Below, piece after piece: positions 1 to 64,000 of a stretch of 64,000 nucleotides of DNA (positions are counted from its first letter, which is position 1; each line of letters opens with the position of its first letter). The stretch is from Pseudarthrobacter sp. AL07 (lineage in GTDB: Bacteria; Actinomycetota; Actinomycetes; Actinomycetales; Micrococcaceae): contig NZ_JASBRB010000007.1 of assembly GCF_029960665.1 (NCBI RefSeq), positions 62,001-126,000 of the forward strand, written 5' to 3'. The translations under genes and the position numbers were made by a program. The notes under the pieces were generated by a model, which saw only the letters and a program-made list of their open reading frames with translations, was not told the origin of the DNA and searched no databases.

Positions 1-1052
1 TCGGGGGCAACGGTGCCGTCCCGGATCATCAGGGCGAGCAGGTTGGTAACATTCTTGGCATACAGCCGGGATGCGTCCTGCGCCATCGCGGACGGCGCAT
101 CCTTCAGCCCCACCAGCGTGACGTGGCCCTGACCGTCAGCGGTGGGGATCAGGATGTCCGCACCGGGAACGGCACCCTCAACGTTGCCGCCGGATTCAGC
201 GGCGAGGTCGACCACGACGGAACCGGGGCGCATGCCCTGCACCATTTGGCGGCTGACGAGGAGCGGTGCGCGCCTGCCCGGGACGGCCGCCGTCGTGATC
301 AGGACATCCGCCATGGCGACGTGCGGGGCGAGGAGTTCACGCTGCAGGGCGCCGCGGTCGGCGCTTAGTTCGCGGGCGTATCCGCCCGATGCCTCCGCCG
401 TTTCCAGATCAAGTTTGATGAACGTACCGCCCATCGACGCGACCTCGTCGGCGGAGGCGGGCCGAATGTCGTTGGCAGAGACCCTGGCCCCCAGCCGTTT
501 CGCTGTGCCGATGGCCTGCAGCCCGGCAACCCCGGCGCCGAGCACCAGCACCCGGGCCGGCGGGACGGTGCCGGCAGCGGTCATGTACAGCGGGAAGAAG
601 CGCGGGAGCCGGATGGCGGCTTCCAAAACGCAGCGGTAGCCGGCCACCAGGGCCTGGGAGCTGAGCGCGTCCATGGACTGGGCGCGCGAGATGCGGGGCA
701 CCAGTTCCAGGGCGAAGGCGGTGACGCCGGCTTCCACGAGGGCCTGCACCGTGGCGAGCTCGGACGACGGCGACGCCAGGCCAACGGTGACGGCGCCCCT
801 TTTCAGAGCTGCCGCCGTCGGGGGTTCCAGCGGGCGGACGTGGACCAGGACGTTCAGTTCGCCGGGATCCAGGTCCTGGACTATGCGGGCGCCGGCGTCC
901 GCGTAATCGAGGTCTGAGTGGCCGGCGGCGGCCCCTGCTCCTGCCTCGATCAGGACGTCCAGGCCAAGCCCCGCCAGCTGCTTGACCGTTTCCGGCGTGG
1001 CGGCCACACGCCGCTCACCCTCATGCCGTTCCCGCGGTATGCCCAGTTTCAA
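1..1052 (-). CDS. pntA: NAD(P) transhydrogenase subunit alpha (partial)
   Basis: Part of the membrane proton-translocating transhydrogenase that moves hydride between NAD(H) and NADP(H); the alpha subunit carries the NAD(H) site. The reading frame is open from a TTG start at 1052 to the window edge, so the 3' end is missing. Reading the minus strand gives KLGIPRERHEGERRVAATP at the N-terminus, a Rossmann motif VLVLGAGVAGLQAIGTAKR near residue 165, and the family signature AEASGGYARELS. A GGGAG ribosome site lies about 8 bases before the TTG. Alanine dehydrogenase is the nearest relative, but the GGYARELS and ITTAAVPGRRAP segments fit PntA better. Confidence 0.9.
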   Translation of the reverse strand, partial: MKLGIPRERHEGERRVAATPETVKQLAGLGLDVLIEAGAGAAAGHSDLDYADAGARIVQDLDPGELNVLVHVRPLEPPTAAALKRGAVTVGLASPSSELATVQALVEAGVTAFALELVPRISRAQSMDALSSQALVAGYRCVLEAAIRLPRFFPLYMTAAGTVPPARVLVLGAGVAGLQAIGTAKRLGARVSANDIRPASADEVASMGGTFIKLDLETAEASGGYARELSADRGALQRELLAPHVAMADVLITTAAVPGRRAPLLVSRQMVQGMRPGSVVVDLAAESGGNVEGAVPGADILIPTADGQGHVTLVGLKDAPSAMAQDASRLYAKNVTNLLALMIRDGTVAP

Positions 1053-1261
1053 ACCGCCAACTCCCTTACGGACGTAGTTGGCTCGAGTCTATGACCCCTT
1101 GCGCGAACTGGCAGCTAATTCGCTCAGATTCGCGTTTTGGGGGCTTTTGCTGCCCGTTCGCGCGGCTGCCTGCCGCGGTCAGCCCCGGGCGTTTAGCGCC
1201 GCGCGGTCAGATCCGCCGAGACGAGCTTCGCGGTAGCCACGATTTCGCGGGCCACGGTGGC

Positions 1262-1372
1262 TGGGTCCAGATTAGCGTCTTCACCGCCATCATCTGCGGC
1301 ATCTCGGCCATCTCCGCCCTGACAGCCAAGGCGACCTTCAACGTCCCCACCAGGCAGCTCGGCCTGAAGTAG
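1262..1372 (+). pseudogene. C-terminal remnant of an MFS transporter
   Basis: About 36 codons read as a last transmembrane helix plus cytoplasmic tail (ending TFNVPTRQLGLK) of the kind seen at the end of metabolite:H+ symporter-type MFS proteins. Third positions are almost all G or C in this frame, much more so than in the overlapping minus frame. No upstream part of a transporter can be read in any frame, so this looks like the end of a deleted gene. The rest of the 1053-1528 interval shows nothing else I can support. Confidence 0.4.
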
Positions 1373-1528
1373 GGCTCCTCGGCGAGCTGGCGTTCCTGCC
1401 CAGTTGCTTGCTGAAGAGCCCGGCGCGTCCCCAAGACACGCCGGTCTTTCCCGTGTCCTCGGGGAGGCAATCGGGCAGGAGCGTACGACGGCGGGCGGCG
1501 GCTTGGGTGCCTTCTGGGAACCGGGCGC

Positions 1529-2605
1529 CTACGGCCGGCCGGTGTCCAGGACCGAGGCAAGGTCGAAGCTGACTGGTTCCTCCAGCTGTCCGTAGGTGCA
1601 TGACGCGGGATCCCGGTCCGGCCGCCAGCGGTTGAACTGGGCAGTGTGGCGGAAACGCTCACCTTCCATATGGTCGTACCGGACCTCCACCACCAGTTCA
1701 GGCCGGAGCGGCACAAAGGACAGGTCCTTGCCGGCGCTCCACCGGCTGCCTTCGGCGTTGCGTGGGGTCCGTTCGCCTTCCCCCTGCTTGGCCCACGCCC
1801 ACGGGTGCCCGTCAAAGTCGGAGACCAGTTGCTGCAGTTCGGCAAAAAGCTCCTGGCGGCGCTTCATGGGGAAGGCGCCGATCACTCCCACGCTGGCCAG
1901 GCCGCCGTCGTCCTTGTACAGGCCCAGCAGCAGCGAGCCGATCACGTCCGGCCCGCTCTTGTGCACGCGGTAGCCGGCCACCACACAATCGGCCGTACGT
2001 TCGTGCTTGACCTTGAACATCACGCGTTTGTCCGGCTGATAGCTACCGTCCAGCGGCTTGGCCACAATCCCGTCCAGGCCTGCGCCTTCGAACTGATGGA
2101 ACCATTGTTCAGCGACCGCTTTGTCCTGGGTTGCCGCCGTGAGGTGGACGGGAGCCTTGCTGCCCGCAAGCGCCTTTTCCAGCGCTGCCCGACGCTCGGC
2201 GAAGGGCCGGCCGGTGTAGTCGTCGCCGCCGAGGGCCAGCAGGTCAAAGGCCACGAACTTGGCCGGGGTCCGTTCGGCGAGAAGTTTCACGCGGCTGGCG
2301 GCGGGATGGATGCGCTGCTGCAGGGCGTCAAAATCCAGCCGGTCACCAGCTGCCCCCACCAGGACAATCTCGCCGTCCAGCACACAGCGGGGCGGCAGGT
2401 TCTCCTTCAGGGCCTCCACGAGTTCAGGAAAATACCTGGTCATGGGCTTTTCGTTGCGGCTGCCGATCTCCAGCTCATCGCCGTCACGGAAGATGATGGA
2501 CCGGAACCCGTCCCACTTGGGCTCATAGCTGAGGGCCCCGTCCGGTATCCCGCTGACGGCTTTGGCGAGCATGGGCGGAACGGGAGGCATCACGGGAAGT
2601 TGCAT
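1529..2605 (-). CDS. ATP-dependent DNA ligase (LigC-like)
   Basis: Joins nicked DNA using ATP. The adenylation motif I is EPKWDGFRS near residue 30, with the lysine as the AMP acceptor; the motif FVAFDLLALGG and the GLDGIVAKPLDGSY motif (IV region) follow, and a C-terminal OB-fold region holds FKVKHERTADCVV. At 358 residues it is a stand-alone ligase without the polymerase or nuclease domains of LigD, resembling mycobacterial LigC. The ATG at 2605 (MQLPVMPPVPPML) is chosen because the family normally begins just before PMLAK; an in-frame start exists 60 bases upstream. No Ku gene is nearby. Confidence 0.88.
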   Translation of the reverse strand: MQLPVMPPVPPMLAKAVSGIPDGALSYEPKWDGFRSIIFRDGDELEIGSRNEKPMTRYFPELVEALKENLPPRCVLDGEIVLVGAAGDRLDFDALQQRIHPAASRVKLLAERTPAKFVAFDLLALGGDDYTGRPFAERRAALEKALAGSKAPVHLTAATQDKAVAEQWFHQFEGAGLDGIVAKPLDGSYQPDKRVMFKVKHERTADCVVAGYRVHKSGPDVIGSLLLGLYKDDGGLASVGVIGAFPMKRRQELFAELQQLVSDFDGHPWAWAKQGEGERTPRNAEGSRWSAGKDLSFVPLRPELVVEVRYDHMEGERFRHTAQFNRWRPDRDPASCTYGQLEEPVSFDLASVLDTGRP

Positions 2606-2844
2606 AGTGCCCATTGTTGTCCGGGAGACCGGCCGGCGGTAGGCCTGAACTGGCACGATGTCCATCTGAAGGCCCCGGCAGGGTCTCGAGCGTGGCGTCC
2701 TCCGAATCCATTGGTGCCGGCGGAAACGAGCGGATCGCGGAGAACTAACCGGCTCCTAACGTTGAGGAAACGCGGGCGCAACATTGCGCGGCCACACTGG
2801 AAGTGCCGGCAAGCGCAGGCACCAGCTCCAGCCAGGAGGCCCCC

Positions 2845-3081
2845 ATGTTGAAGGAAGCCAAAGCCCATGTAACAAGAGTCCGCGCCCTGGACCAGCTCCA
2901 CCGCGGCGATGAAATCGAGGCACGCCTCTCTGTAGGCCCCAGCTATGACGACGTGGTGGTCCGCCGAGGCAGCGTCCAAGAGACCGCCCCGGGCATCGGC
3001 GTTGTCTGGATCATGGACCATCACACAGGCTCGCGGAAAGCGATCAATACGGACGAATGCAGCGTCTGGCGGATTGTCTGA
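2845..3081 (+). CDS. Conserved small hypothetical protein
   Basis: A 78-residue soluble, charged protein starting MLKEAKAHVTRVRALDQLHRG and ending in WRIV. A perfect AGGAGG ribosome site sits 5 bases before the ATG at 2845, which is strong evidence of translation. No catalytic motif or membrane segment is visible. It reads like a small all-beta domain (alternating hydrophobics with GIGVVWIMDHHTGSRKAI). Flanking genes are on the other strand, so it is probably a single-gene unit. Function unknown. Confidence 0.7.
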   Translation: MLKEAKAHVTRVRALDQLHRGDEIEARLSVGPSYDDVVVRRGSVQETAPGIGVVWIMDHHTGSRKAINTDECSVWRIV

Positions 3082-3168
3082 CCGGGCGCCGCCATTCCAC
3101 ACACCATCAGCACCACGACGCCGGGCCGTAGTCAGTTAGGACTGCCCGCCGTTAGGGAGCCGCCTGGC

Positions 3169-3456
3169 TTAACCTCCGGCCACCGACTGGATGACCAGCA
3201 CCTCCTGGCCTGGCGACACCTCGGTTTCCAAGCCTTGGAGCCGGCGCACTTCGTCACCGGCAACGTAAATATTCACGCAGCGGCGAAGTGCGCCGGTTTC
3301 GTCCCGCAGCCGCCTGGCCAGCACCGGGTAACCCCCGGTCACCGAATCCAGCAGGCTTCGCACCGTCACCGTCCCTTCGGCGGGCGCAGTCAGGATGGAC
3401 TGCCCGCCGGCGAGGGGCTGCAGAATGCTGGGAAGTACCACGCTGATGTCAGGCAC
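3169..3456 (-). CDS. MoaD/ThiS-like ubiquitin-fold protein
   Basis: A 95-residue beta-grasp protein ending in VIQSVAGG; the terminal Gly-Gly is the feature that MoaD and ThiS use to be adenylated and thiocarboxylated as sulfur carriers. The GTG at 3456 overlaps the stop of the upstream BNR-repeat gene by 8 bases, so the two are translationally coupled. No MoaE, MoeB or ThiF homologue is in the window, so the activating partner must lie elsewhere. Whether it serves molybdopterin synthesis or another thiolation route cannot be told from the sequence. Confidence 0.82.
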   Translation of the reverse strand: MPDISVVLPSILQPLAGGQSILTAPAEGTVTVRSLLDSVTGGYPVLARRLRDETGALRRCVNIYVAGDEVRRLQGLETEVSPGQEVLVIQSVAGG

Positions 3457-4585
3457 CGCGGGCAGCCGCCGTTTCCGGAACCGGCAGTCCAGCCACGGCG
3501 AGCACGGCGGCGCGGACACACAGGACATCGGGGAGATGGCTGACCACTTCAGCAAACGTCTCCCCTTCATCCGCGCTGGCGTACACCGTGCCGCCGCGCG
3601 TTCCGAAGTAGACGCCGGCCGGCTCGGATGAATCCACGCCAGCGGCGTCACGAAGCACACTGTTGTACTCACCCTCGGGCAGGCCCGTGTCCAGGCGCTT
3701 CCAGCTGGCCCCGGCATCGTCCGTCCGGTGCACGGCAAGCTTCCCTTCGGGCGGGGTCCGCTCGCCGTCGGCCTTGAGCGGCACAACCCAGGCGGTTCCT
3801 TCCCGGCGCGGGTGCGTCAGCATCACAAAACCGAAGTCGGCCGGAAGTCCCTCGGCGATGGAGTTCCAGTTTTCGCCGTTGTCATCCGTGCGGTAGACGC
3901 CGTGATGATTCTGCGCGTACAGCCGCCCTACCACCGCAGCATCGGCCGCGATCTTGTGGATGCACTGGCCGAACTCAGGATTGGGGTCCGGCATGAAGTA
4001 GGCCGAAATACCCTTGTTGCGGGGCTCCCAGGACTCACCGCCGTCGAGCGAGCGGTACACACCGCCGGTGCTCATGGCGACGTGGACGTTGTCACCCTCC
4101 GGATTCACCACGATGGAGTGGGCGGCGGCGCCGCCGTAGCCCGCACCCCAGTCGCTGCGGTGAGGATGGTCCCATAACCCGCGGTTGAGTTCGAAATGCT
4201 CGCCGCCATCTGTGGATTTCCAGACCGAAATCGGTTCGGCACCTGCCCATACCACCCCTGGCCGCGACTCTGCGTCCGGGTAGATCTGCCAGATGCGCTC
4301 CACTGCCGCGCCGGTGTGTTCGGGAAACGTGATGGCACCCTGTTCAGGTTCGGTCCAGGTGGCGCCCAGGTCATCGGAATGGGCCACAGTGGGGCCCCAG
4401 TGCTCGGACCTGACGCCCACCATGATCCGGGTCCGGCCGTCCCGTGTGTCGATCCCGATGCTGGGGATTTCGCTCATCAGAAAATGCGGGCCGGAGAAGG
4501 ACCAATGTTTCCGGTCCTGGCTGGTGGCCAGCCAGAGGCCTTTTTTGGTCCCGATTGCTAAGACAAAGTTCTCTGCGGTTGCCAT
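3449..4585 (-). CDS. BNR/sialidase-like beta-propeller protein
   Basis: A 378-residue protein built of BNR-type repeats (SDDLGATW, STDGGEHF, SLDGGESW, TDDNGENW, TDDAGASW, SADEGETF), each the S-x-D-x-G-x-x-F/W motif of sialidase-like propellers. No signal peptide is seen, so it is probably cytoplasmic and not a secreted sialidase; catalytic residues of true sialidases are not evident. The start MATAENFVLAIGTKKGL at 4585 is preferred over an in-frame ATG 45 bases upstream. It overlaps the MoaD-like gene that follows, implying a shared role. Confidence 0.82.
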   Translation of the reverse strand: MATAENFVLAIGTKKGLWLATSQDRKHWSFSGPHFLMSEIPSIGIDTRDGRTRIMVGVRSEHWGPTVAHSDDLGATWTEPEQGAITFPEHTGAAVERIWQIYPDAESRPGVVWAGAEPISVWKSTDGGEHFELNRGLWDHPHRSDWGAGYGGAAAHSIVVNPEGDNVHVAMSTGGVYRSLDGGESWEPRNKGISAYFMPDPNPEFGQCIHKIAADAAVVGRLYAQNHHGVYRTDDNGENWNSIAEGLPADFGFVMLTHPRREGTAWVVPLKADGERTPPEGKLAVHRTDDAGASWKRLDTGLPEGEYNSVLRDAAGVDSSEPAGVYFGTRGGTVYASADEGETFAEVVSHLPDVLCVRAAVLAVAGLPVPETAAARGA

Positions 4586-4702
4586 GCACCCATGCAACCA
4601 CCCCGACCGGAGGCCCGCAACGCTTTTCATCGCTATGTGGACTGGTCCGCGGGGACTGCTGCGGGTGTTAGGGCCCGGAGTGGCCGCGCCGGCGCCGGTG
4701 CG

Positions 4703-4903
4703 TCAGTCGACGAATTCGGACTGCGTCTCGATGAAATCCCAGTCGGCTTCGGTGAGCACAGCCACCGGGGTATCCGGGTGCGGTCCGCCGGCTTCGGCGA
4801 TGCCCTGCAGCACCGGTAACGGCAGTTCCAGCGCACGGAGGTTTTCCCGCAGCCATTCCTTGGTTTGCAGATTCAGATCCAGCCACCACATGTAGATTTC
4901 CAT
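4703..4903 (-). CDS. Small hypothetical protein
   Basis: A 66-residue protein starting MEIYMWWLDLNLQTKEWLREN and ending in ETQSEFVD. AAAGGTG precedes the ATG at 4903 by about 7 bases. It is acidic and soluble, with a proline-rich middle (GGPHPDTPVAVLTEADWDF). No family is recognised. It lies in the same orientation as the BNR/MoaD pair but 118 bases upstream, so co-transcription is possible and not shown. Confidence 0.6.
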   Translation of the reverse strand: MEIYMWWLDLNLQTKEWLRENLRALELPLPVLQGIAEAGGPHPDTPVAVLTEADWDFIETQSEFVD

Positions 4904-5177
4904 GCCGGTCACGCACCTTTCGTATGCTCCAACGTTAGGCGCCGCCCTGTCCACGTTCAAGGGTGGCTGCACCCAGTAGCGGGCTCCCGTTTCCGCGTAC
5001 CTACAGGTAACGCCGCAGGTCAAAGGAACAAAAAGACGAGTACCCGCTACCCGCGACCACACCCGTTCGCCGCCCTAGCCTGAATTTACAAGCAAGCTGA
5101 CCGTGCTGCTGGGGCACTCAGAGTCACCGCTAGTCCCCCTCATCATGGTCCGTTTCAGACAACCTGGGGAGAAAACA

Positions 5178-5909
5178 ATGAAACGTACCTTAGCAACACT
5201 GGGGGTTATGGGGCTGGGGCTGATCAGTCTGACAGCACCAGCCGTGGCTGCTCCTAATCTGGTCATCGTCTGCCACGACGGCGCACAAACCGGAACGGGC
5301 TGGGAAGCAATTCAATTCAATGTGAACGGCCTCAACGGCCACGGTGGGCATCCCTCCGACATCATTCCGCCGAACACGTCCATACCAGGGGGGCTGAACT
5401 GGACGAACGCGGGAAAGATAACCTACATCGCCAACTGTGCCCCGCTGCCTCCGGGTGAGGAACCGCCGGTCTATCCGCCCGTGGACCCGCCCGTCGTCGT
5501 GGTCGATCCACCCGTCGTCGTAGTCGATCCACCCGTCGTCGTAGTCGATCCACCCGTCGTCGTAGTCGACCCGCCCGTCGTCGTGGTCGACCCACCCGTG
5601 GTGGTCCCGCCTGCCGTGGTGGAGACGCCGGTGGTGGAGACGCCGGCGGAGCCGGCAGCCGTTGTCCAGACGCCGGTCACAACAGTCACCCCCACCGTGC
5701 AGACCCCAGCCGCAGCGGCGACCGTCCAGACGCCTGCCGGCACCGGGGCAGCAACTGTCAGCCAGGGCACCAACCAGGGCTTCAACGCGCAGACCTCAGT
5801 GGGCGGAGCTGAAAGTGTTCCTACCTGGCTCATGGGACTGGGCGTGATGCTCGGCGCCGGCGCACTGGTGGCCGTTCGCCGCAGGTCCCTGGAACCAAAG
5901 GCAGACTAG
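5178..5909 (+). CDS. Secreted repeat-rich surface protein
   Basis: A 243-residue protein with a signal peptide (MKRTLATLGVMGLGLISLTA, cleavage near AVAA), a short cysteine-containing domain (VCHDGAQTGTGWEAIQFN to IANCAP), a DPPVVVV repeat region, an Ala/Thr/Pro stalk, and a C-terminal hydrophobic helix followed by RRRS. That is the architecture of a wall- or membrane-anchored surface protein, but no LPXTG-like motif precedes the helix (the segment reads ESVPTWLMGL). GGGGAGA precedes the ATG at 5178; an upstream in-frame ATG lacks a signal peptide. The next gene, in the same direction across a terminator-like hairpin, is a sortase-like protein. Confidence 0.82.
   Translation: MKRTLATLGVMGLGLISLTAPAVAAPNLVIVCHDGAQTGTGWEAIQFNVNGLNGHGGHPSDIIPPNTSIPGGLNWTNAGKITYIANCAPLPPGEEPPVYPPVDPPVVVVDPPVVVVDPPVVVVDPPVVVVDPPVVVVDPPVVVPPAVVETPVVETPAEPAAVVQTPVTTVTPTVQTPAAAATVQTPAGTGAATVSQGTNQGFNAQTSVGGAESVPTWLMGLGVMLGAGALVAVRRRSLEPKAD
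5484..5609 (+). repeat. Six 21-bp tandem repeats encoding DPPVVVV
   Basis: Five copies of D-P-P-V-V-V-V and a sixth ending in P, each 21 bases and nearly identical at DNA level (unit GATCCACCCGTCGTCGTAGT plus C). The first and last copies differ at synonymous positions, as expected for an array growing from its middle by slippage. Confidence 0.95.
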
Positions 5910-5941
5910 GCCGCAGCTCGGACTGGGCCGAGCTGACACGC

Positions 5942-5975
5942 AGGGCGCCCCGCCAACTCAAGGCGGGGCGCCCTT
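5942..5975. terminator. Hairpin between surface protein and sortase-like gene
   Basis: A perfect 13-bp stem (AGGGCGCCCCGCC with its complement) around a 7-base loop, followed by only a short T-rich tail. It may end or attenuate transcription from the surface-protein gene. Confidence 0.7.
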
Positions 5976-6012
5976 CCTGTAAGCACACTTTCCAAACGGC
6001 GTTAGGAGCATC

Positions 6013-6738
6013 GTGGCAAAGCAAACCGGACGGCACGAAGTGCCGAAACGGCCCCGCGGCTTGACCCGTGGAGACATCGCCATCCTCGCCTGCGGTGTCC
6101 TGGGCTTCCTGTCCTTCACGTTCGGTGGACCGCTGCAGGACCAGCATGGGGCCGCATCACCGGGAACCAGCACTGCCGGCTACTCTTCCGGAACCTCGTC
6201 GATCCAGCTGCCGTTGCCCTTGGCTGTTTCGGGCCCGGCCGCACCGACCGCATCCGTGCCGGCCGCAGCAACACCCGTGGCCAGCGGGCCGGTCCTCCCA
6301 CAGGCGTCGGCCCCGCAGCGGATCGTCTATCCGAAGGCTGCGATGGACACGGCCGTGCATCCGCTGGCTCCGGACAGCACCGCCGTCGAAAGCCAGACGA
6401 TCGTGCCGCCCACCACCATGGACGGGTATTGGCTGACACCGTTCGGGACTCCCGGCAACGGGTCGGGCAACACCACGTACATCATCGGGCACAGCTGGGA
6501 GGGCCGGGACGCCCCGTTCAACCACCTCAGCTCCGCTGCCGCCGTCGGCGACACGTTCGCCGTCGTCACCGAAACCGGCACCATCCCTTACCGCGTGGAC
6601 AGCGTCACCACTTACGTGAAGGACAGCCTCAAAGACAGCCCCATCTGGGACATGGTGCCCAGCCGCGTGGTCCTGATCAGCTGTTACACGGAAGACCCGT
6701 GGGGCAAGAACGTGGTGGTCTCGGCGTCGCCCGCCTGA
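6013..6738 (+). CDS. Sortase-domain protein (class E/F-like)
   Basis: Sortases cleave a sorting signal and transfer the protein to the cell wall. This 241-residue protein has an N-terminal membrane helix (IAILACGVLGFLSFTFGG), a Ala/Pro/Ser linker, then the sortase fold: His160 in YIIGHSW and Cys224 in VLISCYTED match the catalytic His and Cys. The conserved Arg that normally follows the Cys by about eight residues is replaced by Lys232 (WGKNVVV), which is unusual. GTG start at 6013 with TTAGGAGC upstream. The adjacent surface protein lacks a recognisable LPXTG, so its substrate is not obvious. Confidence 0.85.
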   Translation: MAKQTGRHEVPKRPRGLTRGDIAILACGVLGFLSFTFGGPLQDQHGAASPGTSTAGYSSGTSSIQLPLPLAVSGPAAPTASVPAAATPVASGPVLPQASAPQRIVYPKAAMDTAVHPLAPDSTAVESQTIVPPTTMDGYWLTPFGTPGNGSGNTTYIIGHSWEGRDAPFNHLSSAAAVGDTFAVVTETGTIPYRVDSVTTYVKDSLKDSPIWDMVPSRVVLISCYTEDPWGKNVVVSASPA

Positions 6739-6794
6739 GGCGTCCGCTTCCGTCGGCCCTGTTCAAGCGCTCCGCGCAGGCACAGAATGGTCCT

Positions 6795-7313
6795 ATGAGT
6801 CCCGAACGGTTCAGTGACCCGCCGCCGTTGCTGGTGGGCGTGCTGCCCCAACAGCATCCGGAGGTGCTGAAGGCGGCCGCATCCCTCGCGGCCAAACTGG
6901 CAGCGCCGTTGCTGTGTGCTTATGTTGACGAGGCCAGCTACCTGGTGGAATGGGATCCGACCAGATCCGCGCACCGGCTGTCGCTGCACCCGGACAAGGA
7001 CGACGACGATATCCGCTCTGTTACTACGGAACTCAGGGGGGTGATTGCCAAAGCCGTGGCCGATGCCGCCGCGTCGGGCGGCCCCGTGGACTGGACATTG
7101 CGGACCCTCGCCGGGGATCCGGGCCGCGCCCTGGCCCGGCTCGCCGCTGAAAGCAACTCCCCTATGATCATCGTTGGAACGTCGGAGCGGGGCCTGACCC
7201 ACCGCATCTCCGAACTGCTCAACGGATCAGTGGGTCTCTGGCTGACGCATCATCAAAGCCGGCCCGTACTGGTAGTTCCCTATCGGAGGCCGGCTCATCA
7301 GGACGACGCCTAA
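6795..7313 (+). CDS. Universal stress protein family
   Basis: A 172-residue Usp-fold protein. The end carries the nucleotide-binding signature of ATP-binding Usps in modified form: SPMIIVGTSERGLTHRISELLNGSVGLWLTHHQSRPVLVVP (G-x2-G-x9-G-S type loop). Start ATG at 6795 (MSPERFSDPPPLLVGV). Its TAA stop at 7311-7313 lies within the 5-bp target duplication of the downstream IS element, so the protein is intact but any downstream gene or terminator was displaced by 1.7 kb. Role in stress adaptation is inferred from the family only. Confidence 0.88.
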   Translation: MSPERFSDPPPLLVGVLPQQHPEVLKAAASLAAKLAAPLLCAYVDEASYLVEWDPTRSAHRLSLHPDKDDDDIRSVTTELRGVIAKAVADAAASGGPVDWTLRTLAGDPGRALARLAAESNSPMIIVGTSERGLTHRISELLNGSVGLWLTHHQSRPVLVVPYRRPAHQDDA

Positions 7314-7314
7314 G
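7310..7314. repeat. Left target-site duplication CTAAG
   Basis: Direct copy of 8982-8986. It contains the TAA stop codon of the universal stress protein gene. Confidence 0.85.
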
Positions 7315-8981
7315 CCTTGATCCACCGATGTTGCTCGGGGCGCCGACGGCGGTTTAAACCGAGAATGCCCGTCTTTTCAAGGAAAATGGAGCTTGTCTAG
7401 AACCCATTGACCACCGAAAAGAGAGGCATCTCGTAAGTGCAAGTTTCGCATAAGCCGTCCGCTGTGTCAGTTTCCTTTGATGAGCCGAACCTCGTGTCGG
7501 CTGCCGGGCTGCTCCCGGTGATGACGCTGGCCCGAGACGCCGGCCTGCATGGGCTCGCCGATGAGTGGCTGTCGGTCCCGACGGACAAGGGCGCGAACGC
7601 CGGGCTGAAGGTCGCGTCCCTGGTCGCCGGGATGGTCGCCGGCGCCGATTCGATCGAGGACATGGCCTTGCTGCGCCACGGCGGGATGAAGCGGCTCTTC
7701 AGCGCCTGTTACGCGCCCTCGACGCTGGGTTCGTTCCTGCGGTCCTTCACTTTCGGGCACGTGCGGCAGCTGGACGCGGTCGCGTCCCGCTTCCTGGCCA
7801 ATCTGGGGACCCGGGCCCCGGTGCTGGGAGCACCTGCCACCAGTGACTTCGTGTTCGTGGATGTCGACGACACGATCATCGAGGTCCACGGCTATTCCAA
7901 GCAGGGCTCCGGCTACGGGTACTCCGGGGTCCGCGGCCTGAACGCGCTGCTGGCCATAGCCTCGACGAAGGACACCGCCCCGGTGATCGCCGCCCAGCGG
8001 CTGCGCAAGGGTGCGGCGAACTCGGCCCGCGGCGCCAACCGTCTGATCACCGACGCCCTGTCCACCCTCAAGCGCGTCCACGTCGGCGGGCGGGTGCTCT
8101 GCCGTTTCGATTCGGCCTTCTACGGCCATGCCGCGGTTTCCGCGGCCCTGGCCGGCGGGGCGGAGGTCTCGGTGACCGCGCGCATGGACCCGGCCGTCAA
8201 ACGCGCCATCGCCGGGATCCCGGACACTGCGTGGGAAACGATCGAATACACCGACGCGGTCTTCGACGAGGCCGCCAGCACCTGGGTCTCGAAGGCCGAG
8301 GTCGCCGAGACCGTGTTCACCGCGTTCTCCTCCCGTAAAAAGGCCGAGCAGATCACCGGTCGGATGGTCGTGCGCCGCATCCCGGAACTGAACCCGAAAA
8401 CCGCCGACGGGCAGGAAACCCTGTTCGACACGCACCGGCACCACGCGTTCTTCACCACCGTGGACGCCGAAGTTCTGGACACCGTCGCGGCCGACAAAAC
8501 CCACCGGAAACACGCCATTATCGAACAGGTCAACGCCGACCTTAAGGACAGCTCCCTGGCGCACCTGCCTTCAGGTGTTTTCGCGGCGAACTCAGCCTGG
8601 CTCGTCGCCGCGGTCATGGCCTACAACCTCACCCGCGCCGCCGGGATCCTCGCGGCCGGGCCCTTCGGCAAGGCCCGCACCGGAACGATCCGCCGCAAAC
8701 TCATCCACGTCCCGGCCAGGATCGCCACCAGCGCCCGACGGATCCGTCTTCACCTGCCCGAAGCCTGGCCCTGGAAAACACCATGGCAGGCCTTGTCCGA
8801 CCACCTCTACCCGCCGCCGCGACCTGCCTGACCCCCGTCAACCCAGCCGCACGGCGCGACCAGAACAACCAGTGGAACACTCAAGGGGCAGCGAGGCCCG
8901 GCACCCCAGCACGCCCTTCGCCCGCACAACGAGCCGAAACCGAATTCAGCTCATCCGCCCAGGCGGATCGGTGGATCAAGG
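7315..8981. mobile_element. Complete IS1380-family insertion sequence
   Basis: A 1667-bp element bounded by perfect 15-bp inverted repeats CCTTGATCCACCGAT (7315-7329 and, inverted, 8967-8981) and flanked by 5-bp direct repeats CTAAG (7310-7314 and 8982-8986). Length, one transposase gene and terminal CC fit IS1380. All parts are intact, suggesting a recent insertion that is possibly still mobile. Confidence 0.93.
7437..8831 (+). CDS. IS1380-family transposase
   Basis: DDE-type transposase of 464 residues that moves the surrounding element. The VFVDVDDTIIEVHGYSKQGS motif near residue 140, the GRVLCRFDSAFYG motif, and a late ADKTHRKHAIIEQVNADLK block (catalytic Glu region) are typical of IS1380. 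The GTG at 7437 is the only plausible start; the preceding bases give only a weak ribosome site, within GAGAGGCATCTC, which could pair with itself. The gene appears complete. Confidence 0.93.
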   Translation: MQVSHKPSAVSVSFDEPNLVSAAGLLPVMTLARDAGLHGLADEWLSVPTDKGANAGLKVASLVAGMVAGADSIEDMALLRHGGMKRLFSACYAPSTLGSFLRSFTFGHVRQLDAVASRFLANLGTRAPVLGAPATSDFVFVDVDDTIIEVHGYSKQGSGYGYSGVRGLNALLAIASTKDTAPVIAAQRLRKGAANSARGANRLITDALSTLKRVHVGGRVLCRFDSAFYGHAAVSAALAGGAEVSVTARMDPAVKRAIAGIPDTAWETIEYTDAVFDEAASTWVSKAEVAETVFTAFSSRKKAEQITGRMVVRRIPELNPKTADGQETLFDTHRHHAFFTTVDAEVLDTVAADKTHRKHAIIEQVNADLKDSSLAHLPSGVFAANSAWLVAAVMAYNLTRAAGILAAGPFGKARTGTIRRKLIHVPARIATSARRIRLHLPEAWPWKTPWQALSDHLYPPPRPA

Positions 8982-8986
8982 CTAAG
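8982..8986. repeat. Right target-site duplication CTAAG
   Basis: Direct copy of 7310-7314 immediately after the right inverted repeat of the IS element. Confidence 0.85.
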
Positions 8987-9117
8987 CCGGGAGCCCGAAC
9001 AGCCTCCTGAAGCCGTTGCCCGACCCTCCGGGGAAGATTTCGGGGGACCGCAATAATAAAGCGAAAGTAGTTATTCGAGGTGGTAGCGGACGCCGGTATT
9101 GGCACGTAAGCTAGTTG

Positions 9118-9209
9118 AAGCAGAGGGGTCTGGCCGCAGCGGCTGGTGCCTCTGCCCAAATGCTGCTCCGGAGTGCGTATCCCCCAATAACGCACTCCGG
9201 AGCTTTTTT
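9118..9209 (+). ncRNA. Candidate small RNA with strong terminator
   Basis: Downstream of the IS element no protein can be read until csoR. This stretch forms a GCAGAGG...CCTCTGC stem-loop (about 9120-9155) and then a rho-independent terminator, with a possible -10 TAAGCT at 9107-9112 in front. The arrangement suggests a roughly 92-base transcript, but promoter evidence is weak and no RNA family is recognised; it is not a clear 6C RNA because the loops lack the C6 runs. Confidence 0.35.
9165..9209 (+). terminator. Rho-independent terminator
   Basis: Perfect 14-bp stem GCTCCGGAGTGCGT / ACGCACTCCGGAGC with an 11-base C-rich loop, followed by TTTTTT. It shields the copper operon from upstream transcription. 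Confidence 0.9.
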
Positions 9210-9265
9210 GTGCCCTCACACGGCCACGGAGACCCCGCACTCGTGTCGCACGCCTCCGACGCTGA

Positions 9266-9280
9266 TACCCCCAGGGGGTA
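9266..9280. promoter_or_regulatory. CsoR-type operator 1
   Basis: Perfect 15-bp palindrome TACCCCCAGGGGGTA, the G/C-tract form bound by CsoR repressors. It sits just upstream of the -35 of the csoR promoter. Confidence 0.85.
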
Positions 9281-9281
9281 C

Positions 9282-9308
9282 TTGCAATATACCCCCACCG
9301 GGTATAAG
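9282..9308 (+). promoter_or_regulatory. csoR promoter (probably leaderless)
   Basis: TTGCAA (9282-9287) and TATAAG (9303-9308) form a sigma-70-like promoter with a short 15-base spacer. Transcription would begin about 6-9 bases later, at or within 3 bases of the csoR ATG at 9317, and no ribosome site is present, so the message is probably leaderless. Operator 2 fills the spacer. Confidence 0.65.
9290..9304. promoter_or_regulatory. CsoR-type operator 2
   Basis: Imperfect palindrome TACCCCCACCGGGTA, 24 bp centre to centre from operator 1, lying between -35 and -10 so that bound repressor would block RNA polymerase. Confidence 0.8.
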
Positions 9309-9316
9309 TTGGCACT

Positions 9317-9664
9317 ATGGAACCTTCGCAGGAAACCTTGAGCCCACCTTCCGGCACTGACCCGACGCCTCCGCATGGTTACACCGCGAACAAAGACGCC
9401 TACCTTCGCCGGCTCAAGCGGATCGAGGGCCAGATCCGCGGCATCGCCCGGATGGTGGATGAGGACAAGTACTGCATCGACATCCTGACCCAGGTCGCCG
9501 CGGTCACCAAGGCCCTGCACGCCGTGAGCCTTGGACTCGTGGAAGAGCACATCGGCCACTGCGTGGTGGGCGCCGCCGGGGAACCCGATCCTGCCCTTCG
9601 CGCTGAAGCCATCGACATCAAAGTCAAGGAGGCTGCAGAGGCTATCGGCCGCCTTCTCCGCTGA
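9317..9664 (+). CDS. csoR: Copper-sensing repressor CsoR
   Basis: All-helical CsoR/RcnR-family repressor of 115 residues that leaves DNA when Cu(I) binds. The copper ligands are visible as Cys53, His78 and Cys82 (DKYCIDIL ... EEHIGHC), with the same 25- and 4-residue spacing as M. tuberculosis CsoR. The DNA-binding first helix reads YLRRLKRIEGQIRGIARM. It heads the csoR-copZ-copA operon and presumably controls it through the two operators at its own promoter. The first 20 residues are a proline-rich extension. Confidence 0.96.
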   Translation: MEPSQETLSPPSGTDPTPPHGYTANKDAYLRRLKRIEGQIRGIARMVDEDKYCIDILTQVAAVTKALHAVSLGLVEEHIGHCVVGAAGEPDPALRAEAIDIKVKEAAEAIGRLLR

Positions 9665-9687
9665 GCACCGCCACTGACCACCCACTC

Positions 9688-9709
9688 AGGGCCGGCCACC
9701 GCCGGCCCT
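9688..9709 (+). terminator. Intercistronic hairpin csoR-copZ
   Basis: Perfect 9-bp stem AGGGCCGGC / GCCGGCCCT with a CACC loop and a CTTTC tail, ending six bases before the copZ ribosome site. It may attenuate transcription or set csoR:copZ message ratios. Confidence 0.5.
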
Positions 9710-9726
9710 CTTTCAAGGAGCCAGCC

Positions 9727-9960
9727 ATGAGCACCACCTCCACCACCACCGTCAACGTGTCCGGAATGACCTGCGGCCATTGCGTTTCGTCCGTCAGCGA
9801 GGAGCTTGAATCGCTCGCCGGGGTTGAAACGGTCGACGTCGAACTCAACGCCGGCGGCATTTCCACCGTCACTATCACCTCAAGCCAGCAGCTGTCGCCG
9901 TCCGAGATCGGCGAAGCGGTTGCCGAAGCCGGCTACCTGGTTGTAGCCAACAACGCGTAA
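9727..9960 (+). CDS. copZ: Copper chaperone CopZ
   Basis: A 77-residue HMA-domain protein that carries Cu(I) in the cytoplasm to CopA. The metal site is GMTCGHC at residues 13-19. AAGGAG lies 6 bases before the ATG. It is the second gene of the copper operon, 24 bases before copA. Confidence 0.95.
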   Translation: MSTTSTTTVNVSGMTCGHCVSSVSEELESLAGVETVDVELNAGGISTVTITSSQQLSPSEIGEAVAEAGYLVVANNA

Positions 9961-9984
9961 CGCTGACCGATCGGGGGATCCATC

Positions 9985-12396
9985 ATGAGTACAGACCATC
10001 TCCATCACCACCCACAAAGCCGGGTGGTTGAACTGGACATTGAGGGCATGACCTGCGCCTCCTGCGTGAACCGCGTGGAAAAGAAACTGGGCAAGCTCGA
10101 CGGCGTCGAAGCCTCCGTCAACCTCCCACTGGAATCCGCCCACGTCACCGTCCCGGCCGGCATCACGGACCAGCAAATAGTGGACACCGTCAACGCCACA
10201 GGCTACAAGGCCACAGTCCGCCCCCCGCGCTACCCCAGCCAAAGTGCCGGCAACGAGCACCACGATCACGAAACGGAACACGACCACAGCGGCGACACGA
10301 GAGACATGCGGCAGCGTGCGTCTAAGCGAGGCACGAGCGAGCACGCCGAGCATGTGTCTCATGGCGCCGCGTCAGGCGACCACACAGACCACATGTCCCA
10401 CGGCCCGGCCTCCTCGCAGCTACGGCCGCGCCTGATCCTCGCCGCGGTGCTCACAGTCCCCGTTCTCGCGATTTCGATGGTTCCGGCACTGCAGTTTCCC
10501 AACTGGGGCTGGGTAGCCGGGGCCCTGACGCTTCCGGTGGTCAGCTGGGCGGCCTGGCCCTTCCACCGCGCTGCGGCCATCAATGCGCGCCACCTGGCGT
10601 CCACCATGGACACGCTTGTCTCGATTGGCATCGCAGCCGCCTACCTGTTCAGCGTGTGGCAACTCGCTGTGGATCCCGCTATGACTGAACATCCAGCCAT
10701 GGCCGGAATGGAGTCCGCAGGCCTCTACTTCGAAGTGGCCGCCGTGGTCACCACCTTCCTGCTCCTTGGCAGGTTCCTCGAAGCCAACGCCAAGCAGAAG
10801 GCCGGAGACGCCCTCAAGGCGTTGCTGAACCTCGGCGCCAAGGACGCCACCATCCTTCACGAGGGCTCCGAGCATAAAGTCCCCGCCGATCAGCTCCGTG
10901 TGGGAGACGTCGTGGTGGTCCGCCCCGGCGAAAAGATCGCCACGGACGGAGAGGTGATCGACGGCATTTCAGCTGTTGACGCGTCCCTGCTAACCGGCGA
11001 ATCCGTCCCGGTGGAGGTGGAGCCAGGCAGCAAAGTCACGGGCGCCACCATCAACACTTCCGGCCGGCTGCTCGTCCGGGCCACCCGTGTGGGCTCCGAA
11101 ACCACGCTGGCACAGATGGCCCGGTTGGTCTCGCAGGCACAAACCGGCAAGGCTCCCATTGCACGCCTCGCCGACCGGATCAGCGCCGTCTTTGTCCCCA
11201 TAGTCCTTGCCCTCGCGGTGCTCACCTTTGCGCTGTGGCTCGCGTTCAACGGACCGGTGATTGAACCTGCCGAGCTCAGTGCAGCTTTTACCGCCGCAGT
11301 CACCGTGTTGGTCATCGCTTGCCCGTGCGCGCTGGGACTGGCCACTCCCGTGGGGCTGCTCACCGGAACCGGCCGGGCCGCCCAATTGGGCATCCTGATC
11401 AAAGGCCCGCAGGTCCTGGAAGACACCCGCACGGTGGACACCATCCTGCTCGACAAGACCGGCACCGTCACCACCGGAAAACTCGCCGGGGGCAATACCC
11501 TCGCCTTTGACGGCCACCAGGGCAGGGACGTGCTGCGGCTAGCCGGCGCCGTCGAAGCGGCATCCGAGCACCCGATCGCACACGCCATCGCGGCCGCGGC
11601 CCTTGAGGCGCAAACCGGGAACGACGACGGCGGGCGGCTCCCCGCCGTCGAACACTTCCGTTCTGCACCCGGCGGCGGAGTGGTGGGAACCGTGGATGGG
11701 CGCGTGATTCTGGCGGGCCGCACCGGCTGGCTTACCGAGAACGGCGTCCGCCCTTCCGGCGCGCAGCTGGACGCGCTGGCCGCAGCGGAAGCCACCGGGG
11801 CCACGGCCATCTGGGTAACGGTGGACGGTAGCCCTGCCGGCATCATCAGCCTCCGTGACACCGTGAAGCCGGGATCTGCGGAGGCTGTGGCACAGCTGAA
11901 GAGGCTCGGGCTGCGCCCCATCCTGCTGACCGGGGACAACGCCGCGGTGGCCGCGCAGGTCGCTGCCGCCGTCGGGATTTCCCCTGACGATGTTTATGCC
12001 GGCGTCCTGCCTGCCGGGAAGGTCGAGGCCGTCCGGCGGCTTCAGGCGGGCGGGGCCATCGTGGCGATGGCCGGCGACGGCGTGAATGACGCCGCCGCGC
12101 TGGCGCAGGCGGACCTGGGCATCGCCATGGGATCCGGTACCGATGTGGCCATCGAGGCGGCGGACCTCACCGTCATGGGCAATGACCTGGGACAGGTGGC
12201 ACAGGCTATCGAATTGTCCCGGCGGACGCTGGCCATCATCAAGACCAACCTGTTCTGGGCGTTCTTCTATAACGCCATCGGCATTCCTGTGGCCGCCCTG
12301 GGCCTATTGAACCCGATGCTCGCCGGTGCAGCGATGGCGGCGAGTTCCGTCCTGGTGGTGGCCAACTCGCTCCGGTTGCGCAGCTTCGGCAGGTAG
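9985..12396 (+). CDS. copA: Copper-exporting P1B-type ATPase
   Basis: An 803-residue Cu(I) efflux pump of the membrane. Order: one N-terminal HMA domain with GMTCASC (about residues 21-27), a His/Asp-rich linker (residues ~90-140, many HxxH and DH pairs), transmembrane helices, TGES actuator loop, the metal-binding CPC at 446-448 (IACPCALGLATPVG), phosphorylated Asp490 in DKTGTVTTG, the SEHPIAHAI HP motif, and the GDGVNDAAAL hinge. The linker is unusually long and histidine-rich and may bind extra metal. Last gene of the CsoR-controlled operon. Confidence 0.96.
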   Translation: MSTDHLHHHPQSRVVELDIEGMTCASCVNRVEKKLGKLDGVEASVNLPLESAHVTVPAGITDQQIVDTVNATGYKATVRPPRYPSQSAGNEHHDHETEHDHSGDTRDMRQRASKRGTSEHAEHVSHGAASGDHTDHMSHGPASSQLRPRLILAAVLTVPVLAISMVPALQFPNWGWVAGALTLPVVSWAAWPFHRAAAINARHLASTMDTLVSIGIAAAYLFSVWQLAVDPAMTEHPAMAGMESAGLYFEVAAVVTTFLLLGRFLEANAKQKAGDALKALLNLGAKDATILHEGSEHKVPADQLRVGDVVVVRPGEKIATDGEVIDGISAVDASLLTGESVPVEVEPGSKVTGATINTSGRLLVRATRVGSETTLAQMARLVSQAQTGKAPIARLADRISAVFVPIVLALAVLTFALWLAFNGPVIEPAELSAAFTAAVTVLVIACPCALGLATPVGLLTGTGRAAQLGILIKGPQVLEDTRTVDTILLDKTGTVTTGKLAGGNTLAFDGHQGRDVLRLAGAVEAASEHPIAHAIAAAALEAQTGNDDGGRLPAVEHFRSAPGGGVVGTVDGRVILAGRTGWLTENGVRPSGAQLDALAAAEATGATAIWVTVDGSPAGIISLRDTVKPGSAEAVAQLKRLGLRPILLTGDNAAVAAQVAAAVGISPDDVYAGVLPAGKVEAVRRLQAGGAIVAMAGDGVNDAAALAQADLGIAMGSGTDVAIEAADLTVMGNDLGQVAQAIELSRRTLAIIKTNLFWAFFYNAIGIPVAALGLLNPMLAGAAMAASSVLVVANSLRLRSFGR

Positions 12397-12416
12397 GTCC
12401 TCAGGATGATATGTCC

Positions 12417-12689
12417 TCAGACGGTGCCGAAACGCACGGCCGCACGGGCCCGCGCTTTGGCGGCCTCCTCGTCCCGGCGCTTGGCAGGCGCGTGGGTGAC
12501 CAGCGAATCCAGCAAGTGTTGGGTGATGTGGGCGATCTCGTGTACCGCCGCTTCGAAGGCGTCTTCGTTGGCCTTGGATGGCTTGGTGCTGCCACTGACC
12601 TTGCGCACATACTGCAGCGCGGCGGCATTCACCTCCTCAGAGGTGGCGTGCGGTTCGTAGTTGTGGAGGGTTCGTATATTCCGGCACAT
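12417..12689 (-). CDS. DUF2277 family protein
   Basis: A 90-residue protein with the family signature at its start, MCRNIRTLHNYEPHATSEEV, and the conserved AALQYVRKVSG and HLLDSL segments. Function is unknown for the family. It is convergent with copA and shares no operon with its neighbours. Confidence 0.88.
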   Translation of the reverse strand: MCRNIRTLHNYEPHATSEEVNAAALQYVRKVSGSTKPSKANEDAFEAAVHEIAHITQHLLDSLVTHAPAKRRDEEAAKARARAAVRFGTV

Positions 12690-12866
12690 ATGCCCATGCT
12701 AGGCTCTGGAACGCCTCGGATCGACCCCCAGCCCTGCATGGGCAGCGGTGCCCATCGACAGTGTTTTGGGGCCGGGATAGGTTCTAGGTAATGGATCTTC
12801 CGGATCAGCCGGAGGCCACTGGGGATGCCGATCTGGATCGGATCCAAGACAACGAGGAGAAAACTG

Positions 12867-13130
12867 ATGGCTATTTGGGGCGCAGATGTAGAACAGCTCA
12901 GGACCCTTGGCAGCAAGCTGCAGGCCGGTGCCGGCGAGATCGAGCAGCAGCGGTCCAACCTTTCCCGCGTGCTGGACAGCACCAACTGGGAAGGCCCGGA
13001 CGCCACCCACTTCCGTGGCGAATGGTCAGGCACGCACACCGCGGCGCTGAACCAGGTCATCCAGGCGCTGAAGGATGCCGGCCAGAAAGCCACCAAGAAC
13101 GCCAACGAGCAGGACCAGGCTTCACGCTAA
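12867..13130 (+). CDS. WXG100-family protein
   Basis: An 87-residue helical-hairpin protein of the ESAT-6 superfamily, whose members are exported by type VII secretion. The central turn has the W-x-G motif as WEGPD (residues ~41-45), flanked by long helices. The C-terminal Y-x-x-x-D/E export signal is not seen. GAGGAGA precedes the ATG at 12867. No EccC, EccD or partner WXG gene lies in the window, so it is an orphan. Confidence 0.87.
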   Translation: MAIWGADVEQLRTLGSKLQAGAGEIEQQRSNLSRVLDSTNWEGPDATHFRGEWSGTHTAALNQVIQALKDAGQKATKNANEQDQASR

Positions 13131-13149
13131 CCACAGAAGCTCTGACGAG

Positions 13150-13181
13150 GGGGCCCGGACACAACACAGTGTCCGGGCCCC
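13150..13181. terminator. Hairpin after WXG100 gene
   Basis: Perfect 13-bp stem GGGGCCCGGACAC / GTGTCCGGGCCCC with a 6-base loop and no T run, between the convergent WXG100 and EamA genes; likely a bidirectional transcription stop. Confidence 0.7.
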
Positions 13182-13209
13182 ACGGCATTTAACACCGGGG
13201 CACCAGCAC

Positions 13210-14214
13210 TCAGGGCACAGGTTCGACGTCGTTCGCGTGGTCCAGCGGGGCGGGCGCCCCGGCGACAGCTGCCGCCGTTCCGGAGCGCAGCTCGTCCAGC
13301 CGGACCAGCACCACCCCGCCCACGATGAGGGCGCCCCCCAGGAGTTGGATGGCACCGGGAAGCTCGCCCAGGAGCAGCCAGGCCCAGACCACCGCGAACA
13401 GCACCTCCGTCAGCGAAACGAAGGACGCTACCTTGGAGCCAAGCGCGCGGGCAGCGACAATGCCGGACACGTACGCCAGGACTGTTGCCATGATGATCAG
13501 GCCGCCCAGGGAGACCCACCAGGGCGTGATCCAGGGGCCCAGCCTGGTATCGGCGGTGCTGAATGTCATGGGAAGCAGTCCCGTGGCGGCCGCCAGCCAC
13601 ATAACGGCCGCCCCCACCAGCAGCCCTGCGGACGCCAGAACGATGGGCGGCAGGGAATCATTTTCCTTGGCCGTGATGAAGAAGTAGATGGCAAGGCACA
13701 CGGCAGCGGCCATCCCCCACAGGACTCCGACGATGTCGATCTTGACCGTTCCGGTGAAGTCCAGCACCAGGATCAGGCCGCCGAGCGAGAGCACTGTTCC
13801 GCCGAAGGTCAACGCCCGTGGACGCTTCTTGCTCGCTCCCCACAGCCAAAGCACGATGAGGACGGGAGCCAGGTATTCAAGCAACAGCGCTACGCCCACG
13901 GAGAGGCGGGCGACGGCATTGAAGTAAAACAGCTGGCACGCGGCCACACCTATCAGGCCGAAAAGACCGATGGTGACCCAGTTGTCACGCAGCTGGTACC
14001 ACCGGCCACGCAAGGCCAGAATCGCAGGAATTGCGAGAATCAGCGCAGCACCGGTCAGGCGGGCTGCCACGGCAGCGCCCGGGGACCATCCGGTTTCCAG
14101 GAGCGCTTTGGCGAAGGAGCCAGAGAGCCCGAAGACGGCAGAAGAGAACAACGCGATTCCAAGACCGGAGCCAAGGAATCCGCCCGCGGGTGCGGGGTTA
14201 GGGGCGGCAGTCAC
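13210..14214 (-). CDS. EamA/DMT-family transporter
   Basis: A 334-residue inner-membrane protein with about ten hydrophobic helices in two EamA repeats (first beginning SGLGIALFSSAVFGLSGSF, second near KIDIVGVLWGMAAAV), as in drug/metabolite exporters. The substrate cannot be predicted. It is divergent from a CGNR zinc-finger regulator gene, with palindromes in the 71-base spacer, so that regulator is the likely controller. Confidence 0.9.
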   Translation of the reverse strand: MTAAPNPAPAGGFLGSGLGIALFSSAVFGLSGSFAKALLETGWSPGAAVAARLTGAALILAIPAILALRGRWYQLRDNWVTIGLFGLIGVAACQLFYFNAVARLSVGVALLLEYLAPVLIVLWLWGASKKRPRALTFGGTVLSLGGLILVLDFTGTVKIDIVGVLWGMAAAVCLAIYFFITAKENDSLPPIVLASAGLLVGAAVMWLAAATGLLPMTFSTADTRLGPWITPWWVSLGGLIIMATVLAYVSGIVAARALGSKVASFVSLTEVLFAVVWAWLLLGELPGAIQLLGGALIVGGVVLVRLDELRSGTAAAVAGAPAPLDHANDVEPVP

Positions 14215-14220
14215 CGACGC

Positions 14221-14256
14221 CTCCTGTCAGGAGTAAAGTGGGGTAATGGTCCTGAC
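14221..14256. promoter_or_regulatory. Divergent operator region EamA/CGNR
   Basis: A perfect 13-bp palindrome CTCCTGTCAGGAG (14221-14233), and GTCAGGA (14226-14232) repeated in inverted form as TCCTGAC at 14250-14256. The sites lie between divergent starts at 14214 and 14286 and suit a dimeric regulator, plausibly the CGNR protein. Confidence 0.55.
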
Positions 14257-14285
14257 ATTACGCCCGCTCCCAGTAAGGAGTCAAG

Positions 14286-14831
14286 ATGGTCTTTGCCCCT
14301 GACACCGAGCTAGCCCTGCGCACCGTGGTCAACCTGATCAACACGGCCGCCAACGGACGCGAATTACTCGACACGGGAGCGGAGCTGGATGGCTTCCTAC
14401 GCTCCGAAGGGTTTAGCGGATCCCGCGCCGGCGATGCGGCGGAGCTGTCGAGTGTCCACGAACTGCGCGGGCAGCTAGCCGCGCTCTGGACTGCAGACGA
14501 AGACTCGGCGGTGGCGGGCGTCAACCGCCTTCTCCGCGAGGCCAACGCACTCCCCCAGCTGATGAAGCACGATGAGTGGGACTGGCATCTGCACGCCACC
14601 GCCAGGGATGCACCGCTGGCAGAGCGAATGGGCACCGAAGCCGCCATGGCCCTGGCGGACGTCATCCGGAGCAAGGAAATGGACCGCATGCTGGTGTGCG
14701 AGGCCGAGGACTGCGATGCCGTGGTCCTGGACCTGAGCCGCAACCGGTCAAAACGGTATTGCGACACCGGGAACTGTGCCAACCGAGCGCACGTGGCAGC
14801 GTACCGGGCGCGGCAGGCGACGGTTCACTGA
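14286..14831 (+). CDS. CGNR zinc-finger transcriptional regulator
   Basis: A 181-residue protein with an N-terminal ABATE stress-sensing domain and a C-terminal CGNR zinc finger: CEAEDCDAVVLDLSRNRSKRYC followed by CANRAHVAAYRAR. The four cysteines are all present; the eponymous CGNR reads CANR here. It probably binds DNA and regulates the divergent EamA transporter. TAAGGAG ribosome site 5 bases before the ATG. Confidence 0.9.
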   Translation: MVFAPDTELALRTVVNLINTAANGRELLDTGAELDGFLRSEGFSGSRAGDAAELSSVHELRGQLAALWTADEDSAVAGVNRLLREANALPQLMKHDEWDWHLHATARDAPLAERMGTEAAMALADVIRSKEMDRMLVCEAEDCDAVVLDLSRNRSKRYCDTGNCANRAHVAAYRARQATVH

Positions 14832-14915
14832 GCCAGCGGCGGGACCGGGACCTGGGGCAGGACTGGCGCGCGAGGAGCCCGTGCGCGGACAGCCAGCCTA
14901 CGAGCGGACGGTGCG

Positions 14916-15287
14916 CTAGGAGTGGCTGGAGCCGGGGCTCTCGGCGTCCGGAGCCTCAGAGGCTCCGCCGGCCTGGCTTGAGTCGTGTCCCCCGAATCCA
15001 TGCAACGGTTTCCGCGCTGAACTCAGGTTGATGCCCGATCCCTTGCCCAGGTGTTCGGAGTTCTCTTTGTGGCTCATGGCCAGCATGGCCGCGACCACCA
15101 GCGTGACGATGAACGCAATGCCGGCGCCGGTGAAGGCGAGGTCGAACCGCGGGGTCTTCGAGCTGCCGCCGGAGGCGAAGATCAGCACCGTAACGAAGGC
15201 GAGGACGGCCCAGAACGCAGAGAACATCAGCGGCCCCTTCACCGAGGTCCGCAGATTGCGCGGTTTTCCTGGTTTCTGGTCTGCCAA
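14916..15287 (-). CDS. Two-helix hypothetical membrane protein
   Basis: A 123-residue protein with two transmembrane helices (FSAFWAVLAFVTVLIFASGG and FTGAGIAFIVTLVVAAMLAM), then a polar Gly/Ser-rich cytoplasmic tail. No family recognised. The basic N-terminus (MADQKPGKPRNLRTS) suggests an inside start. It stands between other membrane protein genes on the same strand, but gaps of about 100 bases make an operon uncertain. Confidence 0.75.
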   Translation of the reverse strand: MADQKPGKPRNLRTSVKGPLMFSAFWAVLAFVTVLIFASGGSSKTPRFDLAFTGAGIAFIVTLVVAAMLAMSHKENSEHLGKGSGINLSSARKPLHGFGGHDSSQAGGASEAPDAESPGSSHS

Positions 15288-15392
15288 GGTAGTTCCTCTC
15301 CTACAGCCATGCCGAAGGGCTTGCTGGTTCGAATGTCTGCGGGGTTGTTCCGGGCGCGTTTTCTACGCCGGGTAGAACCTTTCACTTCTAGT

Positions 15393-15983
15393 TTACGGCT
15401 TCCCGGAGGCGTGCCGGGAATCGTGCCTTAGCGTCAGCCCGGACAGGACCCAGAGCACACCGGAGATGATGGCTCCGCCGCCGGTGACGCCAAGCAGGGC
15501 ATGGGCTCCGAGACTGATGAAGAGAGGCAGGATCGCCGCGGTACCAAGCCCGACGATGCCCGAGGCCAGCCAGTCACGGGCCAGCACGTGCCGGCCGCGA
15601 TATCGGAGGCCGCAGTACAGCTCCACCGCTCCGGCCAGGCCAAGTCCCGCCGCGGCGACAACGCCGAAGACGCGGTCCCCGGGCAGCAGCGCCAAGGCAA
15701 CACCTGCGCCGGCCAGGGACGCCCCGGCGGCGGAGAGGATTTTGCCAGGCATGCCGTCCCGCGCGTAGCCGGTCTTCGGGATGGCCCAGAGGACCAGCAG
15801 TCCCGTGACCAGCAGATAGAACCCGCCTGACCAGCCCATGACCTGCACCGATGGTCCGGCCCAGAAAATAGTCACGGCCCCGAAGACAAGTGCGGCCAAG
15901 GCCCGGAGCAATACCGGCTTCCACAGGTCTGCCTGCTGCGCGGTGCCGGCGGGAGCATCTGTGGGTGTCAGTGGTTGGTTCAC
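15393..15983 (-). CDS. DUF308/HdeD-like membrane protein
   Basis: A 196-residue protein with six predicted helices and an internal two-fold pattern, similar in layout to HdeD-type DUF308 proteins. Starts MNQPLTPTDAPAGTAQ. No catalytic residues are evident, and acid-stress function known for E. coli HdeD should not be assumed. It sits 25 bases downstream of the MATE transporter gene and could be co-transcribed with it. Confidence 0.7.
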   Translation of the reverse strand: MNQPLTPTDAPAGTAQQADLWKPVLLRALAALVFGAVTIFWAGPSVQVMGWSGGFYLLVTGLLVLWAIPKTGYARDGMPGKILSAAGASLAGAGVALALLPGDRVFGVVAAAGLGLAGAVELYCGLRYRGRHVLARDWLASGIVGLGTAAILPLFISLGAHALLGVTGGGAIISGVLWVLSGLTLRHDSRHASGKP

Positions 15984-16008
15984 CGGTCCAGTTTAGTGGC
16001 CGCCGGCC

Positions 16009-17361
16009 CTATGGCGAACCCAGCACCATCCAGCGGTCCGAGCGGGCACGCAGGCCCAGCGTCAGCGCCCGGGCGGCCATGTAGCCCAGCGCAAAAGCGG
16101 CCCAGAGCCAACCCAGGGCTGCAGCGGCGGACATGCCGGAGACAGCAACGGCCACCAGCATAGGCACGTAGACGGCAAGGTTGGCCACGCCTGCCAGTGC
16201 CAGATACTTGGCGTCGCCGGCGCCGATCAGCACGCCATCCAGGACAAAGACAAAACCCGCAATCGGCTGGCCGGCGGCAAGGATCCACAGGGCGTACGTC
16301 AGGACGGCCTGGACGCCGGCGTCTGATGTGAACAGCGCCCCGGCCCATGGCGCAGCGACGGCCAGCAGGGCACCTGTGACCACGCCGAATCCGGCACCCC
16401 AGCGGATCATTGTCCGGGTCAGCTGCCGCGCCCTGACGGGATTGGACGCACCCAGTTCCTTGCCGATCAGGGCCTGGGCGGCGATAGCGAGGGCATCCAA
16501 GGCAAAAGCGAGGAAGGAGAAAATGGTCATGGCCAGCTGGTGCGCAGCAAGGTTGACGGCACCTTGCCCCGTGACCACAAAAACCGTGGCCAGGATGGCT
16601 ACGCGCAGGCTCAGGGTGCGGAGCATGAGCCACGAACCGACGCGGGTCATCGCGCGGATACCGCTCCAGTCGGGCCACAGGCTGATGCCATGCCGGGCAG
16701 CATTTCGCTGGACCATCAGCAGATAGACGGCCGCCATGGCCCATTGCGCCACACTGGTGCCTGCCGCCGAGCCCGCAACGGACCAGTCCAGCCCGTAGAC
16801 CAGCCATAGGTTAAGGACAATATTCAAGGCAAAGCCTGCGGTGGCCACGAGCAGCGGTGTCCTCGTGTCCTGCAATCCACGGAGGACACCGGTGCCCGCG
16901 AAGATGAGCAGCATGGCCACCAGGCCAGGCATCGACCAGCGGAGATAGTCAACAGCGAATGAGCGCACATCACCCTCTGCCCCCATCAGGGACACCAGCG
17001 GTTCAGCGGCCCAAAAGCCGGCCACCGCCAGGACTATGCCCAGCAGAAGAGCCAGCCAGACGCCGTCGCGCCCTGCCGCAAGCGCCTTGCCCAACTGGCC
17101 GTGTCCCATCGCGCGGGCCACCGCCGGGGTGGTGGAGTAAGCGAGGAATACCATCAGTCCGACGGCGGTGTGCAACACCGCGGAGGCAAGCCCCACGCCG
17201 GCCAGCTGGGCCACGCCGAGATGGCCCACAATGGCCGAATCCGCGAGAAGGAACAGCGGTTCGGCGATCAGTGCGCCGAACGCCGGCACGGCGAGCCGCA
17301 GGATTTCCCGGGCATGGCTGGCAGGACGCTGCACGGCGGCGGGGGCGGATTGATTGGGCAC
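16009..17361 (-). CDS. MATE-family efflux transporter (DinF-like)
   Basis: A 450-residue, twelve-helix antiporter with two MATE halves: FGALIAEPLFLLADSAIVGHLG at the start of the first and AHQLAMTIFSFLAFALDALAIAAQALIGKELG in the second, both signatures of the DinF branch. It would export cationic or aromatic compounds using an ion gradient. Substrate unknown. Start MPNQSAPAAVQ at 17361. Confidence 0.92.
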   Translation of the reverse strand: MPNQSAPAAVQRPASHAREILRLAVPAFGALIAEPLFLLADSAIVGHLGVAQLAGVGLASAVLHTAVGLMVFLAYSTTPAVARAMGHGQLGKALAAGRDGVWLALLLGIVLAVAGFWAAEPLVSLMGAEGDVRSFAVDYLRWSMPGLVAMLLIFAGTGVLRGLQDTRTPLLVATAGFALNIVLNLWLVYGLDWSVAGSAAGTSVAQWAMAAVYLLMVQRNAARHGISLWPDWSGIRAMTRVGSWLMLRTLSLRVAILATVFVVTGQGAVNLAAHQLAMTIFSFLAFALDALAIAAQALIGKELGASNPVRARQLTRTMIRWGAGFGVVTGALLAVAAPWAGALFTSDAGVQAVLTYALWILAAGQPIAGFVFVLDGVLIGAGDAKYLALAGVANLAVYVPMLVAVAVSGMSAAAALGWLWAAFALGYMAARALTLGLRARSDRWMVLGSP

Positions 17362-17640
17362 AGCTTCAGCCTAACGGCCGGCATCGACCACCTGGCGGCC
17401 CTGCTTCCGCGATGCCGGCTGTCATGACAAAGGACACAATGCGGCGGCGCTTCCGGTCCGGTTGCCCATGCGCCCATAGGGTCAGGGCTTGCAATCTTGG
17501 TGAAGGCCCCGTCGCAGTAGGCCAACATGCCGTCTTCACATCCCACCACCGCGGTTTCCTCACCGGCAACCGCCTCGCAATGCACGCCGGGGTGCTCCTC
17601 GCTGCGGATCCTGAACACTGCGGCTCAGTATGATCGCAGC

Positions 17641-18609
17641 ATGACTGACACCGCAGCCAACACCGTAACCCTCCGCTTCCTGGCCGCCCCCACGGATGTG
17701 GGCCACAGCGGTTCGGTGGATGCGGGGACCGTCCTCGAATGGGTGGACAAGGCCGCGTACGCTGCCGCCGTGGGCTGGGCCAAGTCCTACTGCGTCACCG
17801 CTTACGTGGGCAACATCCACTTCGCGGACCCGGTGAACAGCGGCGACATGGTAGAGGTGGAAGCCACCATCGTCTACACCGGACGCTCCTCCATGCACAT
17901 CCGGACCGTCGTCTCCTCAAGCGATCCCAAGGGCGGGCCGGCCACAATGCGCAGCCAGTGCATGGTGATCTTTGTGGCTGTCGGCGACGACGGCAAGCCG
18001 GTCCCGGTCAAGCAGTTCGAGCCGGCCAAGGCAGCGGAGATTGAACAGCGGGACCACGCCCTGGCGCGGATCAAAGTCCGTGAACGCATCGTCGAAGCCA
18101 TGAACGCCCAGGAATATACCGACGCCGGGACCGCCGAACGCGTGACGCTGCGGTTCATGGCGGCCCCCACGGACGTGAACTGGGGCGGGAAGGTGCACGG
18201 CGGAATCGTAATGAAGTGGATCGACGAAGCCGCCTACGTCTGCGCGTCCCGCTACTGCGCTTTGGACACCGTGGCGGTCTTCTCCGGTGGCGTGCGCTTC
18301 TACCGGCCCCTGCTGATCGGCCACGTAGTAGAGGTCGAGGCCAGGCTGGTTTACACCGGGACCAAAGGCATGCACATCGCCGTACATGTGCGCTCCGGAG
18401 ATCCGAAGGGCAAGGAACTGAACCTCACCACATATTGCCTTACGGTGATGGTGGCACGCGACGCGGCCGGCAACTCGGTCCCCGTCCCCAGCTGGGTGCC
18501 CGTCTCGGCAGAAGATACACGGCTGCATGCCCACGCCCGCGAACTGCTCGAAATCCGTGGTACTGCACCGGGGAACCGGCTGCCCAACCACCTGCTGGGG
18601 CAGGGCTGA
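17641..18609 (+). CDS. Double-hotdog acyl-CoA thioesterase
   Basis: Hydrolyses acyl-CoA. The 322-residue protein holds two hotdog domains, each with the core VTLRFLAAPTDVGHSGSVD (residues ~8-26) or VTLRFMAAPTDVNWGGKVHG (residues ~167-186) followed by an Asp in the helix (EWVDKAAY, KWIDEAAY). The second repeat retains the H-G-G motif; the first has DAG, so the two halves may not be equivalent. ATG at 17641 is chosen because similarity begins there. Confidence 0.88.
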   Translation: MTDTAANTVTLRFLAAPTDVGHSGSVDAGTVLEWVDKAAYAAAVGWAKSYCVTAYVGNIHFADPVNSGDMVEVEATIVYTGRSSMHIRTVVSSSDPKGGPATMRSQCMVIFVAVGDDGKPVPVKQFEPAKAAEIEQRDHALARIKVRERIVEAMNAQEYTDAGTAERVTLRFMAAPTDVNWGGKVHGGIVMKWIDEAAYVCASRYCALDTVAVFSGGVRFYRPLLIGHVVEVEARLVYTGTKGMHIAVHVRSGDPKGKELNLTTYCLTVMVARDAAGNSVPVPSWVPVSAEDTRLHAHARELLEIRGTAPGNRLPNHLLGQG

Positions 18610-18635
18610 GCCAGCCAGCCCTGCCAGGAAGGGTC

Positions 18636-20018
18636 CTAGAAGCCGCTGCCGCCGGCGTCGGCCGCCATGTTGGCAAAGCGCGAGTAGTGACCCTGGAATG
18701 CCACCACGATGTCCTTGGTGGGGCCGTTACGGTGCTTGGCAATCAGGATGTCCGCCTCGCCCGCACGCGGGGATTCCTTGTCATAGACGTCTTCACGGTG
18801 CAGCAGGATAACCATGTCCGCATCCTGCTCGATGGAGCCGGATTCACGGAGGTCAGAGACCATGGGCCGCTTATCCTGGCGCTGTTCGGAGCCACGGTTG
18901 AGCTGCGAGAGGGCGATGACGGGGACCTGGAGTTCCTTGGCCAGGAGCTTGAGCGCACGCGAGAACTCGGAGACTTCCTGCTGGCGTGACTCCACTTTCT
19001 TGCCGGAGCTCATGAGCTGCAGGTAGTCCAGGATCACGAGCTTCAGGTCATGCTGCTGCTTGAGGCGGCGGCACTTGGCCCTGATCTCCATCAGCGACAT
19101 GTTCGGGCTGTCATCGATGAACAGCGGGGCATCATTCATCCGGCCCATGGTGGTGGCGATCTTGGACCACTGTTCGTCCTTGATAGTGCCCTTGCGAAGA
19201 TCCTGCAGACCGATGGTTGCTTCGGCGGACAACAGGCGCATGGCAATTTCGTTCCGGCCCATTTCGAGCGAAAACATCACCGTGGCCAGGTTGTTCTTGA
19301 TGGCCGCCGAGCGGGCGAAGTCCAGGGCGAACGTGGATTTGCCAACCGCCGGGCGTGCGGCGATGACGATCATCTGTCCGGGGTGCAACCCGTGGGTGAG
19401 TTCGTCGAGTTCGTAGAACCCGGTGGGCACGCCGGTCATGCCTTCCCCGCGGTGTCCGGACGCTTCGATCTCGTCCACCGTGGCTTCCATGACGTCCTTG
19501 AGGACCACGTAGTCCTCTGCCGTGCGCCGCTCTGCCACAGCGTAAACCTCGGCCTGTGCCTGGTTGACCAGGTCCTCCACCTCGCCGTCGGAGCCGTATC
19601 CGAGCTGGACGATCTTGGTGCCCGCGTTGACCAGCCGCCGCAGGATGGCGCGCTCTGCCACGATCTCGGCATAGTAGCCGGCATTGGCGGCCGTGGGGAC
19701 GGTCTGGATGAGCTCATGCAGATAGGCGGGCCCGCCGATCCTGTTGATCTCCGCGCGCTTGGTCAGTTCGTCCGAGACGGTAACGGCATCTGCAGGCTCG
19801 CCGCGGCCGTAGAGGTCGATGATCGCCTCGTAGATGGTCTCGTGCGCAGGCCGGTAAAAGTCCTGGCCTCGGAGGATTTCCACAACATCCGCGATGGCAT
19901 CCTTGGACAGCATCATGCCGCCGAGGACGGACTGCTCGGCGGGGATGTCTTGTGGCGGTTTACGGCTGCCTTCTGATCCGCGGGTACCCTCGATCGAGTC
20001 CAGGTGCGTTACTGACAA
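18636..20018 (-). CDS. dnaB: Replicative DNA helicase DnaB
   Basis: Hexameric helicase that unwinds DNA at the replication fork. The 460-residue protein has the N-terminal DnaG-interacting domain (PPQDIPAEQSVLGGMMLS), the RecA-like core with Walker A VIAARPAVGKSTFALD near residue 225, Walker B VILDYLQLM, and the arginine finger region near the end. No intein interrupts it, although inteins are common in actinobacterial DnaB. A cluster of DnaA boxes lies in the 690 bases upstream. Confidence 0.97.
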   Translation of the reverse strand: MSVTHLDSIEGTRGSEGSRKPPQDIPAEQSVLGGMMLSKDAIADVVEILRGQDFYRPAHETIYEAIIDLYGRGEPADAVTVSDELTKRAEINRIGGPAYLHELIQTVPTAANAGYYAEIVAERAILRRLVNAGTKIVQLGYGSDGEVEDLVNQAQAEVYAVAERRTAEDYVVLKDVMEATVDEIEASGHRGEGMTGVPTGFYELDELTHGLHPGQMIVIAARPAVGKSTFALDFARSAAIKNNLATVMFSLEMGRNEIAMRLLSAEATIGLQDLRKGTIKDEQWSKIATTMGRMNDAPLFIDDSPNMSLMEIRAKCRRLKQQHDLKLVILDYLQLMSSGKKVESRQQEVSEFSRALKLLAKELQVPVIALSQLNRGSEQRQDKRPMVSDLRESGSIEQDADMVILLHREDVYDKESPRAGEADILIAKHRNGPTKDIVVAFQGHYSRFANMAADAGGSGF

Positions 20019-20204
20019 AGCTGCCGTCCTCCATAGTGTGCCGCGTCATAGTGCGGCGAGTAAGTCATTTACCTGCCGGGCGCCATCCTGCGGGACCCCC
20101 CACGGGACGGCATGCGTTCAGGTCTATCAGCGGCCACCGACAATGAATCCCGGCGGCCCCATAGAAGTCTGTACAAAGCGGAGTCTGCGCAGCGCGCGGG
20201 AGAG

Positions 20205-20682
20205 TTATCCCCATGTTCCGCAAGTTATCCACAGAATGTGCTGCAGCGGCCGGGCCGACGGCCTCCACTGCGACGACAGCATAGGTCCGCGACGGCGACA
20301 CAGCGCCCCAAAAGCAGGTATCCCGCAACGGTAGCCGCCCCCGCCCCAGCGTCCAAGCCCACAAGCCCGGGGGCCTGTGGATAACCTGTGCACTAACAGG
20401 CATAGCTTGTGCACAGCCTGTGGGTGAACCTGTGGAAACAAAAGAATTTCCGCTGGATATATGCGTCTGACATGGGAAAACGTCTTTTGAGGATGTGGAC
20501 GACATTCTTTTTTTCCCAACCTTCATCCACAGCTTTCAGCGCGGCGCTGTTGAAAGTTCCGCCCTTCCGGGCGCCTCGGCCGCCGATTCATGCCCTATTG
20601 GTGATGCTGCACACGCCTCCCGGCATATTTTGACGCCGTAGCGAATCGGCTGTATGCAACGGCAGGAATGTGCTGTGGATAA
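20205..20682. promoter_or_regulatory. DnaA-box cluster upstream of dnaB
   Basis: Three perfect DnaA boxes (TTATCCACA at 20225-20233; TGTGGATAA at 20376-20384 and 20674-20682) and two one-mismatch boxes (TTATCCCCA 20205-20213; TCATCCACA 20523-20531), with several weaker ones, fill the 690-base gap between dnaB and the next gene. The region is also relatively AT-rich around 20430-20520. It could be a regulatory or DnaA-titrating site; no dnaA gene is in the window, so it is not assumed to be oriC. Confidence 0.8.
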
Positions 20683-20707
20683 CGGGCATCTGGCATAAGC
20701 TCTGACT

Positions 20708-21163
20708 ATGGGCGACGTACTGATGGTTTTTCTGCCGGCCGGCGTGTTGGCGGCAGTAATCTGGGCATTTACGACGGCCCTCAGACCGCGTGATTCCGGG
20801 ACCTCTGACGCCGAGAAGTACCAGCAGGACCTCGCGAGGCGCTCTGCGGAGCACTATGCCGAGCAGGTGCGCGTGGCAACAGCCGTGCGTGCCCGCCTCG
20901 AAGCCAACACCCGGCCCAGTCAAAACGAACAGCAGCAATCGCAGCAGGAAGACCACGCCCGGGCGGCCCGGAGCGGGCTCTCCGGCGCGGGCGCCGGACA
21001 GTATGGCTATGCGGCGCTGCCCGGCGGGATTCTGGACCCGCAGCTGGCAATGCAGTTGCAGACGATGGCGCACGACGGGCACAAGATCCAGGCCATCAAA
21101 CTCCTTCGCCAGGCAACCCGCACCGACCTGGCGACAGCCAAAAAGTATGTAGATCGGCTTTAG
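20708..21163 (+). CDS. Membrane-anchored L7/L12-like protein A
   Basis: A 151-residue protein with one N-terminal helix (VLMVFLPAGVLAAVIWAF), a charged coiled-coil-like linker (residues ~35-90, many Gln/Glu/Arg), and a C-terminal segment HKIQAIKLLRQATRTDLATAKKYVDRL that resembles the helix pair of the ribosomal protein L7/L12 C-terminal domain. Possible -10 TAAGCT ends 6 bases before the ATG, so it may be leaderless, and a perfect DnaA box covers the -35 position. It is followed after two bases by a second protein of like design. Confidence 0.75.
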   Translation: MGDVLMVFLPAGVLAAVIWAFTTALRPRDSGTSDAEKYQQDLARRSAEHYAEQVRVATAVRARLEANTRPSQNEQQQSQQEDHARAARSGLSGAGAGQYGYAALPGGILDPQLAMQLQTMAHDGHKIQAIKLLRQATRTDLATAKKYVDRL

Positions 21164-21165
21164 AA

Positions 21166-21735
21166 ATGGAATCCCTCGTGATCCCCGTTATCATCCTTGC
21201 GGTCGTAGCCGCCGGAGTCGCACTGGCAGCCCGGGCGGTCAGCGGGCGGCAGGCGGCCGTCAGGCCGGCCGAGACCGCCTCCGCACCGGATCCGGTTGAC
21301 GTGGCCCGCCTGGCCGCCGCCAAGCTCTCTGAGGACCAGCACCGCAGGTTGTATGCGCTGATTGCCCAGGGACAGGCTATGGCGGCCATCAAGCTGTACT
21401 ACGAGGCCACAGGAGAAGGCCTGCGGGCCTCCCGGGACGCGGTGGGGGCGTTGGCCGCCCATCCGCAGGCCTACCGCAGCCCCGTCGCTGAAGCGGCGGA
21501 GGCAGAGACCGAAGACGACTCGCCCCAGCGATTCCCTTACCGCTACCGCGCCATTGCCAGCAAGGGCGACGTGACGCGTGAGGTCAGCAGCAACATGCTC
21601 AACGACGAGATCTACGGCCGCATCCGCACGCTGGCTCGCAGTGGAGATACCGAAGGCGCCGCCACTGCCTTGACCAAACACTCGGACATCACCCTGAAGC
21701 AGGCACGCGAGTTCATCGCCCTCCTGGACGAGTAG
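21166..21735 (+). CDS. Membrane-anchored L7/L12-like protein B
   Basis: A 189-residue protein with an N-terminal helix (VIPVIILAVVAAGVALAAR), then two L7/L12-like helix pairs: GQAMAAIKLYYEATGEGLRASRDAVGAL (about residues 68-95) and a degenerate one at the end (AATALTKHSDITLKQAREFIALLDE). It begins two bases after the preceding gene, so the two are an operon and probably related by duplication. Function unknown; L7/L12 C-terminal domains bind translational GTPases, which is only a hint here. Confidence 0.72.
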   Translation: MESLVIPVIILAVVAAGVALAARAVSGRQAAVRPAETASAPDPVDVARLAAAKLSEDQHRRLYALIAQGQAMAAIKLYYEATGEGLRASRDAVGALAAHPQAYRSPVAEAAEAETEDDSPQRFPYRYRAIASKGDVTREVSSNMLNDEIYGRIRTLARSGDTEGAATALTKHSDITLKQAREFIALLDE

Positions 21736-21879
21736 GGCTCCAGGGCGGCTGCGCTTCAGGACGCCCAGGGCACCCAGCCGCTGCGTTCGCCCATGTTCAG
21801 GTCACTGACCGGGGAGACCGAACAGTTCGGCAGCCGTGATCGCCGGGGGACCGGCGCGGCGGTGGGGGACGGCCGCGCA

Positions 21880-22506
21880 CTAGCGTCCGCCGGAAATACC
21901 CGCCAAGAGCTGCTTGAACGGCAGCGACTCCAGGGCCGCCGGCTTGCGGCCGGACTGATCCCCGGCCAGGAGGGCGGCAAACTCAGCCGCAGCACGGTCA
22001 ATCCGCGAGGATAGGGGCGAGCCGCCGTCGTCCGTGTTTCCCCAGTCCTGGGGGCCTGCGAACACGGCCGTCGCGGCCATCCGGGTGCGCAGGTAGCTGA
22101 ACAGCGGGCGCATTGCGTACTCAAGGACCATCTGGTGGCGGTCCGTACCGCCGGTGGCGCCCAGCAGGACAGCCTTCCCCTCCAGGGACTTGGGGTCCAG
22201 GACGTCGATGAAGGACTTGAACAGGCCGCTGTAGGAGGCGCTGAACACCGGACTGACGGCAATGATGCCGTCGGTTGCCTCCACGCCGGCGATGACATCC
22301 GCCAGGCGCGGGGCCGCATAGCCAGTAACGAAGTTGTTGGCGATGTCCACCGCGAGGTCGCGGAGCTCAACGATCTCAATAGTCACCTCAAAACCGGCAT
22401 CGGCGAGGCGGTCCTCCGCCACAGCGGCGAGCTGGTCGGCGAGCAGCCTGCTTGAGGACGGCACACCCAGGCCGGCGGATAGTACGGTGATGCGGCGGGT
22501 TTCCAC
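21880..22506 (-). CDS. NAD(P)H-dependent FMN reductase (CE1759 type)
   Basis: A 208-residue flavodoxin-fold reductase supplying reduced FMN to a monooxygenase or acting as a quinone/FMN reductase. The phosphate loop is SAGLGVPSSSRLLAD (residues ~10-24), and AVSPVFSASYSGLFKSFIDVL forms the second FMN contact. The GTG at 22506 is selected because AGGAG lies 7 bases upstream; an in-frame ATG 45 bases further upstream has no ribosome site. Three phased repeats lie just upstream and probably control it. Confidence 0.87.
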   Translation of the reverse strand: METRRITVLSAGLGVPSSSRLLADQLAAVAEDRLADAGFEVTIEIVELRDLAVDIANNFVTGYAAPRLADVIAGVEATDGIIAVSPVFSASYSGLFKSFIDVLDPKSLEGKAVLLGATGGTDRHQMVLEYAMRPLFSYLRTRMAATAVFAGPQDWGNTDDGGSPLSSRIDRAAAEFAALLAGDQSGRKPAALESLPFKQLLAGISGGR

Positions 22507-22535
22507 TTGGACTCCTGAGGTTCGTACGTCCTGTG

Positions 22536-22565
22536 TTGCATGTATTTGCATGTAATTGCATAACC
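22536..22565. promoter_or_regulatory. Three TTGCAT repeats with 10-bp period
   Basis: TTGCATGTAT, TTGCATGTAA and TTGCATAACC stand head to tail exactly one helical turn apart, 30 bases upstream of the FMN reductase start. The spacing suits co-operative protein binding on one DNA face. The remaining interval up to the rplI terminator (22566-22978) shows no gene I can support apart from a 22-codon coding-like end (see next entry). Confidence 0.6.
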
Positions 22566-22893
22566 GGCGACTGTCCGGGTTTATTCCACCGTCTCTTCAG
22601 CTCCACCGTGCACGGAACACATGCAGTGCTTCGCGAACCGGACGAACCTCTCGGAGACCACCCCCCTGCTGCCGCCGACGCGTCTCGATGCCGACTACCT
22701 GGTCCAGGAACGCACGGCCGGCCCCTGATCCACCACTGCGAGCGGATTGCCCGGTAGGGTTCGTCCGTGAATACGTCCACCGGGGTGAACGGACGACGGC
22801 GGTGCGCGGGGGTGAATTCCGACTCACCGCCGCAGGCTATCACCCTGGGCGGCCTGGCTGACAAGTGAGCCGTGCTCTGCGAGGGAAGCCTTC

Positions 22894-22962
22894 ATATGGG
22901 TTCTGACGATGGTGGGCTTCGGCGGCTACGGCAGAATTGGGGCAGAGCTGCCCAAGCCCTGA
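22894..22962 (+). pseudogene. Possible C-terminal remnant, unidentified
   Basis: A short frame reading IWVLTMVGFGGYGRIGAELP then KP and stop has the look of a last membrane helix and tail, with GC-rich third positions. No upstream coding sequence joins it. Weak evidence; it may be chance. Confidence 0.2.
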
Positions 22963-22978
22963 CCTCGGCGTAAGGCAC

Positions 22979-23014
22979 AGAAAAACCCCGCTGCCGGTGA
23001 CGGCAACGGGGTTT
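22979..23014 (-). terminator. Terminator of the rpsF-rplI block
   Basis: Hairpin with AACCCCG / CGGGGTT and TGCCG / CGGCA arms and one mismatch, followed on the minus strand by TTTTT, 33 bases after the rplI stop. Confidence 0.85.
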
Positions 23015-23047
23015 CTCGTGCAGTTTGAGGCTGCGTAGCCGGAAAGG

Positions 23048-23500
23048 CTACTTGCCTGCGACTACGTTGAGCTCGATCACAGCGGCAACGTCAGCGTGAA
23101 GGCGGACGTTGGCCTGGTAGGAACCAACCGACTTGATGTGAGTCGGCAGTTCAACCTTGCGCTTGTCGATTTTGCCAAGGCCAGCGGCCTCAACAGCGTC
23201 GGCGACGTCGGCCTGCTTGACGGTGCCGAACAGGCGTCCGGTCTCGCCAGCCTTGACGACGAGCTTGACCGGCTTGGCGGAGAGTGCAGCGGCCTGCTTC
23301 TGAGCGTCTTCCAGGGAAGCGTGCTCGCGGGCGGCGCGGGCAGTCTTGATGGACTCAACCTGCTTCTCGCCACCCTTGGACCAGGTCAGGGCGAAGTTGC
23401 GGGGCAGCAGGTAGTTACGTGCGTAACCGTCCTTGACCTCGACAACGTCGCCAGCGGCACCGAGACCGGTTACTTCGTGGGTCAGAATGAGCTTTGCCAT
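23048..23500 (-). CDS. rplI: 50S ribosomal protein L9
   Basis: Large-subunit protein binding 23S rRNA and stabilising the L1 stalk region. The 150-residue sequence opens with the family signature [37 protein letters not shown], followed by the long connecting helix and C-terminal domain ([18 protein letters not shown]). Length is normal. It follows rpsR by 17 bases and precedes the terminator. Confidence 0.98.
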
Positions 23501-23517
23501 GTTAGTCAGTCCCTTCC

Positions 23518-23757
23518 TTAGCCGCGGCCAGCGCCGGAGTAGGGCAGCAGTGCAACTTCGCGGGCGTTCTTGATTGCCTGGGCGATTTTGCGCTGTTCCT
23601 GCACCGTGACGCCAGTGACGCGACGGGCGCGGATCTTTCCGCGGTCGGAGATGAACTTGCGCAGCAATGCTACGTCCTTGTAGTCGATGACAGTGATGTC
23701 AGCGGCCTTCAAGGGGTTGGACTTTGGTTTGGGCTTACGGAGTTCAGCCTTAGCCAT
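23518..23757 (-). CDS. rpsR: 30S ribosomal protein S18
   Basis: Small-subunit protein that pairs with S6 on the platform. The 79-residue sequence has the S18 core [26 protein letters not shown]. No cysteine zinc motif is present (C- paralogue type). AGGAGC precedes the ATG at 23757; a strong hairpin stands in the leader between ssb and rpsR. Confidence 0.97.
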
Positions 23758-23780
23758 CGTGGAGCTCCTATTCTATGGAG

Positions 23781-23802
23781 CCCGTGGATATTGATCCACG
23801 GG
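23781..23802 (-). promoter_or_regulatory. Perfect hairpin in the rpsR leader
   Basis: CCCGTGGAT / ATCCACGGG, 9-bp stem with a 4-base loop, 24 bases upstream of rpsR in the 128-base ssb-rpsR gap. It could be a processing, attenuation or ribosomal-protein binding site. Confidence 0.5.
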
Positions 23803-23885
23803 ATGGTGGTGGTCCAACGGCGGCAGTCACGTCCGGTGCCTTGCGGCACTTTCGGCGGTCCCGGCGTCGGGCCTAAATGATTGGT

Positions 23886-24479
23886 TTAGAAGGGAGGTTC
23901 GGAATCGGGGCCGTTGCCCCAGCCGCCGCCTGCGTTGGAGACACCGGGCGTTGCCCAGGGATCCTCCTGTGCAGCGGGCTGGTTGCCGCCACCGAAGCTT
24001 CCACCGGAGTTGCCGCCCTGGTTTCCACCAGAGTTGCCGCCTCCGAAGCCACCGCCGCTGTTGCCGCCGCCGAAGCCACCCTGCGCGCCGTTTCCGGCAC
24101 CCCCACCGCCGGAGCGCTGGGTGCGGTTGACCTTGGCATTGGCGTAACGCAGGCTCGGGCCGATTTCATCGACTTCGAGCTCCATAACGGTGCGCTTTTC
24201 GCCTTCTTTTGTTTCGTAGGAACGGCTCTTCAAACGGCCGGAAACAATCACGCGCATGCCCTTGGTGAGGGACTCGGCAACGTTCTCGGCTGCTTCACGC
24301 CATACCGCTGCGCGGAGGAACAGGGTTTCCCCGTCCTTCCACTCATTGGACTGGCGGTCAAAGGTGCGCGGGGTGGAAGCGATGGTGAAGTTCGCTACTG
24401 CCGAACCTGACGGTGTGAACCGCAATTCCGGGTCATTGGTGAGATTACCGATGACCGTAATGGTGGTTTCGCCTGCCAT
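23886..24479 (-). CDS. ssb: Single-stranded DNA-binding protein
   Basis: Essential ssDNA-binding tetramer for replication and repair. OB-fold N-terminus ([20 protein letters not shown] to [30 protein letters not shown], residues ~3-118), then a Gly/Asn/Gln-rich flexible tail and the acidic tip GPDSEPPF that recruits partner proteins. 197 residues, typical for actinobacteria. Lies between rpsF and rpsR. Confidence 0.98.
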
Positions 24480-24552
24480 CTACTGCCTCCTTGTTCGATC
24501 CTGGGTGAAGAATTCGATCCTGCGGGGTAAAGAATGAAAATTGGAGCTGAAG

Positions 24553-24858
24553 TTACTCAGCAACGACCTTCTGCTCTTCGGGGCGGGTGATCTTGGTGCG
24601 CATGATGGTCTCGTTAAGAGACAACTGGCGGTCAAGTTCCTTGGCGGTGTCAGGCTTGGCGGTGAAGTTCACCACGGCGTAGATACCTTCGGACTTCTTC
24701 TTGATCTCGTAAGCCAGTCGACGACGGCCCCAGATGTCAACCTTTTCGATGGTTCCACCATCGTTGGTGATGACGTTCAGGAATTTCTGAAGCGACGGCT
24801 CAACGGTACGCTCTTCGACCTCGGGGTCGATGATTACCATCAATTCGTAAGGACGCAT
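24553..24858 (-). CDS. rpsF: 30S ribosomal protein S6
   Basis: Small-subunit platform protein, partner of S18. The 101-residue sequence starts [20 protein letters not shown] and contains [20 protein letters not shown] at 24858 is chosen because AAAGGAGGTG lies just upstream; a farther in-frame GTG overlaps that ribosome site. First gene of the ribosomal block. Confidence 0.98.
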
Positions 24859-24887
24859 ATGTGAACCCACCTCCTTTGGGCTAAGCG

Positions 24888-24906
24888 GTTACGGCATTTC
24901 CGTAAC
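24888..24906 (-). promoter_or_regulatory. Hairpin in the rpsF leader
   Basis: GTTACGG / CCGTAAC, 7-bp stem with a 5-base loop, immediately before the ribosome site. Leaders of rpsF genes often carry an S6:S18-binding autoregulatory hairpin; the exact consensus cannot be confirmed here. Confidence 0.4.
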
Positions 24907-25066
24907 AGGAGGTTCATTTGCGATGCCGTGCGATGCCCGGCCAACAAAACGGAGGCAGGGCGCAGCACAGACTTCAACATCTTAGTGCATTTGAACCGGA
25001 TAGGCGATTCGCGCTTGACACAAGGCTAAGCGTCCTGGTGCGGGCGCGGAAGCCGGGATGCGCGTA

Positions 25067-25075
25067 TGTGGATAA
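25067..25075. promoter_or_regulatory. Isolated perfect DnaA box
   Basis: TGTGGATAA in the 444-base gap between rpsF and the divergent LuxR-family gene, about 200 bases upstream of the rpsF start. I see no gene in the rest of this gap (24907-25302), which must hold both divergent promoters. Confidence 0.6.
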
Positions 25076-25302
25076 CTTTCCAAGTAGGGCCGGGCCAAAA
25101 ATGAGTACCTTAGCGCCGGGACTTCGCTGGTGCAGGAGCATCACTGAAGCTATATTGCTATCCAACGGCTGGGTACCGTGCTGGTCCCGATGACGGCGCC
25201 AGAAAGTCCGGTCCGAACGGTCACGAAATGACCGGACGGACCTCGTCAAATGTGAAATGCAAGCAGCAGTGGTCTCTCCTTCGATGAACAGATGGGGACC
25301 GC

Positions 25303-27993
25303 ATGTCGTTAATAGGGCGAACCAAAGAGTTGAACCGGATCCTCTCGGTGATTCGCAGGCCTACCGAGTCCGCCCTGACGATTGTGGGCCGGCACGGCAT
25401 GGGCAAGTCTGCGTTACTGTCCGAAATCCCGCGCCTGTCGGACTACCGGACTGTTGTTCTAAGAGCCTGCTCGTCCGAATCGGACTGGCCGCTGTCCGGC
25501 CTCACCGCACTGTTGAACGGCATCGATGATCCCGTCCTCAGCCGGTTCGCGGACGAACTGCTGCGGGATTCAACCGGCGCCATGAGCGTTCCCACCGTGT
25601 CCACGATGCTACTGAACGGACTTCACCAGCGCTCATCCTCACGGAACATCATTGTCATTGACGACGCAGACCAACTGGACCCCAGCAGCCAGGCTGTGAT
25701 CGGATTCCTGGCCCGCCGCCTGTCCGGCACCGACATTGTCCTGTTCATCAGCGCGCGGGAAGAATCGCCGGACAGCCCGTTCGCATCCCTTCCGGCCCTC
25801 CAACTGGGGCCGTTGAGCTACAACGACACGGTCCTGATGCTGGAGGCCATCCCCTCGCGCCAGACCGCGACGGCGGCGGTCCACACAGTCGCTGCGGCCA
25901 CCAAGGGGAACCCGCTTGCCGCCGTCGAGCTTTTCAGGTTGTTGCTGGAACGCGCGGCTGAAGGAAAATACGCACTGCCCGTACCACTGCCCGGCAAGGG
26001 TAGTTTCGAAGCGGAGTTCGCTGCCATCGTGGGGGGGCTTTCGCCGGTCGCGAGGCAGGTTCTCAACCTGCTTTCCCTGTCCTGCCGCAGTGACATCGCC
26101 ACCTTGGGAGGTGCCTACGACCCGCTGTGGGGCGGAATCGACGAACTGCTAGCAAGTGGCATGGTGAGCAGGTCCGGGCCGCATCTGCGGATCCGGGATC
26201 AGTTGCTTCGGGGCTACGTCTATGCGGCAATGATGCCAGCGATGCGGACAGCCGGCCACCGTTCCATGGCGGAAGCGGCGGAACCCGCAGATCCATACGC
26301 CCACCGCTGGCACCTGAGCTTTACTGCCCTGGAGCGGCAGACCCCGTTTGGGCTGCTCCGCTTTGCCGTTGACCTGATCCGGAGCGGCGAGGTGCCGTTC
26401 GCCATTGAATACATCGAACGGGCACTGACCATCAACCCGTGGGAAGCGGAGACGGCCGCGAGACTCACCACGGCGGCCGAACTGCTGCTGAACCGAGGAG
26501 AATTCGTTTACGCCAAGCGCTACCTGGACTGGGCGCAACGCGTGACACGGAACCCAGCCCTGATCCTTCGCCTGACCGGCCTCGCCTTCGAAATCCAATT
26601 CATGCAGGGTGGAGCCGTGCGCTCCAGCATGGTGATCCGGCTGGTGAAGGAGCTCGGCCAGCATGATCCGGCCTTCGCAAACCGCCTGCTCGTGGCCGGC
26701 GCACTGTATTACGCGGACCGTTGGGAGCTTGCGGACGCCACCAGTCTGCTGGGGTGCGCCGGCGAGTTTAAGGACCACGCCTCCCCCGATGGCCTTGCCA
26801 TGGCCGAGAGCGCCATGCAACTCATCGACGTGATCAGCGGGAAGCCGGAGCAGAGCCGCAGGCCCGACGGCGGGAACGAAACAGCTGCCGTCCTTCTGGT
26901 GCAGGGTCGTGCGCTGAGCTACTCCGAACACCACATAGCCGCCCAGGAGGCCTTCGCCCGGGTGCGGACCTTCCTGGAGGCAAACACAGTCAACTATCGC
27001 GAAACCGCAGACTTTCTCGCGGTGGACAACGAAATCCGTGCCGGCAACGTCCGGAAAGCGGTGAGAATGATCGAGGATCTTGAGCTCGCGCAACCGGAAA
27101 CCAAATATCACCGGGGAATGCGGCACGTCTTCCGGATCTGGCGGGCCAACACGATCGGAGACGAGGAGCTTGCCCGCACCTACACAGCAGACTCCCAGCA
27201 CTTCTCAGGCGGGGAAAGCCATCCCGCGGTCACGGCGCAGCTGGCCGCGTGCCAGGGCCATTTTGCCCTCATGCGCGGCAACCTGGCCGAGGCGTTCGCG
27301 CAGCTGTCCCGGGCAGCGGAAATAGGCCAGGCTTTCAGCAACCCAACACTGCTCCGATGCGCGGCCGATTTGGTGGAAGTCCTGGTCAGGCTTGGCCGGC
27401 ACAGGGAAGCCGCCCAAGCACTGTGGCATCTGGAGAGCCAGGCAGTGGGCCTGCGTTCCCCGTGGCTCATGACGGCTGTTGCCCGGAGCCGGGCCATGCT
27501 GGCGGACGGTGAACAGTCACTGCAGCTTTTCAGTGACGCACTCGCTGGCAGGAACCCGCAGGAATCACTGCTGGAACGCGCCCGGACCGTGCTGTGCTAC
27601 GCCGAACGGCTTGGCACCTTAGGCCGCCTCCGGAGCGCCCGGGACCTACTGCTCCGAGCGAAAGTGATGTTCGACGAAGCTGGTGCCCGCGCCTGGGCCA
27701 AGCATGTCGACTCGCTGCTGCTCTACGAACGAGTGGCACCAGCCGGTGCGCTCGTCAGCCCCGCGATCCTGACGCTTGCAGACCACGAACGCGTATTGGC
27801 CCAAATGGTGGCCCGCGGGATGCGGAACAAGGAAATCGCGGCCACCCTCTATGTCTCCGTCAGGACCGTGGAAGTGCGCCTCACCGCGATCTACCGGAAG
27901 CTCGGAGTGGAATCACGCGCGCAGCTGACGGCCCTCGCTGCCGGCATGGAAGCCACACAGGCCAAGGAACCACTAATCCTTTCCATCCTTTAG
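25303..27993 (+). CDS. LAL-type LuxR-family ATPase regulator
   Basis: An 896-residue signal-transducing regulator of the MalT/LAL class. It has an N-terminal AAA-like ATPase with Walker A GRHGMGKSALL (residues 29-39) and a Walker B-like NIIVIDDADQL, a long helical tetratricopeptide-like middle, and a C-terminal LuxR helix-turn-helix (GMRNKEIAATLYVSVRTVEV to KLGVESRAQL, about residues 840-880). It stands at the head of the glycan locus on the same strand, so it may regulate it, but 200 bases and no operator evidence separate them. Inducer unknown. Confidence 0.9.
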   Translation: MSLIGRTKELNRILSVIRRPTESALTIVGRHGMGKSALLSEIPRLSDYRTVVLRACSSESDWPLSGLTALLNGIDDPVLSRFADELLRDSTGAMSVPTVSTMLLNGLHQRSSSRNIIVIDDADQLDPSSQAVIGFLARRLSGTDIVLFISAREESPDSPFASLPALQLGPLSYNDTVLMLEAIPSRQTATAAVHTVAAATKGNPLAAVELFRLLLERAAEGKYALPVPLPGKGSFEAEFAAIVGGLSPVARQVLNLLSLSCRSDIATLGGAYDPLWGGIDELLASGMVSRSGPHLRIRDQLLRGYVYAAMMPAMRTAGHRSMAEAAEPADPYAHRWHLSFTALERQTPFGLLRFAVDLIRSGEVPFAIEYIERALTINPWEAETAARLTTAAELLLNRGEFVYAKRYLDWAQRVTRNPALILRLTGLAFEIQFMQGGAVRSSMVIRLVKELGQHDPAFANRLLVAGALYYADRWELADATSLLGCAGEFKDHASPDGLAMAESAMQLIDVISGKPEQSRRPDGGNETAAVLLVQGRALSYSEHHIAAQEAFARVRTFLEANTVNYRETADFLAVDNEIRAGNVRKAVRMIEDLELAQPETKYHRGMRHVFRIWRANTIGDEELARTYTADSQHFSGGESHPAVTAQLAACQGHFALMRGNLAEAFAQLSRAAEIGQAFSNPTLLRCAADLVEVLVRLGRHREAAQALWHLESQAVGLRSPWLMTAVARSRAMLADGEQSLQLFSDALAGRNPQESLLERARTVLCYAERLGTLGRLRSARDLLLRAKVMFDEAGARAWAKHVDSLLLYERVAPAGALVSPAILTLADHERVLAQMVARGMRNKEIAATLYVSVRTVEVRLTAIYRKLGVESRAQLTALAAGMEATQAKEPLILSIL

Positions 27994-28158
27994 CCCTCCA
28001 ACCGGGCACTACCGCCCTGCAGGTACCCGCAGTTCCCGCATTGTTCCGGGCCGATGCCCACACGGCAGCCGGCTTTCGGCACCGTAACGGCACCCAGCAG
28101 ACTAATTTTGCGGTACGAACTGCGCACTCCCTGGGGCGAATGTGGGAAGGACTCGAAC

Positions 28159-28194
28159 ATGAGAACGGCCGCCGCGAAGGCCGGTGCCAGATGA
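28159..28194 (+). CDS. Possible 11-codon leader peptide
   Basis: ATG at 28159, preceded by GAAGGAC, encodes MRTAAAKAGAR and stops in TGA overlapping the ATG of the DegT-family gene (ATGA). The arrangement would couple translation of the two. It is short, and the DegT frame may instead begin at 28140. Confidence 0.3.
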   Translation: MRTAAAKAGAR

Positions 28195-29354
28195 CGGCTG
28201 AAACCGTCCTGGCCCGCATCAACGTCATGGAATCCTGGCTCGGCGAGGACGAAGCCCGCGCCGTGGCGGAGGTCCTCGCCTCCGGCATGCTGACGCAGGG
28301 GCCGAAGGTCCAGGCGTTCGAGACGAAGTTCAGCGCCGTCCAGGAGGTGCGCCACGCGGTGGCGACCTCCAGCAGCACCACCGCGCTGCACCTGGCCCTG
28401 GTGGTGGCCGGTATCGGCCCCGGGGACGACGTGGTTGTTCCATCACTGGCCTTCATCGCCGCCGCGAATGCGGTGACGTATGTCGGGGCACGGCCCGTCT
28501 TCTGCGACGTGGACCCGGCCACAGGCACCGTGACCGCACCTGCGGTCCGGGCCGCACTGACCCTTGACACGCGGGCCGTGATCGTGGTGGACCAGGGCGG
28601 CGTTCCGGTTGACCTGGATCCCGTCCGCGAGCTGTGCGACCGTCACGAAATCACCGTGATCGAAGACGCCGGCTCGGCTGTTGGCTCAGAATACAAGGGC
28701 AGGCCCGTGGGCGCGGGGGCGGACATTGCCGTGTGGTCGTTCCACCGGGACAACGTGGTGACTACGGGCGAGGGCGGCATGCTCACAACCCACCGGGCGG
28801 ACTGGGCGGCCCGGGCCAGGAGCCTGCGCGGCCACTCCCTGAGCGTGGCGGCGGCGAACCACCGCCGGTCCCGCATGGCCGCACCCGAGGTGTATGTCGA
28901 GGTCGGCTTCGACTACCAGATGACGGATCTGCAGGCCGCCGTCGGCATTGTGCAGCTGGGCCGGCTGGCCGGGATAGTGGCTCGCCGCCGGGAAATCGCC
29001 GCGAGGTATGAGGCAGGCCTTTCCGGCCTGGCCGGGCTCCGGTTTGTGGCCGACCCGCCGTACGGGACCACCAACTTCCAGTCCTTCTGGCTCGAAGTCC
29101 TCCCGGGCTTCGCGACGGACCGTGAAGGGCTCCTGGCCCGCCTGGCCGATGCCGGAATTTCGGCACGCCGCGGCGCCATGGCGGCACACCGGCAACCTGC
29201 CTACCGGTGGCGGGATACAGGCAACGCAGGTCTTCAGACCACCGAACGGCTGACCGACCGGACCCTGGTTCTCCCGATTTTCCACGGCCTGGACAACGTG
29301 GGCCTGAACCGCATCATGAACAGCGTTCGGGCGGCCGCCGGGGTCCACCGGTGA
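28191..29354 (+). CDS. DegT/DnrJ/EryC1-family protein, PLP lysine absent
   Basis: Family members transfer an amino group to nucleotide sugars using PLP. This 387-residue protein keeps the fold I features (FSAVQEVRHAVATSSSTTALHLAL, VIEDAGSAVGSEYKG with the PLP-stacking and Asp positions, and GEGGML), but the catalytic lysine of the S-F-H-x-x-K-x4-GEGG motif is Asn188 (SFHRDNVVTTGEGG). It therefore cannot form the usual internal aldimine; ColD-like dehydratases, which have His there, are a precedent for altered chemistry. Followed directly by an acetyltransferase remnant. Start could also be the in-frame ATG at 28140. Confidence 0.85.
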   Translation: MTAETVLARINVMESWLGEDEARAVAEVLASGMLTQGPKVQAFETKFSAVQEVRHAVATSSSTTALHLALVVAGIGPGDDVVVPSLAFIAAANAVTYVGARPVFCDVDPATGTVTAPAVRAALTLDTRAVIVVDQGGVPVDLDPVRELCDRHEITVIEDAGSAVGSEYKGRPVGAGADIAVWSFHRDNVVTTGEGGMLTTHRADWAARARSLRGHSLSVAAANHRRSRMAAPEVYVEVGFDYQMTDLQAAVGIVQLGRLAGIVARRREIAARYEAGLSGLAGLRFVADPPYGTTNFQSFWLEVLPGFATDREGLLARLADAGISARRGAMAAHRQPAYRWRDTGNAGLQTTERLTDRTLVLPIFHGLDNVGLNRIMNSVRAAAGVHR

Positions 29355-29361
29355 GCGCCCT

Positions 29362-29502
29362 GAGGGCTGCCGGATCGGCCGCGGCAGCATTCTCCTGAAG
29401 AACGTGACCCTGACAGCCTCTGTCACGCTCGGGTCCCATGTTCTGAGCAACGTGCCCGATGGCGAAACGTGGGTAGGCGTCCCGGCCCACCCCATCGATC
29501 AC
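29362..29502 (+). pseudogene. PglD/NeuD-like acetyltransferase remnant
   Basis: One frame reads GCRIGRGSILLKNVTLTASV then TLGSHV and passes straight into LSNVPDGETWVGVPAHPI. The first piece is the start of a left-handed beta-helix of sugar O/N-acyltransferases, the second is the last turn of the same fold; the hexapeptide repeats normally between them are missing, as is the N-terminal Rossmann part. It is therefore a gene fragment with 5' loss and an internal deletion. In intact loci such a gene acetylates the amino sugar made by the DegT enzyme. Confidence 0.75.
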
Positions 29503-29654
29503 GCAAAGCCGAGGGTAAGGAACGCCGAGCGCAAGGGGACGCACCGCCGTCGTGACTTCCGTTACCTGATTGTGATTAATCACGTCCGGTCCTGTAGGGT
29601 CGATCAGTGGGCCGCCCCAGCCGGCCCCAATCCCGGATGACGTCTAACTCTGCC

Positions 29655-29802
29655 GCGTTCGGGATCCACTAGGTTTCAGGCAGAGGCGGGGGACCCAGAG
29701 TGTCCGGGCCACGGCTTTAAGCCGGCCCTGGGGTGAAGCCGCATTGCGCGGCCGGATGGCCTCATCCGAACCCGACAGCTAACTCCGCAGGCGTTGAGAG
29801 GT
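29655..29802 (+). promoter_or_regulatory. c-di-AMP riboswitch (ydaO/yuaA type)
   Basis: The leader of the GH16 gene carries the conserved blocks of the ydaO class: GGGGGACCCA near 29688, CTGGGGTGAAGCCGC near 29728, and CCGACAGCTAACTCCGCAGG followed by CGTTGAGAGG at 29772-29801, ending just before the ATG at 29811. The terminal block includes or abuts the GAGAGG ribosome site, so ligand binding could control translation or transcript elongation. In actinobacteria this class is typically upstream of cell-wall hydrolases and resuscitation factors. Confidence 0.88.
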
Positions 29803-29810
29803 AATCACCC

Positions 29811-30923
29811 ATGTCTGCACCCAATGATCAGCCGCGCCCTGACGCGCGCCCTTATTCCGAAGAAGCCGCCGCGCCCACCCAGCGGCGGTCTGTGCTGAAG
29901 AAGTCCGCCAGCCGTGCCAAGACCCAGCGCAACATGTCGCTGACCGCGGCCGCGCTCGTCGCGCTGCTGGGAGTCGTTGCCCTCGGCCAAGTCTCCGACC
30001 AGGCACCCCAAAGTGCCGAATTGAGCCGCGTCGCGGACACGTCCAGTCGCGCCCAGGCACCGGGACAGGTCAAGCGCAACACCAACCCTGTTCCGGCACC
30101 GCTGCCGGCCACAGACCCCTCCACCGAGCCGATCACAGCTCCGGCCCCGGCGCCTGCAACGACCACGGCTGCTCCCGCGCCGGCACCCGCCCCGACGACG
30201 GCAACGGCGACAGCGACGGCTGCTCCCGCGCCGGCACCCACCTTGGCGCCGCTGGCGGCAACGGGCGCCATGCCGGCTGGTGTGCCCGGTGCGTGGACCA
30301 TGGCTTTTGCCGACGAATTCAACGGCACGGCCCTGGACGCGTCCAAATGGTCCAACTGCTGGTTCTCCTCCAACTGCGGCACCATGAACAAGGTCAGCAC
30401 CAGCCCCAGCAACGTTTCCGTCAACGGCGGCAACCTTGTCCTCTCACTGAACTCGTCGTCGTCGGGCTCCCTGGTTTCAACGAACCCCAAGGGCGGCGCC
30501 ACCACCGGCTACCAGTTCGGCACCGGCTACGTCGAGGCCCGGATCAAGTTCCCCGGTGACGGCACCAACCTCTACAACTGGCCCGCATTCTGGACCACCG
30601 GCCAGACCTGGCCCACCAACGGCGAGAACGACATCGCCGAGGTCCTCAGCGGCAAGATGACCGTGAACTACCACTCAACCTCCGGGGCCCACAACCAGGG
30701 AACCGTTCCCGGAAACTGGGGCAACAGCTTCCACACCTACGGCCTGCACCGCACGGCTACCTCCTCCGACGTCTACTTCGACGGAGTGAAGGTCAAGTCC
30801 TACCCCACGGACGACGGCGGCGCGCCCCAGTACATCGTGCTGAACGTTGGCGCGTCCAGCACCGCACCCGCCTATGGGGCTGCCTCGCAGGTTCAGGTCG
30901 ACTACGTGCGCGCCTGGCAGTAA
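29811..30923 (+). CDS. Exported GH16 family glycanase
   Basis: A 370-residue protein: basic cytoplasmic N-terminus, one membrane/signal helix (MSLTAAALVALLGVVALG, residues ~43-60), an Ala/Pro/Thr linker, and a GH16 jelly-roll domain. The catalytic motif is GENDIAEV with Glu272, Asp274 and Glu277 as nucleophile, helper and acid/base. Substrate is probably a beta-1,3- or related glucan, but the family is broad. It is controlled by the c-di-AMP riboswitch upstream and sits among polysaccharide assembly genes, so remodelling of a surface glycan is likely. Confidence 0.9.
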   Translation: MSAPNDQPRPDARPYSEEAAAPTQRRSVLKKSASRAKTQRNMSLTAAALVALLGVVALGQVSDQAPQSAELSRVADTSSRAQAPGQVKRNTNPVPAPLPATDPSTEPITAPAPAPATTTAAPAPAPAPTTATATATAAPAPAPTLAPLAATGAMPAGVPGAWTMAFADEFNGTALDASKWSNCWFSSNCGTMNKVSTSPSNVSVNGGNLVLSLNSSSSGSLVSTNPKGGATTGYQFGTGYVEARIKFPGDGTNLYNWPAFWTTGQTWPTNGENDIAEVLSGKMTVNYHSTSGAHNQGTVPGNWGNSFHTYGLHRTATSSDVYFDGVKVKSYPTDDGGAPQYIVLNVGASSTAPAYGAASQVQVDYVRAWQ

Positions 30924-30946
30924 ACAGCGTCACGCACGTAAGGTGA

Positions 30947-30990
30947 GCGGACGACGGCGGGACCTCCCGCCGTCGTCCGCTTTCTTTTAT
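30947..30990 (+). terminator. Rho-independent terminator after GH16
   Basis: Perfect 15-bp stem GCGGACGACGGCGGG / CCCGCCGTCGTCCGC with an ACCT loop and a T-rich tail. Confidence 0.9.
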
Positions 30991-31073
30991 TCGCCGGCTT
31001 CCTTTACTGTGTAAACCCGCAGTTGTCGGCGCCGGACCGGTGGAATGTTCCGCTACTCCCGTAAACTCTTGCA

Positions 31074-32240
31074 ATGAAGCTTCTGTACGTCACAGAAAGC
31101 GTGCCCAACCGGGACCCCATGCTGGGGGACGGCAGTTCCATGATTCCGTTCGAGGTGCTGCGGAACCTTCCCGGTGATGTCGCCGTGACGCTCCTGACCT
31201 TCGCCGGACCGGTGGACGTGCCAGCCGTAATCCGCGCCCGCTGCGACGCCGTGCATGTGATGCCCACCCGCAGCCGTGCCTGGGCCACCATCATGTCTGT
31301 CTTTGGCCTGACCGGCCTCGGCAAGCACCAGCGGTCCACTGCCAAAGCCATTGCCACCGCGGCACAACTCTCCGGCCAACACGATGCCACCCTGATCCAT
31401 GGTCCGCACGCCCTCTTCCTGGCCAACTCGGTGCGCGGCCCGCTGGTTTTGCAGACTGTGGATCCCTGGTCGGTCCGCGCCGCGATGGACACGGCCACTG
31501 CCGGCATCCTCCGTCCTGCCTACCGTGCCCGTGAGATCCTGGCCCTGCTTGCCGAAAGGCGCCTTCCCGCGCGTGCCCAGCTCCTCACCGTTGGCGCCGC
31601 GGATGCGCTCACTTGGTCGGAACGGCTGGCGCGGTCCGTCAGGAGCGTTCCCAACGGGGCCGAGGAGTCGGTGCGCGACGCCTCCAGACGGAACGGTCCG
31701 GTGGCCTGTTTTGTCGGCAGCCTGAACTACGGTCCCAACATCGACAGCGCAACCGTCCTGATCAAGAAGATCGCCCCGCTGGTGTGGCAACAGGTTCCAG
31801 AGGCCCGGTTTGTGCTCGCGGGCCGGCGCCCCGAGGCCTCAGTACAAGCCTTGGCCGGCCCCCGGGTGGAGGTCCTCGCCAACGTGCCGTCGGTCCTGGA
31901 GGTCTTCCACGCCGCCGACGTCGCAGTCTTTCCCGATGAACACGGTGTGGGCATCCGGAACTCCGTGCGCGAGGCGCTGGCCGCCGGGCTCCCGGTGGTT
32001 GCGACGCCCATGGCCGCCCGCGAGCAGGATCCCCATCCCTTGCTGGCCGTCGAACCGGACACGGGGGCGTTCGTTGATCACGTTGTGCGGCGGCTGACCA
32101 CGCCCGACCGGCACCAGCTGTCCTCCGGCGGCGGGGCCCTCCGGACGTGGCGGACTGTCGCGGAGGACTACCTGGATGAGGTGGGCGCCGCGATCCGCTC
32201 CGGCGGCACCGGCCTCCAGTCCGGAAAGTCACCAGCGTGA
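31074..32240 (+). CDS. Glycosyltransferase (GT4-like, GT-B fold)
   Basis: A 388-residue transferase that adds a sugar in polysaccharide assembly. The C-terminal half holds ACFVGSLNYGPNIDSATVLI, the donor-site VLAGRRPEASVQAL and the NSVREALAAGLPVVATPMA motif typical of GT4 enzymes, with the nucleotide-binding Glu in VREALA. No membrane segment. It overlaps the flippase gene by four bases (GTGA), so the two are translationally coupled. Donor and acceptor unknown. Confidence 0.88.
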   Translation: MKLLYVTESVPNRDPMLGDGSSMIPFEVLRNLPGDVAVTLLTFAGPVDVPAVIRARCDAVHVMPTRSRAWATIMSVFGLTGLGKHQRSTAKAIATAAQLSGQHDATLIHGPHALFLANSVRGPLVLQTVDPWSVRAAMDTATAGILRPAYRAREILALLAERRLPARAQLLTVGAADALTWSERLARSVRSVPNGAEESVRDASRRNGPVACFVGSLNYGPNIDSATVLIKKIAPLVWQQVPEARFVLAGRRPEASVQALAGPRVEVLANVPSVLEVFHAADVAVFPDEHGVGIRNSVREALAAGLPVVATPMAAREQDPHPLLAVEPDTGAFVDHVVRRLTTPDRHQLSSGGGALRTWRTVAEDYLDEVGAAIRSGGTGLQSGKSPA

Positions 32241-33688
32241 CGTACGCACCCGGGGATCTGGCCCGGACCGCTGTCCGGGGCGCAGCGTGGCAAGGACTGG
32301 CATTCGTTGCCGGAAAGGTGATCATCCTGGTCACCACCATCGTCCTGGCCCGGCTTCTGTCCCCCGAGGAGTACGGCCTGGTGGCGCTGGCCCTGGTTCT
32401 CATGGCCTACGCCGAAACCGTTGCCGACGCCGGCGTGGCACAGGCACTGGTCTATTTGCCCCGCACGGGCGTCATCGCGCGTTCCGCCTTGTTCATCTCC
32501 GTGCTGCTCGGAACGGTCCTGGCCTCCGCCGCCGTCCTGACCGCGCCCTGGCTCGCAGGCCTCTTCAACCTTCCGGGCGCGGCGCCCCTCGTCCAGGTGC
32601 TGGGGGTTTCTGTGTTGGCCACATCCTTCGGGGCGGTCCCGGAAGCCCTGCTGCGACGGGACCTGAAGTTCAAGCCGCTGACCGCAGCACCCGTGATCCG
32701 GGCCGCCACCATGGGAACGGTGACCCTGGTGCTGGCCTTCACGGGCCACGGCGCGTTGTCACTGGCAGTCGGCACGGCCGCGGGGTCCGTTGCGTATGCG
32801 CTCACGTGCTGGTTCCTGGTCCGCAGGAATGCGCCGTGGCAGATCTGGCGGGTGGGCAGGGACGCTCTCCGGGCAAACATTGCCTACGGGGCCCCCGTGG
32901 CGGGAAGCAGCCTACTGGCCCGGCTGATCTTCGACGTCGACTACCTCATCATCGGGCTCTTGCTGGGGGCGCAGGCCCTGGGCTACTACACCCTGGCGTT
33001 CAGGCTTCCGGAGGCCCTGATCCTCAACATCTTCTTTGTACTGTCCACCGTCCTTTTCCCGCTCTACGCTCAGGTGCGCTCGGATCCGGACAGGCTCCGC
33101 GACGGCTACCTGAAGAGCGTCCAGATCCAGACCTTGTACGGCGTCACCGCCGGCGTGGGCCTGGCCGTCCTGGCACCGGTCCTGGTTCCCCTGCTTTTTG
33201 GCCAGAAGTGGACCGACGCCGTGCTGCCGCTGATCTTCCTGGCCCTGTACGCAGCCGTGCGGTCGCTGGGCGCGGGTGCCAACGACGTGTACAAGGCCCT
33301 TGGACGGCCGGGGCTCTCCATCGCGATTTCTGTGGTCCGGCTGGTGATTCTCGTACCGGTCCTGCTGGTCGCCGCCCAGTGGGGCATAGTTGGCGTGGCA
33401 GCCGCGCAACTTGCCGTGGCGTTTTTTTTCGCCTGCGGAATGCAGGTGGTCGCCGCCCGGGTAATCAAGATCAGGGCTCGGCGCCTGGTGCGCGCCGCCG
33501 CGCCAGGCCTGGTCTGTGGGGCTGCTGTGGCCGTGGCCGGGCTGGGCACGTTGGCCCTTCCGGTCCTTGGCCCGGTGGTGACGACCGCCGTCGTGGTGGT
33601 TGTGGCGGTCGGCCTGGTTTACGCGATTCTGCGTCTGGGTTTCCCGTCCCTGTACCGTGAGTTGCTGAAGTTCGTACGACGAGCCTGA
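32237..33688 (+). CDS. Wzx-like polysaccharide flippase
   Basis: A 483-residue MOP-superfamily membrane protein with about 12-14 helices; MTYAPGDLARTAVRGAAWQGLAFVAGK at the start and ARLLSPEEYGLVALALVLMAYA are signatures of lipid-linked oligosaccharide flippases. It would move lipid-linked repeat units across the membrane. GTG start overlaps the stop of the glycosyltransferase. Its presence points to Wzx/Wzy-type or teichuronic-type export for this locus. Confidence 0.9.
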   Translation: MTYAPGDLARTAVRGAAWQGLAFVAGKVIILVTTIVLARLLSPEEYGLVALALVLMAYAETVADAGVAQALVYLPRTGVIARSALFISVLLGTVLASAAVLTAPWLAGLFNLPGAAPLVQVLGVSVLATSFGAVPEALLRRDLKFKPLTAAPVIRAATMGTVTLVLAFTGHGALSLAVGTAAGSVAYALTCWFLVRRNAPWQIWRVGRDALRANIAYGAPVAGSSLLARLIFDVDYLIIGLLLGAQALGYYTLAFRLPEALILNIFFVLSTVLFPLYAQVRSDPDRLRDGYLKSVQIQTLYGVTAGVGLAVLAPVLVPLLFGQKWTDAVLPLIFLALYAAVRSLGAGANDVYKALGRPGLSIAISVVRLVILVPVLLVAAQWGIVGVAAAQLAVAFFFACGMQVVAARVIKIRARRLVRAAAPGLVCGAAVAVAGLGTLALPVLGPVVTTAVVVVVAVGLVYAILRLGFPSLYRELLKFVRRA

Positions 33689-33702
33689 CACGCATGCCCA
33701 GG

Positions 33703-34716
33703 CTACGGGCGCTGGCCTTGCACCGCGTGGCGCCAGAGCCAGAAGTCCCTGTCGGACGCCACGGCCTGACGGAGCTTTTCTGTTCCGTGGGCAGCCTCGG
33801 CCTGGCCCTCAAGCCGATACGCCAGCGTGGCTGCCGATCTGGCCCAGGTTGCGATGACCAGCAAGGGAACCAACGCAGCATCCACCCCACGCATTCCCAG
33901 ATGGCCGGCGAGGTGTGCCAGCGCCCACCCACCCGGGCCGAACGCATTGTCAAAGGCGGCGACCTGGCTGCCGCGGTCGAAAGCCTTGGCGCTTGATTCA
34001 CTCAGGTACTGGAGGTAGAAGACCAGGTCATGCCCGGGAACGCCGTCGGTGCGGGCCCGTTCCCAGTCCACCACCTGCAACCCTCCATCGGGCTTAAGGA
34101 AGAGATTGGGGTGGCTCAAGTCGCCATGCTCGACGACGGCGGGAAGCTGCGCGTGGCGCAGCGGCGCCAGTATCTCGTGGGTCCGTTCCACCAGCGCAGC
34201 GATCTCGGGTTCCCGGGACACGAGTCCGGTGAGCGCCTCCAGGGGATGGCTGATGGTCCGGTTGTACCAGCCTTCATTCCGGGCGGCAGCCTGCGTGCAA
34301 GGCAGCGCGTCCACAAAGGCAGTGCCCGCACTGACGGCGCCGCGCAGGTCCGCAGCCACCAGCCGGGGGTCCAAGGGTGCTCCAGTCACCGCAGTTTCGA
34401 CGAGTACCGTATGGGCGCCGACGTCGCAGACGGTGACCACCTGCGGGATGCCGCTGGCGGACCCTTCAGCACCCGTGTTGAGCTGCCGCAGGACGTCGGC
34501 TTCATGGCGCACACTGTCGTTCTCGCCCGGCTGCCGCGGCACCTTGACCACGAGGCTGGGTTCGGTGGCTCCGGCCGCAAAAACCAGAGCCACCACATGC
34601 CTGGATGTGACAAACCTGGGCGTCAGCAGGACACTTTCCCAGCGCCTGCCGATACCGTATCTATCCAGCTCAAGCTCCTGGTAATGCTCCGCCAGGAATC
34701 GGTCGATGAAAGTCAC
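33703..34716 (-). CDS. APH/choline-kinase-fold phosphotransferase
   Basis: A 337-residue kinase-like protein: VVKVP (ATP-binding Lys), catalytic VEHGDLSHPNLFLK (Brenner motif HxDxxxxN), and metal-binding VVDWERA. Resembles aminoglycoside/choline kinases, but in this setting a sugar or lipid alcohol is the likelier substrate than an antibiotic. Its ATG overlaps the stop of the multidomain gene upstream by four bases (ATGA), so the two products are made together. Convergent with the flippase gene. Confidence 0.85.
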   Translation of the reverse strand: MTFIDRFLAEHYQELELDRYGIGRRWESVLLTPRFVTSRHVVALVFAAGATEPSLVVKVPRQPGENDSVRHEADVLRQLNTGAEGSASGIPQVVTVCDVGAHTVLVETAVTGAPLDPRLVAADLRGAVSAGTAFVDALPCTQAAARNEGWYNRTISHPLEALTGLVSREPEIAALVERTHEILAPLRHAQLPAVVEHGDLSHPNLFLKPDGGLQVVDWERARTDGVPGHDLVFYLQYLSESSAKAFDRGSQVAAFDNAFGPGGWALAHLAGHLGMRGVDAALVPLLVIATWARSAATLAYRLEGQAEAAHGTEKLRQAVASDRDFWLWRHAVQGQRP

Positions 34717-36641
34717 TGCGGCTCCTCGGGTGGGCGCCGGCCTGTGACGGTACCTTCCGGCACAGCCAGGTCAAACAGGCCGAGTATCAGGGCCAGCCGT
34801 GCGGCGAGGGACTTGGCTCGACCGAAACGGACATCCTTGTGCAGTGCCAGCGTGTCCCTGATCCCTACTGCTGACGCCACCGGAACAATGCGGGCGGTAT
34901 GGTCCAGCGACGGTGCATTCCAGAAGACGCTGACGTCCTGGAACCCGCTGCGGACAAGCGCGTTCTTCCATCCTTTCAGGGTGCGGGGCCCAGACCGTTG
35001 GAACAGTGAACGCCGTGCCTCGACGCACATCCAGCCGCCGGGTTCCACCGCGGCCAAGGCAGACCTGAATGCTGCCCGATCGGGGGCGGTGAGGAGCACG
35101 ACGCCGTAGGTACCGCCCGGGTGTTGGTCCGGTGGAAGGGCAGTCACTGAGGGATCCAGCAAATGAAGGGCGGCCGCCATATCCGGGGCCGTTGCGCCGC
35201 CGTACGCGACGCTTCGGGCCTGCAGGTCAGGGAGCAGGAACCGCCAGTCCAGCAGCCTCCAAAGGTGCAATGACAGGGCGTCTGCTGTTTCCTCGCCGGC
35301 CCCGGCGCCGGGGCCCTGTCCTGCCCGCGGTGCCGGTGCCGGTACCGGTGCCGGTGCGATTCGCCGCCACACCAGCCCGGTCGACTCGCCGAGAACGCGC
35401 TCCTGGGCCTGTGCGGCGTCAATGACGTAGCTACCCGGCAGCTGGGCGGCAATGTTCCGATAAGCCAGGCGCCAGCCCTCCAGGATTTCAGGCGAGTGCT
35501 CACCCTTCCTGTCGAACATGACCTGGCCGGGGACATCGAGGACCAGGAGCAGGTCAGGAGGCCCGACCACCATCAAGGCAACGGCGCTGGTGACTTTCGC
35601 CAGGATGCCGTTCAGGGCGCTGTCCACGGCCCGGCCCGGGCAGTCCGGGACAGCCCCGGGCAAAAGGGCGTCGTAAGGCACCCGGTCCATCAGCACGAGC
35701 CGGCCGAGCAGGCTCCAGGACCTGGCCAGCAGCCCGCCGCGGACCACCCGGTAGACCTTCTTGGCGCTGCGTCCGCCGGGAACCCTGCCGAGCCAGGAAT
35801 CCCAGGGACCCGCCCCCCACATGCCCATGTACACATATTTGGTCGGCAGCGGTACGGCGGCCTGGAGTCCGCGGAGCAGCGTGGTCTTGCCGGCGCCGTC
35901 GGGAGCCATCACCCCCACCACGGGCCCACGGTCCTGGAGCCGGGCGCCGAGCAGCCGAAGGCCCCGGTGCCTTGCGGCGATCAGCCGCGGTACGGCCGGG
36001 CCGCCGGACCACCTGGACGTCATCGCGGCCGCGGCGGCGGGCACGCCGTCGAACCTGACTGTCCGGACCAGCTCCAGGACGTTCGCGGCTGTGCCGGGTC
36101 CCATGCGGCGGTCAACAAACCGGGCAATGAAATCGTCGGCCGAAGCCGCGGCGGCCGCATTGCCGACAGCCTCCATTCGGGGTGGCGCGATCTGCCCTTT
36201 GTCCAGGAACAGGTGGAGCAGTTGCAGCCAGGCCTGATCCGGCGGCGCCGGGAGCCACAACGGGCCGCTCCGCACGCGCCGGCCCAAACAGGGCAGCGCG
36301 AGTGAGGTCCGCCATTGTTGATACGGCCCGAACGCTATGTCCGAAACAATGTCCAGCTTCACCCAGGCTTCAGCGGTGGCCGAATAACAGAAGTAGAACC
36401 GGTGGCTGCCATGGCCCGGGGCAAGGACACGGCGGAAGCCGGCCGCTTCAAGCAAGCCGTCCAGAACCGGCAGCAACCCGCTGGCGACGAGAATGTCCAC
36501 GTCGCCCGAGGGCTGCGCCAGGTCATCTTCCCCCCGCAGGAGGAGCCAGGGCAGCCCGGACCCATCAAGGGCGTGCAGGGCCGCGGTGACGTTGGGCTCC
36601 ATGACCGGCACCTGTTCCGTTGTTTCAGGGCGCGTAGGCAT
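34713..36641 (-). CDS. Nucleotidyltransferase/P-loop kinase/methyltransferase-like protein
   Basis: A 642-residue protein of three apparent parts. Residues ~25-210 have a nucleotidyltransferase-like signature (LLRGEDDLAQPSGDVDILV). Residues ~240-430 are a P-loop domain resembling thymidylate kinase, with GVMAPDGAGKTTLLRGL at ~243-259 and VPYDALLPG. Residues ~465-620 resemble the C-terminal half of a SAM-dependent methyltransferase (LLTAPDRAAFRSALAAVEPG), without a clear SAM-binding GxGxG. A Pro/Ala linker with PAPVPAPAPRAG separates the last part. Start could also be ATG 36602. Coupled to the phosphotransferase that follows; exact reaction unknown. Confidence 0.75.
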   Translation of the reverse strand: MPTRPETTEQVPVMEPNVTAALHALDGSGLPWLLLRGEDDLAQPSGDVDILVASGLLPVLDGLLEAAGFRRVLAPGHGSHRFYFCYSATAEAWVKLDIVSDIAFGPYQQWRTSLALPCLGRRVRSGPLWLPAPPDQAWLQLLHLFLDKGQIAPPRMEAVGNAAAAASADDFIARFVDRRMGPGTAANVLELVRTVRFDGVPAAAAAMTSRWSGGPAVPRLIAARHRGLRLLGARLQDRGPVVGVMAPDGAGKTTLLRGLQAAVPLPTKYVYMGMWGAGPWDSWLGRVPGGRSAKKVYRVVRGGLLARSWSLLGRLVLMDRVPYDALLPGAVPDCPGRAVDSALNGILAKVTSAVALMVVGPPDLLLVLDVPGQVMFDRKGEHSPEILEGWRLAYRNIAAQLPGSYVIDAAQAQERVLGESTGLVWRRIAPAPVPAPAPRAGQGPGAGAGEETADALSLHLWRLLDWRFLLPDLQARSVAYGGATAPDMAAALHLLDPSVTALPPDQHPGGTYGVVLLTAPDRAAFRSALAAVEPGGWMCVEARRSLFQRSGPRTLKGWKNALVRSGFQDVSVFWNAPSLDHTARIVPVASAVGIRDTLALHKDVRFGRAKSLAARLALILGLFDLAVPEGTVTGRRPPEEPQ

Positions 36642-37494
36642 ACTGCACCGCCCAATCGATCTGCAGATGCCCGGATGTTGTTGCGGCGGGATAGGTTCCA
36701 GTGGCGCGATCCGACGTCTCAGCCTGCAACGTCCACCGCATCGGAGTGTCAGGAACCCCTGACGGCAGCGTCGTCTGATCGATGAGGCGGCCGTCGAAGA
36801 ACCACTGCACCTTCCCCGGTGTCCACTCCGTCGTCGCCACATGCCAACGGCCCGGTCCCGTGGGCGTAAAACTGCGCTCTGGCGGATCGAACTTCACGGC
36901 GCCGTTGGCCAGGGAGTCCTTTATCGCTGATCCGCCATAAAGCGGCCCATCAAGGCCCCCCTCGGGCCAGTCAATCTCACCTTCATGCCAGTTGTCGCTG
37001 ACAGGCCACAGCAGAAAGGCAATTTTATAGCCAGGCATGGAATCGTATCTGAATCTGATGGAGTATCTGCCGTAGGTCTGACCGGCATAACCGAACGGAA
37101 TGACGCTGGCCACCTGGGGGGAACCTGCTGCGGAATGGAGAAAATAGTCAAGCTTTCCGTCCTTCACGGAGAGAACTTGGTCCGGCGCGTAGGCCCCTCT
37201 GCCCGAACTGTCGGCAAAGCCGGCGTATCCCCTCATCTCGGCGCCGTAGGCGTCGCCCACTTTCCCCGCGCCCGCCGACGTCGTAAAACCCTGCGCACCC
37301 GTTTGTTTCCATCCGGGAAGATCCCCGACAGGCATTTCTGTTGACCTTTCCGTGATTGCGGCCGGAATCCAAACTGCTCCCGAAATTAGTGCCGCTGACG
37401 CAACAATGGTCGCCCCCAGAAGTTTTCGGAGCAGGGGGTTTCTAACCGACCGACTTGAATTTATAGATTCTGACCGTATCGTTGCTGAAGACAT
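36625..37494 (-). CDS. Exported GH16-like protein
   Basis: A 289-residue protein with a single N-terminal hydrophobic segment (LLGATIVASAALISGAVWIPA), followed by a GH16 jelly roll containing HEGEIDWPEG, which keeps the E-x-D-x-x-E catalytic pattern. The family cleaves or transglycosylates beta-glucans, agars and similar polymers; substrate unknown. It overlaps the end of the large membrane protein gene by 53 bases and the next gene by up to 17, consistent with one operon. Start ATG 37494 is chosen; an ATG 60 bases upstream is less likely. Confidence 0.85.
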   Translation of the reverse strand: MSSATIRSESINSSRSVRNPLLRKLLGATIVASAALISGAVWIPAAITERSTEMPVGDLPGWKQTGAQGFTTSAGAGKVGDAYGAEMRGYAGFADSSGRGAYAPDQVLSVKDGKLDYFLHSAAGSPQVASVIPFGYAGQTYGRYSIRFRYDSMPGYKIAFLLWPVSDNWHEGEIDWPEGGLDGPLYGGSAIKDSLANGAVKFDPPERSFTPTGPGRWHVATTEWTPGKVQWFFDGRLIDQTTLPSGVPDTPMRWTLQAETSDRATGTYPAATTSGHLQIDWAVQYAYAP

Positions 37495-39709
37495 TCTCGA
37501 CCCCGACCCCCTTCTCAAGCAGTCCCTCCAGCTTCGGTAAGTATTCGGCCTCAAAGCGCTTCTTTTCTACCGCGTCACGTTTCTGTTCATCGGTAACAAT
37601 CACGTAGTTGTTTTCTGCACCGCGAAGATGATCAGCATATGCACGCAAACCTGCAACACTGATATTTCCATCAGCCTCTTTGAAGTAGTCAACCAGCGAG
37701 GACACACTTCCCCATTTGAGATAGTGCGGATAATTTGGTCCCACCAGAAGCGGGAAGAAGTACTTCGTATCAAAAACGAGGTCCCCGGGGTTGGTATTCA
37801 CATCAAGCCATTGGCTTGCGGCGACGTCGTCCTTCGAAACGCGGTAATCCGCCTCAGGCTGGAAGTGCACCAAGGTAAACAGCATGGCCATGGCGAGAAG
37901 AGTTGCACTGGCCCCAACGACGGTCCGGCGGGTCCGCACGGGCCCGGACCAGAACAGCCAGGCCACGCCGATGGACAGCCAGGGCAAGGCGAAGAGGAAG
38001 ACCCTGAAGCGCGCCTCTCCGCCGTACGACTGCGCCAGCAGTCCGAGCGTTGGCGCGAAGGCCAGCCAGGCAACCACCAAGGTGGTTCGCACGTGGCCGT
38101 GCAGCAGGCGGCGGACAAATCCCGCAACGGCCAGCACTCCGGTGGCGAGCGTGAGCACCACGGCAAGATGCGCCAGGGTCTGCCCCGACAGCACCCAGGT
38201 GCCGAGGGTCAGCGGCTCGGTGGGCGGCGGGCGGTAGCCAGTGTTGGCGAAGATGTTGAAGCCGCTGAAGAGCCCGTATTTTCCGCTGACATAGGCAAGA
38301 TTAGGAATAAAATATGCCAACGGTATTGCCAGTATCGCTGGTCCCATCCAGCGCGGCCTGAAATGGCCCGACATAAAGAGCGGGAAGAGCCCCAGTACGG
38401 CGAGGTAGGGCGTCAACTGGTGGCTGACGACAATCACGGCCTGAATTATCAGAATGGCCACACATGCCATTAGTTGCCCCGGCGAAGCGGGCTGTTCCCA
38501 GATGCCGGGCATTGCCACCGGACGCTGTCGCTTCACCCGCTGGACCAGCCGCGATTTCCTGATCCGCATTTCGAAGCCGGTCATCCATTTAAACGGAACG
38601 CCCCTCAGGAATGACAGCGCAATGAGGCACATGGCCAGGTACAGGGAATAGGAATAGGACTGCGGCGCGTAGTAATTCTGGTTCACCCAATTGGCAAGGG
38701 TGAATACAAGCGTTGCAGTCCAGTAGACGCGCACCCTGTCGGAGATCGTGCGCACGATCGCGAGGACAAGAACCGCATCAACCAGGGCAAATCCGGTTTC
38801 GGCCCACCCAGCGTAGTCAAGGGCGTTCCGATATCCCATCACTTCGCCCAGGTAGGCACTGAGCGCAAAAAACCCGGGCCAACGGTTGTAGATATCGATC
38901 GAGGGATCCACATGCCCGGTGGCCGTGATGAAGTTCGTGACGGCGATGTGTTTGTAGGTCCAGGGAAACCTGGGGACCGCGGCGAGCAGGCCCGCTGTCG
39001 AATATAGGACAACCACGAGGCTGGAGACGGAGACGCTCATCAGCAGAGTGGAGAACGTATTTCGAGCCACCACTCCGTAGACACACATGCCCACGACGAG
39101 CCCTACGGCGACATACCAGGCAAGCGGAAGCTCGGGCAGCAGCCCGAAATCGTCCAGCCTGCCACGACCGGCAGTGGCCAGCCCAAAAACCCAAAGGGCA
39201 GCTGCAGCCGCGAGGGTTAACCAGGGCAGCGCCGCCTTGGCCCGGGAGCGCACCTGGGGTTTCCATCCCCCGGCGACGCGTGGCCGGGAGCCACCGCTTG
39301 CAGTGCCCCGAACGAAGGCGCCCGGTGAGTAAGGGCCCGGCTTCAGGACAATGAAGCCCACGGCTGCGAGGACGACGGCGGCCGCGACCTGCCGTGGAAA
39401 CCACAACCCCGTCCACGCCATAGCCAAAGCCAAAGTGGTGTAAACCGCGGAGCTGGCCGCCACCGTCCAGACCAGCCGCGACGCCCGGTCCGCGGCGGGA
39501 AGCCGGGACAGCACCACCCACCCCGGCAAGGCCAGGCAGACCACCAACTTGAAGGCAGCCCAAGGTGCTCCGCCGATGTCAAGGAGGATGAGGATGGCTG
39601 CAGCGAGTCCGAATAGCGCCAGCACCGCATCGAAGTACCGCGGCCGCCTGGCCGCTGCACGTGCGGGGGACAGTGGCGGGGAAGCTTCGTTCCGGATCAG
39701 CAGAGCCAT
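37442..39709 (-). CDS. Large polytopic membrane protein of glycan locus
   Basis: A 755-residue protein with roughly 13-15 hydrophobic helices, a cytosolic-looking basic loop (KWMTGFEMRIRKSRLVQRVKRQRP) in the middle, and a C-terminal soluble domain of about 120 residues after the last helix. This layout recalls membrane-embedded glycosyltransferases or polymerases (GT-C type) and Wzy-like proteins, but no diagnostic motif is certain. AGGAGG 8 bases upstream fixes the start at 39709. Its position between GT2 genes and a GH16 gene makes a polymerase or lipid-linked sugar transferase the best guess. Confidence 0.7.
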   Translation of the reverse strand: MALLIRNEASPPLSPARAAARRPRYFDAVLALFGLAAAILILLDIGGAPWAAFKLVVCLALPGWVVLSRLPAADRASRLVWTVAASSAVYTTLALAMAWTGLWFPRQVAAAVVLAAVGFIVLKPGPYSPGAFVRGTASGGSRPRVAGGWKPQVRSRAKAALPWLTLAAAAALWVFGLATAGRGRLDDFGLLPELPLAWYVAVGLVVGMCVYGVVARNTFSTLLMSVSVSSLVVVLYSTAGLLAAVPRFPWTYKHIAVTNFITATGHVDPSIDIYNRWPGFFALSAYLGEVMGYRNALDYAGWAETGFALVDAVLVLAIVRTISDRVRVYWTATLVFTLANWVNQNYYAPQSYSYSLYLAMCLIALSFLRGVPFKWMTGFEMRIRKSRLVQRVKRQRPVAMPGIWEQPASPGQLMACVAILIIQAVIVVSHQLTPYLAVLGLFPLFMSGHFRPRWMGPAILAIPLAYFIPNLAYVSGKYGLFSGFNIFANTGYRPPPTEPLTLGTWVLSGQTLAHLAVVLTLATGVLAVAGFVRRLLHGHVRTTLVVAWLAFAPTLGLLAQSYGGEARFRVFLFALPWLSIGVAWLFWSGPVRTRRTVVGASATLLAMAMLFTLVHFQPEADYRVSKDDVAASQWLDVNTNPGDLVFDTKYFFPLLVGPNYPHYLKWGSVSSLVDYFKEADGNISVAGLRAYADHLRGAENNYVIVTDEQKRDAVEKKRFEAEYLPKLEGLLEKGVGVENVFSNDTVRIYKFKSVG

Positions 39710-39775
39710 GTGCGTAACCTCCTGGGTCGGTGTGAGTGGATATCCATCCTGATTCCAGTGAACAGCCAAGGTTGT

Positions 39776-41083
39776 TCACTGCGTCTTGGCAGCTCCTGCC
39801 CGGCGTTCGAGCAGATAGTTGAGCGGTCCCCGTGCCAGCGAGTACCGCTCGAGCCGCAATACCTGGGCGAGTTGTTGATCCCAGGAATCATGGCCCTGGC
39901 TGTGCCCGCCTATCAGCCGGCGCGGTGCGCCCGCGCCTTGCAGGACATTCCAGGCGACGCGCGGAGCGCGGGCCAGTGCCAGCCGCGCCGTATTGGGGTC
40001 CAGCAGAATTTTTGTGAGCCATGCACCGAGTCCGCTGCCGTAGCCGCGCGCCTGGGCGCTCAATTCGTCCAGGCCATCACGGTGACGGTGCCAGACAATC
40101 GCGGACGGCTGAACCACCAGGCTGTACCCCTCGAGAATCACGCGGGTGAACATGTCAATGTCTTCGCCGCCTCCGGTACGGGTCCCAACGCCCAAAGCGT
40201 TGTCGAAACCGCCCATGCTTAGTGCCGTTTTCCGATCCAGCGCGAAATTTGCTCCGGTTCCGAAGGCGCCAGGGCAGAAGGGGAACTTCGGAAGCCCCGG
40301 GGGCGGATCAGCGAAGGAGTAGACCTTGGACTCCGTGCACTTGGACCAGTTAACCCGGTTATTGAAGTATTCCTGGGCCGGCGAACGCAGCTCGCCGGCC
40401 GGCACGAGCCCTGTGACGCAGGCCGTCCCCGGCATGCGTTCGAACCCTGCGGCAATTTCGCGCAACCACGCCCCGTCAACCACGACGTCGTCATCGGTGA
40501 AGGCAACGATGTCACCCGGCGCATGGCGCAGGCCCGCATTCCGCGCCTGCGACAGTCCGGGGGCGGGCTCGGTGACAAGCCTGATCCGCGGATCACCAAA
40601 CTCGTCACGCACCATCTTGCGGGTCTCGTCCGTCCGTGGCGCATTGTCCACCACCAGGACATCGAAATTGGGGTAGTCCAGCTTCAAGATGGCAGTCAGT
40701 GAACCTCGAAGCAGTGCGGCGCGGTCCCGAGTGCAGACCACAACCGTGACCGACGGCGTTGCGGTTCCTGCGGTCATCGGCTCAACGACTGGAAGTGCCA
40801 CGGCAGCCTCCTCCAGGGCGTCCCGCTGGACCATTCCCCCTGGCGCCTCCACATCGACGAAGCCACGAACCGCTGTCCCTTGGCGCACCAACAACCGTGC
40901 TCGGCGGTAGCCCGCGTGATTGAGCAGCTGCAATTGGGTGTGACCGGTAAGCCATTCCATATCAACGGCACCGATCCAGCGGGCTCCCGGCCACTCCGAC
41001 GGGAGGGAACTCTCCATGGCCGGTGCCAGCTCAAAGGCAGCCCGCTCCTCTACAGGCAGGATCTCACCGACACGTTCGCTCAC
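39776..41083 (-). CDS. Family 2 glycosyltransferase
   Basis: A 435-residue inverting GT-A enzyme. The GT2 core begins at TPSVTVVVCTRDRAALLRGSL, with the donor/metal motif IVAFTDDDVVVDGAWL (DDD, DxD type) and a later GGGEDIDMFTRVILEG (catalytic ED). An N-terminal ~100-residue extension is of unknown role. The GTG at 41083 overlaps the upstream stop by four bases and has GGAGG about nine bases before it, which decides the start. Confidence 0.88.
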   Translation of the reverse strand: MSERVGEILPVEERAAFELAPAMESSLPSEWPGARWIGAVDMEWLTGHTQLQLLNHAGYRRARLLVRQGTAVRGFVDVEAPGGMVQRDALEEAAVALPVVEPMTAGTATPSVTVVVCTRDRAALLRGSLTAILKLDYPNFDVLVVDNAPRTDETRKMVRDEFGDPRIRLVTEPAPGLSQARNAGLRHAPGDIVAFTDDDVVVDGAWLREIAAGFERMPGTACVTGLVPAGELRSPAQEYFNNRVNWSKCTESKVYSFADPPPGLPKFPFCPGAFGTGANFALDRKTALSMGGFDNALGVGTRTGGGEDIDMFTRVILEGYSLVVQPSAIVWHRHRDGLDELSAQARGYGSGLGAWLTKILLDPNTARLALARAPRVAWNVLQGAGAPRRLIGGHSQGHDSWDQQLAQVLRLERYSLARGPLNYLLERRAGAAKTQ

Positions 41084-42078
41084 TGGACTTCCCTCCATGG
41101 TGCGCCCGCCAGGGCAGTCCCGGACAGCGAGCGGCCTTCGGCGTGGGCGGTCTGCCGGCCGCGCACGTACCCTGCGGCCGTGCACGCGAGAACGGCAATA
41201 ACAGCTCCAGCACGTCCCAGGCCCTGGGGGTTGTCGCCTCGGCTCCAGTCGCGGATTCCGGAAAATACAGCGCGGGGCAGCGTGCTGCGGACGTACCTCC
41301 GTTCCGGGCCGAGGGCCCGCTTCTGGCCCACGATCCGGCTGACCTGCGCTTTGGAGATCCCCTCGGACCAGGACCTCGACATCATGTAGCGAAAGGTGCC
41401 TCTGTCCGCCGGCACGTGGTGGCGTACCAGGGCCGCCGGTTCGTAGACGATCCGCGATCCGGGGGCGCCCATTTTGGAGCGGATGCAGATCTCGGTCTCC
41501 TCGCAGCCAAGCGGCAAGGTGCCCTGTCGGCCCAGCGAGAGGTTGAAGCCGCCAACCTGACGGAGGACTTCAAGCCGGAAGGACATGTTTGCGCCGATAA
41601 CATTCCGGACTTCGGAAGCCACCTTGGGCATTCCGCGGTGGCTGCATCCGACGATCCAGTCGAGCTCTTCACCGAAAAAGCCCGGACGGCCCTTTTCCCA
41701 CACGGGTTCGACGCGTCCGCCAACGGCCAGCACGTCAGGATCGTCATAAAGGACAAGCAATCGTTCCAGCCAATCCGGCGCCGCCTCGGCGTCGTCGTCG
41801 AGGAAGGCAACAATGTCTGAATCCGCCAGCCCGACGCCTGTATTGCGTGCACCGGAAAGCCCTCGGGGGCCGCTGCTCTCCACCACCGTTACGTCGTCGA
41901 CAATTTCGATGAGCCGCTCGTAGAGGTCCTCGTTATGGTCAATCACCACCAGGACCTCCTGCGGTGCAACTGTTTGGCCTCGGACGGACTCGATAACGTC
42001 CAGCAAAAGGTCCCAACGCCTCTCGGTGTAGGCACAAATGACGATCGACACGCTCGGACGTCCAATGCGATCCAGCAT
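41080..42078 (-). CDS. Family 2 glycosyltransferase
   Basis: A 332-residue GT2 enzyme: PSVSIVICAYTERRWDLLLD at the start, VAFLDDDAEAAPDWL (DxD-type motif), and LGCEETEICIR in the acceptor region. Likely membrane-associated near its C-terminus (AGAVIAVLACTAAGYV). ATG 42078 follows the previous stop by one base with GGGGAA upstream; the open frame continues 66 bases further but overlaps the upstream gene. One of three consecutive GT2 genes. Confidence 0.88.
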   Translation of the reverse strand: MLDRIGRPSVSIVICAYTERRWDLLLDVIESVRGQTVAPQEVLVVIDHNEDLYERLIEIVDDVTVVESSGPRGLSGARNTGVGLADSDIVAFLDDDAEAAPDWLERLLVLYDDPDVLAVGGRVEPVWEKGRPGFFGEELDWIVGCSHRGMPKVASEVRNVIGANMSFRLEVLRQVGGFNLSLGRQGTLPLGCEETEICIRSKMGAPGSRIVYEPAALVRHHVPADRGTFRYMMSRSWSEGISKAQVSRIVGQKRALGPERRYVRSTLPRAVFSGIRDWSRGDNPQGLGRAGAVIAVLACTAAGYVRGRQTAHAEGRSLSGTALAGAPWREVQ

Positions 42079-42079
42079 G

Positions 42080-42943
42080 CTAGCTTCCCCGAACAAGGGA
42101 GAGAACTGCCTGGGGATCGGTTGGCGTTCGCGAAACGCTGACATTTGCGTACGCGTACTTCACCCGCCGGAGGGACTCAGGCCTGGCGCCGGCGGTGGGA
42201 GCCTCCCACATGGTGCATTCGCGTGCCAGCGTGCACAGTACCCGCCACCCGTCGCGGAAAGTTTGCAGATTCGACGCGCCAGAGATTCGATCCAGCTCCA
42301 GGCTAGGGACTTCTGCAATACGCAGACCGGCCTTGGCCGCCCGGACAATCAGCTCGGTCTCAATTTCAAAGCCGTCAGATTCCAGTTGCAAGATCTCCAG
42401 GCATTCCCGTCGAAACGCTATGTATCCATAGCAAAGGTCGGAGTAGTTGCTGTGCAGGACAGTGTTGGCCAGCCCGGTCAGCGCGCGGTTGCCGGCCTTC
42501 CTGAGGCGGGTGAGGTCTTCGGACCCTCCTCCCGTGACATGGCGTGAGCCTTTAACGAAGTCGTAATCGTGCTGGAGCGGGGAAACGAACCAGCCAATCT
42601 CTTGGGGATCCATGCTCCCATCCGCGTCCAGCATGACGATGATGTCTCCTGAGGCTGCGGCAAACCCGGAGCGAAGGGCCACACCCTTTCCCTTGCGCTG
42701 CTCATTGACGATGACGAGGTTGTCGCGGATTGCTTGTGCTACGCCCACTGTGTTGTCCGTGGAACGGCCATCGACGATCACAACCTCGTCCACATACGAG
42801 GGAATCCGACGAAGAACCCACGGAATATTTTTCGCTTCGTTCAGGGTTGGGATGACGACGCTGACTGTGGCCCTGGCAGTTTCTATAGCCGGCATCGAGA
42901 ATGTAATTGGGAGCTGGGTGGAAATGGACAAATACCTCACCAC
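42080..42943 (-). CDS. Family 2 glycosyltransferase (polyprenyl-phosphate type)
   Basis: A 287-residue enzyme of the DPM1/GtrB-like group: TVSVVIPTLNEAKNIPWVL, VDEVVIVDGRSTDNT, IVMLDADGSMDPQEIG (DxD), and GFEIETELIVRAAKAGLRIAEVP are all typical of polyprenyl-phosphate sugar synthases. It lacks C-terminal membrane helices. Probably charges or extends a lipid-linked precursor. First gene of the leftward operon; an internal ATG at 42895 is an alternative start. Confidence 0.88.
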   Translation of the reverse strand: MVRYLSISTQLPITFSMPAIETARATVSVVIPTLNEAKNIPWVLRRIPSYVDEVVIVDGRSTDNTVGVAQAIRDNLVIVNEQRKGKGVALRSGFAAASGDIIVMLDADGSMDPQEIGWFVSPLQHDYDFVKGSRHVTGGGSEDLTRLRKAGNRALTGLANTVLHSNYSDLCYGYIAFRRECLEILQLESDGFEIETELIVRAAKAGLRIAEVPSLELDRISGASNLQTFRDGWRVLCTLARECTMWEAPTAGARPESLRRVKYAYANVSVSRTPTDPQAVLSLVRGS

Positions 42944-42967
42944 TTCATGACGTTTGCGGATTTAGTC

Positions 42968-43003
42968 AACGCCGCGTCCGACCAAGGAGTCGGGCGCGGC
43001 GTT
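42968..43003. repeat. Inverted repeat upstream of GT2 operon
   Basis: AACGCCGCG / CGCGGCGTT (9-bp arms, with TCCGAC/GTCGGG continuing inside), 25 bases from the GT2 start. Could be a leader hairpin of the leftward operon. The rest of the 42944-43354 gap has no gene I can support. Confidence 0.5.
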
Positions 43004-43184
43004 AGCGCTGTATCCGGTCATGGGTCTGGTCTCTGGCCCCAGCTCTCATTAGCCATCGACTCTGGCCGTGATGAAGAGCCTACGGCCGGCCTGACGCAGA
43101 GTCACCAGTAGCCGGTACTCGCTTTTGCGCGGTGGGTCAACGCGTTTCCTCACCCAGTACGGGGGTTATCCGCGGGTCCAGATA

Positions 43185-43230
43185 TTAGGTATAGGGGGTT
43201 CTCATTCCGCCCACAATTTAGGTATAGGGG
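43185..43230. promoter_or_regulatory. Paired direct repeats TTAGGTATAGGGG
   Basis: Two exact 13-bp copies at 43185-43197 and 43218-43230, 33 bp apart (about three helical turns), 125 bases before the PKD-protein gene. Each contains a TATAGG -10-like hexamer, so they may be activator sites or tandem promoters. Confidence 0.45.
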
Positions 43231-43354
43231 AATTCATTGCGAAGCCTCCCTGCCCGGGCTTAGGCTTGTCGCCTAACTGGGGTTTGACCGCTGTTTCTGG
43301 GCCAGCGCGCATAACGGACTTCAGCTGACGATTTTCAAGCGCCCAGGAGCCCCG

Positions 43355-45589
43355 ATGAAGATTGATCGTACCGTCAGGTGGCTGAGCCAAACGCTCATCA
43401 CGGCCCTGATCGTGGCGGGATCCCTCCTGGCTACGTCCCCCCTCGCATCGGCTGATCCGACCTACGGTACGCCGAGCCTAAGCTATTCGGGCGTCAGTAA
43501 TCCGCCGACGTCGGACAAGCCGCAAAGCAAGCTGTGGTGGAATGACGGCTCGTGGTGGGCTGACATGTGGAAAACCGGAAGCGGCTGGTCCATTTTCCGA
43601 CTGGACCGCGCCACGGCGACCTGGGTGGACACGGGCGTACGCAATGACACCCGAGGCAGCACCCTCTCGGATACTTTGTGGGACGGCAGCCACCTCTACA
43701 TTGCCTCGCATGTAGTCACGGTGTCCTCGGATGCGACACCCAAGGTGTCGGTCTCCGGGCAGCCTGCCTACCTGTACAGATACACCTATGCCGGTGGCAC
43801 CTACACCCTGGACAGCGGTTTTCCCACGGTGATCACAAACAACTCCAGCGAATCAATGACCATCGATATCGACTCGACCGGGATGCTCTGGGCAACGTGG
43901 ACACAGGTCACGGGCAACGCGACATCCGGCTTCACCAACAGCGTCTACGTCAATTACGCCGCGAACGGAGACCCTGGCTGGGCCACCCCGTTCGTTGTTC
44001 CGGTCTCTAATCCGAACCCCGCCCCTGACGATATTTCAGCTGTGGTGGCATACGGGAAAAAGAAAATCGGCGTGATGTGGAGCGACCAGCTCACTGGTTC
44101 TGTCTGGTGGGCAACGCGCACCGATGGAACAGCTCCAACGGCGACGGCATCGTGGAAAGTCCAGCCAGCGATCCAGGGAAAAGGACAGGCAGATGACCAC
44201 CTGAACCTAAAGACCCTTCAGGCGGACACCTCCGGCCGGGTCTTCGCAGCGGTCAAGACGAGCCTGAACGACACTTCATCCAACAAGACGCTCCCCCAAC
44301 TGCTGCTGCTGGTTTTCAAGCCGGGAACCGGGTCTTTCTCCACGTCGACAATTTCCGTAGCCGGCGACTGCGTCTCACGTCCCCAGATCATGCTGGACAC
44401 CCAGAACAACCTCGTCCGGGCCTTCCAGACCGCGCCGCCAACATCCGTGAGTGGCTGTGCCTACTCCGGCGTGGCGGGCAGCATCTATGAGAAGACCGCG
44501 TCCATGGACAACCCGGTATTCGGATCCGGACGAGGCACGCCCGTCATCCAAAGCGCGTCGTCGTCGAACATGAATGACGTGACCACAACCAAGCAGAGTG
44601 TGGACAACTCCACCGGCATTGTGGTGATGGCCAGCGACCACGTGGCAAAGCGCTACTGGTTCTCGGACCGGCCCCTGGGACCGGTAACACCGCCGCCCGC
44701 ACCAGCAGCAGCTTTCACAGCCGAACCCACCACCGGAACCGCACCGCTAAACGTCAACTTCACCGACACCTCCACCGGCACACCCACTTCCTGGGCCTGG
44801 ACCTTCGGCGACGGCGGAACCTCCACCGCCCAGAACCCAGCCCACACCTACGCAGCCGCAGGCACCTACACAGCCACACTGACCGCCACCAACGGCGGCG
44901 GCACAAGTTCCGCCACCACAACCATCAACGTCAACCCGGCTCCCCTGGCCGGCGGCGTAACGGTGGTCGGCTCAGCAACCACGTTCGCGGGAACGGCGGC
45001 CTCCGCTGTGTCGTTGCAGGCACCGGCCGGAACGTCCCCCGGAGATGTGCTGGTCGCGGCCATCACGGCGGACCTGAATCCGTCCATGGCCTCGGTGCCT
45101 GCTGGGTGGATCCCCCTGGTGAATGCCCTTTCGATCAACAGCGGGTCAACATCCGGTGCCCGGGCCTTCGCCTATTACCATGTGGTGGGCGCCGCCGATC
45201 CGGCAAGCTACAACTGGACGTTGAACACTTCCGTGCGGTGGGGCGGCGGCGTTACCGCCTACCGCGGCGTCGATAACGCCAACCCGCTGGACGGCCCGCT
45301 GACCACAGCAGTTGACACCACATACTCGGCGACCAGCATCACGGTTCCCGGCAGCACGACCGCCACCAACGGCGCAATGCTGATCGGCGGAGTTGCCTGT
45401 GATTGCGCTTCTCCGGTGGTGACGGCGCCCGCTGGCTGGACGGAGCGGTGGGAGGCCGCCGGTGGCCAGATCGCGGAACTGGCAGACCGGGTCCAAACCA
45501 CCGCTGGCTCCACTGGAGCGTCAACCTGGACCCTGAGTGCGGCGCGGGCTGTTGCTGCGTGGCGGACGGCGCTCAGGCCGGCCAGCTGA
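43355..45589 (+). CDS. Secreted PKD-domain protein
   Basis: A 744-residue exported protein: signal peptide (TLITALIVAGSLLATSPLASA, cleaved near residue 33), a ~430-residue domain with propeller-like repeats (LWWNDGSWWADMW, TDTLWDG-type blocks), one PKD domain (FTAEPTTGTAPLNVNFTDTS ... WTFGDGGTSTAQNPAHTYAA, about residues 450-530), and a C-terminal beta-rich region. No anchor or enzymatic motif. It may be an adhesin or glycan-binding protein of the locus. Rich in Thr/Ser as usual for exported actinobacterial proteins. Confidence 0.85.
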   Translation: MKIDRTVRWLSQTLITALIVAGSLLATSPLASADPTYGTPSLSYSGVSNPPTSDKPQSKLWWNDGSWWADMWKTGSGWSIFRLDRATATWVDTGVRNDTRGSTLSDTLWDGSHLYIASHVVTVSSDATPKVSVSGQPAYLYRYTYAGGTYTLDSGFPTVITNNSSESMTIDIDSTGMLWATWTQVTGNATSGFTNSVYVNYAANGDPGWATPFVVPVSNPNPAPDDISAVVAYGKKKIGVMWSDQLTGSVWWATRTDGTAPTATASWKVQPAIQGKGQADDHLNLKTLQADTSGRVFAAVKTSLNDTSSNKTLPQLLLLVFKPGTGSFSTSTISVAGDCVSRPQIMLDTQNNLVRAFQTAPPTSVSGCAYSGVAGSIYEKTASMDNPVFGSGRGTPVIQSASSSNMNDVTTTKQSVDNSTGIVVMASDHVAKRYWFSDRPLGPVTPPPAPAAAFTAEPTTGTAPLNVNFTDTSTGTPTSWAWTFGDGGTSTAQNPAHTYAAAGTYTATLTATNGGGTSSATTTINVNPAPLAGGVTVVGSATTFAGTAASAVSLQAPAGTSPGDVLVAAITADLNPSMASVPAGWIPLVNALSINSGSTSGARAFAYYHVVGAADPASYNWTLNTSVRWGGGVTAYRGVDNANPLDGPLTTAVDTTYSATSITVPGSTTATNGAMLIGGVACDCASPVVTAPAGWTERWEAAGGQIAELADRVQTTAGSTGASTWTLSAARAVAAWRTALRPAS

Positions 45590-45626
45590 CCGGGGCGCGT
45601 GACAACCTGCCGTCTGATCGAACCGC

Positions 45627-46940
45627 CTAAACCACGGTTCGGAAAAATAGCTCCGTGACCGTGGCCAGCCGGTGCGGGTCCGCCACGCCGCAGAGCTCGC
45701 GTGCCGAGTGCATCGAGAGCAGGGGAACGCCGACGTCGACAGTCCGGATCCCCAGTCGGGTGGCGGTCAGGGGGCCAATGGTGGAGCCGCAGGGCATCAC
45801 GTTGTTGGACACAAATTCCTGGTAAGGCACCTTCGCTTCGCCGCACAGCCTGGCCCAGAACGCCGCGCCGGCGGCGTCCGTTGCGTACCGCTGGTTGGCG
45901 TTGATCTTCAGCAGCAGGCCGCCGTTCAGGACCGGATGGTTGGCCGGATCGTGCCGCTCCGGGTAGTTGGGGTGGACGGCGTGGCCCGCGTCCGCGGAAA
46001 CGCAGAACGACGCCGCCAGTGCTTGCCGCCGCTGGCTCACCGATGCACCCAGGCCGTCGGAGACCCGCACCAGCACGTCCTCAAGAAGGGGTCCGCACGC
46101 TCCCGACCGTGAATTCGAGCCGATCTCCTCGTGGTCGAACGCTGCGAGGACGGCGATCGGCGCACCGGACACAGCAGAAGAACCATGCGCGATCAGCGCA
46201 GCGAGCCCGGCGTGCGTCGCGGACAGGTTATCAAGGCGCCCGGAGGCGAAGAACTCACCGTTGGCCCCGAAAACCGCAGGCGCCTGTGTGTCTGCAATAA
46301 CGACGTCGTACCCGCCGATCCGGGCCGGATCAACCGGAACGCCAGGCACGTGCGAAGCGAGCACGGCGAGGAGGTCGACGTCGGCGGGATTCCCCAGGCC
46401 CCACACAGGGTTCATGTGCCGCTGCTTGTCCAGGGTCAGGCCGTCGTTCACCGCACGGTCAAGGTGGATGGCCAGCTGCGGGAACCGGAGCATCGGGCCG
46501 GTGGCGGTGAGATGTTCGGTGCCGTCCAGCATGACCAGCCGGCCCGCCAGCTGAAGTTCGCGGTCCAGCCAGGAGTTCAGCAGCGGCCCGCCGTAGACCT
46601 CCACCCCGGCCTGCAGCCAGCCGAACGCTCCGGTGGTGGGCTTGGGCTTGAGCTTGAACGACGGGGAGTCAGTGTGGGAACCGAGGATGTTGAACCCGGT
46701 GGTGGGTCCGGCGTCTTCCGGGACCACCCAGGCGATCAGCGCGCCGTCGCGGACCAGGTAGAACGATCCGGCCCCGCCGGCCCAAGGCTCACGCTCGTCC
46801 AGGCCCGTGAACCCGGCCTCATCCAGCCGCCGGGCGGCCTCGTGGACGGCGTGGAAACTCGACGGCGATGCGCTGACGTACGCGCCAAGGTCCTGGATGT
46901 GGTCAACGGCACTGGAAGCGGCGGCGGAAGGTGAAGGCAT
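45627..46940 (-). CDS. M18 family aspartyl aminopeptidase
   Basis: Zinc aminopeptidase removing acidic N-terminal residues, cytoplasmic. The 437-residue protein shows the metal ligands LGSHTDSPSFKL, ASGRLDNL, FDHEEIGSNS, SADAGHAV and SMHSARE in family order. Length fits bacterial M18 (ApeB/PepC-like). Convergent with the PKD protein gene. Confidence 0.95.
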   Translation of the reverse strand: MPSPSAAASSAVDHIQDLGAYVSASPSSFHAVHEAARRLDEAGFTGLDEREPWAGGAGSFYLVRDGALIAWVVPEDAGPTTGFNILGSHTDSPSFKLKPKPTTGAFGWLQAGVEVYGGPLLNSWLDRELQLAGRLVMLDGTEHLTATGPMLRFPQLAIHLDRAVNDGLTLDKQRHMNPVWGLGNPADVDLLAVLASHVPGVPVDPARIGGYDVVIADTQAPAVFGANGEFFASGRLDNLSATHAGLAALIAHGSSAVSGAPIAVLAAFDHEEIGSNSRSGACGPLLEDVLVRVSDGLGASVSQRRQALAASFCVSADAGHAVHPNYPERHDPANHPVLNGGLLLKINANQRYATDAAGAAFWARLCGEAKVPYQEFVSNNVMPCGSTIGPLTATRLGIRTVDVGVPLLSMHSARELCGVADPHRLATVTELFFRTVV

Positions 46941-46950
46941 GCTTCCGAGT

Positions 46951-47756
46951 CTAAATGGTCACATTGAGCCCGGCGGTGTAGCCGGCGCCGGCGGATCCGG
47001 TCATGGTGGCCAGCTGGTAAATGCCGCCGTCGTCCCCGAAGACGTTGTCCGACTGCAGAGTGGTGCGGGCCATGTTGCGGACACTGGCCTCGTAGCCGGG
47101 AGTTGCGTAGACGTCGTCGCAGGCGGCCTTAGTCAGGGCGATCTGTGATACCGCCAGCACCTGACCGTCGGCCGTCGCGTTGCTCATGGACTCGAACACC
47201 TCGAAGTGGATGTGCGGACAGCGCCCGGAATAGGCACCGGGGAAGATGGACGTAAAGGTGACCTGGCCGTTGGAGTCGGCTTCCTGGACGCCGCGGAGGT
47301 AGTTTTCGTTGGCCAGTCCGGAATCGTACATGGAGTACTTGCCGTCCTGGTCGCATTGGCGGACCCAGTCCCGAAGCTCGAGGTGATGTCCTGCCGCACC
47401 AGGCCGGAGGCTGCCAGGACGTTGGGGCCGTTGGAACCGTCACCGGGGTAAGGACCTGCTGTTTCCTGCGGGATCTCGATGCCGCACTCCGCGATCGCCC
47501 GGGTGAGCGTGGGGCCGGCGGTGGGAGTCGCCGTCGGGGTGGCGGCGCTTGCGGTGGCTGAGGCACTCTCGGTGGCGGCCGACGTCGACGTGCTGGCTGT
47601 GGTGCCTGACCCGCCGGGGGTGCACGCTGCCAGCGCCGCAGCCGCGCCGCCGGCGCCGGCACCGAAGAACATACCGAGGGAACGGCGGCTGATCATGGTG
47701 GACAGATCGAACTCGAGGCCTCGGTCGTGGTTGTGGTGGGGAAGGTGGTTGCTCAT
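46951..47756 (-). pseudogene. Intradiol dioxygenase lipoprotein, internally deleted
   Basis: The 5' part (from ATG 47756) encodes SRRSLGMFFGAGAGGAAAALAAC, a Tat-like lipoprotein signal, then the dioxygenase start IPQETAGPYPGDGSNGPNVLAASGLVRQDITSS. The 3' part, in a different frame, resumes with QCDQDGKYSMYDSGLANENYLRG and continues to the normal end with the Fe-ligand histidines (CPHIHFEVF). About 35 residues and the frame are lost at the junction near 47375, so no functional dioxygenase can be made. Confidence 0.88.
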
Positions 47757-47837
47757 GGCTCCATCCAACGCGTCCCGTCTATCCCCTGCATAGGCGGTTC
47801 CTGTGCGGAACCTGTGCGTCACCAGGCCGCGCCAGTG

Positions 47838-47930
47838 TCAGTAGTCGGGATTGCTCGGGACCATCAGGCCTGTCTCGTAGGCGTACACCACTGCCTGGAC
47901 CCGGTCCCGCACGGGTGCCGCTTCGTTCAT
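47838..47930 (-). pseudogene. Tail fragment of a NarL/LuxR response regulator
   Basis: Thirty codons read MNEAAPVRDRVQAVVYAYET then GLMVPSNPDY and stop; RDRVQAVVYAYETGL is the standard end of the DNA-binding helix-turn-helix of NarL-type response regulators. The receiver and most of the helix-turn-helix are missing and no sensor kinase is adjacent. Immediately downstream of the ABC permease gene... in reverse order, it separates that gene from the dioxygenase pseudogene. Confidence 0.6.
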
Positions 47931-47950
47931 GCTCTTAGCCTGGTGTCCGC

Positions 47951-48847
47951 CTAGACGTCGCGTTTCTTGAGCACAATCATGGCCGGAACCAGAAACAGCA
48001 GAACGTAGCCCAGGAAAATCAGGCCGCCCTGCCAGGGATCGATGACGCCGTCGGTGTGGCCAATGGACAGGACCCGTCCGCCGGCTTCGCTGGGGAGGTA
48101 CTGGGGCACGTATTTCCAGAAGTCACCCGGGATGAAGGTCATAAAGCTTGCCGCGATGGACACCACGAAGAACAGGCCCACCAGCACGGTGATGCCGCCG
48201 GCGGAGTTGCGGAGCAGCGCGCCAAGTGACAGGCCGATCAAGGCCACGCCGGCAACGTAGAGTCCGCCCGTGAAGATGCTGTACAGCACGCCGTCCGTAG
48301 ACCAGTCCAAGTCCAGGCCGATTCCCTGGAAGACCGGCATGGCAATCAGGAACGTGGCCACTGCGGCGATGGTGGTGATGACGTAGGAGATCACGGCGAG
48401 CAGGATTGCCTTTGCCACAAAGGCCGGCGTACGGCGCGGGACGGCGTTCATGGTGGAACGGATCATGCCCGTGGCGTATTCGGACGAGATGAACAGGACG
48501 GCCAGCGAGCCCAGGACCAGGATGCCGATCTGCAGGCCTGCATTGGGCAGGTTGTACAGGTCAAAACCAGATCCCGGCGGGAAGGACTGCGCCATCATTT
48601 CGGGCGTCAGGGCCTGGCCCTGGTCCCGCGCCCGCCGGGCCATTTCGTCCAGGAAGGAGAACCGGATCAGTACGGCAAGGGCTCCGACACCGACAATCGC
48701 CACCAGGGTCAGGAACAGCAGGATGCGGGTGGACATCAGGGAGAACAGCTTGATCCATTCGGACCGCAGCACACCGCCGAACGTCACTCCCTTGGTGCCA
48801 GCGGTGGTGCGGACACGGTAAGTTTGGGTATCAGTCATGGTGGTCAT
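47951..48847 (-). CDS. ABC-2 type transporter permease
   Basis: A 298-residue integral membrane protein with six helices (first ILLFLTLVAIVGVGALAVLI) and a large extracytoplasmic loop, working with the ATPase encoded just upstream. The ATG at 48847 overlaps the ATPase stop by four bases (ATGA) and follows AAGGACG. ABC-2 permeases of this layout export drugs, antibiotics or lipids; substrate unknown. Confidence 0.9.
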   Translation of the reverse strand: MTTMTDTQTYRVRTTAGTKGVTFGGVLRSEWIKLFSLMSTRILLFLTLVAIVGVGALAVLIRFSFLDEMARRARDQGQALTPEMMAQSFPPGSGFDLYNLPNAGLQIGILVLGSLAVLFISSEYATGMIRSTMNAVPRRTPAFVAKAILLAVISYVITTIAAVATFLIAMPVFQGIGLDLDWSTDGVLYSIFTGGLYVAGVALIGLSLGALLRNSAGGITVLVGLFFVVSIAASFMTFIPGDFWKYVPQYLPSEAGGRVLSIGHTDGVIDPWQGGLIFLGYVLLFLVPAMIVLKKRDV

Positions 48848-49815
48848 CGTCCTTGCTTTCCTGCCGTTGCCGGGGCGGGTTCCGGGGCGAACTCGCCGGC
48901 GGGTCCACCGGTCAGGTGTGAGTGGTATTCCACTTCGTCCTTGGTGAGATCGAAGTAGGCGTCTTCCAGAGACGATTGCTGCGGGGTGAGTTCGTAGACG
49001 AGGACCCGGTTGTCCAGTGCCACCTGGGCGATCTGGCGCGCGTCCAGGCCCGTCACTTCCAGGGTTTCGGGCTGGCCCTGGTCCACCGTCACGCCATCGC
49101 CGGACAGCAGGGCTGAGAGCTGGGTGGCTGCGGACGTGCGGACCAGAGTCTTGACCTGACGGGTGCCCGCAATGATGTCCTGCACGGGGGCGTCCGCAAT
49201 GATCTTGCCGCGGCCGATCACGATCAGGTGGTCTGCCGTCTGGGCCATTTCGCTCATGAGGTGTGAGGACAGGAAGACGGTCTTGCCCTGCCCGGCGAGG
49301 TAGCGGACCAGGTTGCGGACCCACAACACACCTTCCGGATCGAGGCCGTTGACCGGCTCATCCAGGATCAGGGTCTGAGGATCGCCCAGGAGCGCGTTGG
49401 CAATGCCCAGGCGCTGGCCCATGCCCAGCGAGAAGCCGCCTGCCTTCTTTCGGGCCACGGCCTCCAAACCGGTCATCTCGATGACTTCATTCACCCGGGA
49501 TGGGGGGATGTTGTGCGTCGCCGCCATCGCCCGCAGGTGGTTGTAGGCGCTGCGGCTGGTGTGGACCGCTTTGGCGTCCAGCAGCGCTCCGACCTCGTGC
49601 AGGGGGGCCTTGTGGTCGGCGTAGTGCAGGCCGTTGACTGTCACCGTGCCCGACGTCGGGCGGTCCAGTCCCATGATCATGCGCATGGTGGTGGATTTGC
49701 CGGCACCGTTCGGGCCAAGGAAGCCCGTTACTTGCCCTGCCTTGACGGTGAAGCTGACGCCGTCAACCGCCGTCTTGCTGCCGTAGACCTTGGACAGGCC
49801 GGTTGCCTCAATCAT
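48844..49815 (-). CDS. ABC transporter ATP-binding protein
   Basis: A 323-residue ATPase: Walker A GFLGPNGAGKSTTMRM (residues ~34-49), signature FSLGMGQRLGIA, Walker B TLILDEPVNGLDPEG, and an H-loop with SSHLMSEMAQ. The C-terminal ~100 residues fit the DrrA-like exporter subgroup. Pairs with the permease gene downstream. Confidence 0.93.
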   Translation of the reverse strand: MIEATGLSKVYGSKTAVDGVSFTVKAGQVTGFLGPNGAGKSTTMRMIMGLDRPTSGTVTVNGLHYADHKAPLHEVGALLDAKAVHTSRSAYNHLRAMAATHNIPPSRVNEVIEMTGLEAVARKKAGGFSLGMGQRLGIANALLGDPQTLILDEPVNGLDPEGVLWVRNLVRYLAGQGKTVFLSSHLMSEMAQTADHLIVIGRGKIIADAPVQDIIAGTRQVKTLVRTSAATQLSALLSGDGVTVDQGQPETLEVTGLDARQIAQVALDNRVLVYELTPQQSSLEDAYFDLTKDEVEYHSHLTGGPAGEFAPEPAPATAGKQGR

Positions 49816-49988
49816 GGAAATGTTCCTTAGAACAGCAGCCGCGTGGCTGCGGGATGCGTGGAAGTTTCGTTTGTACGCTCCACGCTACCGACGGCACGGC
49901 CGGATTTCGCCTGCCTCAGGGATGATTCAGGGTCGAATCAGGGTAGTCCGCACGGATGATTAGGGGTCCCCTCCGGGTCTCAGCCGCC

Positions 49989-51488
49989 TTAGGTGCGGGG
50001 CGAGTAGTACGTCAGGGCGCGCGGTTCCACCCGGATCCGGACGCTGCGCACGCCGGCCAACGCTTCGCCGTCAACCGCCAGCGCCATGGGGGAGCCCTCC
50101 GACTCAATCCGGACCGCGCTGGCTTCCCGCAGGTGGGTGATCCGGGACGTCGCTACCGTGCCCGTCAGCACCGACCACAGGAGCCGGAGCCGGGCAAAGG
50201 ATTCGTCGGCAGTGATCATCCGGACATCCAGGACGCCATCGTCCAGCACCGGCCGCGACAAGGGCGCGTGGTCCCGGGGGTAATAGCGGCCGCGGCCGAT
50301 GTACGCGATCCAGAGTTTATGCCGGACACCGTCCACGATCAGGGTGGTGGGTGTTCCTACGGCGAACGTCCGGAACATCGCCACCACGCCGGCCAGCGGT
50401 TTGCCGAGGGCTGGCTGCAGCTGTTCCCTGCGCCGGACGAGATTGGGGTACAGGCCGACGCTGGCCGTGTTCAGCATGACCAGGTCAGCCGTTTCCGGAT
50501 TGCCCGCCAGCCCGCGCTCCACGGTCACAATGCCGACGTCGGCGCGTGCGGCGTCACCCGCTGCCGCGGCCGCTACAGCGTCCTTAAGGTTGGCAGTTCC
50601 CGTGTCCCGAGCGAAGTGGTTGAGGGTCCCGCCCGGGAGCACCAGCAAGGGAAGGGAATGTTCGACGGCGGCCGCGGCCGCCGTGCCTACGGTTCCGTCC
50701 CCGCCCCAGACACCAAGGGCCTGGGTGTCCGGGTGGGAAGCGGTGGCCTGGATAGCCTCGTCCAGACTCTTACCCCGCTCAATCGTTTTTATATACGCGT
50801 TGGGGAATATTTCCTGGAGGGCGTCCGCTGTCTGTTCCGTGAACGAGCCGCCCAGGGTATTCACCACGATGCTGAGGCCTTCACCGCCTGGCAGCGAGGG
50901 GGCTTCGGTTACGGTGCGGGACACACCGGGAAACGGTGGCCGGACTGGCCACCACTTGCGCGTCACCAATGCTGCCCCTGCGCCGATCGCCGAACCGAAG
51001 ACCACATCCGATGGCCAATGGGCGCCGGTATGGACACGCGAGTAGGCCACCCCCAATGCCACCGGCGCAAGTGCCGCACCGACAACCGGCTTGATCATCC
51101 CGGCGCCGAGCGCGAAGGCGATGGCCGAGGCCGAATGCCCCGATGGCATGGATGAACTGGTGGGCTGCGGTTGGACGAACCGGAAAACCGGCAGATGCTC
51201 CGGGAGCGGCCGTGCCCGCGGAAGCAGCGTCTTGAACACCACATTGGTCACAGCTGATGCCACCGCTTGGGCGATCAGCCCGTGCATCGCGGCCCGGCGG
51301 GGCTTGCCGGGAAACGCGGCCATGACCGCCGCTGCCGCCACCCACAGTTTGCCGTGCGTGGCGGACGCCGAGAGGCGGCGGAAAAACGTATCGTGGTTTC
51401 CACCCGGGAATGACGACACACCGCGGACCAGATACCGGTCAACTCGGCTGATCAACCCGGGTCCTTTGCGCAGCACTCTGTACATCAC
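49989..51488 (-). CDS. PAP2 phosphatase-diacylglycerol kinase fusion
   Basis: A 499-residue protein. Residues ~60-180 are a PAP2 lipid phosphatase: KTLLPRARPLP, SMPSGHSASAIAF and SRVHTGAHWPSDV carry the three catalytic motifs. Residues ~205-499 are a DAG/sphingosine-kinase domain with GVWGGDGTVGTA and LPGGTLNHFARD. One polypeptide thus contains a lipid phosphatase and a lipid kinase, a known actinobacterial fusion probably acting on phosphatidic acid, diacylglycerol or polyprenyl lipids at the membrane. Confidence 0.92.
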   Translation of the reverse strand: MMYRVLRKGPGLISRVDRYLVRGVSSFPGGNHDTFFRRLSASATHGKLWVAAAAVMAAFPGKPRRAAMHGLIAQAVASAVTNVVFKTLLPRARPLPEHLPVFRFVQPQPTSSSMPSGHSASAIAFALGAGMIKPVVGAALAPVALGVAYSRVHTGAHWPSDVVFGSAIGAGAALVTRKWWPVRPPFPGVSRTVTEAPSLPGGEGLSIVVNTLGGSFTEQTADALQEIFPNAYIKTIERGKSLDEAIQATASHPDTQALGVWGGDGTVGTAAAAAVEHSLPLLVLPGGTLNHFARDTGTANLKDAVAAAAAGDAARADVGIVTVERGLAGNPETADLVMLNTASVGLYPNLVRRREQLQPALGKPLAGVVAMFRTFAVGTPTTLIVDGVRHKLWIAYIGRGRYYPRDHAPLSRPVLDDGVLDVRMITADESFARLRLLWSVLTGTVATSRITHLREASAVRIESEGSPMALAVDGEALAGVRSVRIRVEPRALTYYSPRT

Positions 51489-51528
51489 CCCACCCTATTA
51501 CCGGTGGTCCCATCCTCCTTGGAGGTCC

Positions 51529-52725
51529 CTACTTGGAGGCCAGGGGTTTCGCGGCTCCGGCGAGGAGGAATGCCACCACGATCGGGGCGAGAATCGCCAG
51601 GAGTGCCAGATGGATTCCCGTGAGGTCACCCAGGTAGCCCAGCAACGGCGGGCCGGCGAGGAAGGAAACATACCCCAGGGTGGATACAACCGAGACCCTC
51701 GCCGCAGCGTGCTTCGGATCATCGGCAGCAGCGGACATCCCCATGGGGAACGCCATCGCGGCGCCCACACCCCACAGGGCAGCACCAACGCCGGCCAGCC
51801 AGAAGTTCCCCGCGAGCACAAACAGACACAGGCCTCCAGCCGCGGCGGCCATGCTCGCCCGGAGCACCACAACACGTCCGTGGATGTCGATCGCACGGCC
51901 GCCGAAAAGCCGCATGGCTGTCATCGCCAGCACAAACAAGGCGAACATCAGAGCGCCGGTCGATTCCGAGGCACCCAGTCCGTCTACGGTGGCCTTGGCG
52001 ATCCAGTCGTTTCCGGCCCCTTCAGTAAGTGTTGCACCCAGGACCACAACACCTATCAGCAGGGTGCGGCTGTCGCGCCAGGCAGAAGGCCCTTTCACGG
52101 TCTTCTGCTCACCTTCCACCGGAAGGGCGTGAGCTATGTGCGGGAGGAAGTAGCGGGGCGCCACGAGGGCCACTACCACCACCACGCCGGCGATGGCCAG
52201 CAGGTGCAACGGCAGGCCAACACCGATCGTTGACAGGCCCGCCCCGATCAGCGCCCCCAGAAAGGCCCCGCCGCTGAAGGCCGCATGGAACTGCGGCATG
52301 ATGGTGCGCCGAAGCTTGTGCTCGACGTCTGCCCCTTCAATATTCTGGGAAACGTCCCACAGCCCGACGCCGATGCCGAAGATGAACAGCGCAACTGCAG
52401 TGCCCTGCACCGATTCCGCAGCCAAGGACAGTGCAATGCCCACCCCGGCCAGGGCTGACAGCAAACCGCCTGCTCGCACCGCATTGGCGGTGCCGATCTT
52501 CCCCACCACAAGTCCCGCCGTCGGAAGGGCCAGTAATGAGCCGACGGCAATACACAGTAGAAGCGTGCCCATCTGGCCGGAGGTCAGATGCAGCGTCTCG
52601 GTGACGGCGGGGATCCTGGCGGCCCAGCTGGCAAAAACAAAGCCGTTGATACCGAAGACCACAAAAGTGGCGGCTGCGGCTGCCTTAAGGGACGGCCCGG
52701 CAGTCGTGCTGGTGTTGATGCTCAT
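51529..52725 (-). CDS. MFS transporter
   Basis: A 398-residue twelve-helix permease of the YbjJ-like type (AAAATFVVFGINGFVFASWAARIPAVTETLHL at the start, GLWDVSQNIEGADVE in the middle). The ATG at 52725 overlaps the stop of the DeoR regulator by four bases (ATGA), so both are co-expressed and the substrate is probably the regulator's sugar or sugar-like ligand. Confidence 0.9.
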   Translation of the reverse strand: MSINTSTTAGPSLKAAAAATFVVFGINGFVFASWAARIPAVTETLHLTSGQMGTLLLCIAVGSLLALPTAGLVVGKIGTANAVRAGGLLSALAGVGIALSLAAESVQGTAVALFIFGIGVGLWDVSQNIEGADVEHKLRRTIMPQFHAAFSGGAFLGALIGAGLSTIGVGLPLHLLAIAGVVVVVALVAPRYFLPHIAHALPVEGEQKTVKGPSAWRDSRTLLIGVVVLGATLTEGAGNDWIAKATVDGLGASESTGALMFALFVLAMTAMRLFGGRAIDIHGRVVVLRASMAAAAGGLCLFVLAGNFWLAGVGAALWGVGAAMAFPMGMSAAADDPKHAAARVSVVSTLGYVSFLAGPPLLGYLGDLTGIHLALLAILAPIVVAFLLAGAAKPLASK

Positions 52726-53501
52726 GCTTTGACTACTTCCACCGAGAGCTTGTTGAGGTGTGCGAGTTCGTCCGCACTCAGGTCTTTGTCTGTGACGATC
52801 ACGTGTACTGCGTCCAAGGGGGCAACCAAGGCCATCGCGGTGGCATTCCACTTGGCACCGGCGCAGGCAACAATCACCCGCGCCGCCGATTCGAGGCCGG
52901 CCCGTTTCACTGCGGCGTCCTCCAGATCATGGGCCAGGAGGCCGTCCTTGAGGTTCAAGGCGCAGGGCGTGACCACTGCCGTGTCGAAGCGCAGGGACCG
53001 GATGTTGGCTTCCGCGAGCGGTCCGCGGAACGACAACTCGCCGGGTACCAGGCTTCCGCCGGGGAGCAGCAGGGCAGGACGCTGGCCCGCATGCGGGTCG
53101 CCGTCTGTGACCGTTGCCAGGGAGCGCATGGACATGGGCATTAGCGTGAGTTCGCGCCCGCGGAGGACGCGGGCAATTTCCGTGGCTGTGGTGCCGCTGT
53201 CCAGCCACACATGTTCGCGCTCCCCCAGCAGTCCGGCCACAGCGACGGCGATCCTGACCTTCACAGCCTGATCTTCGAGTTCGCGCTGGCCGTAGCCGGG
53301 GTTTTCGCCGCGGGCAATAAGGCTCCTGGCACCGCCGTGGACCCGGCGAAGCACGCCATGCGATGCGAGCAGCTCAAGGTCCCGCCGGATGGTGGCGCCC
53401 GATGCGTCGCACGCCAGGGTCAGCTCCTCCACCGAGACCTCGGTTTTGCGGCGCAGCATCTCCCCGATCAGGCGGTGCCGCTCTTCTGTCTTCATGCTCA
53501 T
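52722..53501 (-). CDS. DeoR-family transcriptional regulator
   Basis: A 259-residue repressor: N-terminal winged helix (RHRLIGEMLRRKTEVSVEEL with ASGATIRRDLELLASHGVLR) and a sugar-phosphate-sensing DeoR C-terminal domain (VWLDSGTTATEIARVL, LRFDTAVVTPCALNLKDGL). Start MSMKTEER at 53501. Its own start codon is inside one of two TCATATGA palindromes, so autoregulation with the MFS gene is likely. Confidence 0.92.
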   Translation of the reverse strand: MSMKTEERHRLIGEMLRRKTEVSVEELTLACDASGATIRRDLELLASHGVLRRVHGGARSLIARGENPGYGQRELEDQAVKVRIAVAVAGLLGEREHVWLDSGTTATEIARVLRGRELTLMPMSMRSLATVTDGDPHAGQRPALLLPGGSLVPGELSFRGPLAEANIRSLRFDTAVVTPCALNLKDGLLAHDLEDAAVKRAGLESAARVIVACAGAKWNATAMALVAPLDAVHVIVTDKDLSADELAHLNKLSVEVVKA

Positions 53502-53526
53502 ATGATAGCAATTCTTGATCATATGA
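53498..53526. promoter_or_regulatory. Paired TCATATGA operator
   Basis: Two identical 8-bp palindromes (53498-53505 and 53519-53526), 21 bp apart, at and just before the DeoR start codon. Two helical turns between copies suits a dimer or tetramer of the DeoR protein. Confidence 0.65.
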
Positions 53527-53540
53527 ACATTACCTGACGC

Positions 53541-55223
53541 TTAGCGGGCGCGCTCGACCCGCTTTTCGTCCCACACAGGCTCGGGGGACTCGTAGACGCG
53601 GCCGTCGGAACCAAACACCAGGAACCGGTCGAAGGTGCGGGCGAACCAGCGGTCGTGGGTGACAGCCAGGACGGTTCCCTCGAAGTGGTCGATGGCCCTT
53701 TCCAGTGCCTCGGCCGAATGGAGGTCCAGGTTGTCCGTGGGCTCATCCAACAGCAGGAGCGTGGCGCCGGAGAGCTGCAGCAGCAGGATCTGGAACCGCG
53801 CCTGCTGGCCGCCGGAGAGGGACTCGTACTTCTGCTCCGACTGCGATGCCAGTCCGTAGCCGTCCAGGGCGCCGGCGGCGGCCTCACGTCCCAGACCGGA
53901 CCGGTGCTCGTCGCCGCGGTGCAGGATCTCCAGCAGGGTCTTGCCCAGGAGGTCGGGCCGGACGTGGGTCTGGGCGAAGAAGCCAGGCCGGATGCGGGCG
54001 CCAAGTTTCACGGTGCCGTCGTGCGGCACTTCGGCAATATCGACTTCGGACACGGGGAGGTGCTCGCGTTCGGGGTCCGTCCCGCCCGTGGCCAGCAGCC
54101 GCAGGAAATGGCTCTTGCCGGAGCCGTTGGAGCCGAGCACACCAACGCGGTCCCCAAACCACACCTCGGTGGAGAACGGTTTCATCAGCCCGGACAGTTC
54201 CAGTTTCTCAGCCACGACAGCTCGCTTGGCGGTCCGGCCGCCCTTCAGTCGCATGCGCACGTTCTGTTCGATCGGCAGTGCCTCGGGCGGCCCGGCCTCG
54301 AGGAACTTGGCCAGGCGCGTCTGGGCGGCCTGGTAACGGTTGGCCATGTCGGAGCGGAAGGCCGCCTTGTTCTTGTACATGTTGACAAGTTCCTTGAGCT
54401 TCACGTGCTCCTCGTCCCAACGCTTGCGGAGCTCCTCGAAGCGGGCGTTCCGGTCGGCGCGGGCGTCAACGTAGGAGCCAAAGCCGCCGCCGTGCACCCA
54501 GGCACCTGCGCCATTGATACCCGGTTCGAGGGTCACGATGCGCCCGGCCGCATTGTTCAGCAGCTCGCGGTCGTGGCTGATGAAGAAGACAGTTTTTTTG
54601 GACTCATTGAGCTTGTCCTCAAGCCAGCGCTTGCCCGGCACGTCCAGGTAGTTGTCCGGCTCATCGAGAAGGAGCAGCTGGTCGGGGCCGGCAAACAGGG
54701 CCTCCAGTACCAGGCGCTTTTGCTCGCCGCCGGAAAGGCTCGACGCCGGGCGGTGCTGCGCACGGTCGAAGGGCAGTCCGAGGGCGGCCATGCAGACCTC
54801 ATCCCAGACGGTTTCGACGTCGTAGCCTCCTGCGTCTCCCCAGTCCGCGATCGCCTGGGCGTACCGCATCTGGGAGGGCTCGTCGTCGTGCTCCACCATC
54901 GCGAGCTCAGCTGCGTCCACTTCCTTGGCAGCGGCGGCCAAGGCCGGCGGGGCGGCGGAAACAAGGAGATCGCGGACCGTGGATTCGTCCCTGACCTGAC
55001 CGACGAACTGGCGCATGATGCCCATGTTTCCGGAGCGCCCGATCACACCTTCATCCGGAACAAGGTCGCCGGAAATGATCCGGAAGAGGGTGGTCTTGCC
55101 GGTGCCGTTGGGGCCGATCAGGGCTGTTTTGGTGCCGTCCGGGACTTTGAAGGTCACGCCGTTGAGCAGTTGGGTGCCATCGGAAAGGAAGTAGTCAATA
55201 CCGGAAATGTCTATGTGTGCCAC
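53541..55223 (-). CDS. ABC-F family ATPase
   Basis: A 560-residue soluble protein with two ATP-binding cassettes and no membrane domain, the ABC-F layout of ribosome-associated translation factors, some of which confer antibiotic protection. First cassette: IGPNGTGKTTLF and SLSGGEQKRLVLEALFAG with LLLDEPDNYLD; second: VLGSNGSGKSHFLRL, LSGGQQARFQIL and LLLDEPTDNLD. The linker between them is about 80 residues (MYKNKAAFRSDMANRYQAAQ). GTG start 55223 (VAHIDISGIDYFL). Regulatory, not resistance, role cannot be excluded. Confidence 0.93.
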   Translation of the reverse strand: MAHIDISGIDYFLSDGTQLLNGVTFKVPDGTKTALIGPNGTGKTTLFRIISGDLVPDEGVIGRSGNMGIMRQFVGQVRDESTVRDLLVSAAPPALAAAAKEVDAAELAMVEHDDEPSQMRYAQAIADWGDAGGYDVETVWDEVCMAALGLPFDRAQHRPASSLSGGEQKRLVLEALFAGPDQLLLLDEPDNYLDVPGKRWLEDKLNESKKTVFFISHDRELLNNAAGRIVTLEPGINGAGAWVHGGGFGSYVDARADRNARFEELRKRWDEEHVKLKELVNMYKNKAAFRSDMANRYQAAQTRLAKFLEAGPPEALPIEQNVRMRLKGGRTAKRAVVAEKLELSGLMKPFSTEVWFGDRVGVLGSNGSGKSHFLRLLATGGTDPEREHLPVSEVDIAEVPHDGTVKLGARIRPGFFAQTHVRPDLLGKTLLEILHRGDEHRSGLGREAAAGALDGYGLASQSEQKYESLSGGQQARFQILLLQLSGATLLLLDEPTDNLDLHSAEALERAIDHFEGTVLAVTHDRWFARTFDRFLVFGSDGRVYESPEPVWDEKRVERAR

Positions 55224-55256
55224 GCCAACAATCTTCCCACGCCCGCCCCACACGAG

Positions 55257-55313
55257 TTTTTGTCCAGATAATGTGCCGTTGCCGCCACTCTGCGCCGATT
55301 ATCTGGACAAAAA
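55257..55313. repeat. Perfect 16-bp inverted repeat
   Basis: TTTTTGTCCAGATAAT (55257-55272) and ATTATCTGGACAAAAA (55298-55313) around a 25-base spacer, between the PBP stop (55322) and the ABC-F start (55223). The arms are AT-rich compared with the surroundings. No T run follows the stem, so a simple terminator role is uncertain; a mobile repeat or protein-binding site is possible. Confidence 0.85.
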
Positions 55314-55321
55314 CCCGAGGG

Positions 55322-57310
55322 TTAACCGGCGGCGGTAAGGAACTGCTTGAGCAGAGGCCCGGACGTGGTGGCTACAAGGCCGCCGTCCTCAACAAAGACG
55401 GCCACGGCCAGGTCACCGTGGACAGCCACGATCCAGGCGTGCGTCTTGGGCGGGTTCTCGTTGCCGAACTCCGCCGTGCCGGTTTTAGCGCCCACCGGCG
55501 CGCCCGGAACGGTCGACAGGAAGCCGGCATGGCCGGACGTCACCACTGCCCGCATCATGTCGGACAGCGCCGCCGCCTCGGCGGCAGTGATCGGCTGACC
55601 GGACGCCTTGGACGGCGCCTCGGGTGTAACGGTCGACGACGGCGCACCCGCGTCCGCCGTCGCCGCGCCGGAGGTGTCTGCCGCGGCTGCGCCGGCGTCG
55701 GGGTTCAGGACCAGCTGCGGGGAAACGTGGGATCCCTTGCCCACGGAGCCGGCCATGATGGCCGCCGCCAACGGGGACAGGAGCACCTTGCCCTGGCCGA
55801 TCATCGAGGCGGCGTGTTCGGTGCCGGCAGCCTCGCCCGGAACGGACCCGAGGAACGCCGCGGCGCCCAGCGAGGGGGCCTCCACGGCCACGCCCATAGC
55901 CACGGCGGCAGCCTCAAGCTGGGCCTGCGTGACTGTGTCACGCGCGGCGATGAACGCCGTGTTGCACGAGTGGGCAAAGGCATCGCGGAGTGCCACCGAC
56001 CCCAGGGAGGTTTCCGGGTAGCCTTCCGCGTTCTTGAACGTGCGGCCGTCCACGGTCAGGGTGGGGGTGCATTCCACCTTCGAATCTGGCGTCAGTCCGT
56101 TGCGGAGCATGGCGAGGGAGTCGATGATTTTGAACGTTGACCCGGGCGCGTACTGGCCCAGCATTGCGGTGTTGTAGCCGTTGCTTCCCGGGCCTGAGGC
56201 CGCTGCGAGAACCGCGCCGGTTGAAGGACGGAGCGCCACAATGGCCGACGCCGGGCCCACACCGGCAAGCGTGCTCTCTGCGAGTGTCTGGAGGTTTGGA
56301 TCCAGCGTGGTTTTCAGGGGAGTGCCGGGGGTTGGGGCCATCTCGAAAACCACCTTGCGGGGATCTGTTCCCGCGGCCTGGATCTGTTCGCGGGTGAGGT
56401 CGGCCCGCTGCGCACGGATCACCACGGCATCGGTGCCGCGGAGCTGTGCGTCGTACTGCTGCTGGAGCCCGCCGATGCCGGTCACGTCTCCGGCGGTCAG
56501 CACGCCGCCAGACGCCTCAACCTGTTCCGCCGTAGCCTCGCCGACGGTACCGAGGACTGGCCTTGCAAACGTTCGGCTGGGTGCCAGCGGCTGGCTTTCC
56601 GGGATGGCGCGGGCACCAGGAATGGCCGTGATCTGCGCGTCCGTGATGGTGCGGCCCTCGTCACGGAGGGTGATGGCCCGGACGAACGCCTCGGGACCGG
56701 AGGCCGCAACCTGTTGGGCATAGGTGGCGGAATCCACGCCCAACAGTTCGGCCAGTTTGGTGGCTGACGCGGCGGCGTCCGCGGATCCCAGCAGCAGCCT
56801 GTCAATCCCCACGTTCACCACGGGCCGGTATGTGACAAGCTTCGCGTCACCGGCGCCCAGGATGTCGGCGCGCGGCGGCGACTGCGTGCCCTTGCTGAGG
56901 ATTTCGTTATCGGCGAGCCCCGGGACCAATGTGGCCGGGTTCCAAACGGCCAGCCATTTGTCCCCGGACTTCGTGAAATGTGCTGAGACCGTGTATTTCC
57001 ACTCGCCGGCGCCGATTTTCCAGGTGTAGTTCAGCGGAACGGCCGCAGTGTCACCGTCCACCGTGAGTTCACCGGCCGCCACAGTAGGCTTCTCCGGATC
57101 CAGCGCCTTGAAGATGTCCTGGACCTGTTGTTTGGCCACCCCGGAATCCTTGCCGTCAAAGGCGACCGAGCCGACGTCAAGCGTGGAAAGCGCGGACGCA
57201 AACTCCTTGGCGACGCTTTCAGCACCTCCTCTGCCGTCGTCGCAGGCAACCAGCGAGGCGCCGAGAATGAGTCCAACTATGGCAAGTGACAGTTTTTTTG
57301 AGTTCCCCAC
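55322..57310 (-). CDS. Lipoprotein class B penicillin-binding protein
   Basis: A 662-residue cell-wall transpeptidase. Lipoprotein signal IVGLILGASLVAC at residues ~11-23, an NTF2-like N-terminal domain (residues ~30-150, VAKEFASALSTLDVGSVAFDG), a dimerisation domain, and the transpeptidase domain with APGSTFKIIDSLAML (SxxK), AHSCNTAFIA (SxN) and GAKTGTAEFG (KTG). It cross-links peptidoglycan at the outer face of the membrane. A Pro/Ala/Asp-rich insert lies between SxN and KTG. Confidence 0.94.
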   Translation of the reverse strand: MGNSKKLSLAIVGLILGASLVACDDGRGGAESVAKEFASALSTLDVGSVAFDGKDSGVAKQQVQDIFKALDPEKPTVAAGELTVDGDTAAVPLNYTWKIGAGEWKYTVSAHFTKSGDKWLAVWNPATLVPGLADNEILSKGTQSPPRADILGAGDAKLVTYRPVVNVGIDRLLLGSADAAASATKLAELLGVDSATYAQQVAASGPEAFVRAITLRDEGRTITDAQITAIPGARAIPESQPLAPSRTFARPVLGTVGEATAEQVEASGGVLTAGDVTGIGGLQQQYDAQLRGTDAVVIRAQRADLTREQIQAAGTDPRKVVFEMAPTPGTPLKTTLDPNLQTLAESTLAGVGPASAIVALRPSTGAVLAAASGPGSNGYNTAMLGQYAPGSTFKIIDSLAMLRNGLTPDSKVECTPTLTVDGRTFKNAEGYPETSLGSVALRDAFAHSCNTAFIAARDTVTQAQLEAAAVAMGVAVEAPSLGAAAFLGSVPGEAAGTEHAASMIGQGKVLLSPLAAAIMAGSVGKGSHVSPQLVLNPDAGAAAADTSGAATADAGAPSSTVTPEAPSKASGQPITAAEAAALSDMMRAVVTSGHAGFLSTVPGAPVGAKTGTAEFGNENPPKTHAWIVAVHGDLAVAVFVEDGGLVATTSGPLLKQFLTAAG

Positions 57311-57365
57311 CGCGCTATTATGCCCCGATTTGAACCGAGGTTGCTGTCACCGGTCCGTGCCCGGC

Positions 57366-58805
57366 TTAGAGACCGAGTGAGGGGACTTCAAGGCCAAACA
57401 TGTCCCTTAGGGCATATTTCGCGGCGAAGTACCCTGGCATCCCCGTCACTCCGGGGCCAGGCGGCGTGGAGGAAGAACACAGGTACACGCCGGGCACGGG
57501 CGTCCGCCACGGAACGCGGGAAACCACCGGGCGCTGGACAAGTCCGCGCACGTCCATGATGCCGGCACTGAAGTCCCCGCCCACGTAGTTCCGGTTGTAG
57601 CTCGCCAGCTCCGCCGCCGTGGTCACGTGTCTCTGCACCACCACGTCCCGGAACCCGGGCGCAAAGCGTTCCAGCTGTGCGGTCACGGCCTCGCCCATGT
57701 CGCGGGTTGATCCGGCGGGTACGTGGCAGTACGTCCAGAGGATCTGACGACCCGCCGGCGCCCGGCCGGTGTCGAAGCGCGATGGCTGGGCCACCAGAAC
57801 GTACGGGCGTTCCGGGTGCCTCCCAGCGGACACGTCATTCTCGGCAAGTGCCAGCTCCGCGCGCGTGCCGCCAACGTGCACCGTGCCGGCGTCGCCCAGC
57901 TCCTCAGCCGCCCACGGAACGGGACCGGACAGGATGAAGTCCACCTTGCAGGAACCATTCCCATAGCGGAACGTCTCCAAGGCTTGCCGATACCTGGCCG
58001 GGAGCCTGTCGCCTGTAATGGCCAGAAGCCCCTTGGGGGCCACATCCAGCAGGATGGCCCGCGCGCCGCGGAGTTGGTGGAGGCCCTCAATCGGCGCCCC
58101 CGTATGGATTACCCCGCCGTGGGCACGGATGTCTGCTTCCAGCGCGGCCGCAATGGAGGCTGATCCGCCCAGCGGAACCGGCCAGCCTTGGGCGTGGGCC
58201 AGTGCGGTGAGCATTAGACCGGCACCGGCAGAGGCCAGGGAGGGCAGGTGTGAGACCGCATGGGCGGCAACGCCGCTGAGCAGAGCAGGCGCAAGCTCCT
58301 CCTTAAACCGGGTGTTCCACAGCCGAGATCCCTGCTCCAGTGTCCGCAGCCCGAAGAGCACCGCCGCCAGGGGATCCCGGGGAATTCTGAGCAGCTGGTG
58401 CTGCGTCAGATCCATCACGCCGCCAATGCGGTCAACGAGCGGGCCAAGAAGCCTGCGGTAGGCGTCGCCGTCCCTGCCCAGGCCTTGGACCGTCCGGTCG
58501 ATGCTGTGGTAGCCGAGGGCCGCCCGTCCGCCGTCGAGCGGTGATCCGAACGAAAGCTCCGGCACCACCAGGTCTATCCGGCGTGCCAGCTCGAAGTCGC
58601 GGAAGAAGGGGGACGCCAGTGCCATGGGGTGCACGGCCGAGCAGATGTCATGGAAGTGCCCCGGCTGCATCAGTTCGGCGGTGCGGGTGCCGCCGCCGAT
58701 GGTGGCCGCCGCCTCGTGGACTTCAACGGAGAGGCCAGCGCGCGCCATCATGGCGGCGGCAGCCAACCCATTGGGCCCGGACCCGACGATGGCGACGTCA
58801 GGCAT
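57366..58805 (-). CDS. FAD-dependent oxidoreductase (phytoene desaturase-like)
   Basis: A 479-residue NAD(P)/FAD oxidoreductase with the dinucleotide-binding motif VAIVGSGPNGLAAAAMMARAG at the start, GGGTRT (FAD contact), and a C-terminal FAD signature (PGVYLCSSSTPPGPGVTGMPG). This layout is of carotenoid-desaturase/amine-oxidase type enzymes but the substrate is open. The ATG at 58805 overlaps the preceding gene by 8 bases, so translation is coupled to the GT87-like protein. Confidence 0.88.
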   Translation of the reverse strand: MPDVAIVGSGPNGLAAAAMMARAGLSVEVHEAAATIGGGTRTAELMQPGHFHDICSAVHPMALASPFFRDFELARRIDLVVPELSFGSPLDGGRAALGYHSIDRTVQGLGRDGDAYRRLLGPLVDRIGGVMDLTQHQLLRIPRDPLAAVLFGLRTLEQGSRLWNTRFKEELAPALLSGVAAHAVSHLPSLASAGAGLMLTALAHAQGWPVPLGGSASIAAALEADIRAHGGVIHTGAPIEGLHQLRGARAILLDVAPKGLLAITGDRLPARYRQALETFRYGNGSCKVDFILSGPVPWAAEELGDAGTVHVGGTRAELALAENDVSAGRHPERPYVLVAQPSRFDTGRAPAGRQILWTYCHVPAGSTRDMGEAVTAQLERFAPGFRDVVVQRHVTTAAELASYNRNYVGGDFSAGIMDVRGLVQRPVVSRVPWRTPVPGVYLCSSSTPPGPGVTGMPGYFAAKYALRDMFGLEVPSLGL

Positions 58806-60264
58806 GGTATTTCGCCCGCCAGGGGAGCACCGCGCGGGAGGGATGGCGGGGGCTGAACCGCAACCAATCCGGCAGTCCGGCGAACGGTCCTCCCTGCGGA
58901 TCATCAAGGCGATGGCGGCGGATGGGATCGTAGTCCGGGTCATGGATGTCCCAGACAACCCGGAACATCAAATATGCCGTTGCAAACATATGTGCTGCTA
59001 CGGCCAGGACGTAGTAGGGCATGTCAATATTGTGCTGCGTCGGGCCCTGGCTGGTCACTTGCCCCAGGTACATCCAGACAGCTGCCCAGTGCAGGCCTTC
59101 AACGCCCTGCCAAACAAGAAAATCCCGCCACCGCGGCCGGGCCAGGGCCACCAGAGGGATGAGCCACAGGACATGCTGCGGCGAATAGACCCTACTTGTC
59201 AGGATAAATGCACCCACGATGAGGAATGCCAACTGGGCCAGCCGCGGGCGGCGCGTTGCTGTCAGCGCCACCGCGGCGATCATGGCGCAGGCCAGCAGGA
59301 ACATGGCCAGGGCCAGCCAGTTGATGGTGGCGGGATCCAGCACCGGCCAGCGCAGGCGCCGGGCCACCAGGTTGTAGGCGAACCATACAGACCCATAGCC
59401 GGCTTCCCTCGTTTCGGTAAACCTGAAGAAGTACCCCCAGCCGGAGGGGTTGGAGACGGCCACAGGCACGTAAATGGCCAGCCATGCCGCTGCGCCGGCG
59501 CCGGCCGTGACCAGGAACCCGCGGATCCGCCCTGTCCGCAGGGCCAGGAGGAGGATGGCACCGAGAACCAAGGCGGCATAGGGCTTGGTCGCTGCGGCCA
59601 GACCGATCAGGATGCCTGCCAGGACCAGCTTTTCACGCGAAAAGCACAGCATTCCGAGCGCCAACAAGGCGACGGCCCACATGTCCCAGTTGATGGTTCC
59701 GGCCAGCACAATGCCGGGAGCCAACGCCACCATGGCCGCATCCCAAGGGCGCCGCTGCGCCATTCTGGCCGTAGCCAGCACCGTGACAATCCAGACGGCT
59801 GCAACCAGCGTGGCATTGACGTCGAAGTAACCGAGGATCCGCGCGTCACTGACGCCCTCGCCCGGGACCAGCCAGGCAGTCACGCCGGCAATGAGTCCCA
59901 CCAGGACGGGATCTTCAAAAAGAGATTCCGTCCTCAGGATCGGGAACGTGCCGTCTCCGAGGCCGCGGTTGCGGAAGAATTCGGGGAAGTCGGAGTAACA
60001 CGTGGAATAGAACTGACCAGGGCTCGCCCAGCCGTTGGCCCGGCAGTAGCCCTTGATTGCAAAGCCGGCCAACGCCGCCGCTACGGTAAGGATGATGAGG
60101 ACGCGTTCCACGGTAAATACGCCGGGGGAGATGAGGCCGGGCGCCGACCGGGCACCCATCGGCCCGCCGATCAGTTCCGTGAAGTTCTTCAGCAGCAGGT
60201 CACTGCGGCTGGGAACTACCAGGCGGGTGCGCTGTTCGTGCCCCGGTGGCTTCGTCTCCTGCAT
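58798..60264 (-). CDS. GT87-like integral membrane protein
   Basis: A 488-residue protein with about ten helices and an extracytoplasmic segment CRANGWASPGQFYSTCYSDF, resembling the actinobacterial Rv0051-type polyprenyl-phosphate-mannose mannosyltransferase family, which extends lipid-linked mannans. In mycobacteria a related gene lies beside ponA1 and rpsF; here it is beside a PBP. Acceptor unknown. Confidence 0.8.
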   Translation of the reverse strand: MQETKPPGHEQRTRLVVPSRSDLLLKNFTELIGGPMGARSAPGLISPGVFTVERVLIILTVAAALAGFAIKGYCRANGWASPGQFYSTCYSDFPEFFRNRGLGDGTFPILRTESLFEDPVLVGLIAGVTAWLVPGEGVSDARILGYFDVNATLVAAVWIVTVLATARMAQRRPWDAAMVALAPGIVLAGTINWDMWAVALLALGMLCFSREKLVLAGILIGLAAATKPYAALVLGAILLLALRTGRIRGFLVTAGAGAAAWLAIYVPVAVSNPSGWGYFFRFTETREAGYGSVWFAYNLVARRLRWPVLDPATINWLALAMFLLACAMIAAVALTATRRPRLAQLAFLIVGAFILTSRVYSPQHVLWLIPLVALARPRWRDFLVWQGVEGLHWAAVWMYLGQVTSQGPTQHNIDMPYYVLAVAAHMFATAYLMFRVVWDIHDPDYDPIRRHRLDDPQGGPFAGLPDWLRFSPRHPSRAVLPWRAKYHA

Positions 60265-60368
60265 GCCTTTGAGCTTACCGGGACGTGCCCCGCCGGGCCG
60301 CGGACTTCATATCCGGCCCCTCGCCTCAGTTCAGGCCGCCGTAGGAAAAAGAATTCCGTCTAAATTCT

Positions 60369-60953
60369 TTAGAGTCCCCAGCGGACAATGGCCGGGGTCC
60401 GCTTATCCCAGCCGAGCGTGCAGACCTTCGCGGTTCCCAGAATGAAATGACGGCCCTCGGCAGGCGCTAGTTCCAGCCACCGCGCGGTGAGGATCCGGGA
60501 GAAGTGCCCGTGCGCCACGATCAGCACGTTGTCCAGACCGGATTCCAGCACACTGGCCACAATCTTGTCGGCGCGGGCTGCCACTTCGTCCAGGGTCTCG
60601 CCATTGGGCACACCATGGGTCCAGATCAGGTAATCCGGGTTGTCCTTGCGGATCAGGTCCGAACTGATGCCCTCATAGTCGCCGTAGTTCCATTCCACCG
60701 CCAGCGGCTCGTGCTGGGCGTCAGGGTAACCTGCCAGCTCCGCGGTACGCCTGGCGCGGCGCAGTGGGGACGTCAGGACCAAATCGAAGTCCACCTGGTC
60801 CAGCACCTTCCGGGCCTCCACGGCCTGTTGCTCGCCTTCCACGGTCAGGGGCAGGTCGGTGAGCCCGGTGTATTGCCCGCTCTTGGACCACTCGGTCTCG
60901 CCGTGGCGCAGGATCCAGAGCTGGGGGCGGGGCGCGGTCATCGGGTTAATCAT
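60369..60953 (-). CDS. Histidine phosphatase family protein
   Basis: A 194-residue phosphoglycerate-mutase-like phosphatase: LWILRHGETEWSKSGQYTG (catalytic RHG), SPLRRARRTAE, and LIVAHGHFSRIL (second His). The ATG at 60953 overlaps the pcnA stop by four bases (ATGA) with GAGGAG upstream. Actual substrate unknown; the family includes phosphosugar and nucleotide phosphatases. Confidence 0.9.
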   Translation of the reverse strand: MINPMTAPRPQLWILRHGETEWSKSGQYTGLTDLPLTVEGEQQAVEARKVLDQVDFDLVLTSPLRRARRTAELAGYPDAQHEPLAVEWNYGDYEGISSDLIRKDNPDYLIWTHGVPNGETLDEVAARADKIVASVLESGLDNVLIVAHGHFSRILTARWLELAPAEGRHFILGTAKVCTLGWDKRTPAIVRWGL

Positions 60954-62458
60954 TTGGACTCCTCGTTCGGGGAAAGTTCGACGGCGGCGGGAGGCTCTGC
61001 TGCTTCCGGAACCGCGGGTGCTGCCTCGGGCTGCTCCGCCCACCAGGCGCGCAGCCGCGCTTCGGCGTCGTCCGGTTGCAGGGGTCCGTTTTCCATCCGT
61101 TCCTCCAACAGGAACTTGTAGGCCCGGCCCACCACAGGACCAGGCTTGAGGTTCAGGATGGCCATGATTTTGGCGCCGTCCAGATCGGGCCGGACCGCGT
61201 CCAGCGACTCCTGCGCGCGCAAAACAGCGATCCTTTCTTCCAGGTCGTCGTAGGCAAAGGCGAGGCGCTCAGCCTTCCGCTGGTTGCGGGTGGTGACGTC
61301 CGAGCGGGTCAGCCGGTGCAGCCGGTCCAACAGCGGGCCGGCGTCCGTGACGTAGCGGCGCACGGCCGAGTCACTCCACCCGGCGTCACCGTAGCCGTAG
61401 AAACGCATGTGCAGCTCTACAAGCCGGGCCACGGCCTTGATGGTGTCGTTGTCGAAGCGGAGAGTCTTCATCCGCTTCGCAGTGAGCTTGGAACCCACCA
61501 TGTCATGGTGGCGGAAGCTGACCGCGCCGCCCGGTTCGAAACGCCGCGTAGCCGGCTTGCCGACGTCGTGCATCAACGCTGCGAACCGCAGCACAAAGTC
61601 GGGGGCCGGCACCGCGCCGTCCGCATCCGTTTCCAGGGCGGCGGCCTGTTCCAGGACCTGAAGGGAGTGCTGGTAGACGTCCTTGTGGCGGTGGTGCTCG
61701 TCAGATTCCAGCCTCAGGGCCGACACCTCAGGCAGCACGAACTCGGCGAGGCCGGTTTCCACGAGGAGGTCCACGCCGACCCGGGGATGGGCACCGCAGA
61801 TGAGTTTGACCAACTCATCACGGACCCGTTCGGCCGAGATGATTTTGATCCGCTCGGCCATCTGGGTCATGGCCAGCCGCACGTCGTCGTGCACGGAAAT
61901 GCCCAGCTGCGAGGCGAACCGGGCGGCGCGCATCATACGGAGCGGATCATCTGAGAAGGAGGCCTCGGGTGAAGCGGGCGTCGCCAGGACGGCGGCGTTG
62001 AGATCCCGGACGCCGCCGAATGGATCAATGAGTTCAAGCGACGGGAGCCGCAGGGCCATGGCGTTGATGGTGAAATCGCGGCGCAGGAGATCGTCGGTCA
62101 GGGAGGTGCCGAAGGCCACCACGGGCTTGCGCGACTCCGGATCGTAAGCCTCGGCCCGGTATGTGGTGATCTCGATCTGGAAGCCGGCTTTCCGCATTCC
62201 GATTGTCCCGAAGGCCCGGCCGATTTCCCAGAAGTTGTCCGCCCACTTCTTGATCAGGGCAACTGTCTGGCCCGGGGTGGCGTCCGTAGTGAAGTCCAGG
62301 TCCGGTGAGACGCGTCCCAGGAAGAGATCCCGTACCGGGCCGCCCACCAGGGACAGCTCGTGGCCGGCGTCGACAAAGCGCTGCCCGAGCTCCAGGACCA
62401 CCGGGTCAACCTGAAAATCGACGGTGTTGGAATCAATCTTGTGATGTGCGTGCGCCAT
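60950..62458 (-). CDS. pcnA: CCA tRNA nucleotidyltransferase
   Basis: Adds or repairs the 3' CCA of tRNAs. The 502-residue protein has LSLVGGPVRDLFLGRVSPDLDFTTDA (GxxxRD and DxD catalytic motifs), the head/neck motifs RRDFTINAMAL and DPFGGVRDL, and a C-terminal HD domain (LMHDVGKPATRRF) typical of actinobacterial enzymes. Divergent from the Nudix gene with 159 bases between starts. Confidence 0.96.
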   Translation of the reverse strand: MAHAHHKIDSNTVDFQVDPVVLELGQRFVDAGHELSLVGGPVRDLFLGRVSPDLDFTTDATPGQTVALIKKWADNFWEIGRAFGTIGMRKAGFQIEITTYRAEAYDPESRKPVVAFGTSLTDDLLRRDFTINAMALRLPSLELIDPFGGVRDLNAAVLATPASPEASFSDDPLRMMRAARFASQLGISVHDDVRLAMTQMAERIKIISAERVRDELVKLICGAHPRVGVDLLVETGLAEFVLPEVSALRLESDEHHRHKDVYQHSLQVLEQAAALETDADGAVPAPDFVLRFAALMHDVGKPATRRFEPGGAVSFRHHDMVGSKLTAKRMKTLRFDNDTIKAVARLVELHMRFYGYGDAGWSDSAVRRYVTDAGPLLDRLHRLTRSDVTTRNQRKAERLAFAYDDLEERIAVLRAQESLDAVRPDLDGAKIMAILNLKPGPVVGRAYKFLLEERMENGPLQPDDAEARLRAWWAEQPEAAPAVPEAAEPPAAVELSPNEESK

Positions 62459-62601
62459 AGTTACTTAAGCTTGTCAGAAACCAGCGGCTTGGCAGGCCAA
62501 AATCTCCTCAAGATCGCTCCTATTCGCCTGCAGCCCCTCAAAGTGCGTCATACGCAGTCCACTTTGATGTCATGTTCCGGTCATCATGATCGGACAAGAG
62601 T

Positions 62602-62617
62602 CGTTAGAGTGGACTCC
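62602..62617 (+). promoter_or_regulatory. Possible leaderless promoter of the Nudix gene
   Basis: TAGAGT at 62605-62610 is a good actinobacterial -10, placing transcription start at or next to the ATG at 62618. No ribosome site is visible. A clear -35 is not seen. Confidence 0.35.
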
Positions 62618-63166
62618 ATGGCCCATCCCGTACCGAGCGCTCCCGGCAGGAGGACAAACGCACCGTTGCCGTCGGCAATTGGTGCCCACGTCGCGCCTGC
62701 CCTGCACCCGGCCCCGGCCTCGCTCCCCACGGTGGAGGAAATTTCCGCCGGCGGCGTCGTGGTGGACACATCCGACGGCGAACTAAGGGTTGCGATCATT
62801 GCCCGCCTTAATAGGGGCGGACGGCTGGAGTGGTGCCTTCCGAAGGGCCATCCGGAAGGCAAGGAAGACAACGAGCAGGCAGCAGTGCGTGAGATTGCCG
62901 AGGAAACCGGCATCGAGGGCGACATCCTGGCCCCGCTTGGCAGCATTGACTACTGGTTCACTGTCAGCGGGCACCGTGTCCACAAAACCGTCCACCACTA
63001 CCTGCTACGCGCCAGCGGCGGCGAACTCACCATCGAAAACGATCCGGACCACGAAGCCGTGGACGTCGCATGGGTCCCCATCAAGGAACTGGCACGGAAG
63101 CTCTCGTTCCCCAACGAGCGGCGCATCGCGGACCTGGCCAGGGAAGTCCTGCCAGAACACCTCTAA
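62618..63166 (+). CDS. Nudix hydrolase
   Basis: A 182-residue pyrophosphohydrolase of nucleoside diphosphates linked to another group. The Nudix box is complete: GHPEGKEDNEQAAVREIAEE followed by TGI fits G-x5-E-x7-REUxEExGU. An N-terminal Pro/Ala-rich stretch of about 35 residues precedes the domain. Conserved beside pcnA and murJ in actinobacteria, where its cellular substrate is unsettled. Confidence 0.93.
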   Translation: MAHPVPSAPGRRTNAPLPSAIGAHVAPALHPAPASLPTVEEISAGGVVVDTSDGELRVAIIARLNRGGRLEWCLPKGHPEGKEDNEQAAVREIAEETGIEGDILAPLGSIDYWFTVSGHRVHKTVHHYLLRASGGELTIENDPDHEAVDVAWVPIKELARKLSFPNERRIADLAREVLPEHL

Positions 63167-63249
63167 GGCCGTCTCCGCCGGAGATGCGTGTATGCATACT
63201 CGGGCATATAGACTGCCCGTTGCGGTGCAAACACCGTCCGGGTGAGACG

Positions 63250-64000
63250 ATGAAGGCGATGTCAGCTACCAATCCCCCCTCCGATAAAGCCGGCCCTGCC
63301 GCCCCGAGCGGAACCGCCAGTGAAACGCGGTCCAGCGCCATCATGGCTGCCGGCACGTTGGTGTCCCGGTTCCTGGGCTTCGGCAAGACCTGGATGCTGG
63401 GTGCCGCGCTGGGCCTCGGCTCCACGGTTAACGACACGTTCATCAACGCCAACAACCTGCCCAACCTGATCTTCCTGCTGGTGGCCGGTGGTGTGTTCAA
63501 CGCCGTCCTGGTGCCTCAGATCATCAAGGCGAGCAAAGCCCCTGACAGGGGAGCGGACTACATCAGCCGGCTGCTGACGCTGGCCGTGCTCCTGCTGCTA
63601 GGTCTCACCGCGCTGGTCACGCTCGCTGCTCCGTGGGTCATTGAGCTGACCACACAGGGCTATTCACCGCAGCAGAAGGCCCTGGCAGTTGCGTTCGCCT
63701 TCTGGTGCCTGCCCCAGATCTTCTTCTACGGCCTCTACGCCCTGCTGACACAGGTCCTCAACGCCAACGGCGCGTTCGGGCCGGCCATGTGGGCCCCCAT
63801 CATGAATAACCTGGTGGCCATTGGCGGACTGGGCATGTTCATCTGGATCTTCGGCGAGAACGCCATGAATCCGCACACGCTGGACAACTGGGGCCCTTCC
63901 CAGACCCTGCTCGTGGCCGGCTTCTCAACCATAGGCGTGGTGGCCCAGACAGCGATCCTGCTGATCCCGGTGATCCGCCTGAGGCTGGGTCTCCGGCCCC
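63250..64000 (+). CDS. murJ: Lipid II flippase MurJ (partial)
   Basis: Moves lipid II across the membrane in peptidoglycan synthesis. The 250 codons present show MOP-fold helices and the family motifs RFLGFGKTWMLGAALGLG and FINANNLPNLIFLLVAGGVFNAV. The window ends inside the gene. ATG 63250 has GGTGAG upstream; an ATG three codons later is possible. Conserved position after the Nudix gene. Confidence 0.93.
   Translation, partial: MKAMSATNPPSDKAGPAAPSGTASETRSSAIMAAGTLVSRFLGFGKTWMLGAALGLGSTVNDTFINANNLPNLIFLLVAGGVFNAVLVPQIIKASKAPDRGADYISRLLTLAVLLLLGLTALVTLAAPWVIELTTQGYSPQQKALAVAFAFWCLPQIFFYGLYALLTQVLNANGAFGPAMWAPIMNNLVAIGGLGMFIWIFGENAMNPHTLDNWGPSQTLLVAGFSTIGVVAQTAILLIPVIRLRLGLRP

Follow-up and report, generated by a model that had tools for sequence, protein, structure and literature searches.

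In the locus examined here, part of a 64,000-nucleotide stretch of DNA (the window) from Pseudarthrobacter sp. AL07, a soil bacterium of the Arthrobacter group, we on balance favour a surface glycan made by a lipid-monophosphate route, in which the polytopic membrane protein POLY would join a lipid-linked oligosaccharide on the outside. The genes lie in two converging sets, at 28191-33688 on the forward strand and 42943-33703 on the reverse strand (Table 1). All genes listed in the first-pass annotation were recovered in the place and polarity given there, as was the secreted PKD-domain protein beyond the operons. The coordinates of that annotation leave out a LuxR-type regulator with an AAA domain; relatives of this regulator adjoin the locus in L025 and lie near GT2a in L026.

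Table 1. Genes of the glycan locus and its surroundings, in window coordinates.
Feature	Coordinates	Strand	Match or proposed role
LuxR-type regulator with AAA domain	25303..27993	+	PF13191, PF00196; candidate regulator
DegT/DnrJ/EryC1 sugar aminotransferase	28191..29354	+	PF01041 4e-98
GH16a	29811..30923	+	PF00722 1e-10
GT4 glycosyltransferase	31074..32240	+	PF13692 1.2e-21
MOP/Wzx-type flippase	32237..33688	+	PF13440 1.1e-61; 14 hydrophobic segments
APH-fold kinase	33703..34716	-	PF01636 4.9e-15
TRI, three-part protein	34713..36641 (alternative start 36602)	-	TMK fold, weak PF14907
GH16b	about 36625..37494	-	PF00722 1.8e-7
POLY, polytopic membrane protein, 755 residues	37442..39709	-	predicted GT-C fold
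GT2c glycosyltransferase	about 39776..41098	-	PF00535 8.9e-24
GT2b, AglG-like glycosyltransferase	41080..42078	-	NF041394 1.5e-69; second sugar proposed
GT2a, AglJ-like glycosyltransferase	42080..42943	-	TIGR04182 1.5e-40; priming enzyme proposed
Secreted PKD-domain protein	43355..45589	+	PF18911 3.5e-20

The top NCBIfam models are AglJ for GT2a (139.5 bits) and AglG for GT2b (234.6 bits), both scores lying far under the equivalog cut-offs of 325 and 440 bits, respectively. The same two models score best for the Deinococcus and Nonomuraea counterparts, and GT2a is closest to AglJ and the dolichyl-phosphate hexose transferase models. In the Haloferax pathway as described, AglJ and then AglG place successive sugars on one dolichol phosphate, upstream of AglB (PMC3871713). 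GT2a lacks DxDxQ, proposed in one account as the hallmark of lipid-monophosphate GT2 enzymes (PMC10821137), and has DADGS in the window and D[AG]DGS in 26 of 32 rows; five of the other six fall outside the search pattern and one, a doubtful match, differs. No primer of the WbaP/PglC type (PF02397) was detected in the genome, the same profile being positive in 9 of 14 control genomes. The locus itself contains no phosphoglycosyltransferase primer; three PF00953 genes, all on contigs other than that of the locus, encode products that could prime in trans. The attachment chemistry, described as undefined in the first-pass annotation, is not wholly so: AglJ-like and AglG-like enzymes together with a GT-C-fold protein suggest a lipid-monophosphate pathway.

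POLY belongs to no Pfam family. Sequence searches tie it to no known GT-C family, so its assignment rests on the predicted fold. The structure prediction that had been proposed for this protein (pLDDT 79, pTM 0.82) gave a GT-C fold with STT3, AglB and PglB as nearest matches. The best was 8agc_A (Z 22.6 over 441 residues, rmsd 5.5, model residues 217-754), AglB 3waj scored Z 21.4, and the first unrelated rows stood at about Z 5. The model has an STT3-like topology and a C-terminal globular domain, and matches the AglB C-terminal domain 3vgp at Z 7.5. WWDxG is the hallmark motif of the oligosaccharyltransferases STT3, AglB and PglB (GT66). This motif is found in none of the 38 POLY rows, and Pfam STT3 matched none of 22 members at E up to 1. 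WPGFF and GGExxxR motifs occur in the family. The N-terminal part of POLY is a fused small membrane protein, encoded by a separate gene elsewhere: the small protein of locus L052 matches POLY residues 29-105, and an HMM built from six small proteins also supports the fusion. At the level of sequence families the earlier statement that an obvious Wzy is missing stands, Wzy_C being absent from the genome (9 of 14 control genomes positive), but POLY has a predicted GT-C fold. No family match to a Wzz/PCP chain-length regulator was obtained among the locus proteins scanned.

Genes of both operons travel together. We compared 11 distinct window-type relatives, found through their POLY (44-86% identical), and Wzx, APH, TRI and GT2c were present in all of them. 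GH16b, GT2a, GT2b and PKD were each found in ten and GT4 in nine, the remaining two stretches stopping at Wzx. GH16a (4/11) and DegT (3/11), for which several stretches end early, are less conserved than the other genes; the best NCBIfam model for DegT is PseC, below its cut-off. This comparison of gene order upholds the earlier view that the genes form one coherent locus for a glycan; a published polymer locus with the same gene set, which would have spoken against it, was not found in the literature searched. In L026, cassette exchange has occurred between common flanking genes: GT2a and GT2b are 89% and 82% identical, while POLY is only 31% identical.

GT2b was detected in 12 of 12 POLY genomes in a phylum sample of 296 genomes (15 with GT2b) and in 13 of 14 in a family sample of 197 (13 with GT2b), an association with Fisher values of 6e-19 and 2e-19, respectively, kinship being ignored. 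The three phylum genomes (of 15) with GT2b and no detected POLY are 64%, 81% and 96% complete. In a plasmid collection, GT2a and GT2b lay within 12 kb of POLY in all four loci examined, out of seven matches. Among these four is a Deinococcus set of six genes (GT2-GT2-GT-POLY-small protein-flippase), and replicons of both Deinococcus and Ensifer have POLY close to GT2a/GT2b. Locus L041 has neither GT2a nor GT2b within the 22 kb fetched, and genome G177 carries a second POLY (L031) without them.

GH16a and GH16b both score above the Pfam cut-off and are the only two PF00722 matches in the genome at E up to 0.001. The ExDxxE motif is kept in both (ENDIAE and EIDWPE, respectively), as in 12 of 12 GH16a-type and 16 of 16 GH16b-type rows. 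Each has an N-terminal membrane anchor or signal, with a hydrophobic segment at residues 43-61 and a Pro/Ala/Thr-rich linker in GH16a and a segment at 26-44 in GH16b. A GH16 gene occurs within 20 kb of POLY in 15 of 24 genomes, against 0.5 expected, and the earlier suggestion that these enzymes process the polymer gains support from this count.

The HxDxxxxN motif of the APH kinase is present in 15 of 15 rows, window included, and in one relative flippase and APH domains share one reading frame beside POLY. The sole well-identified part of TRI is a thymidylate-kinase fold at residues 238-429 (Z 19.2). Its N-terminus matches the nucleotidyltransferase family PF14907 weakly (E 0.07, below cut-off; 0.006 in a relative), and its C-terminus has no match in Pfam. 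A strict Walker A motif occurs in 2 of 13 TRI rows, the window protein having APDGAGKT. In the chain terminator WbdD, a methyltransferase domain is joined to a kinase, as described (PMC3482155); in the locus, APH is a separate kinase and the C-terminal domain of TRI has no family assignment.

Like haloarchaeal AglB, POLY might move an AglJ/AglG-type oligosaccharide onto secreted proteins, with the PKD and GH16 proteins as possible acceptors. Its nearest structural neighbours, the order of AglJ and AglG before AglB in Haloferax (PMC3871713) and the absence of a listed GH16 from the minimal Deinococcus set agree with such a role, which we nevertheless regard as unlikely: the oligosaccharyltransferase motif is missing from all 38 POLY rows and Pfam STT3 similarity from all 22 members, the GH16 enzymes suggest a polysaccharide product, and POLY is far more variable than the priming pair, as we would expect of a repeat-unit-specific enzyme. 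Decoration of a wall polymer with side branches, following the logic of GtrA/B/C or GacI/J/K/L, appears quite unlikely. GT2a would then make a lipid-phosphate monosaccharide for POLY to use after flipping, leaving GT2b, GT2c and GT4 to another step. All four kinds of part described for Gac-type systems (PMC8035078) are present, matched by kind: a GT-A enzyme (GT2a), a small membrane protein (fused to POLY), a Wzx-type flippase and a predicted GT-C fold. The tabulated GT-CA families other than GT66 also use lipid-phosphate monosaccharides (PMC10920833). However, because GT2b is present in 13/14 and 12/12 POLY genomes, an oligosaccharide donor is suggested, and GT2c occurs in 23 of 37 tabulated loci, some of these matches being weak.

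An ordinary Wzx/Wzy capsule, primed in trans on lipid-diphosphate by a WecA/TagO-like PF00953 enzyme, with POLY as a divergent Wzy and GT2a as an elongating GT2, is very unlikely. The three PF00953 genes, the Wzx flippase, the lack of DxDxQ in GT2a and a weak Wzy_C match in one of 22 POLY members (E 0.0041) are in keeping with it. Against it, no Wzy_C was found in the genome, and GT2a is nearest to AglJ and the dolichyl-phosphate hexose transferases. The best fold matches of POLY are moreover GT-CA enzymes, unlike the polymerase clans, of which the GT-C table assigns clan GT-C1 to GT-CB and the others to neither class (PMC10920833).

From the families, predicted fold, motifs, co-occurrence, fusions and cassette exchange computed above, we infer every reaction, donor, acceptor and linkage of the favoured lipid-monophosphate route. 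GT2a would place the first sugar on polyprenyl monophosphate, GT2b would add the second, and GT2c and GT4, still in the cytoplasm, would finish the oligosaccharide. Once turned outward by the Wzx flippase, the lipid-linked oligosaccharide would serve POLY as donor, the acceptor being slightly more likely the next repeat (polymerisation) than a protein or wall polymer. Trimming or re-joining of the product might fall to the two membrane-associated GH16 enzymes, while APH and TRI would probably either terminate the chain or give it a phosphate-type substituent. DegT may supply an amino sugar, the LuxR protein may regulate the locus, and binding of the product is a possible role of the PKD protein.

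The nearest characterised logic appears to be that of lactococcal PSP (WpsA/B, WpsG, WpsJ) and streptococcal GacI-L. In the PSP pathway as described (WpsA/WpsB, WpsC-F, WpsG, WpsH/I and WpsJ), the repeat unit is built on C55 monophosphate, a proposal partly shown, by a DPM-like GT2 that a small membrane protein assists; strain-variable glycosyltransferases elongate it, a Wzx-like flippase exports it, and GT-C enzymes are proposed to join it outside (PMC10821137). Likened by these descriptions of the Wps proteins, both systems have a conserved start and a variable remainder. In our locus, however, the first two glycosyltransferases are AglJ-like and AglG-like, with no DxDxQ in GT2a, and the small protein, instead of assisting the priming enzyme, is part of the GT-C protein or encoded next to it. 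Rhamnan genes are absent from the locus, GH16, TRI and APH are added, and one GT-C protein was found. The Gac-type systems described move single sugars (PMC8035078), whereas here an AglG-like enzyme and further glycosyltransferases are present. N-glycosylation in Haloferax volcanii resembles the locus in the best-scoring families of the first two glycosyltransferases, the STT3-like fold of the last enzyme and a flippase acting on a lipid-phosphate oligosaccharide (there Agl15, of a second pathway; PMC3871713); it differs in that neither WWDxG nor Pfam STT3 similarity is seen in POLY, the glycosyltransferases fall below equivalog cut-offs, and GH16 enzymes and a probable polysaccharide are found here. 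The acidic exopolysaccharide of Haloarcula hispanica requires the DPM-like GT2 AepG for loading of dolichol phosphate, in a system that is archaeal (PMC9943897). The promonan cluster of Sphingomonas combines Wzx, several GT2 and a GH16, prmQ, whose deletion alters colony texture, but has a polymerase of a Wzy family (PMC11340318), none being detected by sequence in our locus.

When a surface glycan locus seems to have neither primer nor polymerase, annotating it is difficult. The linked set of AglJ-like and AglG-like enzymes, GT-C protein and often GH16 offers an answer that can be put to the test, and a signature by which such loci can be recognised in more than one bacterial phylum. Because starter enzymes and a membrane transferase that resemble archaeal protein-glycosylation machinery recur in several distant bacteria, an uncharacterised route to surface sugars is suggested. 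More tentatively, POLY may represent an undescribed GT-C family of Actinomycetota, Deinococcota and Alphaproteobacteria that polymerises surface glycans or attaches them, using polyprenyl-monophosphate oligosaccharide donors that are as a rule AglJ-AglG-like primed, with GH16 enzymes possibly re-connecting chains through transglycosylation; the system could then correspond, in bacteria, to archaeal N-glycan assembly, but serve to make polysaccharides. In the GT-C table, lipid-diphosphates are the donors of bacterial polysaccharide polymerases, and lipid-phosphate monosaccharides those of GT-CA enzymes, oligosaccharyltransferases excepted (PMC10920833). If true, a GT-CA-like enzyme building a bacterial polysaccharide from lipid-monophosphate oligosaccharides would be absent from that table, the nearest case being the GT-C enzymes proposed for lactococcal PSP (PMC10821137), and archaeal N-glycan assembly would be linked to bacterial surface polymers.

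The source genome comprises 3.86 Mb in 107 contigs, with the window at positions 62001-126000 of contig C85. Its closest named relatives, as judged by the polytopic membrane protein POLY, are Arthrobacter sp. AQ5-06 and Pseudarthrobacter sp. HLT1-5. The first-pass annotation had described two converging gene sets encoding a flippase (Wzx), glycosyltransferases (GT2a, GT2b, GT2c and GT4), two GH16 glycoside hydrolases, POLY, a kinase-fold protein (APH) and a three-part protein (TRI), and all the listed genes were found there.

Gene content of the locus and its flanks (positions in the window)
Feature	Position	Strand	Remark
rpsF, ssb, rplI	24870-23048		upstream flank
LuxR/AAA regulator	25303-27993		just beyond the coordinates first given for the locus
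DegT aminotransferase, GH16a, GT4, Wzx		+	plus-strand set; converges with the minus-strand set
GT2a, GT2b, GT2c, POLY, GH16b, TRI, APH-fold kinase		-	minus-strand set
APH	33703-34716	-	
TRI	34713-36641	-	
POLY	37442-39709	-	755 residues
PKD protein	43355-45589	+	secreted; divergent
Short frame	46951-47331		adjoins the M18 gene; weak intradiol dioxygenase match (PF00775, 0.006)
M18 aminopeptidase			downstream flank

We compared 11 distinct loci carrying a window-type POLY (44-86% identical), leaving L042 out of the locus table as it represents the same region as L024. POLY served as the search query, so its presence in all compared loci, including the 10 relative loci and the loci drawn from the family and phylum genomes, is by construction. 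Judged by BLAST within loci of 20-25 kb, and thus dependent on contig ends, Wzx, APH, TRI and GT2c were each present in 11/11 loci, and GH16b, GT2a, GT2b and PKD each in 10. GT4 was retrieved in nine, the remaining two stretches stopping at Wzx, while GH16a (4/11) and DegT (3/11) were scored on several incomplete stretches. The first-pass annotation had held that its reading would fall if the two operons were not conserved together; the gene content of these relatives counts against that outcome, and the interpretation as a surface-glycan locus is supported in part. The converging layout is not universal, since L024 carries Wzx on the POLY strand. In L041 (Arthrobacter pascens), POLY, TRI, APH, Wzx, GT4 and GT2c were found, and GT2a and GT2b were absent from the 22 kb stretch; the pair may be elsewhere, given the purine-synthesis-like genes (recognized by eye only) upstream.

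A Pfam scan of the window protein and its members assigned POLY to no family, and comparison with PDB sequences gave no convincing relative; the sole match, RNA polymerase Rpb6 (E 0.1), was taken as chance. An AlphaFold2 model built with 22 sequences (pLDDT 79, pTM 0.82) was matched over residues ~215-755 by GT-C enzymes. The oligosaccharyltransferases STT3 (Z 22.6) and AglB (Z 21.4) rank first, followed by ALG12, Pmt4, PglB, AftA and ArnT (Z 18.6 to 16.5) and EmbC (14.6), and the first unrelated structures appear at about Z 5; these scores re-align Foldseek's own matches, and mostly helical models typically reach a best Z of 14. Foldseek itself pointed to the same family, with PglB at E 1.2e-5; query TM-scores were low across its GT-C rows (0.27-0.39). 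The predicted structure, whose comparison with GT-C families had been proposed earlier, thus has GT-C enzymes as its top fold matches.

The POLY alignment, in which several distant rows start upstream of the likely start codon, shows no variation at R247, H254, Y274, W277-P278, H430-Q431, G563-G564-E565 and R569, and D268 and D272 are nearly invariant. An exact WPGFF motif occurs in 33 of the 38 rows and GGExxxR in 37; WWDxG, the oligosaccharyltransferase motif, occurs in none. POLY as a canonical oligosaccharyltransferase was rejected for lack of both WWDxG and an STT3 Pfam match, as was Wzy_C, with one weak match among 22 members. Distant POLY relatives lack the N-terminal part, and six have a separate small membrane protein alongside. 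An HMM of these six small proteins matched the N-terminus of 12/12 window-type POLY sequences, with E values of 2e-9 to 9e-6. Even at E up to 10 it matched none of the 10 other POLY members, the 22 reversed controls or Wzx. Two proteins have thus become fused in the POLY of the window lineage. Long POLY frames (1044-1377 aa) in L027, L036, L054, L073 and L074 were considered as flippase fusions; none yielded a Pfam domain at E up to 0.01, and their starts were therefore probably called too far upstream.

The best NCBIfam match of GT2a is AglJ (TIGR04182, 1.5e-40) and that of GT2b is AglG (NF041394, 1.5e-69), both under the equivalog cut-off, and their Deinococcus and Nonomuraea counterparts have the same best families. 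In Haloferax, AglJ and then AglG act successively on one common dolichol phosphate (PMC3871713). The PF02397 primer was found in 9/14 control genomes and not in the source genome, whose three PF00953 genes are all away from the locus contig. GT2a carries DADGS in the window; D[AG]DGS is present in 26/32 rows, with five unmatched by the pattern used and one differing row, the L030 hit, judged doubtful by motif. DxDxQ has been proposed for lipid-monophosphate GT2 enzymes (PMC10821137), and DADGS in its place is evidence against lipid-monophosphate priming by GT2a. Among the other loci, L035 (16936-19119, 728 aa) and L053 (2105-4282, 726 aa) encode, beside GT2a, frames with two GT2 stretches each, one of them AglG-like by BLAST. 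Long GT2 frames in L028 and L029 were suspected flippase fusions; only GT2 domains were found. In L029, an HPr-kinase-C-like protein (6381-7478; PF07475, 4.6e-5, under the cut-off) adjoins GT2b near POLY.

We detected POLY in 14 of 197 family genomes and GT2b in 13, with both in 13; in the single genome with POLY alone, POLY lies close to a contig edge. In 296 phylum genomes, POLY was found in 12, GT2b in 15 and both in 12. Fisher tests, which ignore phylogeny, gave 2e-19 and 6e-19, respectively, at differing thresholds: for POLY, E up to 1e-3 in the family and 1e-8 in the phylum, the latter searched with the C-terminal 552 residues, and for GT2b, 1e-40. Ten phylum loci contained GT2b in eight cases and GT2a in seven; the two loci without a local GT2b have one ~34 kb off or on a separate contig. 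Four of the seven plasmid-collection matches were inspected (all but H3, H6 and H7), from Deinococcus aetherius, Pseudonocardia autotrophica, Ensifer adhaerens and Nonomuraea gerenzanensis, and all four have GT2a and GT2b within 12 kb. The Deinococcus locus consists of six genes (GT2, GT2, GT, POLY, small protein and flippase). Of the 37 loci tabulated, 30 have GT2b and 31 have GT2a, counting one doubtful hit; the pair is most clearly missing from L041 and L031. The latter holds the second POLY relative of its genome (G177), and no GT2a or GT2b was found in its 20-kb stretch.

Locus L026 has the flanks of the window, with rplI, ssb and rpsF on one side and M18 on the other, and a different gene set between them. 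It retains LuxR, GT2a (89% identical) and GT2b (82%); its POLY is 31% identical to that of the window (28% by BLAST), and most of its remaining genes are without a close match. By gene content, the slot between the shared flanks is a cassette site. In 106 of 171 non-independent locus pairs, GT2a identity reached 70% or more and GT2b identity 60% or more; POLY identity in these pairs was below 35% in 42 cases and 40% or higher in 58. A conserved start with an exchangeable remainder resembles a serotype locus.

In 15/24 genomes, POLY has a GH16 gene no more than 20 kb away (0.5 expected given 0-7 GH16 genes per genome, kinship ignored). GH16a and GH16b of the window each keep ExDxxE and an N-terminal hydrophobic segment. 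A precedent for GH16 in an exopolysaccharide cluster is Sphingomonas prmQ, whose deletion changes the colony matrix (PMC11340318).

The middle part of TRI has the fold of a thymidylate kinase (Z 19.2), and a profile search matched it to thymidylate kinases in the PDB (E 1.5e-5); the window has APDGAGKT, and the strict Walker A pattern is found in only 2/13 rows. The TRI N-terminus gave a weak PF14907 nucleotidyltransferase match and its C-terminus matched no Pfam family. L069, from the same phylum but a separate family, also has TRI-like and APH-like genes adjoining POLY, and L033 and L035 have APH-like genes near it. In L033, flippase (PF01943) and APH kinase (PF01636) domains share one 844-aa frame (110-2641) beside POLY, which hints that kinase action is tied to the flippase or its cargo. 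Our guess is that TRI and APH add a phosphate-type substituent or stop the chain; the named precedent would be WbdD, which modifies the chain end by phosphorylation and methylation (PMC3482155). A WbdD-like terminator stays a guess, as the C-terminus is without a Pfam match and the 50 structure-match rows, among the matches listed, are confined to the thymidylate-kinase part. L040, L043 and L045 have an additional, shorter TRI copy ahead of APH; in L040, P450-like and acyl-ligase-like genes (by eye only) separate APH from the full TRI, and L046 has a ligase-like gene (by eye only).

In the proposed pathway, the glycan would be assembled on a lipid-monophosphate, Wzx would flip the lipid-linked glycan, POLY would join the flipped units and the GH16 enzymes would trim the product. 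The closest characterized logic is that of the lactococcal PSP, in which WpsA/WpsB make GlcNAc-P-C55 and strain-variable glycosyltransferases extend it; the authors' model assigns flipping to WpsG, and polymerization and attachment to GT-C enzymes (PMC10821137). The streptococcal Gac system is a single-sugar version of the same logic (PMC8035078), and Haloarcula AepG is a DPM-like enzyme serving an exopolysaccharide (PMC9943897).

Protein glycosylation, with POLY moving the oligosaccharide onto proteins, appears improbable: the strong divergence of POLY next to a retained priming pair mildly favours a polymerase specific for the repeat unit rather than a transferase acting on proteins in general. 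Decoration of an existing wall polymer with side branches is marginally less probable. All four LCP-family genes of the source genome and all its UDP-sugar dehydrogenase genes lie on other contigs, from where they could serve wall attachment and uronic-acid supply in trans. A Wzx/Wzy capsule primed in trans is the least probable of these alternatives. On contig C32 (~6-22 kb), UDP-sugar dehydrogenase-family, PF00953 and LCP genes occur inside 16 kb, perhaps a second, conventional surface-polymer locus.

In the literature searched, we found little on Arthrobacter exopolysaccharide loci, bacterial AglJ (under which AepG surfaced) or cell-wall polymers of the group, and no description of AglJ-like, AglG-like, GT-C and GH16 proteins as a linked set across distant bacteria. 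The main value of the locus is this linked set, recurring in distant bacteria.
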